Below are positions 1-64,000 of a stretch of DNA of 64,000 nt, piece by piece. The notes below the pieces were generated by a model. That model had not been told where the DNA came from. It saw only the letters and a program-made list of their open reading frames with translations, and ran no database searches. The stretch lies in the NCBI RefSeq assembly GCF_004924335.1, contig NZ_CP024633.1, positions 3,038,001-3,102,000 of the forward strand, read 5' to 3'. A program made the position numbers and the translations under genes. Source of the DNA: Mycobacteroides salmoniphilum. GTDB taxonomy: Bacteria > Actinomycetota > Actinomycetes > Mycobacteriales > Mycobacteriaceae. Numbering within the stretch: position 1 is the first letter of the stretch; each line of letters starts with the position of its first letter.

Positions 1-19
1 CAAAGTCCAACGTGTTCAT
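1..19 (-). CDS. rplS: 50S ribosomal protein L19, first six codons only
   Basis: Only the 5' end lies in the window. The reverse strand reads ATG AAC ACG TTG GAC TTT, giving MNTLDF, which matches the usual mycobacterial L19 start (MNRLDFVD in M. tuberculosis, from memory). A purine-rich AGAGGGAAG just upstream (about 27-35) is a plausible ribosome binding site. In M. tuberculosis rplS lies next to lppW and trmD, as here, so synteny supports the call despite the short sequence. Confidence 0.8.
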
Positions 20-62
20 CGGTGTACTTCCCTCTTGGTCTCTCGACTCAATCGCGCGGCCG

Positions 63-84
63 GGTCGCATACGGGGTATGCACC
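63..84. promoter_or_regulatory. perfect hairpin in the rplS leader
   Basis: GCATAC-GGG-GTATGC (67-81) is a perfect 6-bp stem with a 3-base loop. It extends by three more pairs (GGT/ACC) past one bulged base. It sits about 50 bases upstream of the rplS start codon, so it would be in the L19 mRNA leader or would be a protein-binding palindrome near its promoter. The role is inferred from position only. Confidence 0.4.
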
Positions 85-302
85 TCGGCCGATCAGTAGT
101 TGCTTGGTTCTGTCTGGTTTGTGGCCAAGCGCCAGCAGACAGCTAGTCAATTGTGCCAGACAGGGGCCCTTCCAGTGAAATCGCCCACCCGGGCACCCCT
201 TGGGCAGCGACTACCCAGACACTACTAGTAAGCTACCGAGACCGGAACACCTGCCACATAGGTAACAAAAATCAGAGTCTGACCGCAGAGGGGGTCTATG
301 TG

Positions 303-1208
303 ATGCGCGGCCAGCACCTGTTCATGGGTTTGACACTCACTGCGGTGACCACGCTGACCTCGGGGTGTGTGGCATCGGTGCGCAGCGATCCAGCAACCCC
401 AGTGCTGGCAGTCGTGAGCGCCCCCGCCGAACCAGCACCGGTCTTCGAGGTGGAAAGCCCCCCCTCCTTCGAGACCCTGCCCGAGCGCACCACCGCGGCA
501 ACCGCCCAGGCCAAGAGTGCCGGCGCCGTGCTCACCGCGGTGATCAAGGACCGCGCTTCCGGCGCCGTGGTCTCCAACGGCAATAACAGCACCATTGCCA
601 TCGCCTCGGTGGCCAAGCTGTTCATCGCCGACGACCTGCTGATGAGGGAATCGACCGGCGACGTCACCCTGACACCCGCAGATCGCATCTCCTTTGACCG
701 GATGCTGCAGTCCTCTGATGACAGCGCCGCCGAGATCTTCTGGCAACGCGGCGGCGGCAACTCGATCATCACCCGCGTTGCCGCGCGATACGGGCTCACC
801 TCCACCAACGTGCCCTCCGACGGCATGTGGTGGAACACCATCAGCACCGCCAACGACCTGGTCCAGTACTACGACATGCTGCTCTCCGGCGCGGGGGGCT
901 TGCCTCCCGAGCGCGCGAACATCATCATGGACGACCTTGCCCGCTCAACGCCCAACGGAATCGACGGCTATCCCCAGCGTTTCGGGATTCCGGACGGCAT
1001 CCCCGGCGAGCCCGTCGCGGTGAAGCAGGGCTGGATGTGCTGTGTCGGGTCCGCATGGATGCACCTTTCGACAGGGGTGGTGGGCCCCGATCGGCGATTC
1101 ATCGTGGTGGTGTCATCCCTGCAGACCGCCAACGATGCGACGGCGCGCAACACGCTAACTCAGGCCGTCGCCGCCATGTTCCCCGGCGGACGAATCGAAG
1201 CCGAGTAG
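303..1208 (+). CDS. lppW: LppW-like lipoprotein, serine beta-lactamase-like fold
   Basis: Predicted secreted lipoprotein of 301 residues, homologous to Rv2905 (LppW) by sequence and position between rplS and trmD. The start at 303 is chosen because AGAGGGGG (287-294) sits 8 bases upstream and it begins a signal peptide ending at Cys22 (TLTSGC), a slightly non-canonical lipobox. A penicillin-recognising fold is suggested by SVAK (102-105), SSDD (137-140) in the SxN position, and KQG (241-243) where active enzymes have KTG. With motifs two and three altered, beta-lactamase or D,D-peptidase activity is doubtful. Its last 54 bases overlap the 3' end of trmD on the other strand. Confidence 0.85.
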
Positions 1209-1874
1209 GTCAGGGCGGCGCTGCGCCGTCCGCTGACGTGACTGTTCAGCCCGCCAGGCCGCAATCTTGGCGTGGTCACCAGAGAGCAGCACCTGCGGTA
1301 CATCGATCCCCCGCCAACTCGGCGGCCGGGTGTATGACGGCCCTTCCAAAAGCCCGTCTGAGTGTGAATCTTCTTGCGCGGAAAGCGCATTGCCCAGCAC
1401 ACCGGGAACCAGCCGCAGTACCGCCTCGATGATCACCAGTGCCGCGGACTCCCCGCCATTGAGCACGTAATCCCCGATCGACACCTCGCGCACCCGCATC
1501 CGGGTTGCGGCGTCGTCGGCAACCCGCTGATCGATTCCCTCGTAGCGTCCACACGCGATCACCAGATGCTCTTCGGTGGACCAGTGCCGGGCTATCTCCT
1601 GCGTGAAGGGATATCCGGCCGGCGTCGGCACCACCAGAAGCGTTTCCGGGGTGCAGATTTCATCCAGGGCATCACCCCAGACCGTCGGCTTCATCACCAT
1701 GCCGGGTCCACCGCCGTAGGGCGAATCATCGACCGACTTGTGCACGTCGTGTGTCCAGCGCCGCAGATCGTGCACGGCGACATCAACCAGGCCTGCGTCA
1801 ATGGCCCTGCCCGGCAAGGACTGCCGCACTGGCTGCAGATAGTCCGGGAAGATCGTGATGACGTCTATCTTCAT
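1155..1874 (-). CDS. trmD: tRNA (guanine-37-N1)-methyltransferase
   Basis: Makes m1G37 in tRNAs from S-adenosylmethionine, preventing +1 frameshifting. At 239 residues it has the usual length. It shows the SPOUT trefoil-knot features: [10 protein letters not shown], then [11 protein letters not shown] and [12 protein letters not shown], which wrap the cofactor, and a C-terminal domain with the conserved GPSYTRP. It is the last gene of rpsP-khpA-rimM-trmD, 10 bases after rimM. Its 3' end overlaps the convergent lppW-like gene by 54 bases. Confidence 0.97.
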
Positions 1875-1884
1875 GCCGGGGCTC

Positions 1885-2415
1885 TCACGACAGGTCCAAC
1901 AGGCCTTCTGGCGGATCGATCTCGATCACTTTGTCCGCCAGGGAGATCGACGTCACGATGGCGGAGACAAACGGCACGAGAATCTCGGCCTGCTGGTCAC
2001 TACTCGGGGGCTTTACCGAAAGGAGCTCACCACCAGGGGTGTGCAATACCTCAGAAACCGTCCCTATGGCCGTACCGTCCTGAGTCCGCACCGTAAGCCC
2101 CTCGAGCTGGTGGTCGTAGAACTCGTCGGGATCCTCGATCGTCGGCAGATCGGCGGTATTCACCGTGAAAAGGGTGCCGCGTAGCGCATCTGCTGCGTCA
2201 CGATCGGATATCCCGGTACATCTGATCAGCAGCCGCCCGCTGTGCTCACGCACCGATTCGACGACGAACTCACGGCTGCCACCACCACGCGGCAGCCGAC
2301 CATTCAGCACCGAACCGGCGGCGAAACGTTCGTCCGGATCATCGGTGCGGATCTCTACCGCTAATTCGCCGGTAACGCCGTGCGCCTTGGCAATACGCCC
2401 GACCACAAGCTCCAT
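1885..2415 (-). CDS. rimM: ribosome maturation factor RimM
   Basis: Assembly factor for the 30S head that binds ribosomal protein S19. At 176 residues it has the N-terminal RimM barrel starting [17 protein letters not shown] and the C-terminal PRC-barrel-like domain with [12 protein letters not shown] and the late LVPFVSAIV and [12 protein letters not shown] motifs. It lies 5 bases after khpA and 10 bases before trmD in the translation operon. Confidence 0.96.
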
Positions 2416-2420
2416 CGGAG

Positions 2421-2663
2421 CTACCGGTCTGTATCCACCACGTCGACCCGGATACCGCGGCCACCAACACCCGCGACCAGGGTGCGCAGCGCGGTGGCGG
2501 TACGCCCGCCCCGACCGATCACCTTTCCGAGATCGTCGGGGTGGACGTGAACCTCTACCGTGCGGCCGCGACGATTCGTCACCAGGTCAACGCGGACATC
2601 ATCGGGGTTATCGACGATTCCTCGTACCAGATGCTCGACGGCGTCGACCACGACAGAACTCAT
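2421..2663 (-). CDS. khpA: KH-domain RNA-binding protein (KhpA family)
   Basis: An 80-residue single KH domain protein with the nucleic-acid-binding GxxG loop (GRGG, near residue 51). It is in the standard place between rpsP and rimM. In other Gram-positive bacteria KhpA pairs with KhpB/EloR as an RNA chaperone affecting cell elongation; that role is inferred here. It starts 8 bases after rpsP ends. Confidence 0.9.
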
Positions 2664-2671
2664 CCGAGGTC

Positions 2672-3160
2672 CTATTCGCTTGCGGCGTCAGCAGATTCGG
2701 CAGGAGCCTCGGCGGCTTCCGCGGCCGGAGCCTCGGCAGACGCGGCGGACTCGTCCTGCTCCGCCTTCTTCGTGGCCTTCTTCTTTTTCTGCTGAATGGC
2801 CTCACCCGTGGGGGCGCCGTCGGCCTCGGCCAGGGCGGCGTTGAACAGCTCCAGCTTGCTGGGCTTGGGCTCCTTGACCTTCAGGGTGCCCTCGGCGCCG
2901 GGGAGGCCCTTGAACTTCTGCCAGTCACCGGTGATCTTCAGCAGCGCCAACACCGGGTCGGTCGGCTGCGCGCCGACGGACAGCCAGTGCTGCGCACGCT
3001 CGGAGTCGATCTCGATGAAGCTGGGCTCTTCCTTCGGGTGGTACCGGCCGATCACCTCGATGGCGCGGCCTTCACGGCGGGTGCGCGCATCGGCGACCTG
3101 GATGCGGTACTGCGGGTTACGGATCTTCCCGAGGCGGGCGAGCTTGATCTTGACAGCCAT
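2672..3160 (-). CDS. rpsP: 30S ribosomal protein S16
   Basis: Small-subunit protein of 162 residues. The start [13 protein letters not shown] at 3160 is chosen because AAGGAGAAG (3168-3177) lies just upstream. The S16 fold fills roughly the first 85 residues ([33 protein letters not shown]). After it comes a long tail with a lysine run (about 120-130) and an Ala/Glu-rich end, typical of mycobacterial S16. First gene of the rpsP-khpA-rimM-trmD operon. The 199 bases upstream must hold its promoter, but no clear box was recognised. Confidence 0.97.
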
Positions 3161-3359
3161 GACTACAACTTCTCCTTGAGGTATCACGCGGCAATTCGGC
3201 GACACGTGCGGACATGCACGATCCGGTTTTGCCTCGCGTGGGTCTGACCGCCGACGGCTGCCGATGAGCTCTTACGCGAAGAGCATCAACACTGCCGTGC
3301 AACGGACGGTTTGCCATTCTGCCAGAGCATGGCCTACCTGCCCAAATCTCACCGGCGGC

Positions 3360-3806
3360 CTAGACCAACCTGGTGAAGCACTTCGTCTCGACGCGCCGCG
3401 TCAGCCGCCAGCCGTGCCGTGTCCGCACCACCGCGTCGTCGTACCAAAGTCCAAGAAAAAGCACCTGTTCGGTGTCCCCGCCCGGAACCATCGGGTTGAA
3501 GCACAAGCTGCGTACCACCGCGGAGGACCGCTCCGCGCCGCCTTCGGAGTCGAAACGGATCGAGATGTTTCCCAGCATGTGTGCGTACATCGGGAACGCG
3601 GGCAGCACCTGCGCCAACCACGCCTTGACGTCCGGATACTCCCCATCGATGCCACCCATCGCTCGGTAGTCGATGTATGCGTCGTTCGTGAACACCTCGT
3701 CCAGATCGTCGAACTGGCGGGTGTCGATCGCGGTCGCGTAGTCGACCAAGAGCTGCTGGATCTGCAGGCGGTCGGAAACTTCATCGAGGGTCCAAGCGGA
3801 TGTCAT
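3360..3806 (-). CDS. SnoaL/NTF2-like protein (Rv2910c homologue)
   Basis: A 148-residue protein of the SnoaL-like cone-fold superfamily: N-terminal LQIQQLLVDYATAIDTRQFDDLDEVFT helix region, then DAYIDYRAMGG and a final strand pair. This fold is used by isomerases, dehydratases and non-catalytic binding proteins, so the substrate cannot be named. It is divergent from the thioesterase with only 5-11 bases between start codons, so its promoter must overlap the neighbour's 5' end. Confidence 0.8.
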   Translation of the reverse strand: MTSAWTLDEVSDRLQIQQLLVDYATAIDTRQFDDLDEVFTNDAYIDYRAMGGIDGEYPDVKAWLAQVLPAFPMYAHMLGNISIRFDSEGGAERSSAVVRSLCFNPMVPGGDTEQVLFLGLWYDDAVVRTRHGWRLTRRVETKCFTRLV

Positions 3807-3811
3807 AGCTT
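3806..3811 (+). promoter_or_regulatory. -10 box for leaderless thioesterase
   Basis: TAGCTT matches TANNNT, and its last base lies at -7 if the ATG at 3818 is +1. This fits a leaderless transcript and favours the 3818 start over the in-frame GTG at 3812. Confidence 0.5.
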
Positions 3812-3817
3812 GTGAGC

Positions 3818-4225
3818 ATGCCCACTCGGACCGAAATCATCACGCAATTCGTCCCGAACTCCCCACTGTGTCAGCATCTCGGCATTGCCCTGACCGAAGT
3901 CGGTAACGATCGCGCGGTGCTGAACATGCCCTTCGCACCCCAGCTGGCAACCATGGGCCACACCGTGCACGGCGGCGCGATCGCGACCCTCGCCGACACC
4001 GCGGCCATGGCGGCGGCGTGGGCCGACGACGTGGTGCCCGAAAAGTTCGGCGGCTCAACGGCTTCGCTAACCATCAATTACGTCGCCGCCGCCGACGCCG
4101 CCGACCTCACCGCGGTGGGCCAGGTGCTCCGCCGCGGTAAACGGCTTTCCCATATCGAGGTCACCGTGTCCGATGCCACCGGCCGGGTGGTGGCATCGGC
4201 CTTGGCCACCTACAACTTCGCTTAG
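3818..4225 (+). CDS. PaaI-type hotdog-fold acyl-CoA thioesterase
   Basis: A 135-residue single hotdog domain. It has the PaaI signature HGGAIATLADTAAMAAAW (about 50-67), where His-Gly-Gly and Asp/Thr form the thioester site, and a C-terminal HIEVTVSDATGRVVA strand pair. It likely hydrolyses acyl-CoA or aryl-CoA; the substrate is unknown. The last 4 bases overlap the convergent monooxygenase gene. A GTG two codons upstream (3812) is the alternative start. Confidence 0.85.
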   Translation: MPTRTEIITQFVPNSPLCQHLGIALTEVGNDRAVLNMPFAPQLATMGHTVHGGAIATLADTAAMAAAWADDVVPEKFGGSTASLTINYVAAADAADLTAVGQVLRRGKRLSHIEVTVSDATGRVVASALATYNFA

Positions 4226-5253
4226 GCGGCTCCAACCTCGGCGGTGGCCAGCAGCTCTCGAACACGCGGGATGACCTCGGTGCCGTACAACTCGACGTTC
4301 TGCATGCCCAGCCCTGGCTGCGAGGCCTGGTACACCAGGCTGAATCGGTCGGCACCGAGACCGCGAATGGTCTTGACCATCTTGGCCGCCACGGTGTCGG
4401 GCGAACCGACATAGAGCGAGCCAGACTTCACCTCAGCCAGATACTCCTCGTACCGCGGGGGCGGCCAGCCACGCTCACGCCCGATGGTGGTGCGCAATTC
4501 CCGGAAGCCCGGCCAGTACTGCGCGATCGCCTCCTCATCGGATTCGGCGATATGCCCGGGACTGTGAACGCCCAACGGCATGGGCTCGGTGACGCCAAGC
4601 TGATCCTGCGCACGCCGGTAGAGGTCCACATAGGGCTCGAACCGCATGGGGTCGCCGCCGATGATCGCCAGGATCATCGGTATGCGATACCGCACGCTGC
4701 GAACGACCGACTCCGGCGATCCGCCCACCCCCACCCACGCCCGCAGACCATCGGCTGTTTTCGGGAACACATTCACGCCGTCCAACGACGATCGCAGCTT
4801 CCCTGACCAGGTCACCGGATCCCCCGGCAGCAGCTTGGCCAAGAGATCAAACTTCTCCTCGAAGAGTTCGTCATAGTCGGCCAGGTCGTATCCGAACAGC
4901 GGAAAGGAATCCGTGAACGATCCCCGACCGAGCACGACCTCCGCACGGCCATTCGAGATGCCGTCGAGGGTCGCGAACCGCTGATACACCCGCACCGGGT
5001 CATCGGTGCTGAGCACCGTGACGGCGGTCGCAAGGGTGATCCGCTCGGTACGGGCGGCAATCGCGGCCAGCATCATCTCCGGGGACTCCCCCACGAATTC
5101 AGTGCGGTGGTGCTCCCCGATGGCGAAGATGTCGACGCCAACCTCGTCGGCACGCACCCCTTCCTCCACCACGGCGCGGATCGCTTCCGGATTGGTCATC
5201 CCCGCGGGGACGTCGGCGAAGGTGTCCAAACCTAACTGCACTTCACTCGTCAT
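4222..5253 (-). CDS. luciferase-like monooxygenase family protein
   Basis: Flavin- or F420-dependent TIM-barrel oxidoreductase of 343 residues. It starts MTSEVQLGLDTFADVP and contains IFAIGEHHRTEF and LATAVTVLSTDDPVRVYQRFATLD, typical of the family. The ATG at 5253 is preferred to one 15 codons upstream because homologues start at this level and the region before it is AT-rich, suggesting a promoter. Substrate and cofactor cannot be decided. It is divergent from dacB2. Confidence 0.85.
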   Translation of the reverse strand: MTSEVQLGLDTFADVPAGMTNPEAIRAVVEEGVRADEVGVDIFAIGEHHRTEFVGESPEMMLAAIAARTERITLATAVTVLSTDDPVRVYQRFATLDGISNGRAEVVLGRGSFTDSFPLFGYDLADYDELFEEKFDLLAKLLPGDPVTWSGKLRSSLDGVNVFPKTADGLRAWVGVGGSPESVVRSVRYRIPMILAIIGGDPMRFEPYVDLYRRAQDQLGVTEPMPLGVHSPGHIAESDEEAIAQYWPGFRELRTTIGRERGWPPPRYEEYLAEVKSGSLYVGSPDTVAAKMVKTIRGLGADRFSLVYQASQPGLGMQNVELYGTEVIPRVRELLATAEVGAA

Positions 5254-5303
5254 GACGATATAAACGGACCGCAGTCCGGTTATGTTCCCGATACCCACCG
5301 CGC

Positions 5304-5309
5304 TAGTGT
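5304..5309 (+). promoter_or_regulatory. -10 box upstream of dacB2
   Basis: TAGTGT fits TANNNT and predicts transcription starting about 2 bases before the ATG at 5318, a nearly leaderless mRNA. Confidence 0.4.
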
Positions 5310-5317
5310 CGGAGCCG

Positions 5318-6181
5318 ATGTCTTCCTTGCCGCCATCCCTTGGTTATCGCGTATTCGCGGTGCTCAGCGCCCTGTTTCTCGCCCTCACGGCCCCCGGACT
5401 GGCCCACGCGGATACGGCTGCGCCGCCGCCTGAGGGTCCGGCGCAGGCGTGGTTGGTGGCAGATCTGGACTCCGGCCAGATCCTCGCCGCCCGCGATCCG
5501 TACGCGACCCATGCACCCGCGAGCACCATCAAGGTCCTCCTGGCCCTGGTGGCACTCGACGAGTTGCCCCTGGACGCCACCGTGGTCGCCGATGCCGCCG
5601 ACTCCCATGCTGAATGCAACTGTGTCGGCATCAAGGCGGGACAGGTCTACACCACCCATGATCTGCTCGCAGGCGCGCTGCTGGAATCCGGTAACGACGC
5701 CGCCAACACGCTCGCCCACATGCTGGGCGGCCGCGAGGTGGCCGTCGAGAAGATGAATGCGAAAGCGGCGGCGCTCGGCGCGACCGGGACACACACCGCC
5801 TCCCCCTCCGGGCTCGACGCACCGGGCATGGACATGCGCTCTACCCCGCACGATCTGGCCGTGATTTTCCGTGCGGCACTGGCAAATCCGGTGTTCGCGG
5901 AGATCACCCGCCAGCCGGCCGCCGACTTCCCCGGTCGCGTCCTGCACAACCAGAACGAGCTGATGTATCGCTATCCGGGAGTGATCGGCGGTAAGACGGG
6001 CTTCACCGATATCGCCCGCAAGACCTACGTGGCGGCCGCCGAGCGCGACGGCAAGCGGCTCGTCGTGGTGATGATGTACGGCCTCGTGCACGAGGGCGGC
6101 CCGACGTACTGGGATCAGGCCGCCAGCCTGTTCGACTGGGGCTTCGCCAACGACGGCCAGGTCACCGTCGGTTCACTTTAA
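5318..6181 (+). CDS. dacB2: D-alanyl-D-alanine carboxypeptidase (DacB2-like, PBP5 family)
   Basis: Exported peptidase of 287 residues that trims the terminal D-Ala of peptidoglycan stem peptides. A signal peptide ends near residue 31-33 (GLAHAD). The catalytic motifs are STIK (69-72), SGN (124-126) and KTG (226-228), all intact. There is no C-terminal membrane anchor, so it is probably released or loosely held in the wall. Homologue of Rv2911. An ATG at 5282 is also in frame; 5318 gives a normal signal peptide and fits the -10 box. It ends 4 bases inside the next, convergent gene. Confidence 0.92.
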   Translation: MSSLPPSLGYRVFAVLSALFLALTAPGLAHADTAAPPPEGPAQAWLVADLDSGQILAARDPYATHAPASTIKVLLALVALDELPLDATVVADAADSHAECNCVGIKAGQVYTTHDLLAGALLESGNDAANTLAHMLGGREVAVEKMNAKAAALGATGTHTASPSGLDAPGMDMRSTPHDLAVIFRAALANPVFAEITRQPAADFPGRVLHNQNELMYRYPGVIGGKTGFTDIARKTYVAAAERDGKRLVVVMMYGLVHEGGPTYWDQAASLFDWGFANDGQVTVGSL

Positions 6182-6435
6182 GCCTTGGAATTGAGCACCT
6201 GAAGCACTGTTTCGCCCACACGCACCCGGCACATGGCAATCGCCATCGAGACGGCGTCCTTGGGTGAGATCTGGGCCACCGCGTTGCCGGCTGCAGCCGC
6301 CTCCTGAACCGCCGCCATTTTGGCGCCCTCGTCCATCCCCATGAACTCCGAACACAACACGTCGGCGTGCGCCGGCGCAGCGGGCATCACCATCGGCAGG
6401 CCCAGGCCCATCATCAATGCCACAGCAAAACGCAT
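6178..6435 (-). CDS. small secreted protein, possibly HdeA-like
   Basis: An 85-residue protein with a clear signal peptide ending at APAHAD (about residue 25). The mature part has two Cys, one near its start (VLCSEFMGMDE) and one near its end (AMCRVRV), which could form a disulfide. The spacing and the C-x-x-F-x-x-MD pattern recall HdeA-like acid-stress proteins found in mycobacteria, but the resemblance is weak. The gene follows the amidohydrolase by 9 bases and is probably in the same transcript. Confidence 0.7.
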   Translation of the reverse strand: MRFAVALMMGLGLPMVMPAAPAHADVLCSEFMGMDEGAKMAAVQEAAAAGNAVAQISPKDAVSMAIAMCRVRVGETVLQVLNSKA

Positions 6436-6444
6436 GACGCGACC

Positions 6445-7512
6445 CTATCTGACCTGACCGCGTAGCACGATGAGGTCCGGCCGCGACAGCACATGTGGAC
6501 CGGTGCGCGGGTCTTCGTGAAATCCGACGAGATCGGCGGGTGCGCCGTGCTCCAGACGCGGCCGCCCCAGCCATTCCCGGGCCCGCCACGACGCGGCACC
6601 CAGCGCATCGGTGGGGTTCATGCCAATGCGCGTGAGCGCGGCGACCTCGTCGGAGATGCGCCCGTGTGCAATACCGCCGCCGGCATCGGTGCCCGCATAG
6701 ATCGGAACTCCGGCGTCATAGGCGTTCCCGAAGGTCGTGTGCAGACCCGCGTACAGGTCGCGCATGTGTTGGGCGTAGACCGGGTACTTCGCGGCGGAGT
6801 CGGCGATTCCGGGAAAGTTCTCCATGTTGATGACGGTCGGAACGAGCGCGGTGCCGTGCTCGACCATCAGGGCGATGGTGTCATCGGTGAGGCCGGTGCC
6901 GTGCTCGATGCAGTCGATCCCGGCGCGAATCAAACCGGGCAGCGCGTCCTCGCCGAAGACATGCGCGGTGACACGCGCGCCATGGGCATGCGCGGCCTCA
7001 ATGGCCTGTTCGAGAATCTGGTCCGACCACAGTGGCGCCAGGTCGCCCACGGAGCGATCGATCCAGTCCCCCACCAACTTCACCCAGCCATCGCCCCAAC
7101 GCGCTTGTAGGGCCACGGCTTCCGGAAGCTGCGATTCGTCCTCGATATCGATGGGCAATCCGGGGATGTAGCGCTTGGGCTTGGCCAGGTGCCTGCCCGC
7201 GCGGATGATGCGCGGCAGGTCTTCTCGCTCGTCGAAACCGCGGGTATCCACCGGGGATCCGGCGTCACGCAACAACAGTGCGCCCACGTCACGCTCGGCT
7301 TCGGCCTGCGCGACCGCCTCTTCCAGCGAGGTAGGACCGTGCGGCCCGACACCGACGTGACAGTGCGCGTCGACAAGTCCGGGCAGCAGCCACCCGGCGT
7401 CGAAGACGGTGTCGGCCCCCGCGATCGGTTCGCGGCTTATGACGCCGTCATGCACCCACAGATCGATCTGCTCTTCGGACGGAAGAGTGCGGCCCCGCAG
7501 GTGCAAGCGCAT
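6445..7512 (-). CDS. amidohydrolase-superfamily protein (Rv2915c homologue)
   Basis: Metal-dependent hydrolase of 355 residues. It has the metal-binding HxH (H50, H52 in GLVDAHCHVG), later histidines in ARVTAHVFG and CIEHGTGL, and the catalytic Asp in YAGTDAGGG. This is the imidazolonepropionase/cytosine-deaminase-like branch; the substrate cannot be read from sequence. It begins 4 bases after ffh ends, so is probably cotranscribed with it, as in M. tuberculosis. Confidence 0.85.
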   Translation of the reverse strand: MRLHLRGRTLPSEEQIDLWVHDGVISREPIAGADTVFDAGWLLPGLVDAHCHVGVGPHGPTSLEEAVAQAEAERDVGALLLRDAGSPVDTRGFDEREDLPRIIRAGRHLAKPKRYIPGLPIDIEDESQLPEAVALQARWGDGWVKLVGDWIDRSVGDLAPLWSDQILEQAIEAAHAHGARVTAHVFGEDALPGLIRAGIDCIEHGTGLTDDTIALMVEHGTALVPTVINMENFPGIADSAAKYPVYAQHMRDLYAGLHTTFGNAYDAGVPIYAGTDAGGGIAHGRISDEVAALTRIGMNPTDALGAASWRAREWLGRPRLEHGAPADLVGFHEDPRTGPHVLSRPDLIVLRGQVR

Positions 7513-7516
7513 CGGC

Positions 7517-9079
7517 TCAGTTCTTGGGGAACTTCAGCTTCGAGATGTCGATATCGGCCAGACCGGGTGGCAATTCACCGAGCCCCTCCGGCATCCCGGA
7601 GAGATCAGGGAATCCGGCCGGCATGCCCGGAGGCATCCCCGGGAATCCGCCCCGAATCTTCGGCTGTGTAGGACCCCGTGAGCCCTTCTTGCCCTTCTTG
7701 GTGTTCTTGCCGCCCTTGCGGTTGCTCTTGCGATTGATGGCGCCCATGCCCATGCGGCCCGCCATCGACGACATCATCTTGCGCGCCTCGAAGAAGCGGT
7801 CCACGAGCTGATTGACCTCCGAGACCGCGACCCCTGACCCGTTGGCGATCCGCAGTCGCCGCGAGGCGTTGATGATCTTCGGGTCGGTTCGTTCGGCGGG
7901 TGTCATCCCGCGAATGATGGCCTGCACCCTGTCCAACTGCTTGTCGTCGACGGCGGCCAACGCATCCTTCATCTGGCCGGCGCCGGGCAGCATGCCCAAC
8001 AAGTTGCCGATGGGGCCCATCTTGCGGATCGCGAGCATCTGCTCCAGGAAGTCCTCGAGCGTCAGTTCTCCCGAGGTGATCTTCTCGGCGGCGGCCAGGG
8101 ACTGTTCGGCATCGAAATGCTGTTCGGCCTGCTCAATGAGGGACAGCAGGTCGCCCATGCCCAGGATGCGGCTCGCCATCCGATCGGGGTGGAAGACGTC
8201 GAAGTCCTCAAGCTTTTCCCCGGTGGACGCGAACAAGATCGGGGTGCCGGTGATCTCACGCACCGAGAGCGCGGCACCACCGCGGGCGTCACCGTCGAGC
8301 TTGGTCAGGACCACACCGGTAAATCCGACACCCGCGCGGAAGGCCTCGGCAGTGCTCACCGCGTCCTGACCGATCATGGCGTCGAGGACGAACAGCACCT
8401 CGTCGGGGTCGACGGCGTCACGGATGCGAGCCGCCTGATCCATCAGTTCGGCATCGATACCGAGACGGCCCGCGGTGTCGACGAGCACCACATCGAAGTG
8501 CTGGGCCTTGGCGTGGGCGAGACCATCGCGGGCCACCGCGACCGGATCGCCGACAAGTGAGCCCACCTCCAGCCCGCCGGGCGCGGCACCCGGATGCGGC
8601 GCGTAGACGGCAACTCCGGCTCGCTCACCAACCACCTGCAGCTGGTTCACCGCGCCGGGGCGCTGCAGGTCACAGGCCACGAGAAGCGGTGTATGCCCTT
8701 GTCCCTTAAGCCATTTCGCGAGCTTGCCGGCAAGGGTCGTCTTACCGGCACCTTGCAGACCGGCGAGCATGACAACGGTCGGCGGGGTCTTGGCGAAGGC
8801 CAGCTGACGAGTTTCCCCGCCGAGAATGCCGACCAGCTCCTCGTTGACGATCTTGACGACCTGCTGCGCCGGGTTCAGCGCACCGGAAACCTCGGCTCCC
8901 TTGGCGCGTTCCTTGATGCGCCCGATGAAGGTGCGCACGACGGGCAGCGCGACATCGGCTTCCAGCAGCGCCAGCCGAATGGTCCGGCACGTCGCATCGA
9001 TATCGGCTTCGGACAGACGTCCCTTGCCCCGTAGGCCAGCAAGGGCATCGGTCAACCGGTCAGACAGCGATTCAAACAC
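7517..9079 (-). CDS. ffh: signal recognition particle protein Ffh (SRP54)
   Basis: SRP GTPase that binds 4.5S RNA and signal sequences and delivers ribosomes to FtsY. Its 520 residues form an N domain (about 1-95), a G domain with P-loop GLQGAGKTT (108-116), DTAGR and TKLDGDARGG, and a Met-rich M domain with a Lys/Gly/Pro-Met tail (PGMPPGMPAGFPD). GTG start. Confidence 0.98.
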   Translation of the reverse strand: MFESLSDRLTDALAGLRGKGRLSEADIDATCRTIRLALLEADVALPVVRTFIGRIKERAKGAEVSGALNPAQQVVKIVNEELVGILGGETRQLAFAKTPPTVVMLAGLQGAGKTTLAGKLAKWLKGQGHTPLLVACDLQRPGAVNQLQVVGERAGVAVYAPHPGAAPGGLEVGSLVGDPVAVARDGLAHAKAQHFDVVLVDTAGRLGIDAELMDQAARIRDAVDPDEVLFVLDAMIGQDAVSTAEAFRAGVGFTGVVLTKLDGDARGGAALSVREITGTPILFASTGEKLEDFDVFHPDRMASRILGMGDLLSLIEQAEQHFDAEQSLAAAEKITSGELTLEDFLEQMLAIRKMGPIGNLLGMLPGAGQMKDALAAVDDKQLDRVQAIIRGMTPAERTDPKIINASRRLRIANGSGVAVSEVNQLVDRFFEARKMMSSMAGRMGMGAINRKSNRKGGKNTKKGKKGSRGPTQPKIRGGFPGMPPGMPAGFPDLSGMPEGLGELPPGLADIDISKLKFPKN

Positions 9080-9157
9080 GTCGACCAGCCTATCTTGGCC
9101 GTGCTGGGACGATGAGTCGGTGATCGGTCTACGAGGTGTTGTCCACGCGTTGTGCTT

Positions 9158-11536
9158 CTAGCTGGCCGCCCTCTTCGGCTCGGGTGCCGCCGCCGGCAGC
9201 ACCGAGGCGATGGCCGCCTCCAGTACCGCCTGCTCCGGCCCGGTGCTCAGACAGAAGGTGTCGACCACCGAGGAACCAAGCGTGTTGACCCTGGCCCACG
9301 CGATATCCACGCCGTGCCGCTCCAGGGTCGCGGTGATGCGCGCCAGCAGCCCCGGTGCGTCCGAGGTGCGGATCTCCACGATCTGCTGGTCGGCGTTCCC
9401 CGCGGGCTCGAACCAGCGGATGCGCGGCGGCGCGGGCGCGTAATTGGTGGGGACCGCGGGTGTCGCATCCCCGACGAGGCCGCTTCCGAACTGCGCGGAC
9501 TCGCGTTCGCGCTCGTCGAGTGCCGCGATGATGTCGGTATCGCCGTCCAGAGCCGAGATCAGCTGCTGACGCAGCAGACCGGCCGCCGGAGGCGAACCGA
9601 ACCGCGGCGACACCTCGAAAGTGTTGATCGCCGATCCGGCATGGCTGGCCACCGAGGCCGAGAACACCCGCAATGAGTTCAGTGACAGCACCCCGGCTGC
9701 CTTGGAGAGTAACCCGCGCTGATCGGGCGCGATCATGCTCACGGTATACATATGGGGCGATCCCGCGGGCACCAGCCGTACCTGCACTCCCCCGTCGGTT
9801 GCCAACGAAAGCAGTTCCGGGTCAATGGGATCGGGTTCGGGAAGCTGTTCACCACGCATCACCATCCGGCATTTGCGCACCAACTCCCCGATCAGCGAGG
9901 ACTTCCAATCGCCCCACACCCCGGGGCCGGTGGCCAGCGAGTCCGCCTCGGCGAGCTGTTGCAGCAGCTCCAGGAGCAGTAGATCGCCGCCGAGCGTGTT
10001 GACGACGGTCTCAATGGTTTCCGGGTCGGCGAGGTCACGCCGCGTCGCGGTGTTGGGCAGCAGCAAGTGATAGCGCACGATCTTGGACAGCAGCTCCACG
10101 TCGGAGGGCCACAGACCCAGCCGGGTACCGATCTGCACGGCCAGCTCCGCGCCGACGACGCTGTGATCACCGCCGCGGCCCTTGCCGATGTCGTGCACCA
10201 GAGCACCGAGAATCAGTAGGTCTGGACGAGAGACCCTGGTGGTGAAGGCGCTCGCCTGCGCGACCGTCTCGACCAGATGCCTATCGACGGTCCAGATATG
10301 CACGATATCGCGCGGCGGCAGGTCTCGTACCGGGCCCCATTCAGGAAAAAGCCTGCCCCACAATCCGGTTCGATCCAGCGCCTCGATGGTGGCCACCGCA
10401 TGACGACCGGCCTCCAGAAGCACCAGCAGATCCTTGAGCGCCTCTCGAGGCCAGGGTGCACGAAGTTCGGGGGCGGATTCGGCAAGACGACCCAAGGTCG
10501 ACGCGGAGATCGGCAGGCCGGTGGTCGCCGATGCCGCTGCCACACGCAAGATCAGCGACGGGTCGCGTTCCGGGCGGGCGTCACGGGCAAGCACCACCTC
10601 CCCGGCATGCTCCACCACCCCTTCGTCGATCGGACGTCGAACCGTGCGCCGGAGCACCGAAATACCCCGTCGCGGAATCGCATTGGCGGCCGCCCGCAGT
10701 CCGACATCCACCGAGTAACTGATGGTGCGGGCAGCGTCGGACAGCATCCTGGCCAGGTCGAACCGATCGCCAACGCGCAGCGCCGCACCGATTTCGTCGG
10801 CGAACTGAGCCAGCAGCTGATCGCGCTCTCGCCCGGCGACTCGATGCAATTCGGTGCGGACATCCAGGATGACCGAATGTGCGCCGTCGAACGACTTCGC
10901 CAGACCGCTGTCGGTGAGCTGAGCAATGGCCAACGCGCGCAATAACTGAACATCACGCAGACCGCCGCGGCCGGACTTCAGATCGGGTTCGGCGCGGTGT
11001 GCGATCTCACCGCTGCGCCGCCATCGCGCTCGTGTGTATTCGATCAGTTCGTCGAGTCGTGTCCGGATCTGCGAACGCCATTGCTGACGCACCCCGCCGA
11101 TCATCAGGCTGGACAACTGCGCATCCCCGGCGATGTGCCTGGCATCCAGCAGCGACAGCGCCGCCGACATCTCTTGCCCGGCGACATGCAAGGTGTCGGC
11201 GACCGTGCGGACGCTGTGATCAAGCCGAATATTGGCGTCCCACAACGGATACCACAGGCCGTCGGCAACCTCACTGAGGGTCTCCGGCGCAATGTTCTCG
11301 TCGTGCAGGAGTACCAGATCCAGATCCGAGTGCGGCAGCATCTCGCGTCGGCCCAGGCCGCCGAGTGCCACGATGGCGAATCCACTGGAGTCGGTGATGC
11401 CGACCTCGGCGGCCTTGGCTGTCAGCCACAGCTCGTTGAGGTCGGTCATCGCCTCACGAATCGCACCGGCGTTGAGCCGACCGCTCTCACCGAGCAGCTG
11501 CGCCCTGGCGGCCACGAGGTCCGTTGCGGCGCCCAT
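9158..11536 (-). CDS. glnD: PII uridylyl/adenylyltransferase GlnD
   Basis: Nitrogen sensor enzyme of 792 residues. The nucleotidyltransferase domain shows [16 protein letters not shown] (59-74). A central HD domain contains [12 protein letters not shown], for demodification, and two ACT domains form the C-terminus ([15 protein letters not shown] and [17 protein letters not shown]), which sense glutamine. In actinobacteria GlnD adenylylates PII rather than uridylylating it (known for Corynebacterium and Streptomyces). It starts 36 bases after glnB in amt-glnB-glnD. Confidence 0.96.
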
Positions 11537-11572
11537 GTGATTACCGTCCTAAGCGGTTAGAGGGCCCAAGCC

Positions 11573-13302
<1,730 letters not shown>

Positions 13303-13336
13303 TAGCGGCATTCCTCTCGGGGATCTTGAAGCTTGA

Positions 13337-13354
13337 ACTCTGCCCATGCAGAGT
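13337..13354 (-). promoter_or_regulatory. perfect hairpin in the amt leader
   Basis: ACTCTGC-CCAT-GCAGAGT is a 7-bp perfect stem with a 4-base loop between the GlnR box and the amt start. It could be an mRNA structure or a second operator; no function is known to me. Confidence 0.4.
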
Positions 13355-13365
13355 GCGCAGCGGAT

Positions 13366-13403
13366 GTTTCCGAGAGGGCGCGCGTGTGTTTCGCGTCTGT
13401 TAC
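13366..13403 (-). promoter_or_regulatory. GlnR box upstream of amt-glnB-glnD
   Basis: Read on the minus strand this is GTAAC-N6-GAAAC-N6-GCGCC-N6-GAAAC. The mycobacterial and streptomycete GlnR consensus is GTnAC-N6-GAAAC-N6-GTnAC-N6-GAAAC. Three of the four half-sites match exactly with correct spacing; the third is degenerate. It lies about 65 bases upstream of the amt start, where an activator site is expected. Confidence 0.8.
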
Positions 13404-13448
13404 CGGTTTGGGCGGGTGAGCGCGAGGCGATTCGGGGTGAATAACGAG

Positions 13449-14771
13449 TTATCCCAGCAGGGCATCGACGAAGGCCGGCGGCTCGAACGGAGCGAGGTCG
13501 TCCGGCCCCTCCCCGAGGCCAACAAGCTTCACCGGGACGCCAAGTTCGCGCTGTACGTGAAAAACGATGCCGCCCTTGGCTGTTCCGTCAAGTTTGGTGA
13601 GCACCACACCGGTGATGTCCACCACGTCAGCGAACACGCGCGCCTGCGCCAAACCGTTCTGCCCGATGGTGGAGTCGAGCACCAGCAGCACCTCGTCGAC
13701 CTCGGCGCGGCGTTCCACGACACGTTTGATCTTCCCGAGCTCGTCCATGAGACCGGTCTTCGTGTGCAGTCGCCCGGCGGTATCGATCACCACGACGTCG
13801 GCGCCCTCCCGGATCCCGGCGTCGACGGCGTCGAAGGCAACCGACGCGGGATCGGCACCCTCGGCACCGCGCACCACCTGGGCACCCACTCGCTGTCCCC
13901 AGGCCTGCAGCTGATCGGCCGCAGCGGCGCGGAAGGTGTCGGCAGCCCCGAGCACGACCCGGCGTCCATCGGCGACCAGCACGCGGGCCAACTTGCCGAC
14001 AGTGGTGGTCTTACCCGTGCCGTTCACCCCGACGATGAGCAGCACTGACGGTTTGTCGTCGTGCGGCAGCGCCTTGATCGACCGGTCGAGGTCGGGCCGC
14101 AGCTCGTCGATGAGCACCTCGCGCAGCAATGTCCGTGCCTGCGACTCGGTGCGCACGCTGCGCGCCGCCATCTCGCTGCGCAGCCTGTCCACGATCGAGG
14201 TGGTGACGGCGGTGCCGAGGTCGGCGATGAGCAGGGTGTCCTCGACCTCCTCCCACGATTCCTCGTCGAGGTCTCCGGCACCCAGCAGCCCGAGTAGGCC
14301 CCGGCCCACGGCGTTCTGCGAGCTGGCCAGCCGTCCCCGCAAACGATCGAGTCGTCCCGCCACCGGCGCGATCTCATCGAGTACCGGAGCGGGTTCGGGT
14401 TCGGGCTCCGGAGCGGGTTCGGGCTCAGTGACCGGTTCCGGTTCGGGTGCCACGACGGGCTCGGGCTCCGGTTCCGGGGCCGGCTCCGGTAGCTCGACAT
14501 TGGAAATAGTGCGCCGGGGCGCGTCCCGCGGAACCTCGGCGTCATCGCCCACGCTGGGCACGGGGGTTGCTTGCGCACCCCCCTCGCTGAAGGTGATGGT
14601 GGAGCCGGCGCTGTACCCGCCGGAGCGGTCGGCCGGTGTGCCGCCCTCGGTGATCTCAGGGGAGCGTGTCAGGCTGATACGACGGGAGCGGTAACGCACC
14701 AGTCCGAAAACCAATGCGGCAACAACCACGACGGCGACGATCGCTACGGCGATCCACACTTCAAGAGGCAC
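13449..14771 (-). CDS. ftsY: SRP receptor FtsY
   Basis: Membrane-targeting GTPase that docks Ffh. From the GTG at 14771 it is 440 residues: one N-terminal membrane helix ([20 protein letters not shown]), a long acidic linker with a Pro-Glu repeat, then the NG domain with [18 protein letters not shown] and [10 protein letters not shown]. The start is uncertain: no good ribosome site is seen, and an ATG 12 codons further upstream (14807) would overlap fni. It is divergent from fni with 7 bases between start codons. Confidence 0.93.
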
Positions 14772-14778
14772 CAGGGCA

Positions 14779-15798
14779 TTGTTACAGGAACGCAAGAAGC
14801 GCCACATTGACGCCTGCCTGAGCGATCCAGTGCAGTACGTCACCCGAACCACCGGCCTGGAACGACTCGACCTGCCTTATATGGCGTTGCCGAACTCCAA
14901 CCTCGCCCGGGTTGACCTGTCCACCGAGTTTCTGGGCAAGCGATTGGCCGCTCCGGTCCTCATCGGGGCCATGACGGGCGGCGCGAAGCTTTCGGCCACC
15001 ATCAATCGCAACCTCGCGGCCGCCGCCCAAGAACTGGGCATCGGGATGATGCTCGGTTCTCAACGGGTGATGCTGGTCGATCCCGAGAGCGCCAGCACCT
15101 TCGCGGTGCGCGAGGTAGCACCCGACATCTTGCTCATCGGCAACATCGGGCTCGCACAGCTCGGCAACATTGCCGCCGCCGCACAGCTCAGCGGCTTGGT
15201 GCAGCGGGTCGGAGCGGACGCCCTGGCGGTGCACACCAATCCGTTGCAGGAGGCCGTGCAACCCGACGGCGATACCGATTTCACCGGTCAGGTGTACCGG
15301 CTCGCAGAGCTGACCCATGCGGTCGATTTCCCCGTGCTGCTCAAGGAGGTCGGTCACGGAATCAGTGGGGCCGCGGCGCGCCGCCTCGGTGGATGCCGAC
15401 TCGCGGCCATCGACGTCGCGGGTGCTGGCGGCACGTCATGGGCCCGGGTCGAACAGTTCGTACGGTTCGGCACCATCACCTCACCCGAGCTCGCCGAATG
15501 GGGCATCCCGACGGCCGAAGCCCTCGTCGAAGTGCATGCCGAGCTTCCGCATCTGCCCCTGATCGGGTCGGGCGGAATACGCACCGGCATGGACGCCGCC
15601 AAGGCGATCGCGCTGGGAGCGAGCGTGGTGTCCGTCGCACTCCCCCTGCTGGCACCCGCGGTGCAATCGCCCCAGGCGGTGATCGGCTGGCTCGAACAGT
15701 TCCTCGATGAGCTGCGCATCGCCATGCACTGTGCCGACGTCAACACGATTGCGGGTCTGAGTCGAATTTCACTGCGTCCGCGCCCAAGCCCCCGCTAA
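14779..15798 (+). CDS. fni: isopentenyl-diphosphate isomerase, type 2 (FMN-dependent)
   Basis: Interconverts IPP and DMAPP with reduced FMN and Mg2+. Its 339 residues carry the family marks: RKKRHID at the start, [16 protein letters not shown], the FMN phosphate-binding [19 protein letters not shown], and [10 protein letters not shown]. The start is TTG (14779), with AGAGG about 10 bases upstream; no better start is in frame. M. tuberculosis instead uses a type 1 enzyme, so this gene marks a lineage difference. Confidence 0.92.
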
Positions 15799-15815
15799 AC
15801 CGAAGACACCCGTCA

Positions 15816-15821
15816 TACACT
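15816..15821 (+). promoter_or_regulatory. -10 box for the thioredoxin-like/ccdA-like pair
   Basis: TACACT fits TANNNT and lies 35 bases before the ATG at 15857. The strong CAGGAGG ribosome site lies in between, giving a short conventional leader. Confidence 0.45.
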
Positions 15822-15856
15822 GCGGGAGTCACATCTCGTCCCAGGAGGTTCTTGGC

Positions 15857-16378
15857 ATGAATATCCAATTCGGGGGACGTTATAAGTTTCGGGCCGTGGC
15901 GAGGACCCTTGCGGTCGCCGTCGCTGTGTTGTTGATATCGACAGGCATCGTCCGGGCGCCCGCGGCGCGCGCCGATTCCCTGCTCGATTTCACCGGTACC
16001 ACCGTTTCGGGCGCGCCCTTCAACGGGGCCAGCCTCAAAGGCAAGCCGGTCGTGCTGTGGTTCTGGGCTGCGTATTGCCCGTTCTGCAATGGCGAGGGTC
16101 CGCATGTGAGTGCGGTATCGGCGGCTAACCCCCGCGTCACCTTCGTCGGCATCTCCGGCCGCGGTTCCGTGGGAGACATGGAGGGATTCATCTCGCGCTA
16201 CAACCTCCACTTCACCAATCTCAACGATGCCGACGGATCGTTGTGGCGGCAGTTCGGAGTGCCCTGGCAGCCGGCGTACTTGTTCATCAATTCCAACGGC
16301 ACCTCGGACTTTGTGAACAACCCGACGTCATCGATGTCCGAGCAGGAGCTCAGCGACCGGGTGAAGGCACTCACCTGA
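15857..16378 (+). CDS. secreted thioredoxin-fold protein (TlpA/Mpt53-like)
   Basis: A 173-residue exported redox protein with a signal peptide ending at AARAD (37-40). The thioredoxin core carries the active-site pair C74-PF-C77 in FWAAYCPFCNGE and a cis-Pro region PWQPAYLF. It resembles Mpt53/DsbE-type mycobacterial oxidoreductases that act on exported proteins. It begins after CAGGAGG and ends in a 4-base overlap with the next gene, a CcdA-like protein that could supply it with electrons. Confidence 0.88.
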   Translation: MNIQFGGRYKFRAVARTLAVAVAVLLISTGIVRAPAARADSLLDFTGTTVSGAPFNGASLKGKPVVLWFWAAYCPFCNGEGPHVSAVSAANPRVTFVGISGRGSVGDMEGFISRYNLHFTNLNDADGSLWRQFGVPWQPAYLFINSNGTSDFVNNPTSSMSEQELSDRVKALT

Positions 16379-17211
16379 CATCTCTGGCCTTCGCAGCCGG
16401 GCTGATCGCCGCGCTCAACCCGTGCGGTTTTGCCTTGCTCCCGGTCTATCTCGCGCTCGTGGTGCGCGGACCCGGTGCCGAGATCGGGAAGTCGCGGGCG
16501 CTTGGCCGCGCCGTCATCGCCACCGTGGTGATGGCGGCCGGGTTCGTCGCGGTCTTTACCGTCTTCGGGTTGTTGACGGTGTCGGTAGCGTCCGTGGTGC
16601 AGCGTTATCTGCCTTTTGTGACAGTAGTTTTCGGAATCGGCCTGGTGATTCTCGGGCTGTGGCTACTCTCGGGCCGCGACATCATCGCACTCATGCCCAA
16701 GGTGCTCGATGCGAACGCTCCCACCACCCGACTGGGCTCTATGTTCGGCTATGGCGTGGGATACGCGGTGGCCTCGCTGTCCTGCACCATCGGCCCCTTC
16801 CTCGCGGTGACCAGCACTACCTTCGAGAGCGGCTCCTTGTTCGACGGTGTCATGGTCTACCTGGCGTACGCCTCCGGTATCATCCTCGTGGTGGGCACGC
16901 TGGCCGTATCCACCGCACTGGCAAGCACGGTGCTGCTGAACGCGATGCGCCGCGCGCTGCCCTACTTGAACCGGATCAGCGGTGCCATCCTCCTGGTGGT
17001 TGGTGCTTACGTGGGCTACTACGGCAGCTACGAGGTCAGGTTGTTCCACGCCAATGGCAACCCGGATGACCCGATCGTCAACGCGGCCGGGAAGATTCAG
17101 CGTGCGATCTCTGGCTGGGTGTACCTGCACGGCGCCTGGCCGTGGTTGTTCATCCTCGGCTTGGCGGCGGTCGGCGCGGCCATTTGGTGGCGCAATACCG
17201 CCAAGGAATAG
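16375..17211 (+). CDS. CcdA/DsbD-like membrane electron carrier, CTG start
   Basis: Polytopic membrane protein of 278 residues that would move reducing power across the membrane to the neighbouring thioredoxin-like protein. CcdA marks are LNPCGFALLPVYL (Cys17) and SLSCTIGPF (second Cys), with six or more hydrophobic segments. No ATG, GTG or TTG exists in frame between a GTG at 16243, deep in the upstream gene, and the conserved N-terminus. The CTG at 16375 forms a CTGA overlap with the upstream stop, has GAAGG about 10 bases before it, and gives the family's normal N-terminus. Confidence 0.82.
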   Translation: MTSLAFAAGLIAALNPCGFALLPVYLALVVRGPGAEIGKSRALGRAVIATVVMAAGFVAVFTVFGLLTVSVASVVQRYLPFVTVVFGIGLVILGLWLLSGRDIIALMPKVLDANAPTTRLGSMFGYGVGYAVASLSCTIGPFLAVTSTTFESGSLFDGVMVYLAYASGIILVVGTLAVSTALASTVLLNAMRRALPYLNRISGAILLVVGAYVGYYGSYEVRLFHANGNPDDPIVNAAGKIQRAISGWVYLHGAWPWLFILGLAAVGAAIWWRNTAKE

Positions 17212-17220
17212 CCCCCGGCG

Positions 17221-17226
17221 TACGAT
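17221..17226 (+). promoter_or_regulatory. -10 box for leaderless metallothionein-like ORF
   Basis: TACGAT fits TANNNT. Its last base is at -7 if +1 is the A of the ATG at 17233, which predicts a fully leaderless mRNA. Confidence 0.6.
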
Positions 17227-17232
17227 ATATGC

Positions 17233-17346
17233 ATGACTAGCAATGAGACCGTCGCACCCGAGAAGGCAGGGGCTTGCGACAACCCGAACTGCACCTGCAC
17301 CGACTGTCAGTGTGGATCCAGCTGCTCCTGCGGTTCCGACAAGTAG
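17233..17346 (+). CDS. Cys-rich metallothionein-like small protein (37 aa)
   Basis: The 37 residues hold seven cysteines in the last 23, arranged as C-x4-C-x-C-x2-C-x-C-x3-C-x-C. There is no histidine or aromatic residue, a composition typical of metallothioneins that bind Cu(I) or Zn(II) in thiolate clusters. It does not match the MymT sequence I recall (53 residues, with histidines). It starts 21 bases after the CcdA-like gene and has its own leaderless promoter. Function is inferred from composition. It could equally be a Cys-rich regulatory peptide. Confidence 0.7.
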   Translation: MTSNETVAPEKAGACDNPNCTCTDCQCGSSCSCGSDK

Positions 17347-17389
17347 CCTCCGGGGAATATCGGCGCCGGGTGAGTGCGTTCGCCGTGAG

Positions 17390-18226
17390 GTGACCACACC
17401 GGAGTTCGCCCCGTACGGATTCTTCACTCATTACGCGACGGTGGACGCAGATCTTTTGCGGGCCGTCGAAGACCTCGGTTTCGATACCGCATGGCTGGGC
17501 GGTTCGCCTCCGGCCGATCTGCCATGGGTTGAGCCGCTCCTTGCCGCCACCGAGCGCATCCGGATCGTGACTGCGATCGTCAACATCTGGTCCGCGCCCG
17601 CACGGGAAGCCGGTCAATCGTGGCGGCGCATCGAGACGGCCTACCCCGGGCGTTTCATTCTCGGTATCGGTGCCGGCCACCCCGAAATCGACAGCGACGT
17701 TCCCTACAAGCCCTACTCCGGGCTGGTCGAGTATCTCGACGTGCTCGACGAGGTGGGAGTTCCCAGAGAAGGCCGGGGTCTGGCCGCGCTGGCGGAGAAA
17801 TCGCTCAAGCTCGCCACGGAGCGCTCAGCGCTCGCGCACCCGTACCTCACACCGCCATCGCATACCCGTTGGGCCCGCGAGCTCCTGGGACCCGGCGCGA
17901 TCATCGTCCCCGAGCAGAAGGTGGTACTCACCACCGATGCCGATGAGGCGCGCGCAATCGGTCGCCAGGCACTGGACATGTACCTGGGCCTGACCAACTA
18001 CCTGACCATGCTGGAGCGGTTCGCGGGCACCACAGAAGATCTGGCAAGGCCCGGCAGCGACAAACTGGTGGATTCCCTTGTTGCTTATGGCACTCCGGAA
18101 CAGATCGCCACCCGGCTGCAGGAGCATCGAGATGCGGGCGCCACCCAGGTCGCCATCCAGGTACTCGGTGATCCCGCCAAACGCGCTGAGGCGCTAAGTG
18201 TTTTGAGCCGCGAGCTGGGTCTCTAG
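17390..18226 (+). CDS. LLM-class F420-type oxidoreductase (TIGR03620-like)
   Basis: A 278-residue luciferase-like TIM barrel. It has [29 protein letters not shown] near the N-terminus and [13 protein letters not shown] in the barrel, typical of actinobacterial F420-dependent enzymes. The GTG at 17390 begins [11 protein letters not shown], where homologues start; the ribosome site is poor. The substrate is unknown. Its last 33 bases overlap the 3' end of smc. Confidence 0.82.
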
Positions 18227-21200
18227 CCCACGCATGCGCTGCGAGACAACCTGCGTGATGCCATCATCACGCATGCTGACGCCGTAGAGCGCGTCGGCGA
18301 CCTCCATGGTCGGCTTCTGGTGGGTGATGACGATGAGCTGCGACTTCTCCCGCAGCTGCTCGAACAGGCCGATCAGGCGCTGCAGGTTGACATCGTCGAG
18401 TGCCGCTTCCACCTCGTCCATCACGTAGAAGGGTGAGGGCCGCGCCCGGAATATCGCCACCAGCATGGCGACCGCGGTCAGCGACTTCTCTCCACCGGAG
18501 AGCAGTGACAAGCGCTTGACCTTCTTGCCCGGCGGGCGCGCCTCCACCTCGATACCCGTGGTGAGCATGTCATTGGGGTCGGTGAGCACCAACCGGCCTT
18601 CACCACCGGGGAACAGCGATGAAAACACGCCCCTGAACTCGCGCTCCACATCCGCGTAGGCCTCGGTAAACACCTGCAGAATGCGCTCGTCTACGTCGGC
18701 AACCACATCAAGCAGATCCTTACGTGCGGCCTTAACGTCCTCTAGCTGTGTGGACAGGAAGTTGTAGCGCTCCTCCAGGGCCGCGAACTCCTCCAGGGCA
18801 AGGGGATTCACCTTGCCCAGCTCGCGCAGGTCCTTCTCGGCACGCTTGGCGCGGCGCTCCTGGGTATCCCTGTCAAACGGCATGGGCTGCGGCGCGCTCA
18901 CCTGCTCCCCACGCTCACGAGCCTGCTCGTATTCGTCCATCTCCTGCTGGGTGGGCGGCAGCTCGACATGCGGGCCGTACTCGGCGATGAGGTCGTCGGC
19001 GGCCATACCGAACTGCTCGAGCACCTGTTCCGAAAGCTGCTCGATACGCAACACCGCTTGGGCTTTGGCGACCTCGTCACGATGCAGCGCATCGGTGAGA
19101 CGAGCCTGGGCGGCAGTGAATTCGCGGACCTGGTCGCGCACGGCACCGAGCGCCGATGTGTGCTGCGCGCGGGTCGCACCGAGTCGGTCCCGACGCGCGG
19201 ACGCCGCGGCCACCACATGTTCAAGACGGGCGGCAACCAACCGTCCCGACTCGGCCACGGCTGCCGCGACCGCTGCTGCCCGCATCCGGGCGGCGGCCGC
19301 CCGCTCGGACCGTGCTCGCGCCTCACGCTCGGCCGTCGCGGCGCGGCGCAATGAATCAGCTTTACCGCGAACCGAATTCACCCGCTCTTCGGAAGTGCGT
19401 ACCGTCAGCCGCGCCTCGATCTCGACCGAACGCGCCTCTTCCAGCTCGATGGCCATGTCGTCGCGATCAATGGGCTCGTCGTCGAACAGGTTGGGCGCCT
19501 CTTCGGCATTGCGCAGCCGGGACTCGACCTCGGCCAGCTCCTCCATGGTCTTGGCGCGACCGAGCTCAAGCTGATCACGTTGCAGGGTAAGTTTTCTCAC
19601 CTCATCCGCGGCAAGACGGGCGTCTTGCCCAACACGGCCCAGCTGCTCGTACACCGCGGAGATGGACGCATCGGATTCATTGAGGGCGGCCAGGGTCTGC
19701 TCGGCGGCGTCCTGACGCGCGGTCTGCTCGGCAAGCGCGCCGGCCAACGCGGCAGAGATCTCACCGACCTGAATCTCGGTGGCCCGCAGCCCTTCTCCCG
19801 CGGCCTCGATGGCGGCCTGGACCTCCAGGGTGCTCTGCTTCTTGTCGGATCCGCCGGCAACCCATCCAGCACCCACCCGGTCACCGTCGATGGTCACGGC
19901 ACGCAGCAGCGGGTTGGCCAGCACCACCTCGATCGCGGCGCCGAGCTCATCGACCACCACCACGGAGGCCAGCATCGCCGACACGGCCGTGGCCAGGCGC
20001 TCGGGCACCTCGACCAAGTCGGCAGCCCAGTGCGCGCCGGGGGGCAGGCTGACCACGGGGCGCACATGCGTGTGCGCGGGCCACTCGCCGAACACGATCG
20101 CCGCTCGCCCGCCGTCGGAGGCCTTCAGGGCGGCCACTGCCGCCTGCGCCGCGGCGGGATTCTCCGCGGCCACCGCGTCGGCGGCCGGTCCCATCGCTGT
20201 CGCGATGGCGCCCTGGTAGCCGGGCCGCACCTTGACCAGCTGTGCAATCGATCCGAAAATTCCAGCACCACTGCGGTTCTCGGCGAGCCAAGCCGAGCCG
20301 TCCTTGCGTTCCAGACCAATGGCCAGCGCGTCGATACGCGCCTTGAGCGAGGCGATCTGCCGTTCCGCCTGGCGTTCGGCCGACAGCAATTCAGCGACGC
20401 GTTCATTGGCGATCGACAACGCCGAGACTGAGCGCTCGTGGTGTTCGTCCAACCCGATCTCGCCCTGATCCAGCTCGGCCACACGCGCCTTGACAGTGTC
20501 GAACTCGGTCTGCGCGGCCTCCCCGCGCACCGTCGCCTCCACGATCGACTCGGTGAGCCGCTGCGCCTGTCCGTCAATCGACTCCAGTCTGGTGCGCATG
20601 GTGTCGACCTGGCCGGTGAGCCGGGCCAGGCCCTCGCGGCGATCCGCCTCGGCGGCTACCGCGGCCAGATGTTGCCGCTGCGCCTGGGCGACCGCGGCCT
20701 CCTTGGCGGCGAGCTCTGCCTTCGCCAAGGTCAGCTGCTCGGTGACCGTTTCCAACTGTGCGATCAGTAGTCGCTCCTGCTCGGCGACGCGCTCCGCCTG
20801 TGCCTCAAGCTCCTCCGGGTCCGGTCCTGTCGGCGCGGCCACCACCTCATCGAGGTGGCTGGCCCGCTCGCCGGCGATCCGGACCGTGGCGCTGACGCGT
20901 TCGGCAAGCGCCGAGAGCCGGAACCAGGTCTGCTGAGCCAGCTCGGCCTGCGGCATCAGCTCGCCCAGCGCCGTCTCATGCTCGGTCAGCAGCGCGGTCG
21001 CGACGTCGAGTTTCTCGGTGATCTCCGAGTGTTGCTTACGCAGCGCCGTCTCGGCATCGTTGGTTCCGTCGAAATCCGCACGGCGAGTAACCAGGTCATC
21101 GGCGGCCAGGCGCAGTCGCGAGTCTCGCAGATCGGCCTGCACGGTGGCGGCGCGGCGCGCGACTTCCGCTTGGCGGCCAAGAGGTTTGAGCTGGCGGCGC

Positions 21201-21793
21201 AATTCGGTGGTGAGGTCGGTGAGCCGGGCCAGATTGGCGGCCATCGACTCGAGCTTGCGGACAGCCTTTTCCTTGCGCTTGCGGTGCTTGAGCACACCGG
21301 CAGCCTCTTCGATGAAGGCGCGGCGATCCTCCGGCCGAGATTCCAGGATCTGCGACAGGCGCCCCTGCCCCACGATGACGTGCATTTCCCGGCCGATGCC
21401 CGAATCGGACAGCAGCTCCTGGACGTCCATCAGCCGGCAGCTCTGTCCGTTGATCTCGTACTCGCCCGCGCCGTCCCGGAACATCCGACGGGTGATCGAG
21501 ACCTCGGAGTACTCGATCGGCAGTGCGTGGTCGGAGTTGTCGATCGTCAGAGTGACTTCGGCGCGGCCCAACGGCGCGCGCGTCGACGTACCCGCGAAGA
21601 TGACGTCTTCCATCTTGCCGCCGCGCAGGGCCTTGGCACCCTGCTCGCCCATCACCCAGGACAGGGCGTCCACGACATTGGACTTACCCGAACCGTTGGG
21701 GCCCACGACACAGGTGATACCCGGTTCCAGGCGCAGAGTCGTCGGCGAAGCAAAGGACTTGAAGCCCTTCAGCGTCAGACTCTTGAGGTGCAC
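18194..21793 (-). CDS. smc: chromosome segregation protein SMC
   Basis: Condensin ATPase of 1199 residues. The N-terminal half of the ATPase has Walker [10 protein letters not shown] (31-39). Long coiled coils flank a Gly-rich hinge (about 500-660). The C-terminal half has the signature LSGGEKSL and Walker [13 protein letters not shown]. It is last in the osmC-acyP-smc group, 26 bases after acyP. Confidence 0.97.
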
Positions 21794-21819
21794 AGCGGGC
21801 CAGAATACCGGTCTTGGCG

Positions 21820-22095
21820 CTAACGCTCGGTAAACCCGGAGATGGGCTCGCCGGACTCCGGCCAGCTATCCACCACAAGATCTACGCGACCTGGCGTTTC
21901 ACCGCTGTTCAACCTGGCAAGCAGCTGTTCACACGCGGCCTTGTCCCCCTGCGCGACGACATGCACCCGCCCGTCGCGCGTGTTGGCCGCATATCCGGTC
22001 AGACCGAGTTCAAGGGCGCGGGATCGCACCCACCAACGGAACCCGACCCCTTGGACATGGCCATGCACCCACGCGGACAGGCGGATGTCCGACAT
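21820..22095 (-). CDS. acyP: acylphosphatase
   Basis: A 91-residue enzyme that hydrolyses carboxyl-phosphate bonds. It has the signature [15 protein letters not shown] (Arg23 region) and [17 protein letters not shown] with the catalytic Asn. It sits 3 bases after the OsmC-like gene and before smc, as in M. tuberculosis (Rv2922A). Confidence 0.95.
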
Positions 22096-22098
22096 CTG

Positions 22099-22521
22099 TT
22101 ATCGGTCTTCGTGTGAGCGCGCGTCCACCGTGAAGTTCACCTCGGCTCCCGCCTTCAGGGTCCGTCCGACCGTGCATACCTGGTCGACGGCGCGCTCCAC
22201 CACGGTGAGCACCCGTGCGCGCTCCTCGGGAGTCAGTGCACTCAGGTCGATGACCATCTTCTCGTCGAGTACCGGGTAGCGCTCTTGCTCCCGATCGGCG
22301 GGGCCGCTGACGTCGATACGCACCTGGTAGTCCTCACCGAGGCGGCGTGCGAGAGGCTGGTCGCTGGACATTCCGCTACAGGCCGCGAGCGCGATTTTGA
22401 GAAGCTCTCCGGGGGTGAATACCCCGTCAACGGTCTCCGACCCAATCAGTACGTGCGCACCCCGGGAGCTGTGTCCCGTGTAGCGGCGATTGCCCGTACG
22501 CTCTACCCATAATGACGTCAC
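22099..22521 (-). CDS. OsmC-family thiol peroxidase-like protein
   Basis: A 140-residue OsmC/Ohr-fold protein, homologous to Rv2923c, probably reducing organic peroxides with a Cys pair. Visible are LAACSGMSSDQPLARR with the first active-site Cys and QVCTVGRTLK with the second. The start is the GTG at 22521, giving TSLWVERTGNRRYTG as in the M. tuberculosis protein. Its start codon overlaps that of the divergent gene at 22512. Confidence 0.9.
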   Translation of the reverse strand: MTSLWVERTGNRRYTGHSSRGAHVLIGSETVDGVFTPGELLKIALAACSGMSSDQPLARRLGEDYQVRIDVSGPADREQERYPVLDEKMVIDLSALTPEERARVLTVVERAVDQVCTVGRTLKAGAEVNFTVDARSHEDR

Positions 22522-22534
22522 GCCCGCAATGTTA
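22497..22534. promoter_or_regulatory. overlapping divergent promoters with palindromic start codons
   Basis: TGACGTCA (22513-22520) is a perfect palindrome holding both start codons: ATG (22512) rightward and GTG (22521) leftward. The -10 boxes are TACGCT (22497-22502) for the rightward gene and TAACAT (minus strand, 22534-22529) for the leftward one. They predict leaders of about 3 and 1 bases. Confidence 0.5.
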
Positions 22535-22943
22535 TGTAATCGCCGCCGCCATGCTGGCCGCGGCGACTTTTTGGGCGCCAACCGCTGCGGCAGAGCCCGT
22601 AGTGACGCTAGAGTCGCTTCTGCTGCGTCCGTACAGCGAGGTACGGGCGCAGTTGTTGTCCGGTTCCTGGGCTCCTCGTATCGAGGAGCTGGTGTATATC
22701 CCGCCCGGTGAGCCCAAGATCGTGCCGACATCGGCGATGCGGCAGACCTATACGGTCGTGGACACCTGTTTCACCAAGCGGATCACACCGATGGGTATCT
22801 ACCTGCTGCTCGCCAAGCCCGAAACCGTCGAGCAGATCGGCGCGGATCAATTCAAGGCGAGCTACGGCAAGCTGGTCCCCAACTACCGGCCGGGGTGCGA
22901 CCCGGACGTCCAGCAGATCGACCTCGGCCGACCACCCTTCTAG
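22512..22943 (+). CDS. small secreted protein, function unknown
   Basis: A 143-residue protein with a signal peptide ending at PTAAAEP (about residue 27). The mature part holds only two Cys (VVDTCFTK and YRPGCDPD), which could pair. No family is recognised. It is divergent from the OsmC-like gene and convergent with kdpE. Confidence 0.78.
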   Translation: MTSRPQCYVIAAAMLAAATFWAPTAAAEPVVTLESLLLRPYSEVRAQLLSGSWAPRIEELVYIPPGEPKIVPTSAMRQTYTVVDTCFTKRITPMGIYLLLAKPETVEQIGADQFKASYGKLVPNYRPGCDPDVQQIDLGRPPF

Positions 22944-22956
22944 CCGTCTCGCAACG

Positions 22957-23631
22957 TCACTCCTGGAAGCGGTATCCCATCCCCGCCTCGGTGAGCAGAT
23001 GCTTGGGATGAGCCGGATCGATCTCCAGCTTGCGGCGTAGCTGTGCCAGATACACACGCAGATAATGAGTTTCGGAACTGTACGCAGGGCCCCAAACCTC
23101 GTGTAATAACTCCTTCTGCCCCACCAGCTTTCCGCGATTGCGCACCAGCACCGCAAGCATCGACCATTCGGTGGGCGTCAGGTGCACCTCCCTACCGTCG
23201 CGAATCACCTTGTGCGAGGACAGATCCACGTCGAAGGTCTCGGTATGCACCACCGGTTCGGCGCTGTCCGGTGTGCCACGGCGCACCGCGGCCCGCAGTC
23301 GTGCCAGAAACTCATCCATACCAAAGGGTTTGGTCACGTAATCGTCGGCACCCGCATCGAGTGCTTCGACCTTATCCGCCGAATCGGTGCGCGCCGAGAG
23401 CACGATCACCGGAACCTCGGTCCAGCCGCGCAGCCCGGCCAGCACCTCGGTGCCGTCCATATCCGGCAACCCGAGATCCAAGATCACCACCTCGGGCTGC
23501 GTCTCGGCGGCCGCACGCAGGGCGCCCGCCCCTGAAGAAGCCGTCACCACCTCGTAACCGCGCGCCGACAGGTTGATCCGCAGGGCACGCAGGATCTGTG
23601 GCTCGTCGTCTACCACCAGCACGCGCGTCAC
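22957..23631 (-). CDS. kdpE: KdpE response regulator
   Basis: OmpR-type regulator of 224 residues: receiver domain with acidic pocket (D8, D9), phospho-acceptor Asp52 (VILDLGLPD) and Lys near 104 (DYVTKPFG), then a winged-helix DNA-binding domain (LTPTEWSMLAVLVRN, LRVYLAQLRRKLE). It is the last gene of the kdp operon, overlapping kdpD by 4 bases. Activates kdpFABC under low K+ or osmotic stress in known systems. Confidence 0.96.
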   Translation of the reverse strand: MTRVLVVDDEPQILRALRINLSARGYEVVTASSGAGALRAAAETQPEVVILDLGLPDMDGTEVLAGLRGWTEVPVIVLSARTDSADKVEALDAGADDYVTKPFGMDEFLARLRAAVRRGTPDSAEPVVHTETFDVDLSSHKVIRDGREVHLTPTEWSMLAVLVRNRGKLVGQKELLHEVWGPAYSSETHYLRVYLAQLRRKLEIDPAHPKHLLTEAGMGYRFQE

Positions 23632-26123
23632 AGGATCCCCCCGGTAGGGAAGAAACCAGCGCTGGGTAGATCGACGATCATGGTCAGACCGCCGCCAGCC
23701 GTATCGGTCGCGTTCACCGTGCCCTCCATTGCTTCCACGAAACCCCTTACCACCGAAAGACCAAGCCCCACACCGACTGTGTTATCGCGATCGCCGAGAC
23801 GTTGGAAGGCATCGAAGGCCGCACCGCGTTTTGATGCTTCCAGTCCCTTCCCGTGGTCGGCGACGATCACCAGTGTGCGGTCGTCCACCTCCTCGTAGTT
23901 GACCCGCACGTCTGCCTGTGAGTATCTCAGCGCATTGTCGACAAGGTTGGCCAATACGCGTTCCAGCAGGCCCGGATCTGCCCGAACCACCGCACCCGTC
24001 AAGTCCAGATGCACCCGCTTGCGGTCGTTCTCGGTGGTACCCAACAAGGCCCGGTGCGCGATTTCCTCGACGTACACCGGCACGGCACGGGGTTTGACGA
24101 CCCCCGCTGCCAGCCGCGACGAGTCCAGCAGGTTGCCCACCAGAGCGGTGAGTTGGTCGGTCGACTCCTCCACGGTGGCAAGCAGTTCGGCAGTGTCCTC
24201 GGGCGAGAACTCGATATCGGGACTACGCAGGCTCGACACGGCGGCCTTGACCGCGGCGAGCGGTGTACGCAGGTCATGGCTCACCGCCGACAACAGCGCC
24301 CGGCGCAACCGATCGGCCTCGGCGAGGGCCGTGGCCTGCGACGCCTCCTCGGCCAGACGTGCCGAACGAACCAGACCCACCGCCGTTCCGGCGACCACCT
24401 GCAGCACCCGCGCGTCGGTGGACGGCACCGGTGGCCCATTGAGCGCCAATGCGTACGCACCGTCGTCGACACGGAACACCGAGTCGGCCTCCGATTCCCG
24501 CGTGGGCGGCTGCTCCCCCACGCTGGCGATAGCCGGCCCCTCCGCGCACAGCAGACTCACCGCCGTCTGGTTGTAGGTGGCGCACACCCTTTCCAGAAGG
24601 GCCGACAGATCCGAATTCACCAGGACACCACCGGCGAAGAGCGCCAGCAGTTCCGCTTCACGGGCGGCCCGCCGAGCCTGCCGTGCCCGGGTGGCGGCCG
24701 CATCGACCAACGCCGCCACGGCGACGGCGGTCACCATGATCATCAGGATGGTCAGTGCGTTATCGGTCTCACCGATGGTGAAGCTGTATCGGGGTGAGAC
24801 GAACAGATAGTTGAGCAGCAGGCCGGAGATGATCGCGGATACCAACGCGGTCGACACACCACCGAGCAATGAAACACCCAGTACCGCAATGAGAAACAGT
24901 GCGCTCTTGCTACCTACCCCGAGCGCGGCATCGAAGAAGTGAATGAACAATGCGGTGGCCGCGGGCACCAGGATCGCCGCGAGCCAGTTGATCACCAGCC
25001 GCTTTCGCCCCTCAGCCGGTACCGACCAGCTGCCTATCGGAGCCGACCGGGTCTGCCCGTGCGTCACCATGTGCACATCTATCGCACCGGAATCGCGAAT
25101 GACGGCCGCGGCCACCCCTTCGTCGAAGATCCGGGCCCACCGTGAGCGCCGGGAGGTGCCCATGACCAACTGCGTGGCGTTGACGCCGCGGGCGAAGTCC
25201 AGCAGCGTCTGCGGCACGTCGTCCCCGGTGACGGTTTGCACTGAGGCGCCAATGTCGTTGGCCAGCCGACGCACCTTCCCCATGACGGCCGTCGAAGCAC
25301 CCACCAGACCGTCACCGCGCACCACGTGGACAACCAGCAGTTCGGCACTCGACTTGGCGGCAATGCGGCTTGCCCGGCGTACCAGAGTCTCCGACTCAGG
25401 ACCACCGGTAACCGCGACAACCACGCGTTCGCGAGCCTCCCAGGTCTTGGTGATCCTGTTGTCCGAGCGGTATTTGGCGAGTGCGGCGTCCACCTGGTCG
25501 GCGAGCCACAGCAACGCGAGTTCACGCAGCGCCGTGAGATTGCCGGTACGAAAGTAGTTGCTCAGTGCCGAACCGACCTTCTCCGGTGCGTAGACATTGC
25601 CATGAACCATTCTGCGCCGCAACGCCTCCGGCGTGATATCGACAAGCTCCACCTGCTCGGCACGGCGCACCACCGCATCAGGCACGGTCTCGCGCTGCAC
25701 AATCCCGGTGATCTGCTCAACGACATCGTTCAGACTCTCCAGGTGCTGCACGTTGATGGTGGTGAGCACATCGATCCCCGCATCGAGAATCTCGTCGATA
25801 TCCTGCCAACGCTTGGGATTCCGGCTACCCGGCACATTGGTGTGCGCCATCTCGTCGATGAGCACCAGGGCCGGCTGGCGCTCGATCACCGCGTCCACGT
25901 CCAGCTCGTACATGGCGGTTCCGCGGTAGGTCATCTCCTTGGGTGGGATGAGCTCCAAACCATCGAGCAACTGGGCGGTCTTGCTGCGGCCGTGGGTCTC
26001 CACGGTCGCGGCGACCACATCAGTGCCGCGACTGGCCCGGCGGTGCGCCTCGTTGAGCATGGCGTAGGTCTTGCCTACTCCTGGCGCGGCCCCCAGATAG
26101 ATCCGCAGTGTCCCGCGCGGCAA
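23628..26123 (-). CDS. kdpD: KdpD sensor histidine kinase
   Basis: Membrane sensor of 831 residues. It has the KdpD N-terminal domain with Walker-A-like GAAPGVGKT (11-19), a Usp-like domain, four closely spaced membrane helices in the middle (LAAILVPAATALFIHFF onward), a GAF-like region, then the kinase core with SHDLRTPL (His phosphorylation) and DHGKGLE, GVGLGLS in the ATP lid. Overlaps kdpE by 4 bases. Confidence 0.96.
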   Translation of the reverse strand: MPRGTLRIYLGAAPGVGKTYAMLNEAHRRASRGTDVVAATVETHGRSKTAQLLDGLELIPPKEMTYRGTAMYELDVDAVIERQPALVLIDEMAHTNVPGSRNPKRWQDIDEILDAGIDVLTTINVQHLESLNDVVEQITGIVQRETVPDAVVRRAEQVELVDITPEALRRRMVHGNVYAPEKVGSALSNYFRTGNLTALRELALLWLADQVDAALAKYRSDNRITKTWEARERVVVAVTGGPESETLVRRASRIAAKSSAELLVVHVVRGDGLVGASTAVMGKVRRLANDIGASVQTVTGDDVPQTLLDFARGVNATQLVMGTSRRSRWARIFDEGVAAAVIRDSGAIDVHMVTHGQTRSAPIGSWSVPAEGRKRLVINWLAAILVPAATALFIHFFDAALGVGSKSALFLIAVLGVSLLGGVSTALVSAIISGLLLNYLFVSPRYSFTIGETDNALTILMIMVTAVAVAALVDAAATRARQARRAAREAELLALFAGGVLVNSDLSALLERVCATYNQTAVSLLCAEGPAIASVGEQPPTRESEADSVFRVDDGAYALALNGPPVPSTDARVLQVVAGTAVGLVRSARLAEEASQATALAEADRLRRALLSAVSHDLRTPLAAVKAAVSSLRSPDIEFSPEDTAELLATVEESTDQLTALVGNLLDSSRLAAGVVKPRAVPVYVEEIAHRALLGTTENDRKRVHLDLTGAVVRADPGLLERVLANLVDNALRYSQADVRVNYEEVDDRTLVIVADHGKGLEASKRGAAFDAFQRLGDRDNTVGVGLGLSVVRGFVEAMEGTVNATDTAGGGLTMIVDLPSAGFFPTGGIL

Positions 26124-26133
26124 TGTCTCTCCT

Positions 26134-26742
26134 TCATCGGCAAGGCGGGCCAGTGAGGCCCAATGCCACGTTCAGCGTGGGCACGTTGACCCGCGGCCCT
26201 CCCAGAATGCCCCATTGCCGTGATGACGTGTGCGCATCCACGAGCTCTTTCACCCGGGCCTGGCTCAGTCCGGTCGCCGCCGCGACCCGCGGTATCTGCA
26301 GCGCGGCGTACTCCGGACTGATGTCGGGGTCCAGGCTCGAACCCGATCCGGTCACCGCGTCGGCGGGAATCCGTGCGGGATCGACGCTCTCCCGTGATGC
26401 GATGGTGGCGCGACGCGCCTCGATATCCGTCTTCAGCTTCTCGCTGTTGGGCCCCTGGTTCGAGGGCAACCCCGCGGCGGGATCGCCGCTGGTACGGGTG
26501 TGGAAATAGGGGTCCGAACCAGTGGCTTGCGGATCCACTCCGATGAGCGATGATCCCACGATGCAGCCGTTACGGTCCGTGAGCGGCGAGCCCTCGGCGG
26601 CCGCGGAGTCGATGCGCCCGAACACCCATACCGCAGCCGGGTAGGCGACACCGAGCACCACAGTCAGGCCCAGCAGCACCACCAAGCCGGCCACGCTCTG
26701 ACGCAGCCACGCGATCACAACCTTGTTCACGAGATCACCCAA
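26134..26742 (-). CDS. kdpC: potassium-transporting ATPase subunit KdpC
   Basis: Single-span subunit of 202 residues that stabilises the complex. One N-terminal helix ([22 protein letters not shown]) is followed by the exported domain with [15 protein letters not shown], and the C-terminal [17 protein letters not shown]. Overlaps kdpB by 8 bases and is followed 10 bases later by kdpD. Confidence 0.96.
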
Positions 26743-28810
26743 TTCCCGGTAGGAAACGCACGACCAGATCGATCAGCCAGATCCCGACAAAGGGGACGAT
26801 CACGCCACCGAGGCCGTAGATCAACAGGTTTCGCCGCAGCAGCTCCCCGGCGCCCACCGGCCGATAGCGGACGCCCTTGAGCGCCAAAGGAACCAACGCG
26901 ATGATCACGAGGGCGTTGAAGATGACCGCCGACAGAATCGCCGATTGCGGAGTGGCCAGTCGCATGATGTTGAGCGAGTTCAGTTGCGGGTAGATGCCAC
27001 TGAACAGCGCGGGCAGGATCGCGAAGTACTTCGCGAGATCGTTGGCCAGCGAGAAGGTGGTCAACGCACCCCGGGTTATCAGCAGCTGCTTACCAATGGC
27101 CACCACGTCGATGAGTTTGGTGGGGTCAGAATCCAGGTCCACCATGTTCCCGGCTTCCTTGGCAGCCGATGTTCCCGTGTTCATCGCCACGCCCACATCC
27201 GCTTGTGCCAGCGCCGGAGCGTCGTTGGTACCGTCGCCGGTCATCGCGACCAGGCGCCCGGCCTTCTGCTCCTTACGCAGCAGCTCCAGCTTGTCCTCCG
27301 GGGTGGCCTCTGCGACGAAGTCGTCGACACCGGCTTCGGAGGCGATCTGTTTGGCGGTCAAGGGATTGTCGCCGGTCACCATGATGGTGCGGATACCCAT
27401 GGCCCGCATCTGAGCGAACCGTTCGGCCATCCCGGGTTTCACCACATCGGAGAGTCGGATCACTCCCAGTAATCGGGTGCCTGTGCTGTCATGGTCGGCG
27501 ACCACCAGCGGCGTGCCGCCCTCGCCGGCCACGTGGTCGGCGGACTTTCGGACCGCGACCACCACCGGGTCGTCTTCCTGGACGCCGGAAAGGCTGGCCA
27601 CCCAGGTGAACACCGCATCGGAGGCACCCTTGCGGATCTGCCTGCCCTCGACGGTATCCAACCCACTCATCCTGGTGGCGGCGGTGAAGGCCACGAAATC
27701 GCCCTCAATCGAACCCTCGCCGCTTCTTTCCCCCGTTGCCTCGCTCGCCCCGGCCGCCAGTTCCACGATGCTGCGACCCTCGGGGGTTTCGTCGGCGAGA
27801 CTGGACGCCCGAGCTGCCTGGGCGAGGGTGTCATGCGAAATACCCGGCGCAACAATGAATTCAGTAGCCTGCCGATTGCCGAAGGTGATGGTGCCCGTCT
27901 TGTCCATCAGCAGAACGTCGATATCGCCGGCCGCTTCCACCGCGCGCCCCGACTTGGCCAGGACGTTGTGTTGCACCAGCCGGTCCATGCCCGCGATGCC
28001 GATCGCCGACATCAGGGCCCCGATGGTCGTAGGGATCAAACAGACGAGCAATGCGATGAGCTTGACCGGATCCTGTTGTTCGCCACCGTAGTTGCCCATC
28101 GGGCCCAGTGCGACGACAGCCAACAGGAAGATGATGGTCAACGATGCCAGCAGGATGTTGAGCGCGATCTCGTTCGGAGTCTTCTGGCGCGAGGCACCCT
28201 CGACGAGCGCGATCATCCGGTCGACAAAGGACTCACCCGGCGCCGCGGTGATCTGCACGATGATCCGGTCCGACAGCACGGTGGTGCCGCCGGTGACGGC
28301 ACACCGGTCGCCACCTGATTCCCGCACCACGGGTGCTGATTCACCGGTGATGGCCGACTCGTCGACGGTGGCGATGCCTTCCACCACGTCGCCGTCACCG
28401 GGGATGACCTGTCCCGCCTCGACCACAACCCGGTCCCCCGGTCGCAGCGAGCTGCCGGGCACCTCTTCCTCGGCCTCGTGACCGTTGCCGTCTCCCACCA
28501 ACCTGCGGGCTACGGTGTCGCGCTTGACCTCTCGCAGACTCGCCGCCTGCGCCTTCCCACGCCCCTCCGCGACGGCCTCGGCCAGGTTCGCGAACACCAC
28601 CGTGAACCACAGCCAGGCGGTAATGGCCCACGCGAAAATCGACGGATGCAGCACCGCGAGCACGGTGGTGGCCACCGACCCGACGGTCACCACGAACATC
28701 ACCGGATTGCGGGCCATGTGCCGGGGATCGAGCTTGCGCACGGCAAGCGGTAGCGCCTTGACCAACTGGGTGGGGTCGAAGACTCCGGTACTGACTACGG
28801 TCTTACTCAC
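26735..28810 (-). CDS. kdpB: potassium-transporting P-type ATPase subunit KdpB
   Basis: Catalytic subunit of 691 residues. It has the phosphorylation loop [10 protein letters not shown], the actuator motif TGES (ITGESAPV), and hinge region [20 protein letters not shown], all typical of P-type ATPases. Overlaps kdpA by 4 bases and kdpC by 8 bases, showing tight coupling of subunit synthesis. Confidence 0.97.
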
Positions 28811-30525
28811 AGGACTGCCTCGGCGATCGGTCCCAGCGCCAGCGCCGGGAAGAAGGTGAGTGCGGCCACCAAGAGGACTGTGCCGGTGTGCAATCCGGCG
28901 AACATGGGGCCGTGGGTGTGCAGGGTTCCGGCCGATTCCGGCGTCCTCTGCTGAGTCGCAAGCGATCCGGCCAGCGCCAGCGTGAAGATGATGGGCAGGA
29001 AGCGGCCCAACAACATCGCCACACCGAGCGAAGCCTGGAACCAGTGGCTGGTTACCGTGAGGCCACCGAAGGCGCTGCCATTGTTGTTGGCGGCCGAGGC
29101 GTAGGCGTACAACACCTCGGAGAAGCCGTGAATAGACTGTGGGGTGCCCGGATCACCGCTGTTGCCTTGGTATCCGGGCGTCGTCGAGAGGGCCACCGAG
29201 ATACCCGTGCCGATGAGCACGAGCGCCGGCATGACGAGCACCGACAGTGCGGCCATAGTGATCTGGCGACGGCCGATCTTCTTGCCGAGGAACTCCGGTG
29301 TGCGGCCCACCAACAGGCCACCGACGAACACCGCGATGATGGCCAGTACCAGGATGCCGTACAGGCCGGTTCCGACACCACCGGGTGCGATCTCGCCGAA
29401 TAGCATGTTCAGGATGAGCGCGCCACCTCCGGCGGCGGTGAAGCTGTCATGTGCGGCATCGACTGCACCCGTGGAGGTTCCGGTGGTCGCCACCGCGAAC
29501 AAGCTGCTGGTAGGGATGCCGAATCTGACTTCCTTGCCCTCCATCATGGCGCCGGCTGCCTGCGCGGCAACGCCACGCGGGCTTGACTCCGCCCAGGTGA
29601 CGACTGCCAGCATGCCGCCGAAGAGCGTGGCCATTACCGAGAGGATGGTCAGACCCTGACGCTTGTCACCCACCATCGTCGAGTAGGTGCGGGTCAGGCA
29701 GACCGGGACAATGAGGATGGCGAGGATCTCGACGATATTGCTCAGCGGTGTCGGGTTCTCGAAGGGGTGTGCGGAGTTGGCGGCCAGAATGCCACCACCA
29801 TTGGTGCCGACCTCCTTGATGGCCTCCTGCGAGGCGACCGGGGCCAGGGCGATGTGCTGCGCGGTACCGTCCAGCCCGGTGGCGGTGAAGTGTGTGTACA
29901 GGGACTGAATGGTGCCCTGCGACAACAAGATCAGCGCGACGATGAACGAAATCGGCAGCAGGATCCGCAGGCTTGCCCGCACCAGGTCGACCCAGAAATT
30001 GCCAAGCTCGCCCCCGGATGTCGTCCGCACGATGCCGCGGATCAGTGCGACCGCGACCGCGAGCCCCACTGCGGCCGAGACGAAGTTCTGCACGGCCAAC
30101 CCGATCATCTGAGTCAGGTTGGTCATGGTGGTCTCGGGTGTGTACGACTGCCAGTTGGTGTTCGTGACGAACGAAACGGCGGTATTGAAGGCCACGGCTG
30201 GACTCACCGCGCCCAGGTCACCCGAGAGGGGCAAGACGCCCTGGATGCGTTGCAGCAGATAGAGGAACATCACGCTCGCGAACGAGAACCCCAGCAGTGA
30301 CAGGGTGTAGCCCACCCACGTCTGCTCGGTGTCCGGATCCACCCGTCCCGTGCGGTAGATAAGACGCTCGACGAGCGAATGCTTGATGGTCGATGATCCG
30401 CTTGCGCGAAGCGAATGAGGACCCGTGAAGACGCGCGCCATGTAGTCCCCCAACGGGACGTAAGCGATGGCGAGCACCAAGACGACGAAGCCGATCTGAA
30501 GACCGGCCGCCAGAGCGGAATTCAC
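28807..30525 (-). CDS. kdpA: potassium-transporting ATPase subunit KdpA
   Basis: Channel-like K+-binding subunit of 572 residues with about ten helices and repeated selectivity-filter loops ([34 protein letters not shown]). The start is the GTG at 30525 ([14 protein letters not shown]), because GGAAAGG lies upstream and the longer reading frame would run through kdpF. It starts 2 bases after the kdpF stop. Confidence 0.96.
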
Positions 30526-30527
30526 CG

Positions 30528-30626
30528 TTAGAACCTTTCCGGGTCGAGCAGCGCGACCACCAGATACACGACGAGTGCGGCCGACAAGACAATCAGCACA
30601 ATGTTGGTGATGACATCGACGGTCAT
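30528..30626 (-). CDS. kdpF: KdpF, small subunit of the potassium ATPase
   Basis: A 32-residue single-helix peptide: MTVDVITNIV, a hydrophobic middle, then YLVVALLDPERF. The end YLvxALLxPExF is the KdpF signature. It lies immediately before kdpA and its ATG overlaps the stop of the small ORF upstream (ATGA). Confidence 0.9.
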   Translation of the reverse strand: MTVDVITNIVLIVLSAALVVYLVVALLDPERF

Positions 30627-30706
30627 CGCGCCTGCAATCCACGTACGACGGCTACGCACAAAGCGAAGCCCACGACCGTCAGGACCAGGTACCAGAAATC
30701 AACCAC
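30623..30706 (-). CDS. 27-residue membrane peptide upstream of kdpF
   Basis: A GTG-started ORF encodes MVDFWYLVLTVVGF, then ALCVAVVRGLQAR: one hydrophobic helix with a positive C-terminus. Its TGA overlaps the kdpF ATG by 4 bases, a classic coupling arrangement. CATGAT (minus strand 30718-30713) sits at -12 to -7 if the GTG is +1, so the operon mRNA could begin at this codon. It resembles KdpF in size and topology, so it may be a second small subunit; no function is known to me. Confidence 0.65.
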   Translation of the reverse strand: MVDFWYLVLTVVGFALCVAVVRGLQAR

Positions 30707-30763
30707 GCAGGAATCATGATCCCCGCTAAGGGCACTACCTGCGTTCTTTACGCGTCCCTGACG

Positions 30764-30776
30764 GCCCCGTCGGGGC
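30764..30776 (-). terminator. GC hairpin after fpg
   Basis: GCCCC-GTC-GGGGC forms a 5-bp GC stem (one more G-T pair outside) just downstream of the fpg stop and before the kdp promoter. It lacks a T run, as mycobacterial terminators often do, so the call is tentative. Confidence 0.4.
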
Positions 30777-30786
30777 TCTTGACGCG

Positions 30787-31641
30787 CTATTTACGGGCTT
30801 CAACCAGCCGTTGACAGCTCGGGCAGAAGTACGACGACCGGTTCATAAATGCCTCCCGGAGCATGGCGCGACCGCAGCGGCGACACGGCTCACCCTCGCG
30901 TCCGTACGCCTCCAAAGAGCGCTCGAAGTAACCGGATTCGCCGTTCACATTCACGTACAGATCGTCGAACGAGGTGCCCCCCTGCGCGAGCGCCAAACGC
31001 ATGACGCCCGCCGCGCTGTCGAGCACCTCGGTGAGCTTGGCGCGGGTCATGGCGTCGGTGAGTCGGCGTCCATGTACGCGCGCCTGCCAGAGTGCCTCGT
31101 CGGCGTAAATGTTCCCGACACCGGACACCACGGTCTGATCGAGCAGCGCGCGCTTGATCTCGGTGTGCTTACCGCGTAGCCGGGTAACCACGGCCGATAC
31201 GTCGAACCGTTCGTCGAGCGGGTCACGCGCGATATGCGCGACCGGCTCAGGGAGTTCACTCCCGTCGACGGTGACGACATCGGTCACCATCCAGCCGCCG
31301 AAGGTGCGCTGATCGACGAAGCTCAGCACCGATCCGTCGTCGAGCGTCGCGGCAATACGTAAATGCTGTGGCCTGGAGATGGGTCCGATGAGCATTTGGC
31401 CGCTCATTCCCAGGTGGACCACCAGTGCCTGTCCCTCGCCCAGCATGAGCCACAGATACTTGCCCCGGCGGCCCGTACCGCTGATCTGCTGTCCGGCAAG
31501 CAGTCCCGTCAGTTCGACGGCGCCTCCGGGCTGCCTGCGCACGGCCCGGTCGTGGTGCACAGATGCCGATGCGATGGTCTTGCCGACAAGGTGATGGTGC
31601 AGTCCGCGGCGGACCACCTCCACCTCGGGAAGCTCAGGCAC
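30787..31641 (-). CDS. mutM: formamidopyrimidine-DNA glycosylase (Fpg/MutM)
   Basis: Base-excision repair enzyme for 8-oxoguanine, 284 residues. The GTG at 31641 gives [13 protein letters not shown], so the N-terminal Pro nucleophile and Glu2 are exposed after Met removal. The H2TH region has [10 protein letters not shown], and the zinc finger is CRRC...CPSC near the C-terminus ([10 protein letters not shown] between). Overlaps rnc by 8 bases; yceD-rnc-fpg form one operon. Confidence 0.96.
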
Positions 31642-32377
31642 TCTCCGCGCCCTCGGCTCTTCCCTCGAGGGGTTCATCGCTATTGATGCCGTTCCACGCC
31701 TCCGAGGCGGCCTTTTGTTCGGCCTCCTTCTTGGACCGGCCGACGCCCACGCCGTGCGCGGTGTCATTGACCATCACGGTCGCGGTGAATTCCTTGTCAT
31801 GATCGGGCCCGGTTGAGGTGACTACATACGATGGTGCGCCCCAACCCTTTTCCGCGGTCAGTTCCTGCAGGCTGGTCTTCCAGTCCAGGCCGGCGCCAAG
31901 TGTGGGTGCGGTCTCCAGGAGCTGGCCGAACAACTGCAGTACGACCGCGCGGGCGATCTCCAACCCGTACTCCACATAGACCGCGCCGAGAATCGACTCC
32001 ATACCGTCGGCGAGAATGCTGGACTTGTCGCGGCCGCCGGTGTTCTCCTCGCCCTTGCCGAGAAACAGATGTGCGCCCAGCCCGTCGTCGGTCAGGCCAC
32101 GCGCCACTCCGGCGAGCGCCTGGGTGTTGACGATGCTGGCACGCAGCTTCGCCAAATCGCCCTCCGGGCGGTCGGGGTGGCTGTGGTACAGCGTCTCGGT
32201 GATCGTCAGTCCAAGAACGGCATCCCCGAGGAACTCCAGCCTCTCGTTGGTGGGCAGGCCACCGTTCTCGTAGGCATAGCTGCGATGCGTGAGTGCCAGA
32301 GTGAGTAGATCGTCACCGACCCGAACACCAATCGCGGCACGCAGATCGTCGTACCGATCTCCTGGGGCAGGACTCAC
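31634..32377 (-). CDS. rnc: ribonuclease III
   Basis: Double-strand RNA endonuclease of 247 residues: catalytic domain with the signature [12 protein letters not shown] (about 44-55) and the second acidic site [11 protein letters not shown], followed by a dsRNA-binding domain ending [14 protein letters not shown]. An acidic tail follows. Overlaps both yceD (4 bases) and fpg (8 bases). Confidence 0.97.
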
Positions 32378-32910
32378 TCGTCGTCACCGAAGTTGGCCAG
32401 CTTTGCCCAACGCGGGTCAATCTTGTCGTGGTGATGGTCGGCTTCGGCTGACGCCAAAGCGATTCCGCAATCGGGGCATAGCCCTGGGCAATCCGGCCGG
32501 CACACCGGCGTCAGCTCCAGGTCGGGCACGATGGCATCGACGATGGTCTGTTCGAGGTCGACGAGACCGTCGACAACCCGGTGTATGTCTTCTTCCTCGG
32601 TGGTCGCCTCGGTCCGACTGTCCGGGTACGCGAACAATTCGGTGAGGTACGCATCCGCATGGCCGGTGACAGGCCCCAGGCAGCGTGCGCATTCTCCAGC
32701 GAGATCGCCGGCGATCGTTCCGGTGACGAGAACGCCCTCCGAAACGGACTCCACCCGCAGATCCATATCCACGTCCGCGCCCTCGGGAATCGCGATCAGG
32801 TCGTTGCCTATGCGCACCGGGCTCGCAACGGTGCGCTCAATCTCCTGCATCGACCCGGGACGCCGCCCAAGCCCAAGGGCCAGGACATCAAGAACAAAAG
32901 GTCCCGGCAT
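32374..32910 (-). CDS. DUF177/YceD-family protein
   Basis: A 178-residue protein homologous to Rv2926c. YceD proteins are associated with 23S rRNA and L32 metabolism in other bacteria. It has ECARCLGPV in the middle and a C-terminal cysteine cluster [13 protein letters not shown] (C-x3-C-x3-C-x2-C) that probably binds zinc. The ATG at 32910 is directly preceded by a -10 box and homologues start at this level. Confidence 0.88.
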
Positions 32911-32917
32911 GAACCTA

Positions 32918-32923
32918 ATATTA
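32918..32923 (-). promoter_or_regulatory. -10 box for the yceD-rnc-fpg operon
   Basis: TAATAT on the minus strand predicts a start one base before the ATG at 32910. It overlaps the stop codon of sepIVA, so the operon promoter is embedded at the end of that gene. Confidence 0.55.
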
Positions 32924-33658
32924 ACGCTGCACGTAGTCGTGCGTGCCAGCGCCGGTACGCAGCTGGTGACGCCCACGGCCTACCGAGCGCAGCGTGCCGT
33001 TCAGGTAGTCCTCGAACTCGGCCAGCTTGTTGTCGACGTAGATATCGCATTCACCACGCAGCCGGTCGGCTTCGGCATGGGCCGCGTCGACCAGTCGGGT
33101 GGACTCGGCATTGGCTGCCTGCACGACCTCGGTCTGAGCCACCAGGCGCTGCTGCTCCTTGATGCCCTCCTGCACGGCCTTGTCATAGGACGCATTACCG
33201 GAATCGACCAGGCGGTCCGCCTCCGCCTTGGCACGGGCGATGGTGCTCTCCTGTTCGCGCTTGGCGTTGGCCACCGTGTGGGCCGCCTCTTCACGTGCCT
33301 CGACGACTGTCTGCTCGGCGTGGTTGCGCGCCTCGGCGACCATGCGGTCGGCCTGCGACTTGGCATCCGCCAGCAGTCTGTCGGCCTCGTTGCGGGCATG
33401 GCTGAGTGTCTGCTCGGCGTCGGCGTTCGACTTGCCGATCACCGTCTCGTGATGCTCCTTGGCCTCACGCAGCAATGAATCGCGCGCGTCGAGGACATCC
33501 TGCGCGTCATCGAGCTCGCCGGGAATGGCGTCCTTGATGTCGTCGATGAGCTCCAGGACGTCACCGCGGGGCACGACGCATCCGGCGGTCATCGGAACGC
33601 CGCGCGCTTCTTCCACAATGGCGCCCAGTTCGTCGAGCGCTTCAAATACTCGGTACAC
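32921..33658 (-). CDS. sepIVA: SepIVA, DivIVA-like coiled-coil division protein
   Basis: A 245-residue protein, close to Rv2927c along its length. The N-terminal DivIVA-like part (YRVFEALDELGAIVEEARG) is followed by a long Ala/Glu/Arg-rich coiled coil and the conserved LRSVGRGRHQLRT tail. In mycobacteria SepIVA localises to the septum and is needed for division. The GTG at 33658 is chosen because GAAGGGTG precedes it at good distance. Confidence 0.93.
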   Translation of the reverse strand: MYRVFEALDELGAIVEEARGVPMTAGCVVPRGDVLELIDDIKDAIPGELDDAQDVLDARDSLLREAKEHHETVIGKSNADAEQTLSHARNEADRLLADAKSQADRMVAEARNHAEQTVVEAREEAAHTVANAKREQESTIARAKAEADRLVDSGNASYDKAVQEGIKEQQRLVAQTEVVQAANAESTRLVDAAHAEADRLRGECDIYVDNKLAEFEDYLNGTLRSVGRGRHQLRTGAGTHDYVQR

Positions 33659-33764
33659 GGCTACACCCTTCACGCGAGTTTCTACTGTTACCAGTGTGCC
33701 TGGTGTGACTGCTGTGACCGTGCTAGCTGACCGGTGTGTCGGCTATTTCTGCGCGGCCTCTTTT

Positions 33765-34250
33765 CTATTGTGCCTGGCCATGCAATTTCCCGAGAAGTCG
33801 TTGATGAACAGCAGGGGGCAGCAACGCTGAGACATCTCCCCCGTAGGTCGCCACCTCCTTCGCAAGCGAGGACGAGACGAACGAATATGCGGGGGCGGTA
33901 GCGACAAAGAAGGTGTCCACCCCCGCGATGTGCTTGTTCATCTGGGCCATCTGGAGTTCGTATTCGAAGTCGGTGCCGGTACGCAGCCCCTTGACGATCG
34001 CATTGAACCCGCGCTCTCTGACGAAGTCCACCAGCAGACCCTGCCCCGATTCGACGCGCAGATTGGGCAGGTCGGCGGCGACCTCGCGGATCATCTCGAT
34101 GCGCTCGTCGGTGGTGAACATGCCCGCTTTGTTGGGATTGACCAGCACCGCGACGATGACCTCGTCGAACTGCGCCGCGGCTCGTTCGAAGACATCCAGA
34201 TGCCCGAGGGTTACCGGATCGAACGAGCCGGGGCAGACGGCTCCCGTCAT
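33765..34250 (-). CDS. coaD: phosphopantetheine adenylyltransferase
   Basis: Adenylates 4'-phosphopantetheine in coenzyme A synthesis. Its 161 residues carry [14 protein letters not shown] (TxGH nucleotidyl-transfer motif) and [13 protein letters not shown]. The start overlaps the stop of the HdeD-like gene by 4 bases (ATGA), so it may be read from that gene's promoter. Confidence 0.97.
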
Positions 34251-34807
34251 GCGGATGATTTAGTGGCCGAGCGAATGCCGATGCCGCTTCCGATTTGCAG
34301 CACACCGATCACGATGAGCCAGATGCCGACGACGAGGGTGAGGGTGACGATCGAGCTGATCGGGTAGACGATGAGCACGATGCCCGCGATCGTCGAGATG
34401 ATGCCGCTGAAGATCTGCCAGCCACGCCCTGGGAGGTCCTTGTCACCGATGGCGGTGATAGTGCCCGCGATGCCTTGGGCAATCCAGCCGACGCCGATCC
34501 AGATGGCCAGCAGCAGAATCGAATTCAGCTCGTCTTTGAAGCACAGCACACCGAGGACGAACGAAATCGCACCAGTGAGGAACAACAGCACCCGCATGCC
34601 GGCCGATGACACCGGCAGCGTGAAGGCGAAGACGACCTGAGCGATACCGGATATCAATAGATACGCGCCGAACGCGTATGCGGCGACGAGCACGGTGACT
34701 TGAGGCCATATCAGGACCACGGCCCCCACGATTACCGCCAAAACTCCTGATACCACCGCTGTTTTCCAGAGGTGCTTGACGAGGTCCTGCCCGACATTTG
34801 TAGTCAT
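34247..34807 (-). CDS. HdeD/DUF308-family membrane protein
   Basis: A 186-residue protein with six hydrophobic helices in three similar pairs, each with the DUF308 pattern ([36 protein letters not shown]). HdeD in E. coli is linked to acid resistance, but the family's role in mycobacteria is unknown. Coupled to coaD by a 4-base overlap. Confidence 0.85.
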
Positions 34808-34892
34808 ACCCCAAGGGTATTTCCTCGGGAACGGCCGCGGGGACTTATCAGCGGCGATTCGCGCAGTGCGTTACCGACTCACCATGATTCTG

Positions 34893-35351
34893 TTATCTCC
34901 TGGCTGGGCAGGTGAACTCAAGTTCGAATGTGGCGGGTGTGCTCAGGCCTGCGGTTGCGGTGCCGGCAATCTTGTAGGACTGCCCAGACTTGGTCACCGT
35001 CGGCTCGGTCGCACCATGCCCCGAGTTGTACATCACCGGGTGACCATCGATAACGCCGAGGGTCAGACTCTGAAGTGTTGGATTGTCACCCGCCGCCAGC
35101 GTGGCGGCAATCGCCTCACTATCGCTACCGATATTCACGAAGGTCATATCGGCCGCGGTAACACATTCGACCCGATTCTCCACCGATCTCACGACACCAT
35201 CGACCACAACACGTGGACCGGCCGCCTGGACGCCACTTGCTGTGGTCGACACCGGCGAGTCGTGCCGCAAGCCTCCGCCCGAGGAACAGCCGACAAGAAA
35301 CACAACGGCCGACAAGGCGCCACCCACCATCACTATGCCGCCGTCACGCAT
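34893..35351 (-). CDS. LpqH (19-kDa antigen) family lipoprotein
   Basis: A 152-residue lipoprotein. The signal ends in FLVGC (lipobox LVGC near residue 22). The mature part matches the mycobacterial 19-kDa lipoprotein family: RVVVDGVVRSV, a Cys in VECVTAA, KIAGTATAG and a final Cys in ELEFTC, which would pair. The ATG at 35351 is chosen over an upstream frame because GGGAGAG lies before it and the signal peptide starts there. Confidence 0.88.
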   Translation of the reverse strand: MRDGGIVMVGGALSAVVFLVGCSSGGGLRHDSPVSTTASGVQAAGPRVVVDGVVRSVENRVECVTAADMTFVNIGSDSEAIAATLAAGDNPTLQSLTLGVIDGHPVMYNSGHGATEPTVTKSGQSYKIAGTATAGLSTPATFELEFTCPARR

Positions 35352-35409
35352 GTGCGCTCTCCCGTCCACCCCGGTCCATGGTCCGATCCAGACTAGTTCG
35401 GCCGCTGCA

Positions 35410-36348
35410 CTAATCCCACCAGAAACTCCACGTTCGCGCGCCGGTGATTCCCCGCGCGTAGGCACTCAACGTGCCCACGCCCTGATCGATGTTGTCGGAG
35501 CAGAACCCGTAGTGTTCATAGCCAACCGGCACCGACAGATCGGCACCTGGCGGACGCGTCACCTCCACGTCGATGGCATCGAAGTCCACCGTCGTCAGCA
35601 CCGCCCCAAACCGGTCCTCCCACGATCGAAGAACGGCCGACAGCTCCGCCTCGGAAATGTCGTAATTCACACCGTGAGTCCAACCCAGGGCATTGAGCGC
35701 ATCGGCCGGACGCGCCGTAGGTACCAGAATCAGCAGCGAGCCCTGCTCCAGTCGATCGGCGGTCACCGGGAGCGCACGCTGGGGCGGCTGAGTGCGCTGC
35801 TCCAGCGTGATAGGCGCCACCGGTACGTCGACGGCCGCAGGGTCGGAGTCGGCCGATGAGACCTTTTTGGCAAGAAAGGATTTGGCGTCGACCGCGCCGA
35901 CGTCGGCGGGATCAGTGAAGTACCGGAGGTCCTCGGGGTCCGACCATGGCCGACGCAGATCCCCACTCAACCCACGGGATGCCAAGGGCCACAGCCCTGT
36001 TCGGTCGAATCGGCCCGCCAACCGCAACCAGAGTGACTGGATGTCAACCACCGTGGCATTGCTCACCCAGGCGAGCGAACGGCCTGTCGGACTGACAATC
36101 AGGTGCCCTTCGGGCAGCTTGATGCCGTCCACGCTCCACTGAGCGGCATTCTCGGGACGAGGCAGCTGACCCGTGCGCTCGGCATGCACCGGCACCAGAA
36201 GTTCGGCGTAAGCGGGCAGATCATGCGCGGGTTCGGGATTTCCCACAATCGCGCGCGTACTCCAGTAGGCCTGTCCGAACAGGTACGACAGGCCGAGCAC
36301 GAGGACGGCGACGATTGCGCTCAGTGATATCCACCCTTTTGACCCCAC
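35410..36348 (-). CDS. membrane-anchored DUF4253 protein
   Basis: A 312-residue protein with one N-terminal helix (LSAIVAVLVLGLSYLFG) and an exported DUF4253 domain at the end (LRSWEDRFGAVLTTVDFDAI, VTRPPGADL, EHYGFCSDNIDQG, final WSFWWD). Function unknown. GTG start at 36348. Its 5' end is duplicated at 37825-37859, beyond the DUF2236 gene. Confidence 0.82.
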   Translation of the reverse strand: MGSKGWISLSAIVAVLVLGLSYLFGQAYWSTRAIVGNPEPAHDLPAYAELLVPVHAERTGQLPRPENAAQWSVDGIKLPEGHLIVSPTGRSLAWVSNATVVDIQSLWLRLAGRFDRTGLWPLASRGLSGDLRRPWSDPEDLRYFTDPADVGAVDAKSFLAKKVSSADSDPAAVDVPVAPITLEQRTQPPQRALPVTADRLEQGSLLILVPTARPADALNALGWTHGVNYDISEAELSAVLRSWEDRFGAVLTTVDFDAIDVEVTRPPGADLSVPVGYEHYGFCSDNIDQGVGTLSAYARGITGARTWSFWWD

Positions 36349-36397
36349 CCACGCAGATTAGCTGAGTGACCAGCTTCGCGATTGATCAGCGGCCGGG
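36314..36397. repeat. junction repeat A, copy 1
   Basis: Matches 37825-37908 in direct orientation, with the core GCAGATTAGCTGAG identical. The first 57 bases differ at about 8 positions and the next 27 at about 9. It contains the real 5' end of the DUF4253 gene and a degraded copy of the 3' end of the secreted GPL-repeat gene. Confidence 0.85.
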
Positions 36398-36423
36398 TTG
36401 AAGCCTGCGGCCCGGCAACCTGA

Positions 36424-37533
36424 TTAGCTGGAAGCCACCATCCCGTTCGTCTCATCTATGGGCGCATTTTCTCGCGTGGCGCGACGGGCCCGGTTTTCCC
36501 GGAGTGCCTGCTGTGCGGACTCCAGGGTGATGTTGCGTGGATCGATCCCTTCCCGCTCAAAGCCTCTCACCGCAATCGGTAAGTAGAAAAACTTCAGCGG
36601 GAGGAGACGCTCGAGAACCGCGTAGCACCGCCGATGCATATCCATAAAGCGGCGCAACATCTCCTCGTCCTCGGGGGTCCACTCTAAATTGAACAGCTCC
36701 CGCACATGAGGCGGATAACTGCTGACAACGACCTGTCGTCGCCCCACCAGCCAGGGCCACACAAATTTCTTCATGACCGACGGCCACCACCGCGGCGCCA
36801 GGCGGCGCTCCAGAAATTGGTCCAGCATGACCTGAGTTACCTGCGAGTTCACCAAATGGTTATGCTCGATGTTGTCCAGATACCGCTCGAAATCATCGTA
36901 TGTATCCGGCTGAGGACTATCGTCCACTCCCCATATGCTGTACCACTCCTTGGACTCCTCAAATATCTGCTCCTTCATTGCCCGTGGCATGGACCCGGCA
37001 AAGTACAGCTGCTCGATCATTATTATCAAGTGGTAATAGAAGAAGGTGACGTGCGCGAAATAGAAGGTTTCCGCATTCAAAGCATGAAACGTGCCTTCCT
37101 GCAGTGCGCCTTTGACGGACTTATGCATATTCCGAGTCTTCAGTCCGTATTTCTTCGCATCTTCCGGAGCGTCGTATACCGAGCCATAAATGTACTCACG
37201 GGATCTCTGACGCCGTATCTTGTATATCTTGGCACGTGCGCCGAAAGAACTGTCACCATTGAAAAGAACAGAACCCGCAGTCGCTCTCCCCATCTGCGGC
37301 CACGCCCCCGCAATGGGACCCAACACCCCGCTACCGAAATACATCACATCAAGGCGGCCCCAATACTTCCATATCAGGGAACCAGCAGGAATCGGATGCT
37401 GACAAAGGTCTTTCCGTGACAAACTGTTGTCGCCGGTAAATTCTTTCACCCTGACGTCTTCCGGAATCACCAGCTCTGGATCATATGTTGTCTGCATGAT
37501 CTTCTTGAATGCCTTGATACCCCGGACCACCAC
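36424..37533 (-). CDS. DUF2236 (oxygenase MpaB-like) protein
   Basis: A 369-residue protein of the DUF2236 family, which includes the latex-clearing-protein/MpaB type of heme oxygenases. Supporting signs are GSGVLGPIAGAWPQMGR, HALNAETFYFAHVTFFY (His-containing helix) and an Arg/Trp-rich helical body. The GTG at 37533 has AAGGAG 6 bases upstream. Codons such as ATA, AAA and TAT are commoner than in neighbours, suggesting foreign origin. It is the only gene of cassette A. Confidence 0.8.
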   Translation of the reverse strand: MVVRGIKAFKKIMQTTYDPELVIPEDVRVKEFTGDNSLSRKDLCQHPIPAGSLIWKYWGRLDVMYFGSGVLGPIAGAWPQMGRATAGSVLFNGDSSFGARAKIYKIRRQRSREYIYGSVYDAPEDAKKYGLKTRNMHKSVKGALQEGTFHALNAETFYFAHVTFFYYHLIIMIEQLYFAGSMPRAMKEQIFEESKEWYSIWGVDDSPQPDTYDDFERYLDNIEHNHLVNSQVTQVMLDQFLERRLAPRWWPSVMKKFVWPWLVGRRQVVVSSYPPHVRELFNLEWTPEDEEMLRRFMDMHRRCYAVLERLLPLKFFYLPIAVRGFEREGIDPRNITLESAQQALRENRARRATRENAPIDETNGMVASS

Positions 37534-37824
37534 GTCAAACTCCTTGCGTTGCCGACACCCACTACTTGGTTAACCTCAGCGCCCGGCCGTTCACACACCC
37601 AGCCTCGGATAGCTGCTCGGCTACCCCCATCACATGACCACCGCCATCTTGACTGTGACTCACTTCGCATGGGAAAGCGATGATGCTCCCGGCGGCACCC
37701 AAAATCAAGGGAGGTACGGATGGTTTCGGAGCAGGCCGAATCAAAGAGCGTACGAATGGTTGTTAAACGGCTCGATGGGGGAATCAGAATGGTCGGCGAT
37801 GACGCGGATCGCGCCGCTGCTGGA
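37534..37824. other. non-coding stretch upstream of DUF2236 gene
   Basis: About 290 bases between the DUF2236 start and repeat copy 2. It should hold that gene's promoter; no clear box was recognised. An 80-codon rightward frame (37634-37876) lacks a ribosome site and any recognisable family and runs into the repeat. Confidence 0.5.
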
Positions 37825-37908
37825 ATTGCGCTCAGCGATACCCGCGCTTTTGACGCCGCCCCCGCAGATTAGCTGAGCGACTAATTCCCGGGTTGATCGA
37901 CGGCCGGG
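37825..37908. repeat. junction repeat A, copy 2
   Basis: Direct-repeat partner of 36314-36397. It holds the true 3' end of the secreted GPL-repeat gene plus a decayed fragment of the DUF4253 5' end (GTCAAAAGC, GCTGAGCGCAAT). Confidence 0.85.
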
Positions 37909-38441
37909 GCCTGATCGTCCGCAGGCGGAGTAGCGGGGCACTTGCCGGTGCCGACGGGGTGCTGGTTCTGCATCGACGCCAGCGTGCTGTCCGGGATGAC
38001 CCCGGCGAACCTGTCCGTCACGGACTTCAGCAGCCCGCCGGACCCACACATCTCGTTGAGCGGTGATACCGGGCTGGTAGGTGACAACACGGGACCATCC
38101 GTCGACAGCGGACCACCCGCCGCCGTCAAAGGGCCGTTAGCCGATAACGGGCCATTGGGAGAGAGCAACGGCCCGTCCGCGGAAAGCGGACCACCCGCCG
38201 CTCCCAGGCCGGCGACCGGCGCTGGCAGCCCAGCCGAGAGCGCGTCGCTGGCCACCGATGGGCCCACCGCAGTCTTCGCACCTCCCGGCAGCAGGCTTGC
38301 CACGGGCGACGACGGCGCGGGCGGTGCCGGCGCATCCCCATCATCGGCCAGAGCGAGACCGGCAGCAGCAACCGATACCGCGCCAGAAGTCACGGCCACC
38401 ACTACCGCTTTACACCACATGACCAGCAGCCTAAGCGCCAT
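37881..38441 (-). CDS. secreted Pro/Gly/Ala-rich protein with GPL repeats
   Basis: A 186-residue protein with a signal peptide (about 1-32, ending GLALAD). Residues about 80-125 are a short tandem array of units such as GPLSADGPL, GPLSPNGPL, GPLSANGPL and GPLSTDGPV. The end has two Cys (MCGSG and GKCPA). No enzymatic motif is seen; it may be wall-associated. The ATG directly follows the stop of the hydrolase upstream (TAA-ATG), so the two are coupled; an ATG at codon 8 is possible. Confidence 0.78.
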   Translation of the reverse strand: MALRLLVMWCKAVVVAVTSGAVSVAAAGLALADDGDAPAPPAPSSPVASLLPGGAKTAVGPSVASDALSAGLPAPVAGLGAAGGPLSADGPLLSPNGPLSANGPLTAAGGPLSTDGPVLSPTSPVSPLNEMCGSGGLLKSVTDRFAGVIPDSTLASMQNQHPVGTGKCPATPPADDQAPAVDQPGN

Positions 38442-39332
38442 TTAGCCGATGTGCTGGCTGAGCCAGATGGTGAGGCGCTGCCAGGCATCCGCTGCCGCGC
38501 CAGGGTTGTAGCGCGGGCCACTGTCGTTGAAGAAGGCATGGTCGGCGCCGGGTTCCACGACGATCTCGTGAACCAAGCCCGCCCGCTGTAACGCCGCGGC
38601 CGCCTGGTCCCTCGACGAGGTGACCCGCTTGTCGAGCTCACCGTAGAAGGCGAGAACGGCCGCCTTCGACCGCGAAAAGTCCGGAGCATCAGGAAGCGGA
38701 CCATAGAACGGGACAACCGCTCCGAGCCTCGGCTCCCCCGATGCTAAGAGCTGCCAGATCAGGCCACCACCGAAGCAGAATCCCACCGCGCCGGCGGGCT
38801 TGTCGGGCACGCGGCGCAGAATTTCGTCCACGCCGGACTTCAGATCCGCGACGAAACGTTCCGGCGCGATCTCGCCCAGTGCTCCTGTCGCCTCGGCCGG
38901 GTCCTTGAACGTCGAGGTGCCGCCCTCCTCCGACAGCAGGTCAATGGCCAGCGACGAATATCCGACGCCCGCAAGCCGTCCCGCGACGGAACCAACCCAA
39001 TCATTGAGGCCCTTGTTCTCATGGATAACCAGCACCGAGCCGCGCGCCCGCGCCGCCGGTGCCCATGCCCCCTGGAGCGTGCCGTGGGGTCCGCTCCAGG
39101 TAATCGGCTCCGTCGCGACCGCCTTGTCCTTACCCGGAGGCGACGGTGTGGACGCTGACGTCGGAGCGGCGACAGGTTTGTCGTCGCTGCCGCAGGCCGC
39201 GATGAGTGCGCTGGCGGCGGCGGTGCCGACGCCCAGGAGTGCCAGCCGGCGTATGGCCTCACGGCGCGTCAGCAGTCCCTCGACATGGTCAGTGGCGATC
39301 TCTTCGACGATGTACCGCTGCAGCGGGGTCAT
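38442..39332 (-). CDS. dienelactone hydrolase-family lipoprotein
   Basis: A 296-residue alpha/beta hydrolase with an N-terminal twin-arginine-like export signal (TRREAIRRLALLG) ending in lipobox LIAAC, so it is probably a Tat-exported lipoprotein. The catalytic triad is visible as Cys in GFCFGGG, Asp in YGELDKRV and His in GADHAFFN. Substrate unknown. It is coupled to the GPL-repeat gene downstream. Confidence 0.85.
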   Translation of the reverse strand: MTPLQRYIVEEIATDHVEGLLTRREAIRRLALLGVGTAAASALIAACGSDDKPVAAPTSASTPSPPGKDKAVATEPITWSGPHGTLQGAWAPAARARGSVLVIHENKGLNDWVGSVAGRLAGVGYSSLAIDLLSEEGGTSTFKDPAEATGALGEIAPERFVADLKSGVDEILRRVPDKPAGAVGFCFGGGLIWQLLASGEPRLGAVVPFYGPLPDAPDFSRSKAAVLAFYGELDKRVTSSRDQAAAALQRAGLVHEIVVEPGADHAFFNDSGPRYNPGAAADAWQRLTIWLSQHIG

Positions 39333-39385
39333 GACCAGAAGTGTGCGCCCGATAGGTAAACGCGCGCTGTGGATTACCTGGACGG

Positions 39386-39931
39386 TTACAGAGATCCCAG
39401 CTCTAACCGCGTTCCCCCGTACTTACGGGAGGACACCTCCCAACCATCCGGCCACACCGCCTCCGGGCCCGACGCGTCACGCTCGAGCACCACAAGAGCC
39501 TCGTCGTTGACCCAATGATCGGTCAGGCGTGACAACAGAGCCGAAACCTCCTCGGCAGAAACCGAATACGGTGGATCAGCAAGGACCAGATCGTAGGCAC
39601 GGTTGGGCGATGTCGACAGGAACGCCGATACCGCAGACTGCCGCAGCTCAGTACCGGGCAGGCCCACCGTCGCGATATTGGCCGAGATCACCTTCGATGC
39701 GGCGGCGTTCGACTCCACGAACGTCACGTGTTCCGCACCGCGTGAGAGCGCCTCAAGGCCCAGCGCACCGGAGCCTGCGAACAGATCAAGGACCGCGATC
39801 CCGTCGAAGTCCAAGCGCGCCTGCAGCATGCTGAACAGCGCCTCCCGCACCCGATCCGTGGTGGGCCGGGTTCCCTTAGGCGGCACCGCGATCCGGCGTC
39901 CGCCCGCGGCACCGGCAATGATCCGGGTCAG
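39386..39931 (-). CDS. rsmD: 16S rRNA (guanine-966-N2)-methyltransferase, CTG start
   Basis: Methylates G966 of 16S rRNA; 181 residues from the CTG. It has the SAM site LDLFAGSGALGLEALSRG and the catalytic ADPPYS. The first usable GTG (39886) would remove the conserved TRIIAGAAGGRRIAV start seen in RsmD proteins. The CTG at 39931 restores it exactly and lies in a CTGA overlap with the pyc stop. If CTG is not used, the enzyme would be 166 residues and lack part of its RNA-binding N-terminus. Confidence 0.9.
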   Translation of the reverse strand: MTRIIAGAAGGRRIAVPPKGTRPTTDRVREALFSMLQARLDFDGIAVLDLFAGSGALGLEALSRGAEHVTFVESNAAASKVISANIATVGLPGTELRQSAVSAFLSTSPNRAYDLVLADPPYSVSAEEVSALLSRLTDHWVNDEALVVLERDASGPEAVWPDGWEVSSRKYGGTRLELGSL

Positions 39932-42900
39932 CTGATCACCACCAGCAGATCCCCACCCTCGACCTGAGAGGTCTCGGTCAACGCCACCCGCGCCACGGTT
40001 CCCGCCTTGGGCGCGGTGATGGAGGCCTCCATCTTCATGGCCTCGATGGTGCCAATGGTCTCCCCCGCAGTAACCTCCTGGCCCGACACCACATTGAGCG
40101 TCACCACGCCCGCGAAGGGCGCGGGCACATGATCGGCATTGGTCCGGTCGGCCTTCTCCGCACTGGCCACTGCGCTGTCGATGCTCCGGTCACGCACCTG
40201 CACGGGGCGTAGCTGACCATTGAGGATGCACATGACGGTCCGCATACCGCGCTCGTCGGCATCCGAGATCGCCTCGATCCCGATGAGCAGCTCGACGCCC
40301 TTCTCCAGCTTGACGCGGTGCTCCTCCCCGTACCGCAGGCCGTAGAAGAATTGGTTGGCCGAAAGCCGTGACGTGTCGCCGTACTGCTCGCGGTGGGCCA
40401 GGAATTCCTTGGTCGGACCGGGGAACAGCAGGCGGTTCAACGCTGCCCGCCGCGTCGCGCTGTCGCCATCGAGCTGTGCCGCGTCATCGGGCGTGAGCTC
40501 GACCTCCGCACGCGCGGGACCGCGACCTTCGAGTGCGCGCGTTCGGAACGGCTCGGGCCAGCCGCCGGGCGGGTCACCCAGCTCCCCGCGCAGGAATCCG
40601 ATCACCGACTCCGGGATATCGAAACGACCAGGATCCGAGGAAAATTCGTCGGCACTCACACCCGTACCCACCAACGCCAGGGCCAGGTCGCCGACCACCT
40701 TCGAGGACGGGGTCACCTTGACCAGACGTCCGAGCATCCGATCGGCGGCGGCATAACGTGCCTCGATCTCCTCGAACTGGTCCCCCAGGCCCAACGCGAT
40801 CGCCTGCTGGCGCAGGTTCGACAGCTGCCCACCGGGGATCTCGTGTGTGTACACCCGGCCCGTCGGTGACGGGAGCCCTGATTCGAAGGGGGCGTATACC
40901 TTTCGCAGCGCTTCCCAGTACGGCTCCAGATCGCACACCGCGGTCAGTGACACTCCGGTGTCGTACTCGCTGTGCGCGGCCGCTGCCACGATCGCCGACA
41001 ACGACGGCTGGCTGGTGGTTCCGGCCATGGGTGCCGCAGCGCCGTCCACCGCGTCGGCCCCGGCCTGCCAGGCCGCCAGGTAGGTCGCCAGCTGCCCACC
41101 CGCGGTGTCATGGGTGTGCACATGCACCGGCAGGTCGAACCGGGAGCGCAGTGCCGTCACCAGAGTCGCCGCCGCGGGCGGACGCAACAGGCCCGCCATG
41201 TCCTTGATCGCGAGCACATGTGCACCCGCGTCGACAATCTGCTCGGCAAGCTTGAGGTAGTAGTCCAACGTGTACAGGTTCTCGCCGGGGCTGGACAGAT
41301 CGCCGGTGTAACACATGGCGACCTCGGCGACCGAGCCGCCGACCTCACGCACGGCGTCAATTGCGGGGCGCATCGCCTCGATATTGTTGAGCGCGTCGAA
41401 GATTCGGTAGATGTCTACCCCGGTCGCGGTCGCCTCGCGAATGAACGCCTTGGTCACCGTCTCCGGATACGGCGTGTATCCCACAGTGTTTCGGCCACGC
41501 AGCAACATCTGCAGGCAGATGTTCGGGACGGCTTCACGCAGCTCGGCAAGCCGCTCCCACGGATCTTCCTTCAGAAAACGAAGCGCCACATCGTAAGTCG
41601 CGCCACCCCAGGCCTCGATCGAGAGCAACTCGGGAGTAAGCCGCGCCACGTACGGCGCGACCGCGAGCAGGCCGGTAGTGCGCACTCGAGTGGCCAACAG
41701 CGACTGGTGCGCGTCACGGAAGGTGGTGTCGGTCAGACCGACCGCCTTCTGCTCCCGCAGCGCCTTCGCGAATCCCTCGGGCCCCAGCGCCAATAGCCGC
41801 TGGCGCGAACCATCCGGCGCCGGTGCCGACAGATCCACCGCCGGCAACTTGTCATGCGGGTACACCTTCGAGGGCTTGGCCCCGTGAGGTTTGTTGACCG
41901 TGACATCGGCCAGGTAGTTCAGGATCTTCGTGCCGCGGTCGGCCGAGGATCGCGCCGTCAGCAGCTGCGGGCGCTCCTCGATGAATGAGGTCGTGACATG
42001 TCCCGACCGAAAGTCCGGGTCGTCCAGAACCGCCTGGAGGAACGGGATATTCGTGGCGACACCACGGATACGGAACTCGGCGACGGCGCGGCGGGCTCGC
42101 GCCACCGCGGTCTGGAAGTCCCGCCCGCGGCAGGTCAGCTTCACCAGCATGGAATCGAAATGCGCGCCCACCTCGGCACCCAGCGTCGTCCCACCATCCA
42201 GGCGGATACCCGCACCGCCCGGGCTGCGGTAGGCGGTGATGCGGCCGGTGTCTGGGCGGAACCCGTTGGCCGGATCCTCGGTGGTGATCCGGCATTGCAA
42301 GGCGAACCCGCGTGGCGGCGCCAACGTATCCTGATGCAGACCAAGGTCGTCCAGCGTCTCGCCGGAGGCGATGCGCAGCTGACTCGCCACCAGGTCCACG
42401 TCGGTGATCTCCTCGGTCACCGTGTGCTCCACCTGAATCCGGGGATTCATCTCGATGAAGACGTGACGACCGCGCTCATCAAGCAGGAATTCGACGGTGC
42501 CCGCGCAGCTATACCCGATGTGACGCGCGAAAGCGACAGCGTCCGAACAGATCTGCTCGCGCAGCTCGGCAGGCAGGTTGGGCGCAGGGGCTAGCTCGAT
42601 GACTTTCTGGTGGCGCCGCTGCACGCTACAGTCACGCTCGTAGAGGTGGATGACGTTGCCCGCGGTGTCCGCGAGGATCTGCACCTCAATGTGCCGAGGA
42701 TTGATGACGGCCTGTTCCAGAAAGACCGTCGGGTCCCCGAATGCCGACTCCGCTTCCCGGCTGGCCGCCTCGATCGCCTCGCGCAGCTGCTCGCGCTCGG
42801 CGACCCGGCGCATGCCGCGGCCACCACCACCGGCGACCGCCTTGACGAATACCGGAAACTCCATCGCCTCGGAGGCCGTCAGCAGCTCCTCGACCGAAGC

Positions 42901-43314
42901 CGAGGGCTCCGAGGACGCCAGCACCGGCAGCCCGGCCTCACGCGCGGCCGCGATCGCGCGGGCCTTATTACCCGTCAGCTCCAGGACGTCAGCGGGCGGT
43001 CCCACAAAGGTGATGCCCGCGCTGGCGCATGCCGCCGCCAGTTCGGGATTCTCCGACAGGAATCCATAACCGGGGTAGATGGCGTCGGCGCCGGCGTTCT
43101 TGGCCGCTTTGACCACCTCGGAGACCGACAGGTAGGCGCGGACCGGATGCCCCTTTTCGCCAATCTGGTACGCCTCATCGGCCTTCAGCCGATGACCCGA
43201 GTTGCGATCTTCGTAGGGGTAGACAGCGACGGTCGCGGCACCTAGTTCGTAGGCGGCACGAAATGCCCGGATCGCGATCTCACCGCGATTGGCGACAAGA
43301 ACCTTCGAGAACAT
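39928..43314 (-). CDS. pyc: pyruvate carboxylase
   Basis: Biotin enzyme making oxaloacetate from pyruvate, 1128 residues. It has a biotin carboxylase (KAVAGGGGRGMR ATP loop; EMNPRIQVEHTVTEE), a carboxyltransferase (TTFRDAHQSLLATR; metal site HTHDTAGGQ), and a biotin-carrier domain with EAMKME (Lys1094). The ATG at 43314 matches homologues; a GTG two codons upstream is possible. Confidence 0.97.
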   Translation of the reverse strand: MFSKVLVANRGEIAIRAFRAAYELGAATVAVYPYEDRNSGHRLKADEAYQIGEKGHPVRAYLSVSEVVKAAKNAGADAIYPGYGFLSENPELAAACASAGITFVGPPADVLELTGNKARAIAAAREAGLPVLASSEPSASVEELLTASEAMEFPVFVKAVAGGGGRGMRRVAEREQLREAIEAASREAESAFGDPTVFLEQAVINPRHIEVQILADTAGNVIHLYERDCSVQRRHQKVIELAPAPNLPAELREQICSDAVAFARHIGYSCAGTVEFLLDERGRHVFIEMNPRIQVEHTVTEEITDVDLVASQLRIASGETLDDLGLHQDTLAPPRGFALQCRITTEDPANGFRPDTGRITAYRSPGGAGIRLDGGTTLGAEVGAHFDSMLVKLTCRGRDFQTAVARARRAVAEFRIRGVATNIPFLQAVLDDPDFRSGHVTTSFIEERPQLLTARSSADRGTKILNYLADVTVNKPHGAKPSKVYPHDKLPAVDLSAPAPDGSRQRLLALGPEGFAKALREQKAVGLTDTTFRDAHQSLLATRVRTTGLLAVAPYVARLTPELLSIEAWGGATYDVALRFLKEDPWERLAELREAVPNICLQMLLRGRNTVGYTPYPETVTKAFIREATATGVDIYRIFDALNNIEAMRPAIDAVREVGGSVAEVAMCYTGDLSSPGENLYTLDYYLKLAEQIVDAGAHVLAIKDMAGLLRPPAAATLVTALRSRFDLPVHVHTHDTAGGQLATYLAAWQAGADAVDGAAAPMAGTTSQPSLSAIVAAAAHSEYDTGVSLTAVCDLEPYWEALRKVYAPFESGLPSPTGRVYTHEIPGGQLSNLRQQAIALGLGDQFEEIEARYAAADRMLGRLVKVTPSSKVVGDLALALVGTGVSADEFSSDPGRFDIPESVIGFLRGELGDPPGGWPEPFRTRALEGRGPARAEVELTPDDAAQLDGDSATRRAALNRLLFPGPTKEFLAHREQYGDTSRLSANQFFYGLRYGEEHRVKLEKGVELLIGIEAISDADERGMRTVMCILNGQLRPVQVRDRSIDSAVASAEKADRTNADHVPAPFAGVVTLNVVSGQEVTAGETIGTIEAMKMEASITAPKAGTVARVALTETSQVEGGDLLVVIS

Positions 43315-43337
43315 AGTCACAGACCGTACCGTGAGGA

Positions 43338-43361
43338 TTCAGCGAACGCGCGTCCGCTGAA
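43338..43361 (-). terminator. hairpin between the VKOR gene and pyc
   Basis: TTCAGCG and CGCTGAA form a perfect 7-bp stem around a 10-base GC-rich loop, just downstream of the VKOR gene. There is no T run. It may end the esterase-DsbA-VKOR transcript. Confidence 0.4.
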
Positions 43362-43375
43362 CTTCACAATTCGGT

Positions 43376-43945
43376 TCAGACGAGTGTGATCCAGTAATCC
43401 CAGAATCGCTCGACAATTGCCAGGATCACCGCGACGTACCAGAAAGCCACCAGCGACCATCGCCATTGGTAGAGGACCCTCGCCCAGCGATGAGATCCCA
43501 ATGGCCGCAAGGCAATCGATGTACTGACCACCAACAGCGGAATCGTGACCGTCCACACAACCATGCAGTACGGGCACAGCGCACCGATCCGGTACAGACT
43601 CTGGAATATCAACCAGTGGACGAAGGCCGCGCCCAGCAGGCTTCCGATGGCCAGACCACCCCAGTACCAGCGTGGCAGCTCCACCTTGGCGACCGCCAGC
43701 ACGCCCGTCACCAGCACCACCGTGAACGCCACGATGCCGATGAGCGAGTTGGGGAATCCGAAGGCCGAGGCCTGCTCGGTCGTCATCACGGAGCCGCAGG
43801 AGATGATCGGGTTCAGGCTGCAGGACGGGACGTACGTCGGGTCGAGCAGGATCTCGATCTTCTCGATGGTCAGAGCCAGCGCGGCGGCCAGCCCGGCGAC
43901 CCCGGCGGCCAGGACGTACCAGGCGGTCGCGGGGCGGATCGTCAC
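43376..43945 (-). CDS. vitamin K epoxide reductase-family membrane protein (VKOR)
   Basis: Quinone-coupled oxidoreductase of 189 residues that reoxidises the DsbA partner next to it. Four or five helices, the loop Cys pair (PSCSLNPIISCG) and the active-site CPYC in GALCPYCMVVW are all present. The GTG at 43945 overlaps the dsbA stop (GTGA). Homologue of Rv2968c. Confidence 0.93.
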   Translation of the reverse strand: MTIRPATAWYVLAAGVAGLAAALALTIEKIEILLDPTYVPSCSLNPIISCGSVMTTEQASAFGFPNSLIGIVAFTVVLVTGVLAVAKVELPRWYWGGLAIGSLLGAAFVHWLIFQSLYRIGALCPYCMVVWTVTIPLLVVSTSIALRPLGSHRWARVLYQWRWSLVAFWYVAVILAIVERFWDYWITLV

Positions 43946-44721
43946 GTCAGGCCCGGAACAGGTCCGGTGATGTCCGTAACGGCCTTGATCAGGTCTGCCG
44001 GGGTGGCGTCCCGCCCGAGCTCCCAGTCCTTGCCGTTGATCCGGATGGTCGGTGTGGCCTGGATGTTGAGCTTCGGGCCGAGCTCCTTGACCATGTTGAT
44101 GTACTTCTTGTCCTTGATGCACTTGGATACCGCATCGGACGCGCCCACCGCCTTGGCCTGATCGATCAACCACTTGTCGTCGTGCCAGGTCTTGGCGTTG
44201 ACCTCATCGGGCTGCTTGTTCGGGTCATAGAGCACGGAGTGGAACTTGAGGAACAGCTCGTCGGACTGGTCGGCCACACAGTAGGCCGCCGCCGAAGCCC
44301 GCGACGAATAGTCGCGTTTGAGCCGGGGCACATCCAGGATCCCCACCATGTTGTAGTCGGCACGCACCGCGCCGGTATCAATGAGCTTCTTGACGGTGGG
44401 CCCGAATTCCTGTTCGAACATGGCGCACGCCGGGCAGATCGGATCCTCGATCAGAGTCAGGACGACCTTGGGGTCGGTGGTTCCCTCTTTGGTGATGAGT
44501 TTGGCCGGCCCCGGTGTGACCACCTCGACCGCCTTGACCTCACCCGCGGGCGGAGCGGGCGGCCCCGGGTCCTTCTTGTTCTTGATGACGATGAAACCCA
44601 CCAGCCCCGCGGCGAACAACACGACGATCGCCGTGAGCGCGATTTGGATCAGCTGGCTTCGGCGCTGCTCCGACTTCTTGAGGTCGTAGCTGGGGGGTTG
44701 CTTCGGTTTGGCCACGCGCAC
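43942..44721 (-). CDS. dsbA: membrane-anchored DsbA-like thiol oxidase
   Basis: A 259-residue protein with one N-terminal helix (about 28-47) and an exported thioredoxin/DsbA domain: active-site C96-PA-C99, cis-Pro region QATPTIRING. Homologue of Rv2969c. Introduces disulfides in exported proteins and is recycled by the neighbouring VKOR. Starts at GTG 44721 or two codons later; it lies 17 bases after the esterase gene. Confidence 0.93.
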   Translation of the reverse strand: MRVAKPKQPPSYDLKKSEQRRSQLIQIALTAIVVLFAAGLVGFIVIKNKKDPGPPAPPAGEVKAVEVVTPGPAKLITKEGTTDPKVVLTLIEDPICPACAMFEQEFGPTVKKLIDTGAVRADYNMVGILDVPRLKRDYSSRASAAAYCVADQSDELFLKFHSVLYDPNKQPDEVNAKTWHDDKWLIDQAKAVGASDAVSKCIKDKKYINMVKELGPKLNIQATPTIRINGKDWELGRDATPADLIKAVTDITGPVPGLT

Positions 44722-44738
44722 AGCCTACCGGGCAGAAA

Positions 44739-45785
44739 TTAGCGAGACAGGTGTGCGCGCAGCGCCGAGGTCAGCTCGTCCACGGCCGCCGCCGGAGCGC
44801 CGCGCAGCCGGGCCATGTTGTAGAAGCCGTGAATCAGCGACCCCTGTACCCGCAGGTCCACCGGCACTCCGGCGGCCCGCAGCTTCTCCGCATACTCGTT
44901 GCCTTCATCGCGCAGCGGGTCGAAGCCCGCGGTCGTGATGAGTGCCGGGGGCAATCCCGCCAGGTCCGCGGCCAGAATCGGTGACACTTGGGGGTCGGAC
45001 TTGTCGACATCGGACCCGTCGAAGTAGTGACCTTCGAACATGTCCATGGCCGCCTTGGTAAGGAAGAAGCCCTCGGCGAAGAGATCGCGCGACGGCCGCC
45101 GCACGGTGAAGTCGACGGCCGGATAGATCAGGAACTGCAGCAGCGGCAGTTGTGCACCGGTGTCGCGCGCCTGCTGCGACACAACGGCGGCGAGGTTGCC
45201 GCCCGCACTGTCACCGCCCACCGCAACCCTGTCGGGTGTGGCGCCGAGTTCACCGGCATGCTCAACGGCCCAGAGATAGGCGGCCAGGCAATCCTCGATC
45301 GCGGCAGGTGCCGGATGTTCGGGGGCCAGCCGATAGTCCACCGACAGCACCGGGACGCCGGCATCACGACAGGTCTGTCGACAGGCCTGGTCGTGTGTCT
45401 CCAGATCGCCGATCACCCAGCCGCCGCCGTGGAAGAACACCAGCACCGCACCGGTGTTCTCGACCACCGGCCGGTAGTGCCGGACCGGGATGGGGCCGGC
45501 AGGCCCGGGAATGGAGAAATTGCGTACCTGCCCGACGGGGGTGCTGAACGACAGCAGCGCCGACTGCTTCCGGATGTTGGCGCGACTCTCCTCAACGTCC
45601 TCGCCCTTGGTGATCTCGCCCTCTCCCATCAGTTCCATTCCGCGCAGCAACAGCTGAGTAGACGGATCGAGGATGTTGCCGTCGATGATCACCTGGCGAC
45701 CGGCCATCGCTCGTCGAATCGCGAGGGGAATGTGCGGTGTCGCGGCGGTGCTGACACGCAGGGCGAGGTCGCGTAAAGGGCTCAC
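44739..45785 (-). CDS. lipN: HSL-family esterase/lipase (LipN-like)
   Basis: A 348-residue carboxylesterase. It has oxyanion motif HGGGW (119-123), nucleophile in GDSAG (Ser193), acid in GFDPLRDEG and His in LIHGFYN, all intact. The position before dsbA and VKOR matches Rv2970c (LipN). GTG start at 45785, predicted leaderless. Confidence 0.9.
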   Translation of the reverse strand: MSPLRDLALRVSTAATPHIPLAIRRAMAGRQVIIDGNILDPSTQLLLRGMELMGEGEITKGEDVEESRANIRKQSALLSFSTPVGQVRNFSIPGPAGPIPVRHYRPVVENTGAVLVFFHGGGWVIGDLETHDQACRQTCRDAGVPVLSVDYRLAPEHPAPAAIEDCLAAYLWAVEHAGELGATPDRVAVGGDSAGGNLAAVVSQQARDTGAQLPLLQFLIYPAVDFTVRRPSRDLFAEGFFLTKAAMDMFEGHYFDGSDVDKSDPQVSPILAADLAGLPPALITTAGFDPLRDEGNEYAEKLRAAGVPVDLRVQGSLIHGFYNMARLRGAPAAAVDELTSALRAHLSR

Positions 45786-45791
45786 GACGTA

Positions 45792-45814
45792 ACCGTAGCG
45801 AGTACTCCTAGGCT
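45792..45814. promoter_or_regulatory. back-to-back leaderless promoters (lipN / LLM)
   Basis: TACGGT (minus strand, 45797-45792) and TAGGCT (plus strand, 45809-45814) each fit TANNNT. Each ends exactly 6 bases before its start codon (45785 and 45821). The two divergent genes share only 35 bases of intergenic DNA. Confidence 0.6.
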
Positions 45815-45820
45815 GCCGGT

Positions 45821-46705
45821 ATGGATATCGGCATTGCCCTGCCCTTCATGTGCCGGCAGTACACCCGCGAGTCGACCATCACCTGGGCCCGCCGCGCCGA
45901 GGAGGGAGGGTTCTCCACGATCTCCTCCGGTGAGCGGATCTCGTATCACAACCAGGAGATGTGGGTGACGCTCGCGGCAGCGGCGGCGGTCACCGAACGC
46001 ATCCGGATACTCGCGAATGTCTCTGTGCTGCCGGCGCATCCGGTGCCGCTGGTCGCGAAACAAGCCGCGACGCTGGATGTGCTGTCCGAGGGCCGGTTCA
46101 CCCTGGGGGTGGGTGTTGGCGGCCGCGAACACGACTACCGATCGTTGGACGCGTCCTTCGACCGACGCCACCAGCGCCTCGATGACCAAGTCGCCGAGCT
46201 GCGGCGGCTCTGGCGGGGTGAGCCTCCGTTCGAAGGTGCCGACCCAGTGGGCCCCGCACCTGTTCAGGCCGGCGGCCCTCCCATCGTCGCCGCCGCGATC
46301 GGTCCGAAATCGCTGGCCCGCGCGGCACAATGGGCTGACGGCATCACCGGCTTCAGCGTTTCCGGGGCACCCTCCGAGCTTGCCTACTCCGCCGGGGCCG
46401 CACGCGCGGCATGGCAGCAGGCTGGGCATGCCGAACCGCCGCTGCTGTCGAGCGGGTGTTTCTACACGCTGGGGATTCCCGACGCCCAGTCCGAACTCAA
46501 ACAGTTCACCAGCGACTACCTCGCCATCTTCGGACCGCAGATAGCCGAGAATGTTCCGAAGACGTTGACCAACTTCGATGCCGACGCGCTGAACCGCACC
46601 CTCGACGGAGCCGAGGAGGCCGGGCTCGATGAATTCATCCTCGTGCCGGGGGCGTCCGATATCGCGGTGATCGAGGCGACCGTCGAACTCATCCAGACGC
46701 GCTGA
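45821..46705 (+). CDS. LLM-class F420/flavin-dependent oxidoreductase
   Basis: A 294-residue luciferase-like TIM barrel (MDIGIALPFMCRQYTRES, EGRFTLGVGVGGREHDY, PIVAAAIGPKSLARAAQWADG). Substrate and cofactor are not decidable. Predicted leaderless from TAGGCT. Its last 75 bases are found again, diverged, at 48980, beyond the lipase-TetR cassette. Confidence 0.85.
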   Translation: MDIGIALPFMCRQYTRESTITWARRAEEGGFSTISSGERISYHNQEMWVTLAAAAAVTERIRILANVSVLPAHPVPLVAKQAATLDVLSEGRFTLGVGVGGREHDYRSLDASFDRRHQRLDDQVAELRRLWRGEPPFEGADPVGPAPVQAGGPPIVAAAIGPKSLARAAQWADGITGFSVSGAPSELAYSAGAARAAWQQAGHAEPPLLSSGCFYTLGIPDAQSELKQFTSDYLAIFGPQIAENVPKTLTNFDADALNRTLDGAEEAGLDEFILVPGASDIAVIEATVELIQTR

Positions 46706-46707
46706 CC
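46631..46707. repeat. junction repeat B, copy 1
   Basis: The 3' end of the LLM gene. Aligns directly with 48980-49056 with about a dozen mismatches in 77 bases and no gaps. Both copies read GCGTCCGATATCGC and GAACTCATC exactly. Confidence 0.88.
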
Positions 46708-46887
46708 CCGGGTGAGTTGATCGCCCACGCCGCGGGCATTTCCCTCTGCCCGGCAATCGGTGGCAAGCCGGGACGTAGCAGCGAAAGGTCCTCGAACAGT
46801 GTGTGATTCAGATGCCGCCCGAGGAACTTGTCCGCGAGGAAATGACTTCTCCTCTGAAGTTCGCGGTGCAGCGAGGACCCCGCACCA

Positions 46888-46907
46888 ATGAGACAATGGT
46901 GTATCAT
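46888..46907. promoter_or_regulatory. TetR-type operator over the lipase promoter
   Basis: ATGAGAC-N6-GTATCAT, an inverted repeat with one mismatch. TATCAT inside it (46902-46907) fits a -10 box, so a bound repressor would block transcription. The same pattern occurs before the tetR gene at 48879-48898. Confidence 0.65.
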
Positions 46908-46961
46908 TTGAGCCGACTATGGCGCATGCATGGGCGGGTCACGCCCGTTTAAGGAGTTGTT

Positions 46962-48206
46962 GTGGTGTCCATGAATTTTGACCGGAGATGGGGCGCAGTT
47001 GCCGGAGTGCTGATGTTGGCCGGAGCACTGGCGGGGTGTTCCTCGCCTCAATCATCACCGGAGCGGGCACACATGAATTTCCAGGTGAGTACGGATTCTC
47101 AGGGCACTTACGAAGTACCGTCCCCCTTACCCGAAGGCAATCGTGGCGATCTGATTGCCTCGGCCGACCAGGGATCGGACGTGGGCTTAAGGGCGTCGAG
47201 TCGGGTAACCCTTCTCTATCGCTCAGTGAATTCACGGGGACAGGATGTAGTTGTCAGCGGCGTTTTACTGATTCCACACGGAGAAGTACCCGCCGGCGGC
47301 TGGCCACTGATTTCCTGGGCGCACGGAACAGTGGGTATCGCGGACCGTTGCGCCCCCTCCCACTCCCCCACGATGGGTGGCGAATTTAACGGGGAGTACG
47401 TGAAGTCACTATTGAATGCCGGCTACGCAGTCGCGGCCACCGACTATATCGGCTTAGGCACCCCCGGCGATCACACCTACATGGGTGCCATCGACCAAGG
47501 TAATGCCGTGGCCGATATCGTCCCGGCCGTCCGCCAAATCAACCCCCATTTGTCCGAGAATTGGTTCGTCATCGGACACTCGCAAGGTGGGGCGGCAGCA
47601 CTGTCCGCCACACGTGCAGGCGTCAAGGGTCAGCAGCCCAGCGGCCTTAAGGCCGTGATTGCGATCGGTCCAGGCAACTCGGCGGAGAGTGCGCTTCAGG
47701 CGGTGATCGACGGGACGGACACAGACCCATTCGCTCCCGCCCTGGACCTCTTTGTTTTGATCGGGGCCGCCGCCGCCGATCAAAACATACATCTGGAAGA
47801 GATTTTGTCTCCACAAGGACAGAAAATCATGGACGAGGTGCGAAACAATACGTGTCTAGCTGACCTACTGAATAACACAAGAAATCTGCCCGGAGCCGAT
47901 ATCTTTCTTCATGATTCTCAAACCATTGCAGAGTTAAGCCAACGCCTAAAAATATATGGAAATCCGGACAACGGACCTACTAATGGTCCTGTATTAATCA
48001 TTACCGGAGATGCCGACACTATCGTCCCCACGGCCGGCACACTCAAACTTATCGATAGTCTCCGCCAACAAGGGTCGGAAATTGAGGACCTTGTCTTACC
48101 CGGACAGGGCCACATAGAACCCCTCTACGATTCCTTCTGTGAACAACAACAGTTTCTAGCAGCCCATGGCGGTCCGCCGGCACCACCAACCTGCCCAAAA
48201 CGCTAA
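46962..48206 (+). CDS. secretory lipase-family lipoprotein
   Basis: A 414-residue LIP-type (PF03583-like) lipase. Signal peptide with lipobox LAGC (Cys about 26). Nucleophile in IGHSQGG, acid in TGDADTIVP and His in GQGHIEPL. AAGGAG (46951-46956) serves the GTG at 46962 or 46965; an ATG at 46971 is spaced too far. The second half uses AT-rich codons unusual here. It is convergent with its probable repressor. Confidence 0.85.
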   Translation: MVSMNFDRRWGAVAGVLMLAGALAGCSSPQSSPERAHMNFQVSTDSQGTYEVPSPLPEGNRGDLIASADQGSDVGLRASSRVTLLYRSVNSRGQDVVVSGVLLIPHGEVPAGGWPLISWAHGTVGIADRCAPSHSPTMGGEFNGEYVKSLLNAGYAVAATDYIGLGTPGDHTYMGAIDQGNAVADIVPAVRQINPHLSENWFVIGHSQGGAAALSATRAGVKGQQPSGLKAVIAIGPGNSAESALQAVIDGTDTDPFAPALDLFVLIGAAAADQNIHLEEILSPQGQKIMDEVRNNTCLADLLNNTRNLPGADIFLHDSQTIAELSQRLKIYGNPDNGPTNGPVLIITGDADTIVPTAGTLKLIDSLRQQGSEIEDLVLPGQGHIEPLYDSFCEQQQFLAAHGGPPAPPTCPKR

Positions 48207-48297
48207 ACAGGCCTGAGGCTATGTGGACGTGCTCAGAGTGGTTGCCAGTGGTAAGCGAAATCGATAGGCGGCACAGCCAGTATCGCCCACTGACGCC

Positions 48298-48840
48298 TCA
48301 GGGAGTGTTCACCCCATGCAGCATCAGACTGGCGATCATGTGGGAGAAATCTCGGCGGGCGACCCTTCCAGTCTGGATGGCCCAGGCCGCGCCGGTGACC
48401 AGGCTGAAGAAGACTTCGGTAAGCCACACCGCCGTCAAATCGGTACGGAACTGGCCGGTTTTTTGCCCTCGCGCAAACAGCGCGGTGATCTGACCCTCAA
48501 CACCTGAAAAGCCTTCAAGAGTCTCGGGAAGGTCCAGATTCTGATACTGGGCATATATGAGAACCAGTTGGTCTGCTATCGGCTCACAGGCCCCGACCAG
48601 CCGCTCCAAGGCGTCGGTCGCCGAGTCCTCGGTCAACCGCGCTCCGGCCAACGCCGACTCCATACTGGTCACCGCCAGCACGGTCAATGCTTCTATCAAT
48701 GCGGCTCGGCCCACAAAATGTCGATGAAGCGTCGCGCGGCTCACTCCCACCGCCGCCGCGATCTCATCCATGGTCGCCGCCGGCTGTCTACCCAAGAAGA
48801 CAGCCGCCGCATGCAACAAGCTGTCACGGCTCACAGCCAT
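48298..48840 (-). CDS. TetR-family repressor of the lipase cassette
   Basis: A 180-residue regulator. The helix-turn-helix is near residues 24-44 (TMDEIAAAVGVSRATLHRHF). The C-terminal ligand domain is diverged as usual. Operators of the same form (ATGnGAC-N6-GTnTCAT) lie before this gene and before the lipase, so it probably represses both. Confidence 0.88.
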   Translation of the reverse strand: MAVSRDSLLHAAAVFLGRQPAATMDEIAAAVGVSRATLHRHFVGRAALIEALTVLAVTSMESALAGARLTEDSATDALERLVGACEPIADQLVLIYAQYQNLDLPETLEGFSGVEGQITALFARGQKTGQFRTDLTAVWLTEVFFSLVTGAAWAIQTGRVARRDFSHMIASLMLHGVNTP

Positions 48841-48878
48841 TTGCCCTCCCGGTTGCTCCGCGAATAGCGGTATCTCAT

Positions 48879-48898
48879 ATGCGACATAATCGTCTCAT
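48879..48898. promoter_or_regulatory. TetR-type operator upstream of tetR
   Basis: ATGCGAC-N6-GTCTCAT, the same 7-6-7 layout as the lipase operator (46888-46907), with one mismatch between arms. It lies 39 bases before the tetR start codon, consistent with autoregulation. Confidence 0.65.
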
Positions 48899-48979
48899 AT
48901 TCGGCAGGGTTGACTTGGCGTGCTGACACTGGACCCGACCGAACGACGACGGACCCGAAGCAGTACAGGCTCGACGCGT

Positions 48980-49056
48980 TAATTGATCCTCGCGCCAGGG
49001 GCGTCCGATATCGCAGTGATCGAGGAGACGATCGAACTCATCGAGAAGCGCTAGCC
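48980..49056. repeat. junction repeat B, copy 2 (LLM 3'-end remnant)
   Basis: Second copy of the LLM gene's 3' end. In the LLM frame it still reads LILAPGASDIAVIEETIELI then EKR and a stop, but the codon before it is TAA and upstream sequence is out of frame. The cutinase stop lies inside it, so this copy keeps the old LLM-cutinase overlap. Confidence 0.88.
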
Positions 49057-49751
49057 AACTCCGCCGTCGAGGCGATCTGCCGGGCTGCGAAGTCAGCGGC
49101 CTGGTTGGTCATCCCGTTGTCTCCGTAGGAGCCGTGCGCGGTGTTGTCGTTGCCGTCCGGGGAGCAAATCGGATCCTCGGGGTTGCACATGTCGACAGTC
49201 TTGTCCGCGTAGAGGTGCCCAATGTTGATGGGAGGGGCCGTGTTGTCGATACGCTGCAGGAATCCGGTGGACGGCTTGCCGAACAGCGCCACCGCCGCGA
49301 CGTGGTCGGCCACCTCGGGTGGCATCGGCCCGGTGATCCCCTCTGGCAGCTCGAAGCCCGGGGGCACCGCGTCCGCCGTGGTGTAGGCCACCACTGCCGC
49401 ACCCTGCGAGAAGCCACCCAGCACGATCTTGGTGTTGGGGCACCGCGCCGCAACATCCTTAACCCGGTTGCTGGCGTCGATGACACCGTCAGCCGCGGTC
49501 GCAAAGGCCAGGGACGCGGGGTACTCGACGGGATAGACCTCCACCGACTTGCCCTTGGTGCGCGCACGCAGCGCGCTGACGAATGCCTCTCCGGTGCCGC
49601 CGACGCCCGGAGGCTCGAAAGTGCCTCTCGCAAAGACAATCTCAACATCGGGACATGCCGCAGCAGCGGCTGACGGTATGCCAACGGGCGAACTAAACAG
49701 GGCGCACATGACCACAATGGCAAGTAACCAGCCCCACCGAACTCTCTTCAT
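49038..49751 (-). CDS. secreted cutinase-family esterase
   Basis: A 237-residue serine esterase with signal peptide ending SAAAAACP (about 28-33). The nucleophile is in GGFSQGAAV (Ser115), with the Asp region CNPEDPICSPDG and His in DNTAHGSYGDNG. The paired Cys typical of cutinases are present. The ATG at 49751 begins a normal signal; an ATG at 49793 would add 14 residues. Located between cassettes B and C. Confidence 0.9.
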   Translation of the reverse strand: MKRVRWGWLLAIVVMCALFSSPVGIPSAAAAACPDVEIVFARGTFEPPGVGGTGEAFVSALRARTKGKSVEVYPVEYPASLAFATAADGVIDASNRVKDVAARCPNTKIVLGGFSQGAAVVAYTTADAVPPGFELPEGITGPMPPEVADHVAAVALFGKPSTGFLQRIDNTAPPINIGHLYADKTVDMCNPEDPICSPDGNDNTAHGSYGDNGMTNQAADFAARQIASTAELASASR

Positions 49752-49808
49752 CAATGACCACCACCTGTTCGGGCTTCCGTTCCTGTCTATCACAGATTCA
49801 ACGGTTGT

Positions 49809-49890
49809 GGACAGGTCTGCGCCGCCTCGCGGATGGTTTAGGCCGATCGCTCGTCGATCGAAAGATGGTATCCACGAACCACTTCCGCGA
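49809..49890. repeat. junction repeat C, copy 1 (nuclease 3'-end remnant)
   Basis: Aligns directly with 53319-53400 with 8 mismatches in 82 bases and no gaps. On the minus strand it codes AEVVRGYHLS, then IDERSA and an in-frame TAA where the intact nuclease has Arg, so it is a dead fragment. Confidence 0.9.
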
Positions 49891-50040
49891 GACCCGACCC
49901 AGTCAGACCATATTCAGTGAAAATGATGTTGAGCGTCCTTTGCCCGGCGCCAATAGGCTTTCACCAGGGCCACCATAAGCGTTGAACGCCTGTCGAAACT
50001 AGGGATAGCGGCGTGAGCAACATGCCGGCAACGGCGCGCA

Positions 50041-50700
50041 TTACTCCGTAACGGCGCGCGCTGCCCTCAACACTGGGACGAAGTAGGTGACGGCGAAATT
50101 CCTTGCCTCGTCATCCGTCTCCGCGCGAAGAACCTTCGACGGAGCCAGCAAAAGAGTCGCGGTAATCCGCATGATGAGTTCGGCAGCCTGCTTAGCGCCC
50201 GCTTCGGAATACCCGTCCCCCATCAACCGCATGGCGAGAACGGAAAGTGCCACCTGGTAGTTGCCGTGTTCGGTCTCAAACAGTCTCAGCGACATTGATT
50301 CGGCCTCATATTCCTTGAGAGCCGCAACCACCGGATTCACCCGACACTCGCGCATTCCAGTAACGAACACCTCGACAACCTGGTCCTCGACCTTGTCCCC
50401 CAGATCCAGTAATGGCGCCAATTGGAGAAAGAACTGAAGCACCTCACGACCGACGACAGACGACACCATGTCGTCTTTGTCGCCACACCGGCGGTTCAGA
50501 GTCTGTCGAGAAACCTTGGCCCGCTTAGCAATATCCGCCACAGCTGCCCGACGGAAACCGTGCGCGACGAACTCAGCACGCGCGGCATCAAGAAGCCGCT
50601 CTCGCTCGTCATCCTCCGGGGCTACTTGCCCAGAAGACCACTGCGACCACATCGCGCCTAGATCCACAGTCGACAATGTTACCTCTTGACGTAGAGACAT
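50041..50700 (-). CDS. TetR-family regulator of the P450 cassette
   Basis: A 219-residue regulator from the ATG at 50700. The helix-turn-helix is AAVADIAKRAKVSRQTLNRR (about 53-72). It is divergent from the ferredoxin with 25 bases between start codons, filled by a perfect inverted repeat, so it should control both itself and the P450 operon. Confidence 0.88.
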   Translation of the reverse strand: MSLRQEVTLSTVDLGAMWSQWSSGQVAPEDDERERLLDAARAEFVAHGFRRAAVADIAKRAKVSRQTLNRRCGDKDDMVSSVVGREVLQFFLQLAPLLDLGDKVEDQVVEVFVTGMRECRVNPVVAALKEYEAESMSLRLFETEHGNYQVALSVLAMRLMGDGYSEAGAKQAAELIMRITATLLLAPSKVLRAETDDEARNFAVTYFVPVLRAARAVTE

Positions 50701-50715
50701 TGTTACATCTAAAGT
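50686..50715 (+). promoter_or_regulatory. promoter of the ferredoxin-P450 operon
   Basis: TTGACG (50686-50691) and TAAAGT (50710-50715) are spaced 18 bases and predict a start about 4 bases before the ferredoxin ATG. Both boxes overlap or touch the operator. Confidence 0.6.
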
Positions 50716-50725
50716 CCAATGTCTC
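50694..50725. promoter_or_regulatory. TetR operator between tetR and ferredoxin
   Basis: GAGACATTG-N14-CAATGTCTC is a perfect 9-bp inverted repeat. The left arm contains the tetR start codon and the right arm ends at the ferredoxin ATG. Confidence 0.7.
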
Positions 50726-50938
50726 ATGCTAGAACAACTCTTCTCCGTCACCGTCGACGACGGCGTCTGCATGGGAGCCGGCTATTGCTACCGCTCCTAT
50801 CCGCAACTGTTTATGGAGAACGCCGACGGCACGAGCGTCGCGACCGGGACGACCAGTGACGAATTACTTGACGACGCAACTAAAGCCAGCCAGATCTGCC
50901 CCTCGGGGGCCATTGAGATCCACCGCGGAAAGGACTGA
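50726..50938 (+). CDS. 3Fe-4S ferredoxin of the P450 type
   Basis: A 70-residue electron carrier with C15, C21 and C58-Pro, the three-cysteine pattern (C-x2-x-x2-C ... C-P) of actinobacterial P450 ferredoxins. Its TGA overlaps the P450 ATG by one base, so it is the likely electron donor of that enzyme. Confidence 0.92.
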   Translation: MLEQLFSVTVDDGVCMGAGYCYRSYPQLFMENADGTSVATGTTSDELLDDATKASQICPSGAIEIHRGKD

Positions 50939-52497
50939 TGTTGACCACTGCTGCGACCCATTGCCCGCCACACCGCCGCAACGACGATGCTGGAACGGTC
51001 GACCACGCACCTCGGGCGGTGACGTCACCTCGGTGGACCGCTGGCCGTCGCGCGGTGATCGCATCCTTGAAAGACGATCCGTTCTGGCCCACCCGCAAGC
51101 CACTCCGTGCATCCTTCAGCTTGCTCACCGGTCGCGGCCGCGACCGACCAATTCCACCAGGTCCCATCGGATTGCCCTTCATAGGCTCCGCGATTCCTAT
51201 GGCGCGCAACCCGTACAAATTCCTACAGGACTGCCATCGCAGATATGGGGACATCTATCGGGTGCCGCTACCCATACATCCTTTGATCCTGGCCAACCAC
51301 CCCGACCTGGTGAGCGAGTTTATGGAGGACACCGAACTCAAATACAGCATGTCCGCTCCACTCCAAGGCCAGCGAATTCACAAGGCAGTAACGAGCGTGG
51401 GCTGTCCAGTCCAGGTCCTCGAGGGCCAGGCACTTCGCGACAGACGGAAAAAACTCATGCCCATGTTCGGCAAGAAACACCTCGCGGTGGTGTCGGACAA
51501 GTTCGTCGAGGTGTTCTCCGACCGCATCGACCGATGGCTCGCACTCGCTGGTACCGACCAGGAGGTGAACCTTCAAGCTGAGTTGCCGAAGGTCGTGCTC
51601 CCGGCATTCATGTACGCCATGTTCTCGACGAGACTGTCCGATGAAGAAGTCCTGCATGCCGATACCGCGACCCGATCGGTGATGCGCGCCATCGCCTCTG
51701 GATTGTTTCTGGCGACGCCGCCGAACATCTTCCCGCTACGCGGCAAGGAAAATCTGACGGTCTCCGGGGTTCATCTCGTGCGAACCATCCGCAAGATGAT
51801 CCGGGACCGACGTGCCAATCCCACCGATGATGCGGACCTGCTCAACATATTGCTCGCCGGACGCAACGACCCCAGCAACCCGCTTACCGAAGTCGACGTG
51901 TACTCGGAGATCATGTCGGCGATCGGTGGCGGTTACGAAACGATCGTCGCATCGATGTCATGGACGCTGGCACTGCTGCTGCAGCATCCGGAACATCTGG
52001 AGCGTCTCTATGACGAGATCGCGGTTCTTGGCGGCAGCGTGCCGACGCCCGACGATCTACCCAGGTTGCCCTGGGCACGCGCATGTTTCGACGAGGGACA
52101 ACGGCTCCAGGGCGCCCCGATCAACCCGAGATACGCGATGGAGGACACCGAGCTCGGGGGCTACCCCATCCCCAAATACACCTTGGTAGCAAGCTCGTTA
52201 TACGTGGTTCACCGCGATCCGCGGTGGTGGGGCGAGAACGCCGAAGTGTATGACCCGATGCAATTCTTCGATCAAGACCGGGTCAATGCGCGTCCACGTC
52301 TGGCATTCCAGGCCTTCGGCGCCGGACCACACCACTGTATGGGCACTGGTATGGCCTACATGATGGCTCAGTATTTGTTGGCGATCATCTTCCAGCGCTA
52401 TCGCTTGCACTTGCGGCCAGGGTGGCAACCCCAACAATTCTTCAGCTTATCGACGCTAGTCAAAGGTGGCGTGCCCGCCACCATCACCAAAGCGTAA
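50938..52497 (+). CDS. cytochrome P450
   Basis: A 519-residue P450, longer than most bacterial ones (about 400-450) because of an N-terminal extension of about 70 residues before the Pro-rich PIPPGPIGLPFIGSA. Visible are the I-helix GGGYETIVA, the EGQR (ExxR) motif and the heme loop FGAGPHHCMG with Cys467. No membrane anchor is evident. GGAAAGGA precedes the ATG. The substrate is unknown; the family number was not assigned. Confidence 0.93.
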   Translation: MLTTAATHCPPHRRNDDAGTVDHAPRAVTSPRWTAGRRAVIASLKDDPFWPTRKPLRASFSLLTGRGRDRPIPPGPIGLPFIGSAIPMARNPYKFLQDCHRRYGDIYRVPLPIHPLILANHPDLVSEFMEDTELKYSMSAPLQGQRIHKAVTSVGCPVQVLEGQALRDRRKKLMPMFGKKHLAVVSDKFVEVFSDRIDRWLALAGTDQEVNLQAELPKVVLPAFMYAMFSTRLSDEEVLHADTATRSVMRAIASGLFLATPPNIFPLRGKENLTVSGVHLVRTIRKMIRDRRANPTDDADLLNILLAGRNDPSNPLTEVDVYSEIMSAIGGGYETIVASMSWTLALLLQHPEHLERLYDEIAVLGGSVPTPDDLPRLPWARACFDEGQRLQGAPINPRYAMEDTELGGYPIPKYTLVASSLYVVHRDPRWWGENAEVYDPMQFFDQDRVNARPRLAFQAFGAGPHHCMGTGMAYMMAQYLLAIIFQRYRLHLRPGWQPQQFFSLSTLVKGGVPATITKA

Positions 52498-52533
52498 ACA
52501 CCTCACACACAAGCCATCACAGGAAGGAACGCC

Positions 52534-53289
52534 GTGACCAACACCGAGTTGAGGAACCAGGATTCGTACCGTTCGGACTGGGGCATAAAGGCTCCCCCCG
52601 GCCGGGTTCACGCGCCGGTCGCCGAATCCGAAGCACTCGTCGAGCCATTCCTGCGTCGTTGCAAAGAGCAGGAAGACATGTACGTCGCCGCCGGCTTCCC
52701 GCTGGAAGGGATTGCAGAGTTCTGGTGCAAGTGGTTCGCAGCCTGGAACGACGACTCCCCCGAAGCACTCGAGGACTGCTGGGCCGAGGACCTGGTGTGG
52801 ACCATGTCCAACACAGGCCAACTGGAATTTCACGGCCGCAGCTACACCGGAGACTTCGCGCGATTCGGGTATCTGTTCACACGAGAACTCGGCTTTTATC
52901 CGTGGGACGGAACAGACACTCACCTGCCCTATTACGACTTCTTCAACGGTCAGGTACGGGCGGCTTTTCCGTACTCAGGATCTACACGGTTCTTCTGGAG
53001 CAGCACAATCCCGTGGCCGCGCAAGCCGGTTCGCGGCTGTGGTGTCGACAGGTACATCCTCCGCAAGGAGGACGGAGAATGGCGGATCGCGCGGATCGAT
53101 ACCGATCAGGACTTCCTGGCCGCCCTCATGCAGATGCTGCCATTCGCCACCGGAACCACAAAGCTCATAGCGTGGCTTACCCGCACTCTCCCGGTCGTGG
53201 GACGCAGGTTGGGGATTTACGACAGGGAATCTCTCTACAGCCGGGAATACGCGGCAAGCCGAGCGGCGCGAGTGCTGCCCAAGGGGTGA
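52534..53289 (+). CDS. SnoaL/NTF2-like protein, P450 operon
   Basis: A 251-residue protein with a central cone-fold region (AAWNDDSPEALEDCWAEDLVW through WRIARID). It starts at GTG with AGGAAGGA upstream, 36 bases after the P450. It may act on the P450 product or bind substrate; this is inference from context. Confidence 0.75.
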   Translation: MTNTELRNQDSYRSDWGIKAPPGRVHAPVAESEALVEPFLRRCKEQEDMYVAAGFPLEGIAEFWCKWFAAWNDDSPEALEDCWAEDLVWTMSNTGQLEFHGRSYTGDFARFGYLFTRELGFYPWDGTDTHLPYYDFFNGQVRAAFPYSGSTRFFWSSTIPWPRKPVRGCGVDRYILRKEDGEWRIARIDTDQDFLAALMQMLPFATGTTKLIAWLTRTLPVVGRRLGIYDRESLYSREYAASRAARVLPKG

Positions 53290-53311
53290 TCACGACGGCG
53301 TCCCACATTCG

Positions 53312-54022
53312 TCAATGCGGACAGGTGTGCGCCGCCTCACGGATGGTTCTGGCCGATCGCTCATCGAGTGAAAGATGATATCCACGAACCACTTCCGCGA
53401 ACTGCATGGAGTATTGACACCAGAACACCTTGTTCGGCGGCATCCATCCCGAAGGCCCCGCATCGCCCTTGTCCTTGTTCGCTTGCCCTTGCACAGCGAT
53501 GAGATTGGCGGGATCATTGGCAAAGCGCCAGCGCATCGAAGGTTGCCACTCGCGTGCGCCCATGTCCCACGCGTACGCCAACGGAACGATGTGATCGATC
53601 TGGACTGCTTCGCCGCTTTTCGGCCCGCGAGCAAAGGCCACCAACGCTCCCGTGTAGGGATCGTGCAGCATCCCGGCACCCACCGCACTGGGACATCTGT
53701 GCGTGAACACGAAGCTCTTATCGGTCAGGTCGCGGTTCAGGATGTCGTTGCGCGTGTCGCAACCATTGCGTCCACCGGGAGCGTCGGTGTCATCGGACCA
53801 GGCATCGCCGAACTCGGCACGCTGATAGTCCTTGCCTCGCACCCGCTTGGGTATCACCATCACCCCGGCTAGCGGATCTTGGCCGGGAGCCAGAGTCGGA
53901 ATGTTCGATTGCCCAGCAACGACATTGGCACGTTGCAGCCGGTACCGGGCCGAAACCTGGTATGCCACCACCACCGCGATCGCCGCAGCGATCGCGACAA
54001 TGAGCACGGTGCGGTTCCTCAC
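53312..54022 (-). CDS. membrane-anchored DUF1524 (HNH-type) nuclease-like protein
   Basis: A 236-residue protein with one N-terminal helix (TVLIVAIAAAIAVVVAYQV) and an exported DUF1524/GmrSD-type HNH domain: DHIVPLAYAWDMGA, FANDPANLIAVQGQANKDKGD and WCQYSMQFAEVV. Extracellular nuclease activity is plausible. The GTG at 54022 overlaps the recG stop (GTGA). Its 3' end is duplicated at 49809-49890. Confidence 0.87.
   Translation of the reverse strand: MRNRTVLIVAIAAAIAVVVAYQVSARYRLQRANVVAGQSNIPTLAPGQDPLAGVMVIPKRVRGKDYQRAEFGDAWSDDTDAPGGRNGCDTRNDILNRDLTDKSFVFTHRCPSAVGAGMLHDPYTGALVAFARGPKSGEAVQIDHIVPLAYAWDMGAREWQPSMRWRFANDPANLIAVQGQANKDKGDAGPSGWMPPNKVFWCQYSMQFAEVVRGYHLSLDERSARTIREAAHTCPH
53319..53400. 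repeat. junction repeat C, copy 2
   Basis: The intact 3' end of the DUF1524 gene, direct-repeat partner of 49809-49890. The shared block ends sharply at CACTTCCGCGA; beyond it the two loci are unrelated. Confidence 0.9.
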
Positions 54023-56259
54023 GATTTGTCCAGGTACTCGATCTGATCGGCGATCAGGAAGCGTCGCGCCATACCTGCCAGCGCCGGTTGTCGCGTCAGC
54101 GCGGGATCCTCGGCGCAAGCCCGTACCGCCATGTCTCTGGCGGTCTCGATCATGTCGCGGTGATCCATCAGCGAAAGCAGCCGTAGATTCACCGCGCGGC
54201 CGGACTGGTCGCGACCCAGGACATCGCCCTCGCGTCGCTCCTCCAGGTCCAGCTCGGCCAGGGTGAACCCGTCCAGGGTGTCCTGCACCGCACGTAATCG
54301 CCGTCCTGCCGAACCCGCAGGGCTGCTAGGACTTACCAAGAGGCATAAACCCTTGTTGCCACCGCGGCCCACGCGACCACGCAGCTGATGCAGCTGGCTG
54401 ATGCCGAATCGATCCGCATCCATGATCAGCATCACAGTGGCATTGGGAACGTCCACGCCCACTTCGATCACGGTGGTACACACCAGAACATCGATCTCAC
54501 CCGCGTTTAACGCCGTCATCACGGCATCCTTCTGCTCCGACGGCAGCCGACCGTGCAGCAGTCCAATGCGCAGCCCCGGCAGCAGTGAACCGCGGATGGT
54601 TTCGTACAAGTCGGTGACGGGCACCGGCGGCGGGCGCTTCTCTTCTGCATCCTCAGGGCCGGAATCTTTGTCGTCCGGGTCGATCCGCGAGGCCACCACG
54701 TAGGCCTGCCTGCCCGCGGCCACCTCCTCGGCAATTCGCTCCCAACCGCGCGCTAGCCAGCCCGGCTTCTCGCGGGTGAACACCGCGGTAGTGGTGATGG
54801 GCTGGCGCCCACGCGGCAACTCCCGCAATGTCGAGGTCTCCAGATCGCCGAACACCGTGAGCGCCACCGTGCGCGGGATCGGAGTCGCCGTCATCACCAG
54901 CAAGTGCGGCACGATGCCGTCGGGGGCCTTGGCCCGCAACCGATCCCGCTGCTCAACGCCGAACCGGTGCTGCTCGTCGACCACCACCAGACCCAGATTG
55001 TGGAAATCCACCGAGTCCTGCAACAACGCATGGGTCCCGATGACGATGCCGGCAAGTCCGGTCGCGACATCGGCCTTGACCTGTTTCTTGAGCGCCGGCG
55101 ACATCGATCCGGTGAGCAGCGCGATGCTGGTCGCGTCGTCGGGAGCTCCCAGTTCGCCTGCGGTGGCTAAAGATCCGAGCATCGCGCGCAACGACCGGGC
55201 GTGCTGAACGGCCAGCACCTCGGTGGGAGCCAAGAGTGCGCACTGATAACCGGCATCGATGGCCTGCATCATCGCGAGCAGCGCGACGACGGTCTTACCG
55301 GAACCCACCTCTCCTTGCAGCAGCCGGTTCATCGGCTTGACCCCGGCAAGGTCCTCCCCGATTTCGGCGACAACCTGCTGCTGTCCCTCGGTGAGCTCGA
55401 AGGGCAGCTGGCGCTGTAGATCCTCACGTAGCTTCCCTGCGGTGAGCGGCATGGACGGACCCGCCGATCCGATGTCACTGCCGCGCCGTATGGCCAGCGC
55501 GAGTTGCAGACCCAGCGCCTCATCGAACGCCAGGCGCCTGCGCGCCTGCTTTTGTTCTGAGGAGTCCTCCGACATGTGGATCTTGCGCAGGGCTTCGTCC
55601 AGGGACATCAGGTTGTGCTCTGCCAGCACGGCTTCCGGCAGCGCCTCGGGCACCGGATCAAGCTGGGCAAGCACCTGGTCGATGCACCGGTAGATGTCCC
55701 AGCTTTCCAGGTTCTTGGTTGCGGGATAGATCGGAAACACGTTGCGCTCGAACGCCGAGATGGCCGTAGACGCATCGCGCGCCGTTCCGGCGATACCGCG
55801 CAGCGCGGTACTCCCCCGCGTTTCGGTGCTCTCACCGAGCGCGGTTTCCAGCACCAGATAGTCGGGGTGGGTCAGTTGAGGCTTACCCCGGAATTCTCCG
55901 ACCGCACCCGAGAGCATCACCCGGTTGCCCACCTGCAGATCACGTTTCACCTTGTGCGGATGGAAGAACGTGGCCTGCACGGCATGCGGGGCGCTTCCCA
56001 GCATGACCGAGAGAAACTGCCCCTTGCGGTTGCGCATGCTCTTCAGTTCCGCCGAGGTGATGAACCCCACCAGCGTGGTGTGCTCACCGGGTTTGGCGCG
56101 TTCACCGTCCTGCTCGTCGCGCAGACTGAAATCGGTGCTGTACCGGCGCGGGTAATGATGAAGCAGGTCTTCGACGGTCAGCAGACCGAACTCAGCGTCG
56201 AGAACGTCGGATGCCTTGTGCCCCAAAATATGATCGAGACGATCGGAAAGTTGCGCCAT
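54019..56259 (-). CDS. recG: ATP-dependent DNA helicase RecG
   Basis: Branch-migration helicase of 746 residues. N-terminal wedge/OB domain, then Walker A GEVGSGKT, DEQH box (VVVDEQHRFGVEQR), TATPIPRT and the C-terminal helicase QLRGRVGRG. Last shared gene of the DAK-recG-DUF1524 operon; 20 bases after the DAK gene. Confidence 0.97.
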   Translation of the reverse strand: MAQLSDRLDHILGHKASDVLDAEFGLLTVEDLLHHYPRRYSTDFSLRDEQDGERAKPGEHTTLVGFITSAELKSMRNRKGQFLSVMLGSAPHAVQATFFHPHKVKRDLQVGNRVMLSGAVGEFRGKPQLTHPDYLVLETALGESTETRGSTALRGIAGTARDASTAISAFERNVFPIYPATKNLESWDIYRCIDQVLAQLDPVPEALPEAVLAEHNLMSLDEALRKIHMSEDSSEQKQARRRLAFDEALGLQLALAIRRGSDIGSAGPSMPLTAGKLREDLQRQLPFELTEGQQQVVAEIGEDLAGVKPMNRLLQGEVGSGKTVVALLAMMQAIDAGYQCALLAPTEVLAVQHARSLRAMLGSLATAGELGAPDDATSIALLTGSMSPALKKQVKADVATGLAGIVIGTHALLQDSVDFHNLGLVVVDEQHRFGVEQRDRLRAKAPDGIVPHLLVMTATPIPRTVALTVFGDLETSTLRELPRGRQPITTTAVFTREKPGWLARGWERIAEEVAAGRQAYVVASRIDPDDKDSGPEDAEEKRPPPVPVTDLYETIRGSLLPGLRIGLLHGRLPSEQKDAVMTALNAGEIDVLVCTTVIEVGVDVPNATVMLIMDADRFGISQLHQLRGRVGRGGNKGLCLLVSPSSPAGSAGRRLRAVQDTLDGFTLAELDLEERREGDVLGRDQSGRAVNLRLLSLMDHRDMIETARDMAVRACAEDPALTRQPALAGMARRFLIADQIEYLDKS

Positions 56260-56279
56260 CTATCCCCTGCTATGACCTC

Positions 56280-57941
56280 TCACTCCACGCCGATGTGCAC
56301 GACGTCGGTGTGTTGCCCGGTGCGGTAAATCATCACCTCGACACCGCCGTGGTGCGATCGGGTGTGCTCGATCAATGCGTCGGCAAGGGACTCATCCGCC
56401 TTGTCCGACAGCAGCACCGTCACGAGCTCTCCACCGGAGGACAGCATGATGCTCACCAAAGCCTTTGTGGCATTGGCGACATCGTGGTTCAGCACGAGCA
56501 CCTCATCGCCGATGATGCCCATCGCGTCTCCCGGCTCGCAGGTACCGGACCAGGTGAGAGCACGCTCGGTGGCCACCCTGACCAACCCGAACCGGGTAGC
56601 GCCCGCTGCCCGCGCCATGGTGTAGCTGTCGTCGACTGCCATGCGCTCCGGGTCATGCACGGCCAGCGCCGCCAGTCCCTGCGCCATGGACGCCGAGGGC
56701 AGCGGAATGACCGTAATCCCCCATCCGCGCGCCGCGGCACAGACCGCCACCAGTTCCTCCGGCGACATCAATCCATTAGGCAGCACCATGATCTGGTGCG
56801 CGCCGCTGTCGACTACCGCATCCAGGAGACGTTTCGCACTCGCGGGAGGTTCGTCAACGCGCAACACCTGGGCACCCTCGCTGGAGAACAGCGTGGCCGC
56901 ACCGTCGCCCTCCGCCAGCGCTAACACCCGGCGGTGCCGGTGACGCCCATCGTGATGTCCCCCACCCACATCGCCGCGCAGTGACGAGATCTGGATCGAT
57001 TGCGGAATACCGAACTTCATCCCGGCCTCGATGGCCGCCCCGGCGTCGTTCACGTGTGCATGTACGGAATACCCCATGTCGCCATCTCCGGCGATGGCGA
57101 TGGAATCGCCCATCCCGTCGAGTTGCGTTCGTAGATCCGCGATCTGTAGCTCATCACACCCGCACAACAGGTACATCACCTCGAACTCCGGCGGCAGTTC
57201 CCGTGGCGGATCCAGATTCAGCCCGCTCGAACCGCGCCCGGGCCCTGCCACCCACACCTGTGACGGCGCGTTCTTGGGTGGCGACGGGCTGTACTCACGG
57301 CGCGCGGGCAGCTCCCCTGCCACCACCAACACCAAGGCGTCGAGGATGACGACGAGACCGCGGGCCCCGGCATCGACCACACCGTTATCGGCGAGGACGT
57401 CGAGCTGCTTGGGTGTCTTCTCCAGCGCGGCCACTGCGGCATCGGCGGCGGTGATGATGAGGCCGGCGAGATCGTCGGCGTGCACGCCGTCGGTGGCGGC
57501 TCGGTCAGCGGCCTCGGCGGCAGCGGCCAACACCGACACGATGGTCCCCTCGACCGGCGTACTCATCGAAGCGATCACGAACTGCGAGGCCTGTCGAAGC
57601 GCCCGGCGCACCACCTCGGCCCCGATGGCGTCCTGGTCGGCGGCCGCATCGGCGATCCCTCGCACGATCTGCGACAGGATGACCCCCGAGTTCCCACGGG
57701 CGCCATGGACTGCGCCCCGGGCCAGCGCCGCCGCGACCTGTGCGACCGTGGCGCTTTCCCCCAGTGCCTCGGCAGCGTTCACCGCCGAACGCATGGTGAA
57801 CAGCATGTTGGTACCGGTATCGGCGTCGGCGACCGGGAACACATTCAGCCGATTGATCTCGTCGCTGCGAGCGATCAGGCCGTCGACTGACGCCCGCGCC
57901 CAATGGAGCAGCGCAGCGCTGTCCAACACCGAGAGCTGCAT
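56280..57941 (-). CDS. DAK/FakA-type fatty-acid kinase-like protein
   Basis: A 553-residue protein of the DegV-partner kinase family (DAK2 ATP-binding domain, then FakA/YloV domains). The ATP site shows NVFPVADADTGTNM (about 34-47), and the middle GARGNSGVILSQI. In M. tuberculosis the corresponding region is annotated as two genes (Rv2974c/Rv2975c); here one frame is intact. The ATG at 57941 fits homologues. Confidence 0.9.
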   Translation of the reverse strand: MQLSVLDSAALLHWARASVDGLIARSDEINRLNVFPVADADTGTNMLFTMRSAVNAAEALGESATVAQVAAALARGAVHGARGNSGVILSQIVRGIADAAADQDAIGAEVVRRALRQASQFVIASMSTPVEGTIVSVLAAAAEAADRAATDGVHADDLAGLIITAADAAVAALEKTPKQLDVLADNGVVDAGARGLVVILDALVLVVAGELPARREYSPSPPKNAPSQVWVAGPGRGSSGLNLDPPRELPPEFEVMYLLCGCDELQIADLRTQLDGMGDSIAIAGDGDMGYSVHAHVNDAGAAIEAGMKFGIPQSIQISSLRGDVGGGHHDGRHRHRRVLALAEGDGAATLFSSEGAQVLRVDEPPASAKRLLDAVVDSGAHQIMVLPNGLMSPEELVAVCAAARGWGITVIPLPSASMAQGLAALAVHDPERMAVDDSYTMARAAGATRFGLVRVATERALTWSGTCEPGDAMGIIGDEVLVLNHDVANATKALVSIMLSSGGELVTVLLSDKADESLADALIEHTRSHHGGVEVMIYRTGQHTDVVHIGVE

Positions 57942-58057
57942 GTGAGAAAGCCTATCTATCGGAGCTGACAGAGTTGAAGGGTCTCGCCGAAGCTGGGGAT
58001 CCCCTGCTGGCGGGGGCCACATTGACGCCTATTTTGGTGTTCACAGGCCGGTCAGGC

Positions 58058-58063
58058 TATTCT
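58058..58063 (+). promoter_or_regulatory. -10 box for rpmB with a long leader
   Basis: TATTCT preceded by GGC fits an extended -10. It predicts a leader of about 90 bases before rpmB, unusual among the mostly short leaders here, so leader control is possible. Confidence 0.35.
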
Positions 58064-58160
58064 TGCAGGGTTGTGGGCCGCCCCGGCTCTGGCTTCGTGA
58101 TGAGTACGTGCGCGAAGAGCTGAGAAGGCGGCCGTAATCGCGAACTTGAGGAGTTTCACT

Positions 58161-58358
58161 ATGGCTGCCGTCTGCGACGTGTGCGGCAAGGGACCCGGCT
58201 TCGGCAAGTCGGTTTCGCACTCGCACCGGCGTACCAACCGTCGCTGGAACCCGAACATCCAGACGGTGCACGCCGTCACCTCCCCCGGTGGCAACAAGCA
58301 GCGCGTTAACGCCTGCACTTCCTGCATCAAGGCCGGCAAGGTAGTCCGCGGCGCCTGA
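58161..58358 (+). CDS. rpmB: 50S ribosomal protein L28, zinc-binding (C+) form
   Basis: A 65-residue protein. The pairs CDVC near the start and CTSC near the end mark the zinc-binding form, which is usually replaced by a Cys-free paralogue under zinc limitation. GAGGAG (58148-58153) precedes the ATG. Confidence 0.96.
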
Positions 58359-58373
58359 CGGGTCGTAACCACT

Positions 58374-59150
58374 GTGTCTTCGCAGTCTTCTGAGTACGTC
58401 GCCGTGCGCAACGGCGTTCTGCACATCACCATCGCCACTGCGGCGGCCGGTACCTCACTGGACTTCGCGGGCATCGACGCTGCGGTTCCTGTGCTGCAGG
58501 ACTTACCCGCCGAGGTCGGCGCGATCCTGCTGACCAGTAGCGGGGCCAATTTCTGCGCGGGTGGCAATGTGCGCGACTTCGCCGCCGCCGAGGACCGCTC
58601 GGCCAAGCTCACCGACCTCGCCGGGCGCCTGCATGAGTTCGTGCGGGCGGTGAACGGCGCAGATCGTCCGGTGGTGGCCTCGGTACACGGATGGGCTGCC
58701 GGTGGTGGCCTCAGCCTGGTGCTGCTGGCCGACATCGCGATCGGTGGCCAGTCGACCAAGCTGCGCGCCGCCTACCCGGGAATCGGGTACTCCTCGGACG
58801 GTGGCATGTCCTGGGCACTGCCCCGCGTGGTCGGCAAGGCCCGCGCTGCGGACATCCTGCTGACGGATCGCGTCGTCGAGGCGCCCGAGGCGCTTTCCAT
58901 GGGACTGCTGAGCCGCGTGGTGTCCGACGACGAGGTACAGGCAACCGCTGTGGCCGCCGCCGAGAAGCTCGCGGCCGGTCCGCGTGAGGCGCAGAACCGC
59001 ATCCGTCGTCTGCTGCGCCTGAGCGCGAACAACACCCTGGACGCACAGCTGGACCTGGAGCAGGCCAGCATCGCGGAGGCCTCGGTCAGCCCCACGGGTA
59101 TCGAGGGTGTCGATGCCTTCGTCGGCAAGCGCAAGCCTGTCTGGCCGTAG
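58374..59150 (+). CDS. enoyl-CoA hydratase/isomerase family protein
   Basis: Crotonase fold of 258 residues with the oxyanion segments ANFCAGGNVRDF and HGWAAGGGLSLVLLAD. The second catalytic Glu of classical hydratases is not evident (GIGYSSDGGMS), so it may be an isomerase or non-hydratase member. It follows rpmB by 15 bases. Confidence 0.85.
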   Translation: MSSQSSEYVAVRNGVLHITIATAAAGTSLDFAGIDAAVPVLQDLPAEVGAILLTSSGANFCAGGNVRDFAAAEDRSAKLTDLAGRLHEFVRAVNGADRPVVASVHGWAAGGGLSLVLLADIAIGGQSTKLRAAYPGIGYSSDGGMSWALPRVVGKARAADILLTDRVVEAPEALSMGLLSRVVSDDEVQATAVAAAEKLAAGPREAQNRIRRLLRLSANNTLDAQLDLEQASIAEASVSPTGIEGVDAFVGKRKPVWP

Positions 59151-59176
59151 ATCTGGCCGAGTTCGACGGTCTTCGC

Positions 59177-60427
59177 TCAGCCCTGCAGCTTCTTGCGGAT
59201 CCAGTTCATGACCCACGGGATCGCGACCATATCCGCGGTGATGTGTTCACCGGGCAAAGCCCAGTAGTCCACGTCGGCACCGTTGGCGCGCCAGGTATCG
59301 CGCAGCGCCAGGGCGCCTTTTTCGGGAATGAAGAGATCGCCGATCGCCTTGCTGCGCGAGCCGTGATACAGCAGCACCGGCATCGTCGGCGTGAGGTCAC
59401 CGGGGCGGTTGGCGCGGATAACGTGTTGTCCCAGCTCCGATTCGAACGGTGCTTCGATCGATGAGAGCAGGTCCAAGTCGAACCGCAGCAGACCGGCTGC
59501 GGCCAGCGGGGGCTGGGGAAAGTCCTTGGCCCGGATCGCGCCGTAGAGCGCGAATTCACCGAAAATCGTCGCCAACTCCGGGAACTCGCGAGCCTGACCA
59601 ATGACGGCGGCAGAGAACAGCCCCGCCCCAAGACCGCGATTCATGCTGCCGTGCAGTAGGGCGTAATCGGTGGGGGTGCCTCCCGCAGCCGCGGCCGCGA
59701 TGCGCAGCTCCGGCGCGTATGTCGGTTGCAGCTGCGCGGCCCACACGGTGGCAATGGCACCACCGCTATATCCGTGCATGACAATCGGCGAATCAGCGAG
59801 ATCCGGCCTCTCCGAAATCATTCCGCGCACCGAGTCCAGTACCGCATGTCCCGCCATCTTGCCGGCCGCATACGACATCCGGGGCCCTTCATGATCCGGA
59901 AACAGCACGGCGTAGTTCTGGGCGGACAGGAACGGGAACATCGGCGGGTTGTCCCGATACCAGAGGTGCGCCAGACGATACGACGGCGTGAACTTGAGCC
60001 CCAGGGAGTTGATCGCCTGATTACGCACCACCACCGGACGCGCACCGGGGCCATGCCACGGACGATCCGGTTCGATCAACGCGGCCGTCACGGGGACGGC
60101 ATTGCCCGCGGTATCGGTGGAACGCACCATGATCCGCTGCATGGTCGCCTTGCGTAATGGAAGCCGCGGCGACACCTGATCGGCACGAATGACCTCGCCC
60201 GGCGCCAGCAGGCTCAGATCACCAGGGTCGCTGTAGAAGTCGTCGCCGCTGATGGGCGTCGGAAGGATCGCCGAGTACGGGTCGGCCCACTGTTCCTCCG
60301 TGAGCCGGCGGGCCGCCCAGCCGTTGAGCCGCTCGACCACGGCCGGGGTACGCAGCGCAGTACCACCGGTCGCCAAGGCCGCGGCCAGTCCACCCGCGGC
60401 GGTCAATGCGCCCGTCGACCAACGCAT
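59177..60427 (-). CDS. secretory lipase-family protein
   Basis: A 416-residue LIP-type (PF03583-like) hydrolase. A short hydrophobic N-terminus (ALTAAGGLAAALATGG) may serve for export. Nucleophile in HGYSGGAIA, Asp in HGSRSKAIGD and His in LPGEHITAD. The ATG at 60427 overlaps the ung stop (TAATG). It is related to the cassette B lipase only at family level. Confidence 0.85.
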   Translation of the reverse strand: MRWSTGALTAAGGLAAALATGGTALRTPAVVERLNGWAARRLTEEQWADPYSAILPTPISGDDFYSDPGDLSLLAPGEVIRADQVSPRLPLRKATMQRIMVRSTDTAGNAVPVTAALIEPDRPWHGPGARPVVVRNQAINSLGLKFTPSYRLAHLWYRDNPPMFPFLSAQNYAVLFPDHEGPRMSYAAGKMAGHAVLDSVRGMISERPDLADSPIVMHGYSGGAIATVWAAQLQPTYAPELRIAAAAAGGTPTDYALLHGSMNRGLGAGLFSAAVIGQAREFPELATIFGEFALYGAIRAKDFPQPPLAAAGLLRFDLDLLSSIEAPFESELGQHVIRANRPGDLTPTMPVLLYHGSRSKAIGDLFIPEKGALALRDTWRANGADVDYWALPGEHITADMVAIPWVMNWIRKKLQG

Positions 60428-61107
60428 TACGGCAGCCGCCAATCGATCGGCCGGCCGCCCAATCCGCCCAGCAATTCGTTGGCACGGCTAAATGGTTTGG
60501 AGCCGAAGAATCCGCGTGAGGCGGACAATGGTGACGGATGCACCGATTCGACGGTGGGCACGCCGGGCCCCAGCATCGGCTTGAGCGTCGCCGCGTCACG
60601 TCCCCACAGAATGGCCACCAAGGGTGTGTCCCGCGCGATCAGCGCCCGGATCGCACATTCGGTCACCGCCTCCCAGCCCTTTCCTCGATGCGAGGCCGGG
60701 TTGCCCGGCTGTACCGTCAGCACCCTGTTCAAAAGCATGACTCCCTGCTGCGACCAGGGCGTGAGATCGCCGTTGGCAGGCTTGGGCAGGCCGAGGTCGC
60801 TCTGATACTCGTCGAAGATATTGGCCAGGCTGCGCGGCACCGGCCTCACCTCGGCGGCCACCGAGAAGCTCAGACCCATGGCGTGCCCGGGCGTCGGATA
60901 TGGGTCCTGCCCGACAATGAGCACCCGCACATCGGCCAACGGATAGGTGAAGGCGCGCAGCACATTTGCCCCAGTGGGCAAGTATCCGCGACCCGAGGAG
61001 TTCTCCTCGCGCAGGAACTCCCCCATCTTGGTCACCTGATCGGCAACGGGTCCCAGCGCGTCGGCCCAGCCGGGATCAATCAGCTCGGTGAGAGGTCGGG
61101 CAGTCAC
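60427..61107 (-). CDS. ung: uracil-DNA glycosylase
   Basis: Removes uracil from DNA; 226 residues. Water-activating loop [13 protein letters not shown] (Asp) and the DNA-intercalation loop [13 protein letters not shown] are intact. It lies between thiL (44 bases upstream) and the lipase. Confidence 0.97.
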
Positions 61108-61151
61108 GATGAGTCAACTTAGCTCACGGATGAGCCGCTTGCGCGAAGACA

Positions 61152-62093
61152 TCAGGCGAACGAATCCCACCCCTTCTGCCGTGTCCACGCGTCGCCGTCG
61201 ACCGTTACCCCGGGGTCTCCCGTCCTCACCTCGCCAATCGCGACCCAGCCCGCCGGGAGTGTCCCGGGAAACGTCGCAACCAGGGCGTGGTCCTCTCCGC
61301 CGGTCAAGATCCATTCCCAGGGATCGGCCCCGAGCAGCCCCGAGGCGCCCGCCACCGGCACCAGAAACGGCTCCAGACTCGGCGAGCTCAGGTCGATGTG
61401 GACCGCACTCGACTCCGCGATGTGCCCCAGATCGGCCAGCAGTCCGTCGGAGACATCCGTCATGGCGGTCGCTCCAGCCAACGCGGCGACGCGCCCCTGT
61501 CCGTAGGGCGGCGACGGCACCAGGTGTACCTGACGCAATTCGGGAAACTGATCAATCTCTTCCTGCCACAACCGGAGGCCCGCTGCCGAGGTGCCGAGCG
61601 CACCGCAGACGGCGACCGTGTTCCCCGCGATGGCTCCGTCGCGAGTCACCGGCGCACGCCCCTGCAGGTCACCGAGCGCCGTCACCGAGACCACCAGTTC
61701 ACGCGCGGCCACCAGATCTCCGCCGGCGATCGACGCCTGGACCCGCGCGGCTTCGGCCCAGATTCCCTCGTTGAGCTGCTCCAGGAATGCGATATTGGTT
61801 TCGGCGGGCGCGCCCACCGCGACCACAAAGGCCGTGACCCGTCCACCCATGGCCTCAATATCTGCGGTGTTCTGCGCCACCGCTTTTCGGCCGATATCCG
61901 ATGGCGAGGACCATTCGAGTCGAAAATGTCTGTCCTGCACCAACATATCCGTCGACACCAGAACTCGACTGTCCGGCGCACGCACCACTGCGGCGTCGTC
62001 ACCCGGGCCGAGTTGGACGTCGGCGCCGAGCACACGGCCCGCTGTGAGCCGGTTGATCACGCCGAACTCGCCGGTATCGCCCAGATTTGGCAC
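61152..62093 (-). CDS. thiL: thiamine-monophosphate kinase
   Basis: Last step of thiamine diphosphate synthesis; 313 residues. It shows LGPGDDAAVV, STDMLVQDRHFRLEW, MTDVSDGLLADLGHI and LTGGEDHALVATF, all ThiL marks. GTG start, predicted leaderless from TAGACT on the minus strand. Confidence 0.96.
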   Translation of the reverse strand: MPNLGDTGEFGVINRLTAGRVLGADVQLGPGDDAAVVRAPDSRVLVSTDMLVQDRHFRLEWSSPSDIGRKAVAQNTADIEAMGGRVTAFVVAVGAPAETNIAFLEQLNEGIWAEAARVQASIAGGDLVAARELVVSVTALGDLQGRAPVTRDGAIAGNTVAVCGALGTSAAGLRLWQEEIDQFPELRQVHLVPSPPYGQGRVAALAGATAMTDVSDGLLADLGHIAESSAVHIDLSSPSLEPFLVPVAGASGLLGADPWEWILTGGEDHALVATFPGTLPAGWVAIGEVRTGDPGVTVDGDAWTRQKGWDSFA

Positions 62094-62098
62094 TCGGT

Positions 62099-62105
62099 TA
62101 GTCTA
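62099..62105. promoter_or_regulatory. bidirectional -10 element (thiL / DUF3515 gene)
   Basis: TAGTCTA contains TAGTCT rightward (62099-62104) and TAGACT leftward (62105-62100), both TANNNT. Each ends exactly 6 bases before its GTG (62111 and 62093), so one element can serve two leaderless genes. Confidence 0.7.
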
Positions 62106-62110
62106 GGCCC

Positions 62111-62653
62111 GTGCAATCCGACGACGGCCCGCCACGCAAGCTCCTCATCGGTATCGCGGTTTTCGGCGCGGTCGCAGCCCTCGCCGTGCTCTTCGGCGTC
62201 CTGAAGTTCGCACAGTTCCAGGACGACAAAAAGCCGATGGCCGTCACTAATATCCCTGCACCACAGGCCAATTCACCGCTCTGCATAGATATGACCAAGG
62301 CATACCCGGTCAATATGGCGGGCGATTGGAAGCGAGCGCAGATCGTCGAGCCCACGCCGCCCGCCACGGCCGCGTGGCGCCGGGGCAAGGATTCGGTGGT
62401 CGCTCGCTGCGGTGTCGACCGACCGGCCGAGTTCGCCGTCGGCACCTCGGTAGAGCAGATCAACTCAGTGCAGTGGTTCCGGGTCACGGACGCCGCGATC
62501 GCGACCACCACCTGGTTCGCCGTGGACCGCGGTGTCTATATCGCGCTGACCATGCCCGATGGTTCAGGTTCGGAGCCATTGATCGAGATGTCCGACGCCA
62601 TCACCAAGGCGTTGCCCGCCGTGAAACCCGACCCGGTGCCGCTACCCCGCTGA
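62111..62653 (+). CDS. DUF3515 membrane-anchored protein (Rv2980 homologue)
   Basis: A 180-residue protein with one N-terminal helix (LLIGIAVFGAVAALAVLFGV) and an exported domain with two Cys (SPLCIDM and VARCGVD) that probably form a disulfide. Function unknown. GTG start, leaderless. Confidence 0.87.
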   Translation: MQSDDGPPRKLLIGIAVFGAVAALAVLFGVLKFAQFQDDKKPMAVTNIPAPQANSPLCIDMTKAYPVNMAGDWKRAQIVEPTPPATAAWRRGKDSVVARCGVDRPAEFAVGTSVEQINSVQWFRVTDAAIATTTWFAVDRGVYIALTMPDGSGSEPLIEMSDAITKALPAVKPDPVPLPR

Positions 62654-62685
62654 ACTACCTCGCTAGACGATCTTCGGGTGAGCGC

Positions 62686-63795
<1,110 letters not shown>

Positions 63796-63799
63796 AGTG

Positions 63800-64000
63800 T
63801 CAGACCGTACCGGCTGCGAGCGCCGTCTCGATGTCGGCCAGCAGATCGTCGGTGTCCTCGATGCCCAGGGAGATCCGCGCGAACCCCTCTGGAACTGCGT
63901 CTCCCCAGCGGGCCCGGCGATCCACCGAGGTGTGCACACCGCCAAAACTCGTCGCGGCCGCCAACAACTCGCTGTCGTGCACCAGCGCGTGCACCGCCTC
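63800..64000 (-). CDS. Cys/Met-metabolism PLP-dependent enzyme, C-terminal part
   Basis: Only the last 66 residues lie in the window. They match the end of cystathionine gamma-synthase/lyase-type enzymes: [19 protein letters not shown], then [26 protein letters not shown]. The exact reaction cannot be told from this part. M. tuberculosis has gpsA in this position relative to ddl, so gene order differs here. Confidence 0.82.

Follow-up and report, generated by a model that had tools for sequence, protein, structure and literature searches.

Three accessory gene cassettes between long direct copies of gene-gene junctions in Mycobacteroides salmoniphilum

In the 64-kb window of M. salmoniphilum (the whole stretch of DNA that was analysed), an oxygenase gene, a lipase/TetR gene pair and a P450 gene cluster each lie between two direct copies of a gene-gene junction. 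A search of the window for direct repeats of at least 45 bp with a spacing of 0.2–12 kb and E ≤ 1e-5 returned three pairs with scores of 76–113 bits and no other such pair: 36314–36397/37825–37908 at site 1 (84 bp, 80% identity), 46603–46703/48947–49052 at site 2 (106 columns, 81%, with an ungapped 72-bp core of 88%) and 49806–49890/53316–53400 at site 3 (85 bp, 89% identity). The three repeat-bracketed insertions claimed in the original prediction are therefore real. The features of the three sites are the following:

35410..36348, minus strand: left neighbour of site 1, DUF4253 protein (Pfam PF14062)
36314..36397: left junction copy of site 1, includes the start of the left neighbour (repeat pair and comparison with relatives)
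36424..37533, minus strand: cassette 1, single MpaB/Lcp-type oxygenase gene (Pfam PF09995)
37825..37908: right junction copy of site 1, includes the end of the right neighbour (in G163 this copy spans 160 columns)
37881..38441, minus strand: right neighbour of site 1, without Pfam family (Pfam scan)
45821..46705, plus strand: left neighbour of site 2, luciferase-like monooxygenase (Pfam PF00296)
46597..46734: left junction copy of site 2, 3' end of the left neighbour with worn tail (limits approximate, from the 138-bp overlap against the D16Q14 empty site)
46962..48206, plus strand: cassette 2, lipase-like alpha/beta hydrolase (Pfam)
48298..48840, minus strand: cassette 2, TetR-family regulator (Pfam)
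48947..49086: right junction copy of site 2, combining the right neighbour's 3' end with a worn end of the left neighbour (right limit by eye)
49038..49793, minus strand: right neighbour of site 2 and left neighbour of site 3, cutinase (Pfam PF01083)
49806..49890: left junction copy of site 3, spare copy of the 3' end of the HNH gene (repeat pair and alignments)
50041..50772, minus strand: cassette 3, TetR-family regulator (Pfam)
50726..50938, plus strand: cassette 3, ferredoxin (Pfam, ORF list)
50938..52497, plus strand: cassette 3, cytochrome P450 (Pfam)
52534..53289, plus strand: cassette 3, SnoaL-like protein (matches under curated cut-offs)
53316..53400: right junction copy of site 3, inside the HNH gene 3' end (repeat pair and alignments)
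53312..54118, minus strand: right neighbour of site 3, HNH/GmrSD_C-type protein (Pfam)

The cassettes have a low G+C content (55–59% versus 64.4%) and are self-contained gene units of probably foreign origin. The predicted lack of integrase, transposase and tRNA holds for what was scanned, as a Pfam scan of the seven cassette proteins (small overlapping ORFs being left out) detected no domain of an integrase or transposase and no tRNA was found between positions 30000 and 60000. Rfam gave no match in 35000–55000, no terminal inverted repeats pair both ends of any cassette, no restriction-modification cargo was detected by Pfam among the cassette genes, and PADLOC assigned no family to six cassette proteins and the HNH neighbour. 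A transposon or insertion sequence was rejected, since terminal inverted repeats and transposase are missing and the duplications are too long. A phage source was rejected with no match for junction 3 and seven matches of 26–30 bp (E 0.1–0.5) for junction 2, and a plasmid source with two matches to cutinase genes and one further match of 76 bp for a query of cassettes 2 and 3 with the intervening cutinase gene. The alternative that the repeats are dispersed elements was not borne out for sites 1 and 3, whose junctions had only three further matches of 22–28 bp in 10 genomes, in searches that also missed known copies, namely on the left in G326 and G163 and, in worn form, on the right in G185, G104, G108 and G066.

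Comparison of 11 genomes, that of the window and ten relatives, revealed empty sites with a single junction copy at all three places, as the original prediction had expected of insertions, namely in two genomes at site 1, four at site 2 and six at site 3. From these single-copy empty sites it follows that the repeats are insertion-linked duplications of the target, which measure 84, 138 and 85 bp at sites 1, 2 and 3, respectively, and the cassettes appear to be genuine insertions that are gained and lost. The likeness between copies reaches at best 96.5% over 113 bp (G104), and none of the insertions compared is young enough for perfect copies, a point against duplication at the moment of insertion.

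A survey of 464 kb of the same genome for repeat pairs of 40–250 bp spaced 0.5–10 kb apart yielded nine pairs, comprising sites 1–3, a fourth site of this type, and five others (71–191 bp, 67–76% identity) that are taken as tandem paralogues from their spacing and identity rather than case by case. Among the 36 insertion clusters of the survey, an overlap of more than 10 bp was present at sites 1–3 and the fourth site alone, the last with a duplication of 48 bp. As long duplications in this genome have at least 47 bp whereas other surveyed insertions overlap by at most 10 bp, the long duplications seem to form a class of their own, and the idea of a common process gains from this gap and from the fourth case. 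The long duplications vary in length (48, 85 and 138 bp, and 160 bp or more if the reading of G163 is correct). For three of four sites to fall within 17 kb of the 464 kb by random insertion, the probability is 0.015 (0.036 for three of five), which counts against the capture model preferred below, although the place was chosen for its clustering.

In the case of site 1, 160 bp of the right copy survive in G163, so the 84 bp of the window are probably the worn remnant of a longer duplication; the repeat lengths of 77–84 bp given originally are thus probably shortened at site 1 and do not hold at site 2. Cassette 1 is 93.8% identical between the window and G326, and its oxygenase gene 95%, whereas both flanks are 82% identical, and the exchanged tract has its left border near the left junction copy, spans this copy and reaches about 100 bp past the right one. 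The gene tree of cassette 1 conflicts with the core trees. Judged from the sequences, comparison shows that cassette 1 was exchanged between species, and it is for this later spread that interspecies recombination, one of the origins proposed at the outset, finds support. In G163, cassette 1 is joined to a gene remnant and the left copy is absent, the border there differing by no more than about 7 bp from that of the cassette in other genomes. As G326, placed by the trees as the sister of G163, carries both copies, a later deletion is the better explanation of what is seen in G163.

At site 2, comparison with Mycobacterium sp. D16Q14, where the site is empty, gives a duplication of 138 bp; copy-to-copy lengths are 113–135 bp in G104, G108 and G206, and no repeat pair passed the threshold in G185. 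The lipase of cassette 2 is at least 88% identical in five of 396 genomes, the next best match having 61%, and relatives of its lipase and TetR genes are also adjacent to each other in two distant mycobacteria. The five-genome tree of cassette 2 matches two of three core trees, while the third (54200–59000) places the window, G185 and G206 differently. D16Q14 is the sister of the filled G206 and has an empty site with one junction copy, and together with the two agreeing trees this gives good support to a precise loss of cassette 2 in D16Q14, which is thus probable; this site reads as left-type and then right-type sequence, and an ancestral empty site would look identical. In their tails, the left and right copies of site 2 from one clade resemble each other more than they resemble copies at the same position in the other clade, and the right copy of the window has a 31-bp tail of the other clade's type, a pattern that would suit repeated homologous re-entry or conversion as well. 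A foreign-type copy, which the original prediction named as a sign of insertion, finds support in this tail alone, as decay of the unused half suffices elsewhere.

At site 3, the end points of the copies are identical in the window and G259, and the interior of cassette 3 has diverged as much as its flanks. By our own reading of the alignment, the stop codon of the HNH gene lies in the left flank of empty genomes, and the insertion supplied the last few codons of this gene anew. On the same reading the original end of the HNH gene is preserved intact in neither copy, and the claim that one repeat is the true end of a neighbour fails at this site. G326 carries stacked inserts here, with a 30-kb island adjoining cassette 3, in which no integrase was found in the 27 of 28 ORFs scanned, two of the 27 being without Pfam family. 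To the left of this island, sequence resembling a decayed duplicate of the HNH gene end is only suggestive (shuffle p 0.017). At a second locus, G066 holds a relative of the cassette 3 cluster that has neither junction sequence nor flanking repeat and so gives no sign of the junction travelling with the cassette.

The preferred reading, with a probability of roughly 0.42, is that foreign units were captured at gene-gene junctions by end joining at staggered breaks, duplicating about 50–160 bp of target, and that repeat-mediated loss and exchange followed. The two strands would be nicked far apart at a gene-gene junction so that the DNA breaks there, both ends would be filled in so that the junction is duplicated, and a foreign fragment would be joined in by Ku-type end joining. 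Selection would keep those insertions that leave each neighbour with a junction copy of its own, and the two copies would then serve as repeats for clean deletion of the cassette and as homology for its movement between species. We infer staggered-break end joining as the preferred origin of the duplication; Ku is present in 10 of 10 genomes and, being general in the group, gives end joining weak support. In Mycobacterium smegmatis, precise deletion is reported to have increased by a factor of at least 1,000 in the presence of a 38-bp direct repeat, and to have required neither homologous recombination nor end joining nor annealing (PMC3519483), and clean loss is therefore uninformative on how a cassette entered.

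A possible though doubtful alternative is that a circle or fragment with the cassette and one junction copy recombines at a single junction and leaves hybrid copies, the first duplication having arisen once, elsewhere. The clade-wise likeness of the site 2 tails, the other clade's tail in the window, the conflicting cassette 1 tree and the start of its tract near the left copy would all agree with such entry. However, it presupposes a cassette already linked to the junction and so does not explain the origin, just as the circle carrying the junction of the original prediction, taken alone, does not account for the first duplication; the cassette 3 relative in G066 lacks junction and repeat, and a cassette 1 tract running from the left copy to beyond the right one resembles ordinary two-sided exchange. 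Homology-facilitated illegitimate recombination, in which one end is homologous and the other is joined illegitimately past the homology, with sister chromosomes involved, appears unlikely. It would explain copies that are diverged from the start and the abutment of cassette 1 on a gene remnant in G163, but it requires a donor in which the cassette already bordered the remnant of the left neighbour, and the two copies in G326 favour deletion in G163.

Known integrative elements and CIMEs carry cargo between direct repeats at gene ends and stack at one site. The window cassettes share this arrangement, lack a recombinase of their own, and have stacked inserts beside cassette 3 in G326, so that they might be CIME-like remnants with attL/attR repeats and an integrase acting in trans. 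This is nevertheless very improbable: unlike in CIMEs, no integrase was found at the sites in the genomes compared and no common core lies in the repeats, the four duplicated sequences having variable lengths and no shared motif (pairwise shuffle p 0.08–0.83), and two of them have no good further copies in 10 genomes. With no shared motif, no integrase found at the site, including the scanned ORFs of the G326 island, and nothing convincing among phages for either junction searched, the recombinase in trans suggested originally has no support. Just as improbable is a deletion polymorphism, in which the repeats are older and ancestral genes, the present cassettes, were lost from between them. 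Loss between copies probably does occur, in D16Q14, and the equal divergence of cassette 3 and its flanks would fit, but the empty sites are intact single-copy junctions, the cassettes are low in G+C, the cassette 2 lipase is confined at high identity to few genomes, and duplication of exactly the junction would still require an insertion.

Among described systems, insertions in Helicobacter pylori (Nobusato et al., 2000, as described in PMC1643837 and PMC4978471) show, as here, a unit absent in a relative and a long direct target duplication. Restriction-modification genes are frequent but not obligatory in those insertions, whereas oxygenase, lipase, P450 and transporter genes are found here, in a Ku-bearing group in which wear, loss and exchange could be followed over 11 genomes. 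The E. coli H47 genomic island similarly has imperfect direct repeats (148 and 144 bp), no recombinase of its own and excision between the repeats, which was seen experimentally and is RecA-independent (PMC5426353), whereas here excision is deduced from sequences. Small variable segments of E. coli, S. aureus and S. pyogenes are flanked by direct repeats in 10–18% of cases, and 66–94% of these are shorter than 30 bp (PMC2884548), compared with about 48–160 bp here. By their structure, the window cassettes appear to belong with known insertions with long target duplication, adding three further cases and a fourth site.

For many small accessory insertions in bacteria the mechanism is not visible. 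A long target duplication is a clear scar through which insertion points can be found and dated and the repair pathway can be asked about, and mycobacteria with Ku are a good place to ask which pathway made such scars. These scars would also explain near-traceless loss of cassettes and their passage between species by ordinary recombination. As a tentative generalization, mycobacteria may gain genes without an integrase, end joining at widely staggered breaks making mobile units and recombination moving them. If true, long duplications spare the neighbouring genes and make each capture a repeat-flanked, removable and transferable unit.

The three pairs of direct repeats described in the original prediction are present, and they are the sole pairs of their kind in the 64 kb of the window, which belongs to a mycobacterial genome of 4.78 Mb. 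Each pair encloses a cassette at a gene-gene junction (sites 1, 2 and 3), and the cargo and G+C content of the cassettes (64.4% for the window) are as follows.

Cassettes in the window
Cassette 1, to the right of a DUF4253 gene: MpaB/Lcp-type oxygenase; G+C 55.2%
Cassette 2, to the left of a cutinase gene: lipase-like hydrolase and TetR regulator; G+C 58.1%
Cassette 3, between the cutinase gene and an HNH gene: TetR, ferredoxin, P450 and SnoaL-like; G+C 59.4%

In agreement with the claim that the cassettes carry neither integrase nor transposase, no Pfam mobility domain was detected in the seven proteins scanned, and PADLOC gave no match for any of the six cassette proteins submitted. Relatives of the cassette 2 genes (lipase 56-61%, regulator 62-64% identity) lie side by side in two distant mycobacteria; for one of these, the retrieved piece holds no more of the regulator than its first 63 residues. 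The P450 of cassette 3 has matches of at least 89% identity in 5 of 396 genomes, the other matches listed reaching at most 55%. One of these five is the relative G066, where the P450 lies at another locus; a relative of the entire cassette 3 cluster (78% nucleotide identity; L193 7485-10689) occupies a different chromosomal place there, and neither junction sequence nor flanking repeats were found with it.

Nine of 395 genomes of the genus, the window's own not counted, matched positions 45700-47000 at E ≤ 1e-100, and with D16Q14 and the window they make up the 11 genomes compared; the close relatives with names are Mycobacterium sp. D16R12, D16Q13 and D16Q14. Site 1 is filled in nine and empty in two (G259, G236). 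Site 2 is filled in five (window, G206, G185, G108, G104), empty in four (D16Q14, G066, G259, G326) and occupied in the remaining two (G236, L055 1002-2652; G163, L059 893-2549) by another insert, about 1.6 kb long and with no visible duplication, so that this junction has been used at least twice. Site 3 is filled in four genomes (window, G259, G163, G326) and empty in six (G206, D16Q14, G185, G108, G104, G066), and G236 has an insert of about 400 bp. The single junction copy anticipated for empty sites was found, filled sites having two copies, one of them often worn, with the exception of site 1 in G163, where the left copy is gone together with the DUF4253 gene. The end of this loss (L058 9397-9533) lies about 7 bp or less from the cassette border. 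In G326 the cutinase gene is separated from the left copy of site 3 by a 30-kb catabolic island (L057 1640-19000, L194 1-12750), whose genes encode Rieske oxygenases, extradiol dioxygenases, HpaB and aldehyde dehydrogenase, among others; its left end is similar to the insert of about 400 bp in G236, and no integrase was detected in the 27 of its 28 ORFs that were scanned.

The copies differ in length and wear. Window and G259 agree to the base in where the 85-bp copies of site 3 end, the repeat in G326 measures 92 bp (93.5%), and in G163 the left copy is hardly recognisable. Within an 84-bp frame, the window and G326 have the right copy of site 1 complete, and wear has reduced it to 45 bp in G206, 39 in G185, 39 in G104, 34 in G108 and 52 in G066; in G163, 160 columns of it are kept. 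Measured against the empty site of D16Q14, the site 2 duplication is 138 bp; copies in G104, G108 and G206 span 113-135 bp and are 87-96% alike, and no repeat pair above threshold was found in G185. At this site, copies tend to be better preserved in whichever half completes a neighbour: over the left-gene end, with the empty site of G066 as reference, the five left copies show 83-89% identity and the five right copies 77-84%, the G185 pair being an exception (79 and 80% when G326 is the reference). In the 31-bp tail, copies group by clade and not by position, except that the right copy of the window is of the other clade's type and the truncated left copy of G185 matches neither. This pattern points to exchange or conversion.

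D16Q14 is the sister of the filled G206 in both core trees that include it, and its site 2 is empty with an intact junction. The cassette 2 tree, built from five genomes, matches two core trees (31000-34700 and 38450-45700) and conflicts with the third (54200-59000), where the window pairs with G206 and not with G185. Together these observations suggest that cassette 2 was probably present anciently and was precisely lost in D16Q14. In M. smegmatis, 38-bp direct repeats made precise deletion at least 1,000-fold more frequent than background, which was not so in E. coli, and homologous recombination, end joining and annealing were all dispensable (PMC3519483); on that account, precise loss between repeats is to be expected in this genus. 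Interspecies recombination, among the mechanisms originally proposed, is supported for the subsequent spread of cassette 1: window and G326 share 93.8% identity over the cassette, 91.7% over the left copy, 88.1% over the right copy and 92.2% over the next 102 bp, with flank values of 82.4 and 82.6%, and the gene tree unites the two (0.999). Judged by this excess and the tree, cassette 1 was exchanged between the species of window and G326. For M. abscessus, gene flow from lineage to lineage has been described (PMC4756508). The interior of cassette 3 diverges as its flanks do (85% identity to G259, 82% to G163), so that this cassette is old, and its patchy presence implies several losses or recombinational replacement.

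A survey of 464 kb of the window's genome against 434-438 kb of three genomes and 238 kb of two more, counting insertions from 300 bp upwards, yielded 36 clusters, with site 1 counted twice and at least two others apparently double counted. Sites 1-3 and a fourth site show 33-134 bp of overlap in at least one comparison and all other clusters at most 10 bp. The survey took in only places with a gap of at most 40 bp on the empty side, and copies with strong wear would escape it; values of 11, -5 and -10 also came from site 1, in the comparisons that involve a worn right copy. The fourth cassette (genome 3240376-3241893; L069 18376-19893), whose site is empty in G066, has 48-bp copies (94%) that include a hairpin, identified by eye, and its cargo reads as one putative MFS-type transporter gene. 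At a fifth candidate (genome about 3289394-3291930; L072 7394-9930), with no known empty site, a variable stretch is enclosed by the copies of a worn gene-end repeat (some 49-56 bp, spacing 2.5 kb). Three of the four sites fall within 17 kb, which uniform placement would give with probability 0.015 (0.036 if the fifth candidate is counted); the region having been chosen for this clustering, no weight is put on these values. A 24-kb insertion at 3260201-3284245 (L070-L072), of near-equal size in G104 and absent from G206, G066 and G236, has no flanking duplication.

As to entry, the site-specific route by a recombinase in trans that had been put forward found no supporting integrase or motif nor, at the two junctions compared with phages, a convincing attP, and for transposition there was no terminal inverted repeat in support. 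We favour end joining at a widely nicked break as the origin of the duplications, since their lengths vary, their sequences are unrelated and Ku was found in all 10 of 10 genomes: a break with distant nicks would be filled in on both sides and a fragment joined to the ends. In animal cells, breaks with complementary overhangs reportedly yield small tandem duplications, a comparable outcome (PMC8355091). Under end joining, location at gene junctions would need no targeting, because a duplication there keeps both neighbours whole or nearly so. In a limited literature search, judged by titles and the openings of abstracts, no account of such duplication-flanked accessory genes in mycobacteria was found. 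The same pattern, insertion with long target duplication, was named in Helicobacter in 2000, as two later papers state (PMC1643837, PMC4978471), and we file cassettes 1-3 under it as a new case.
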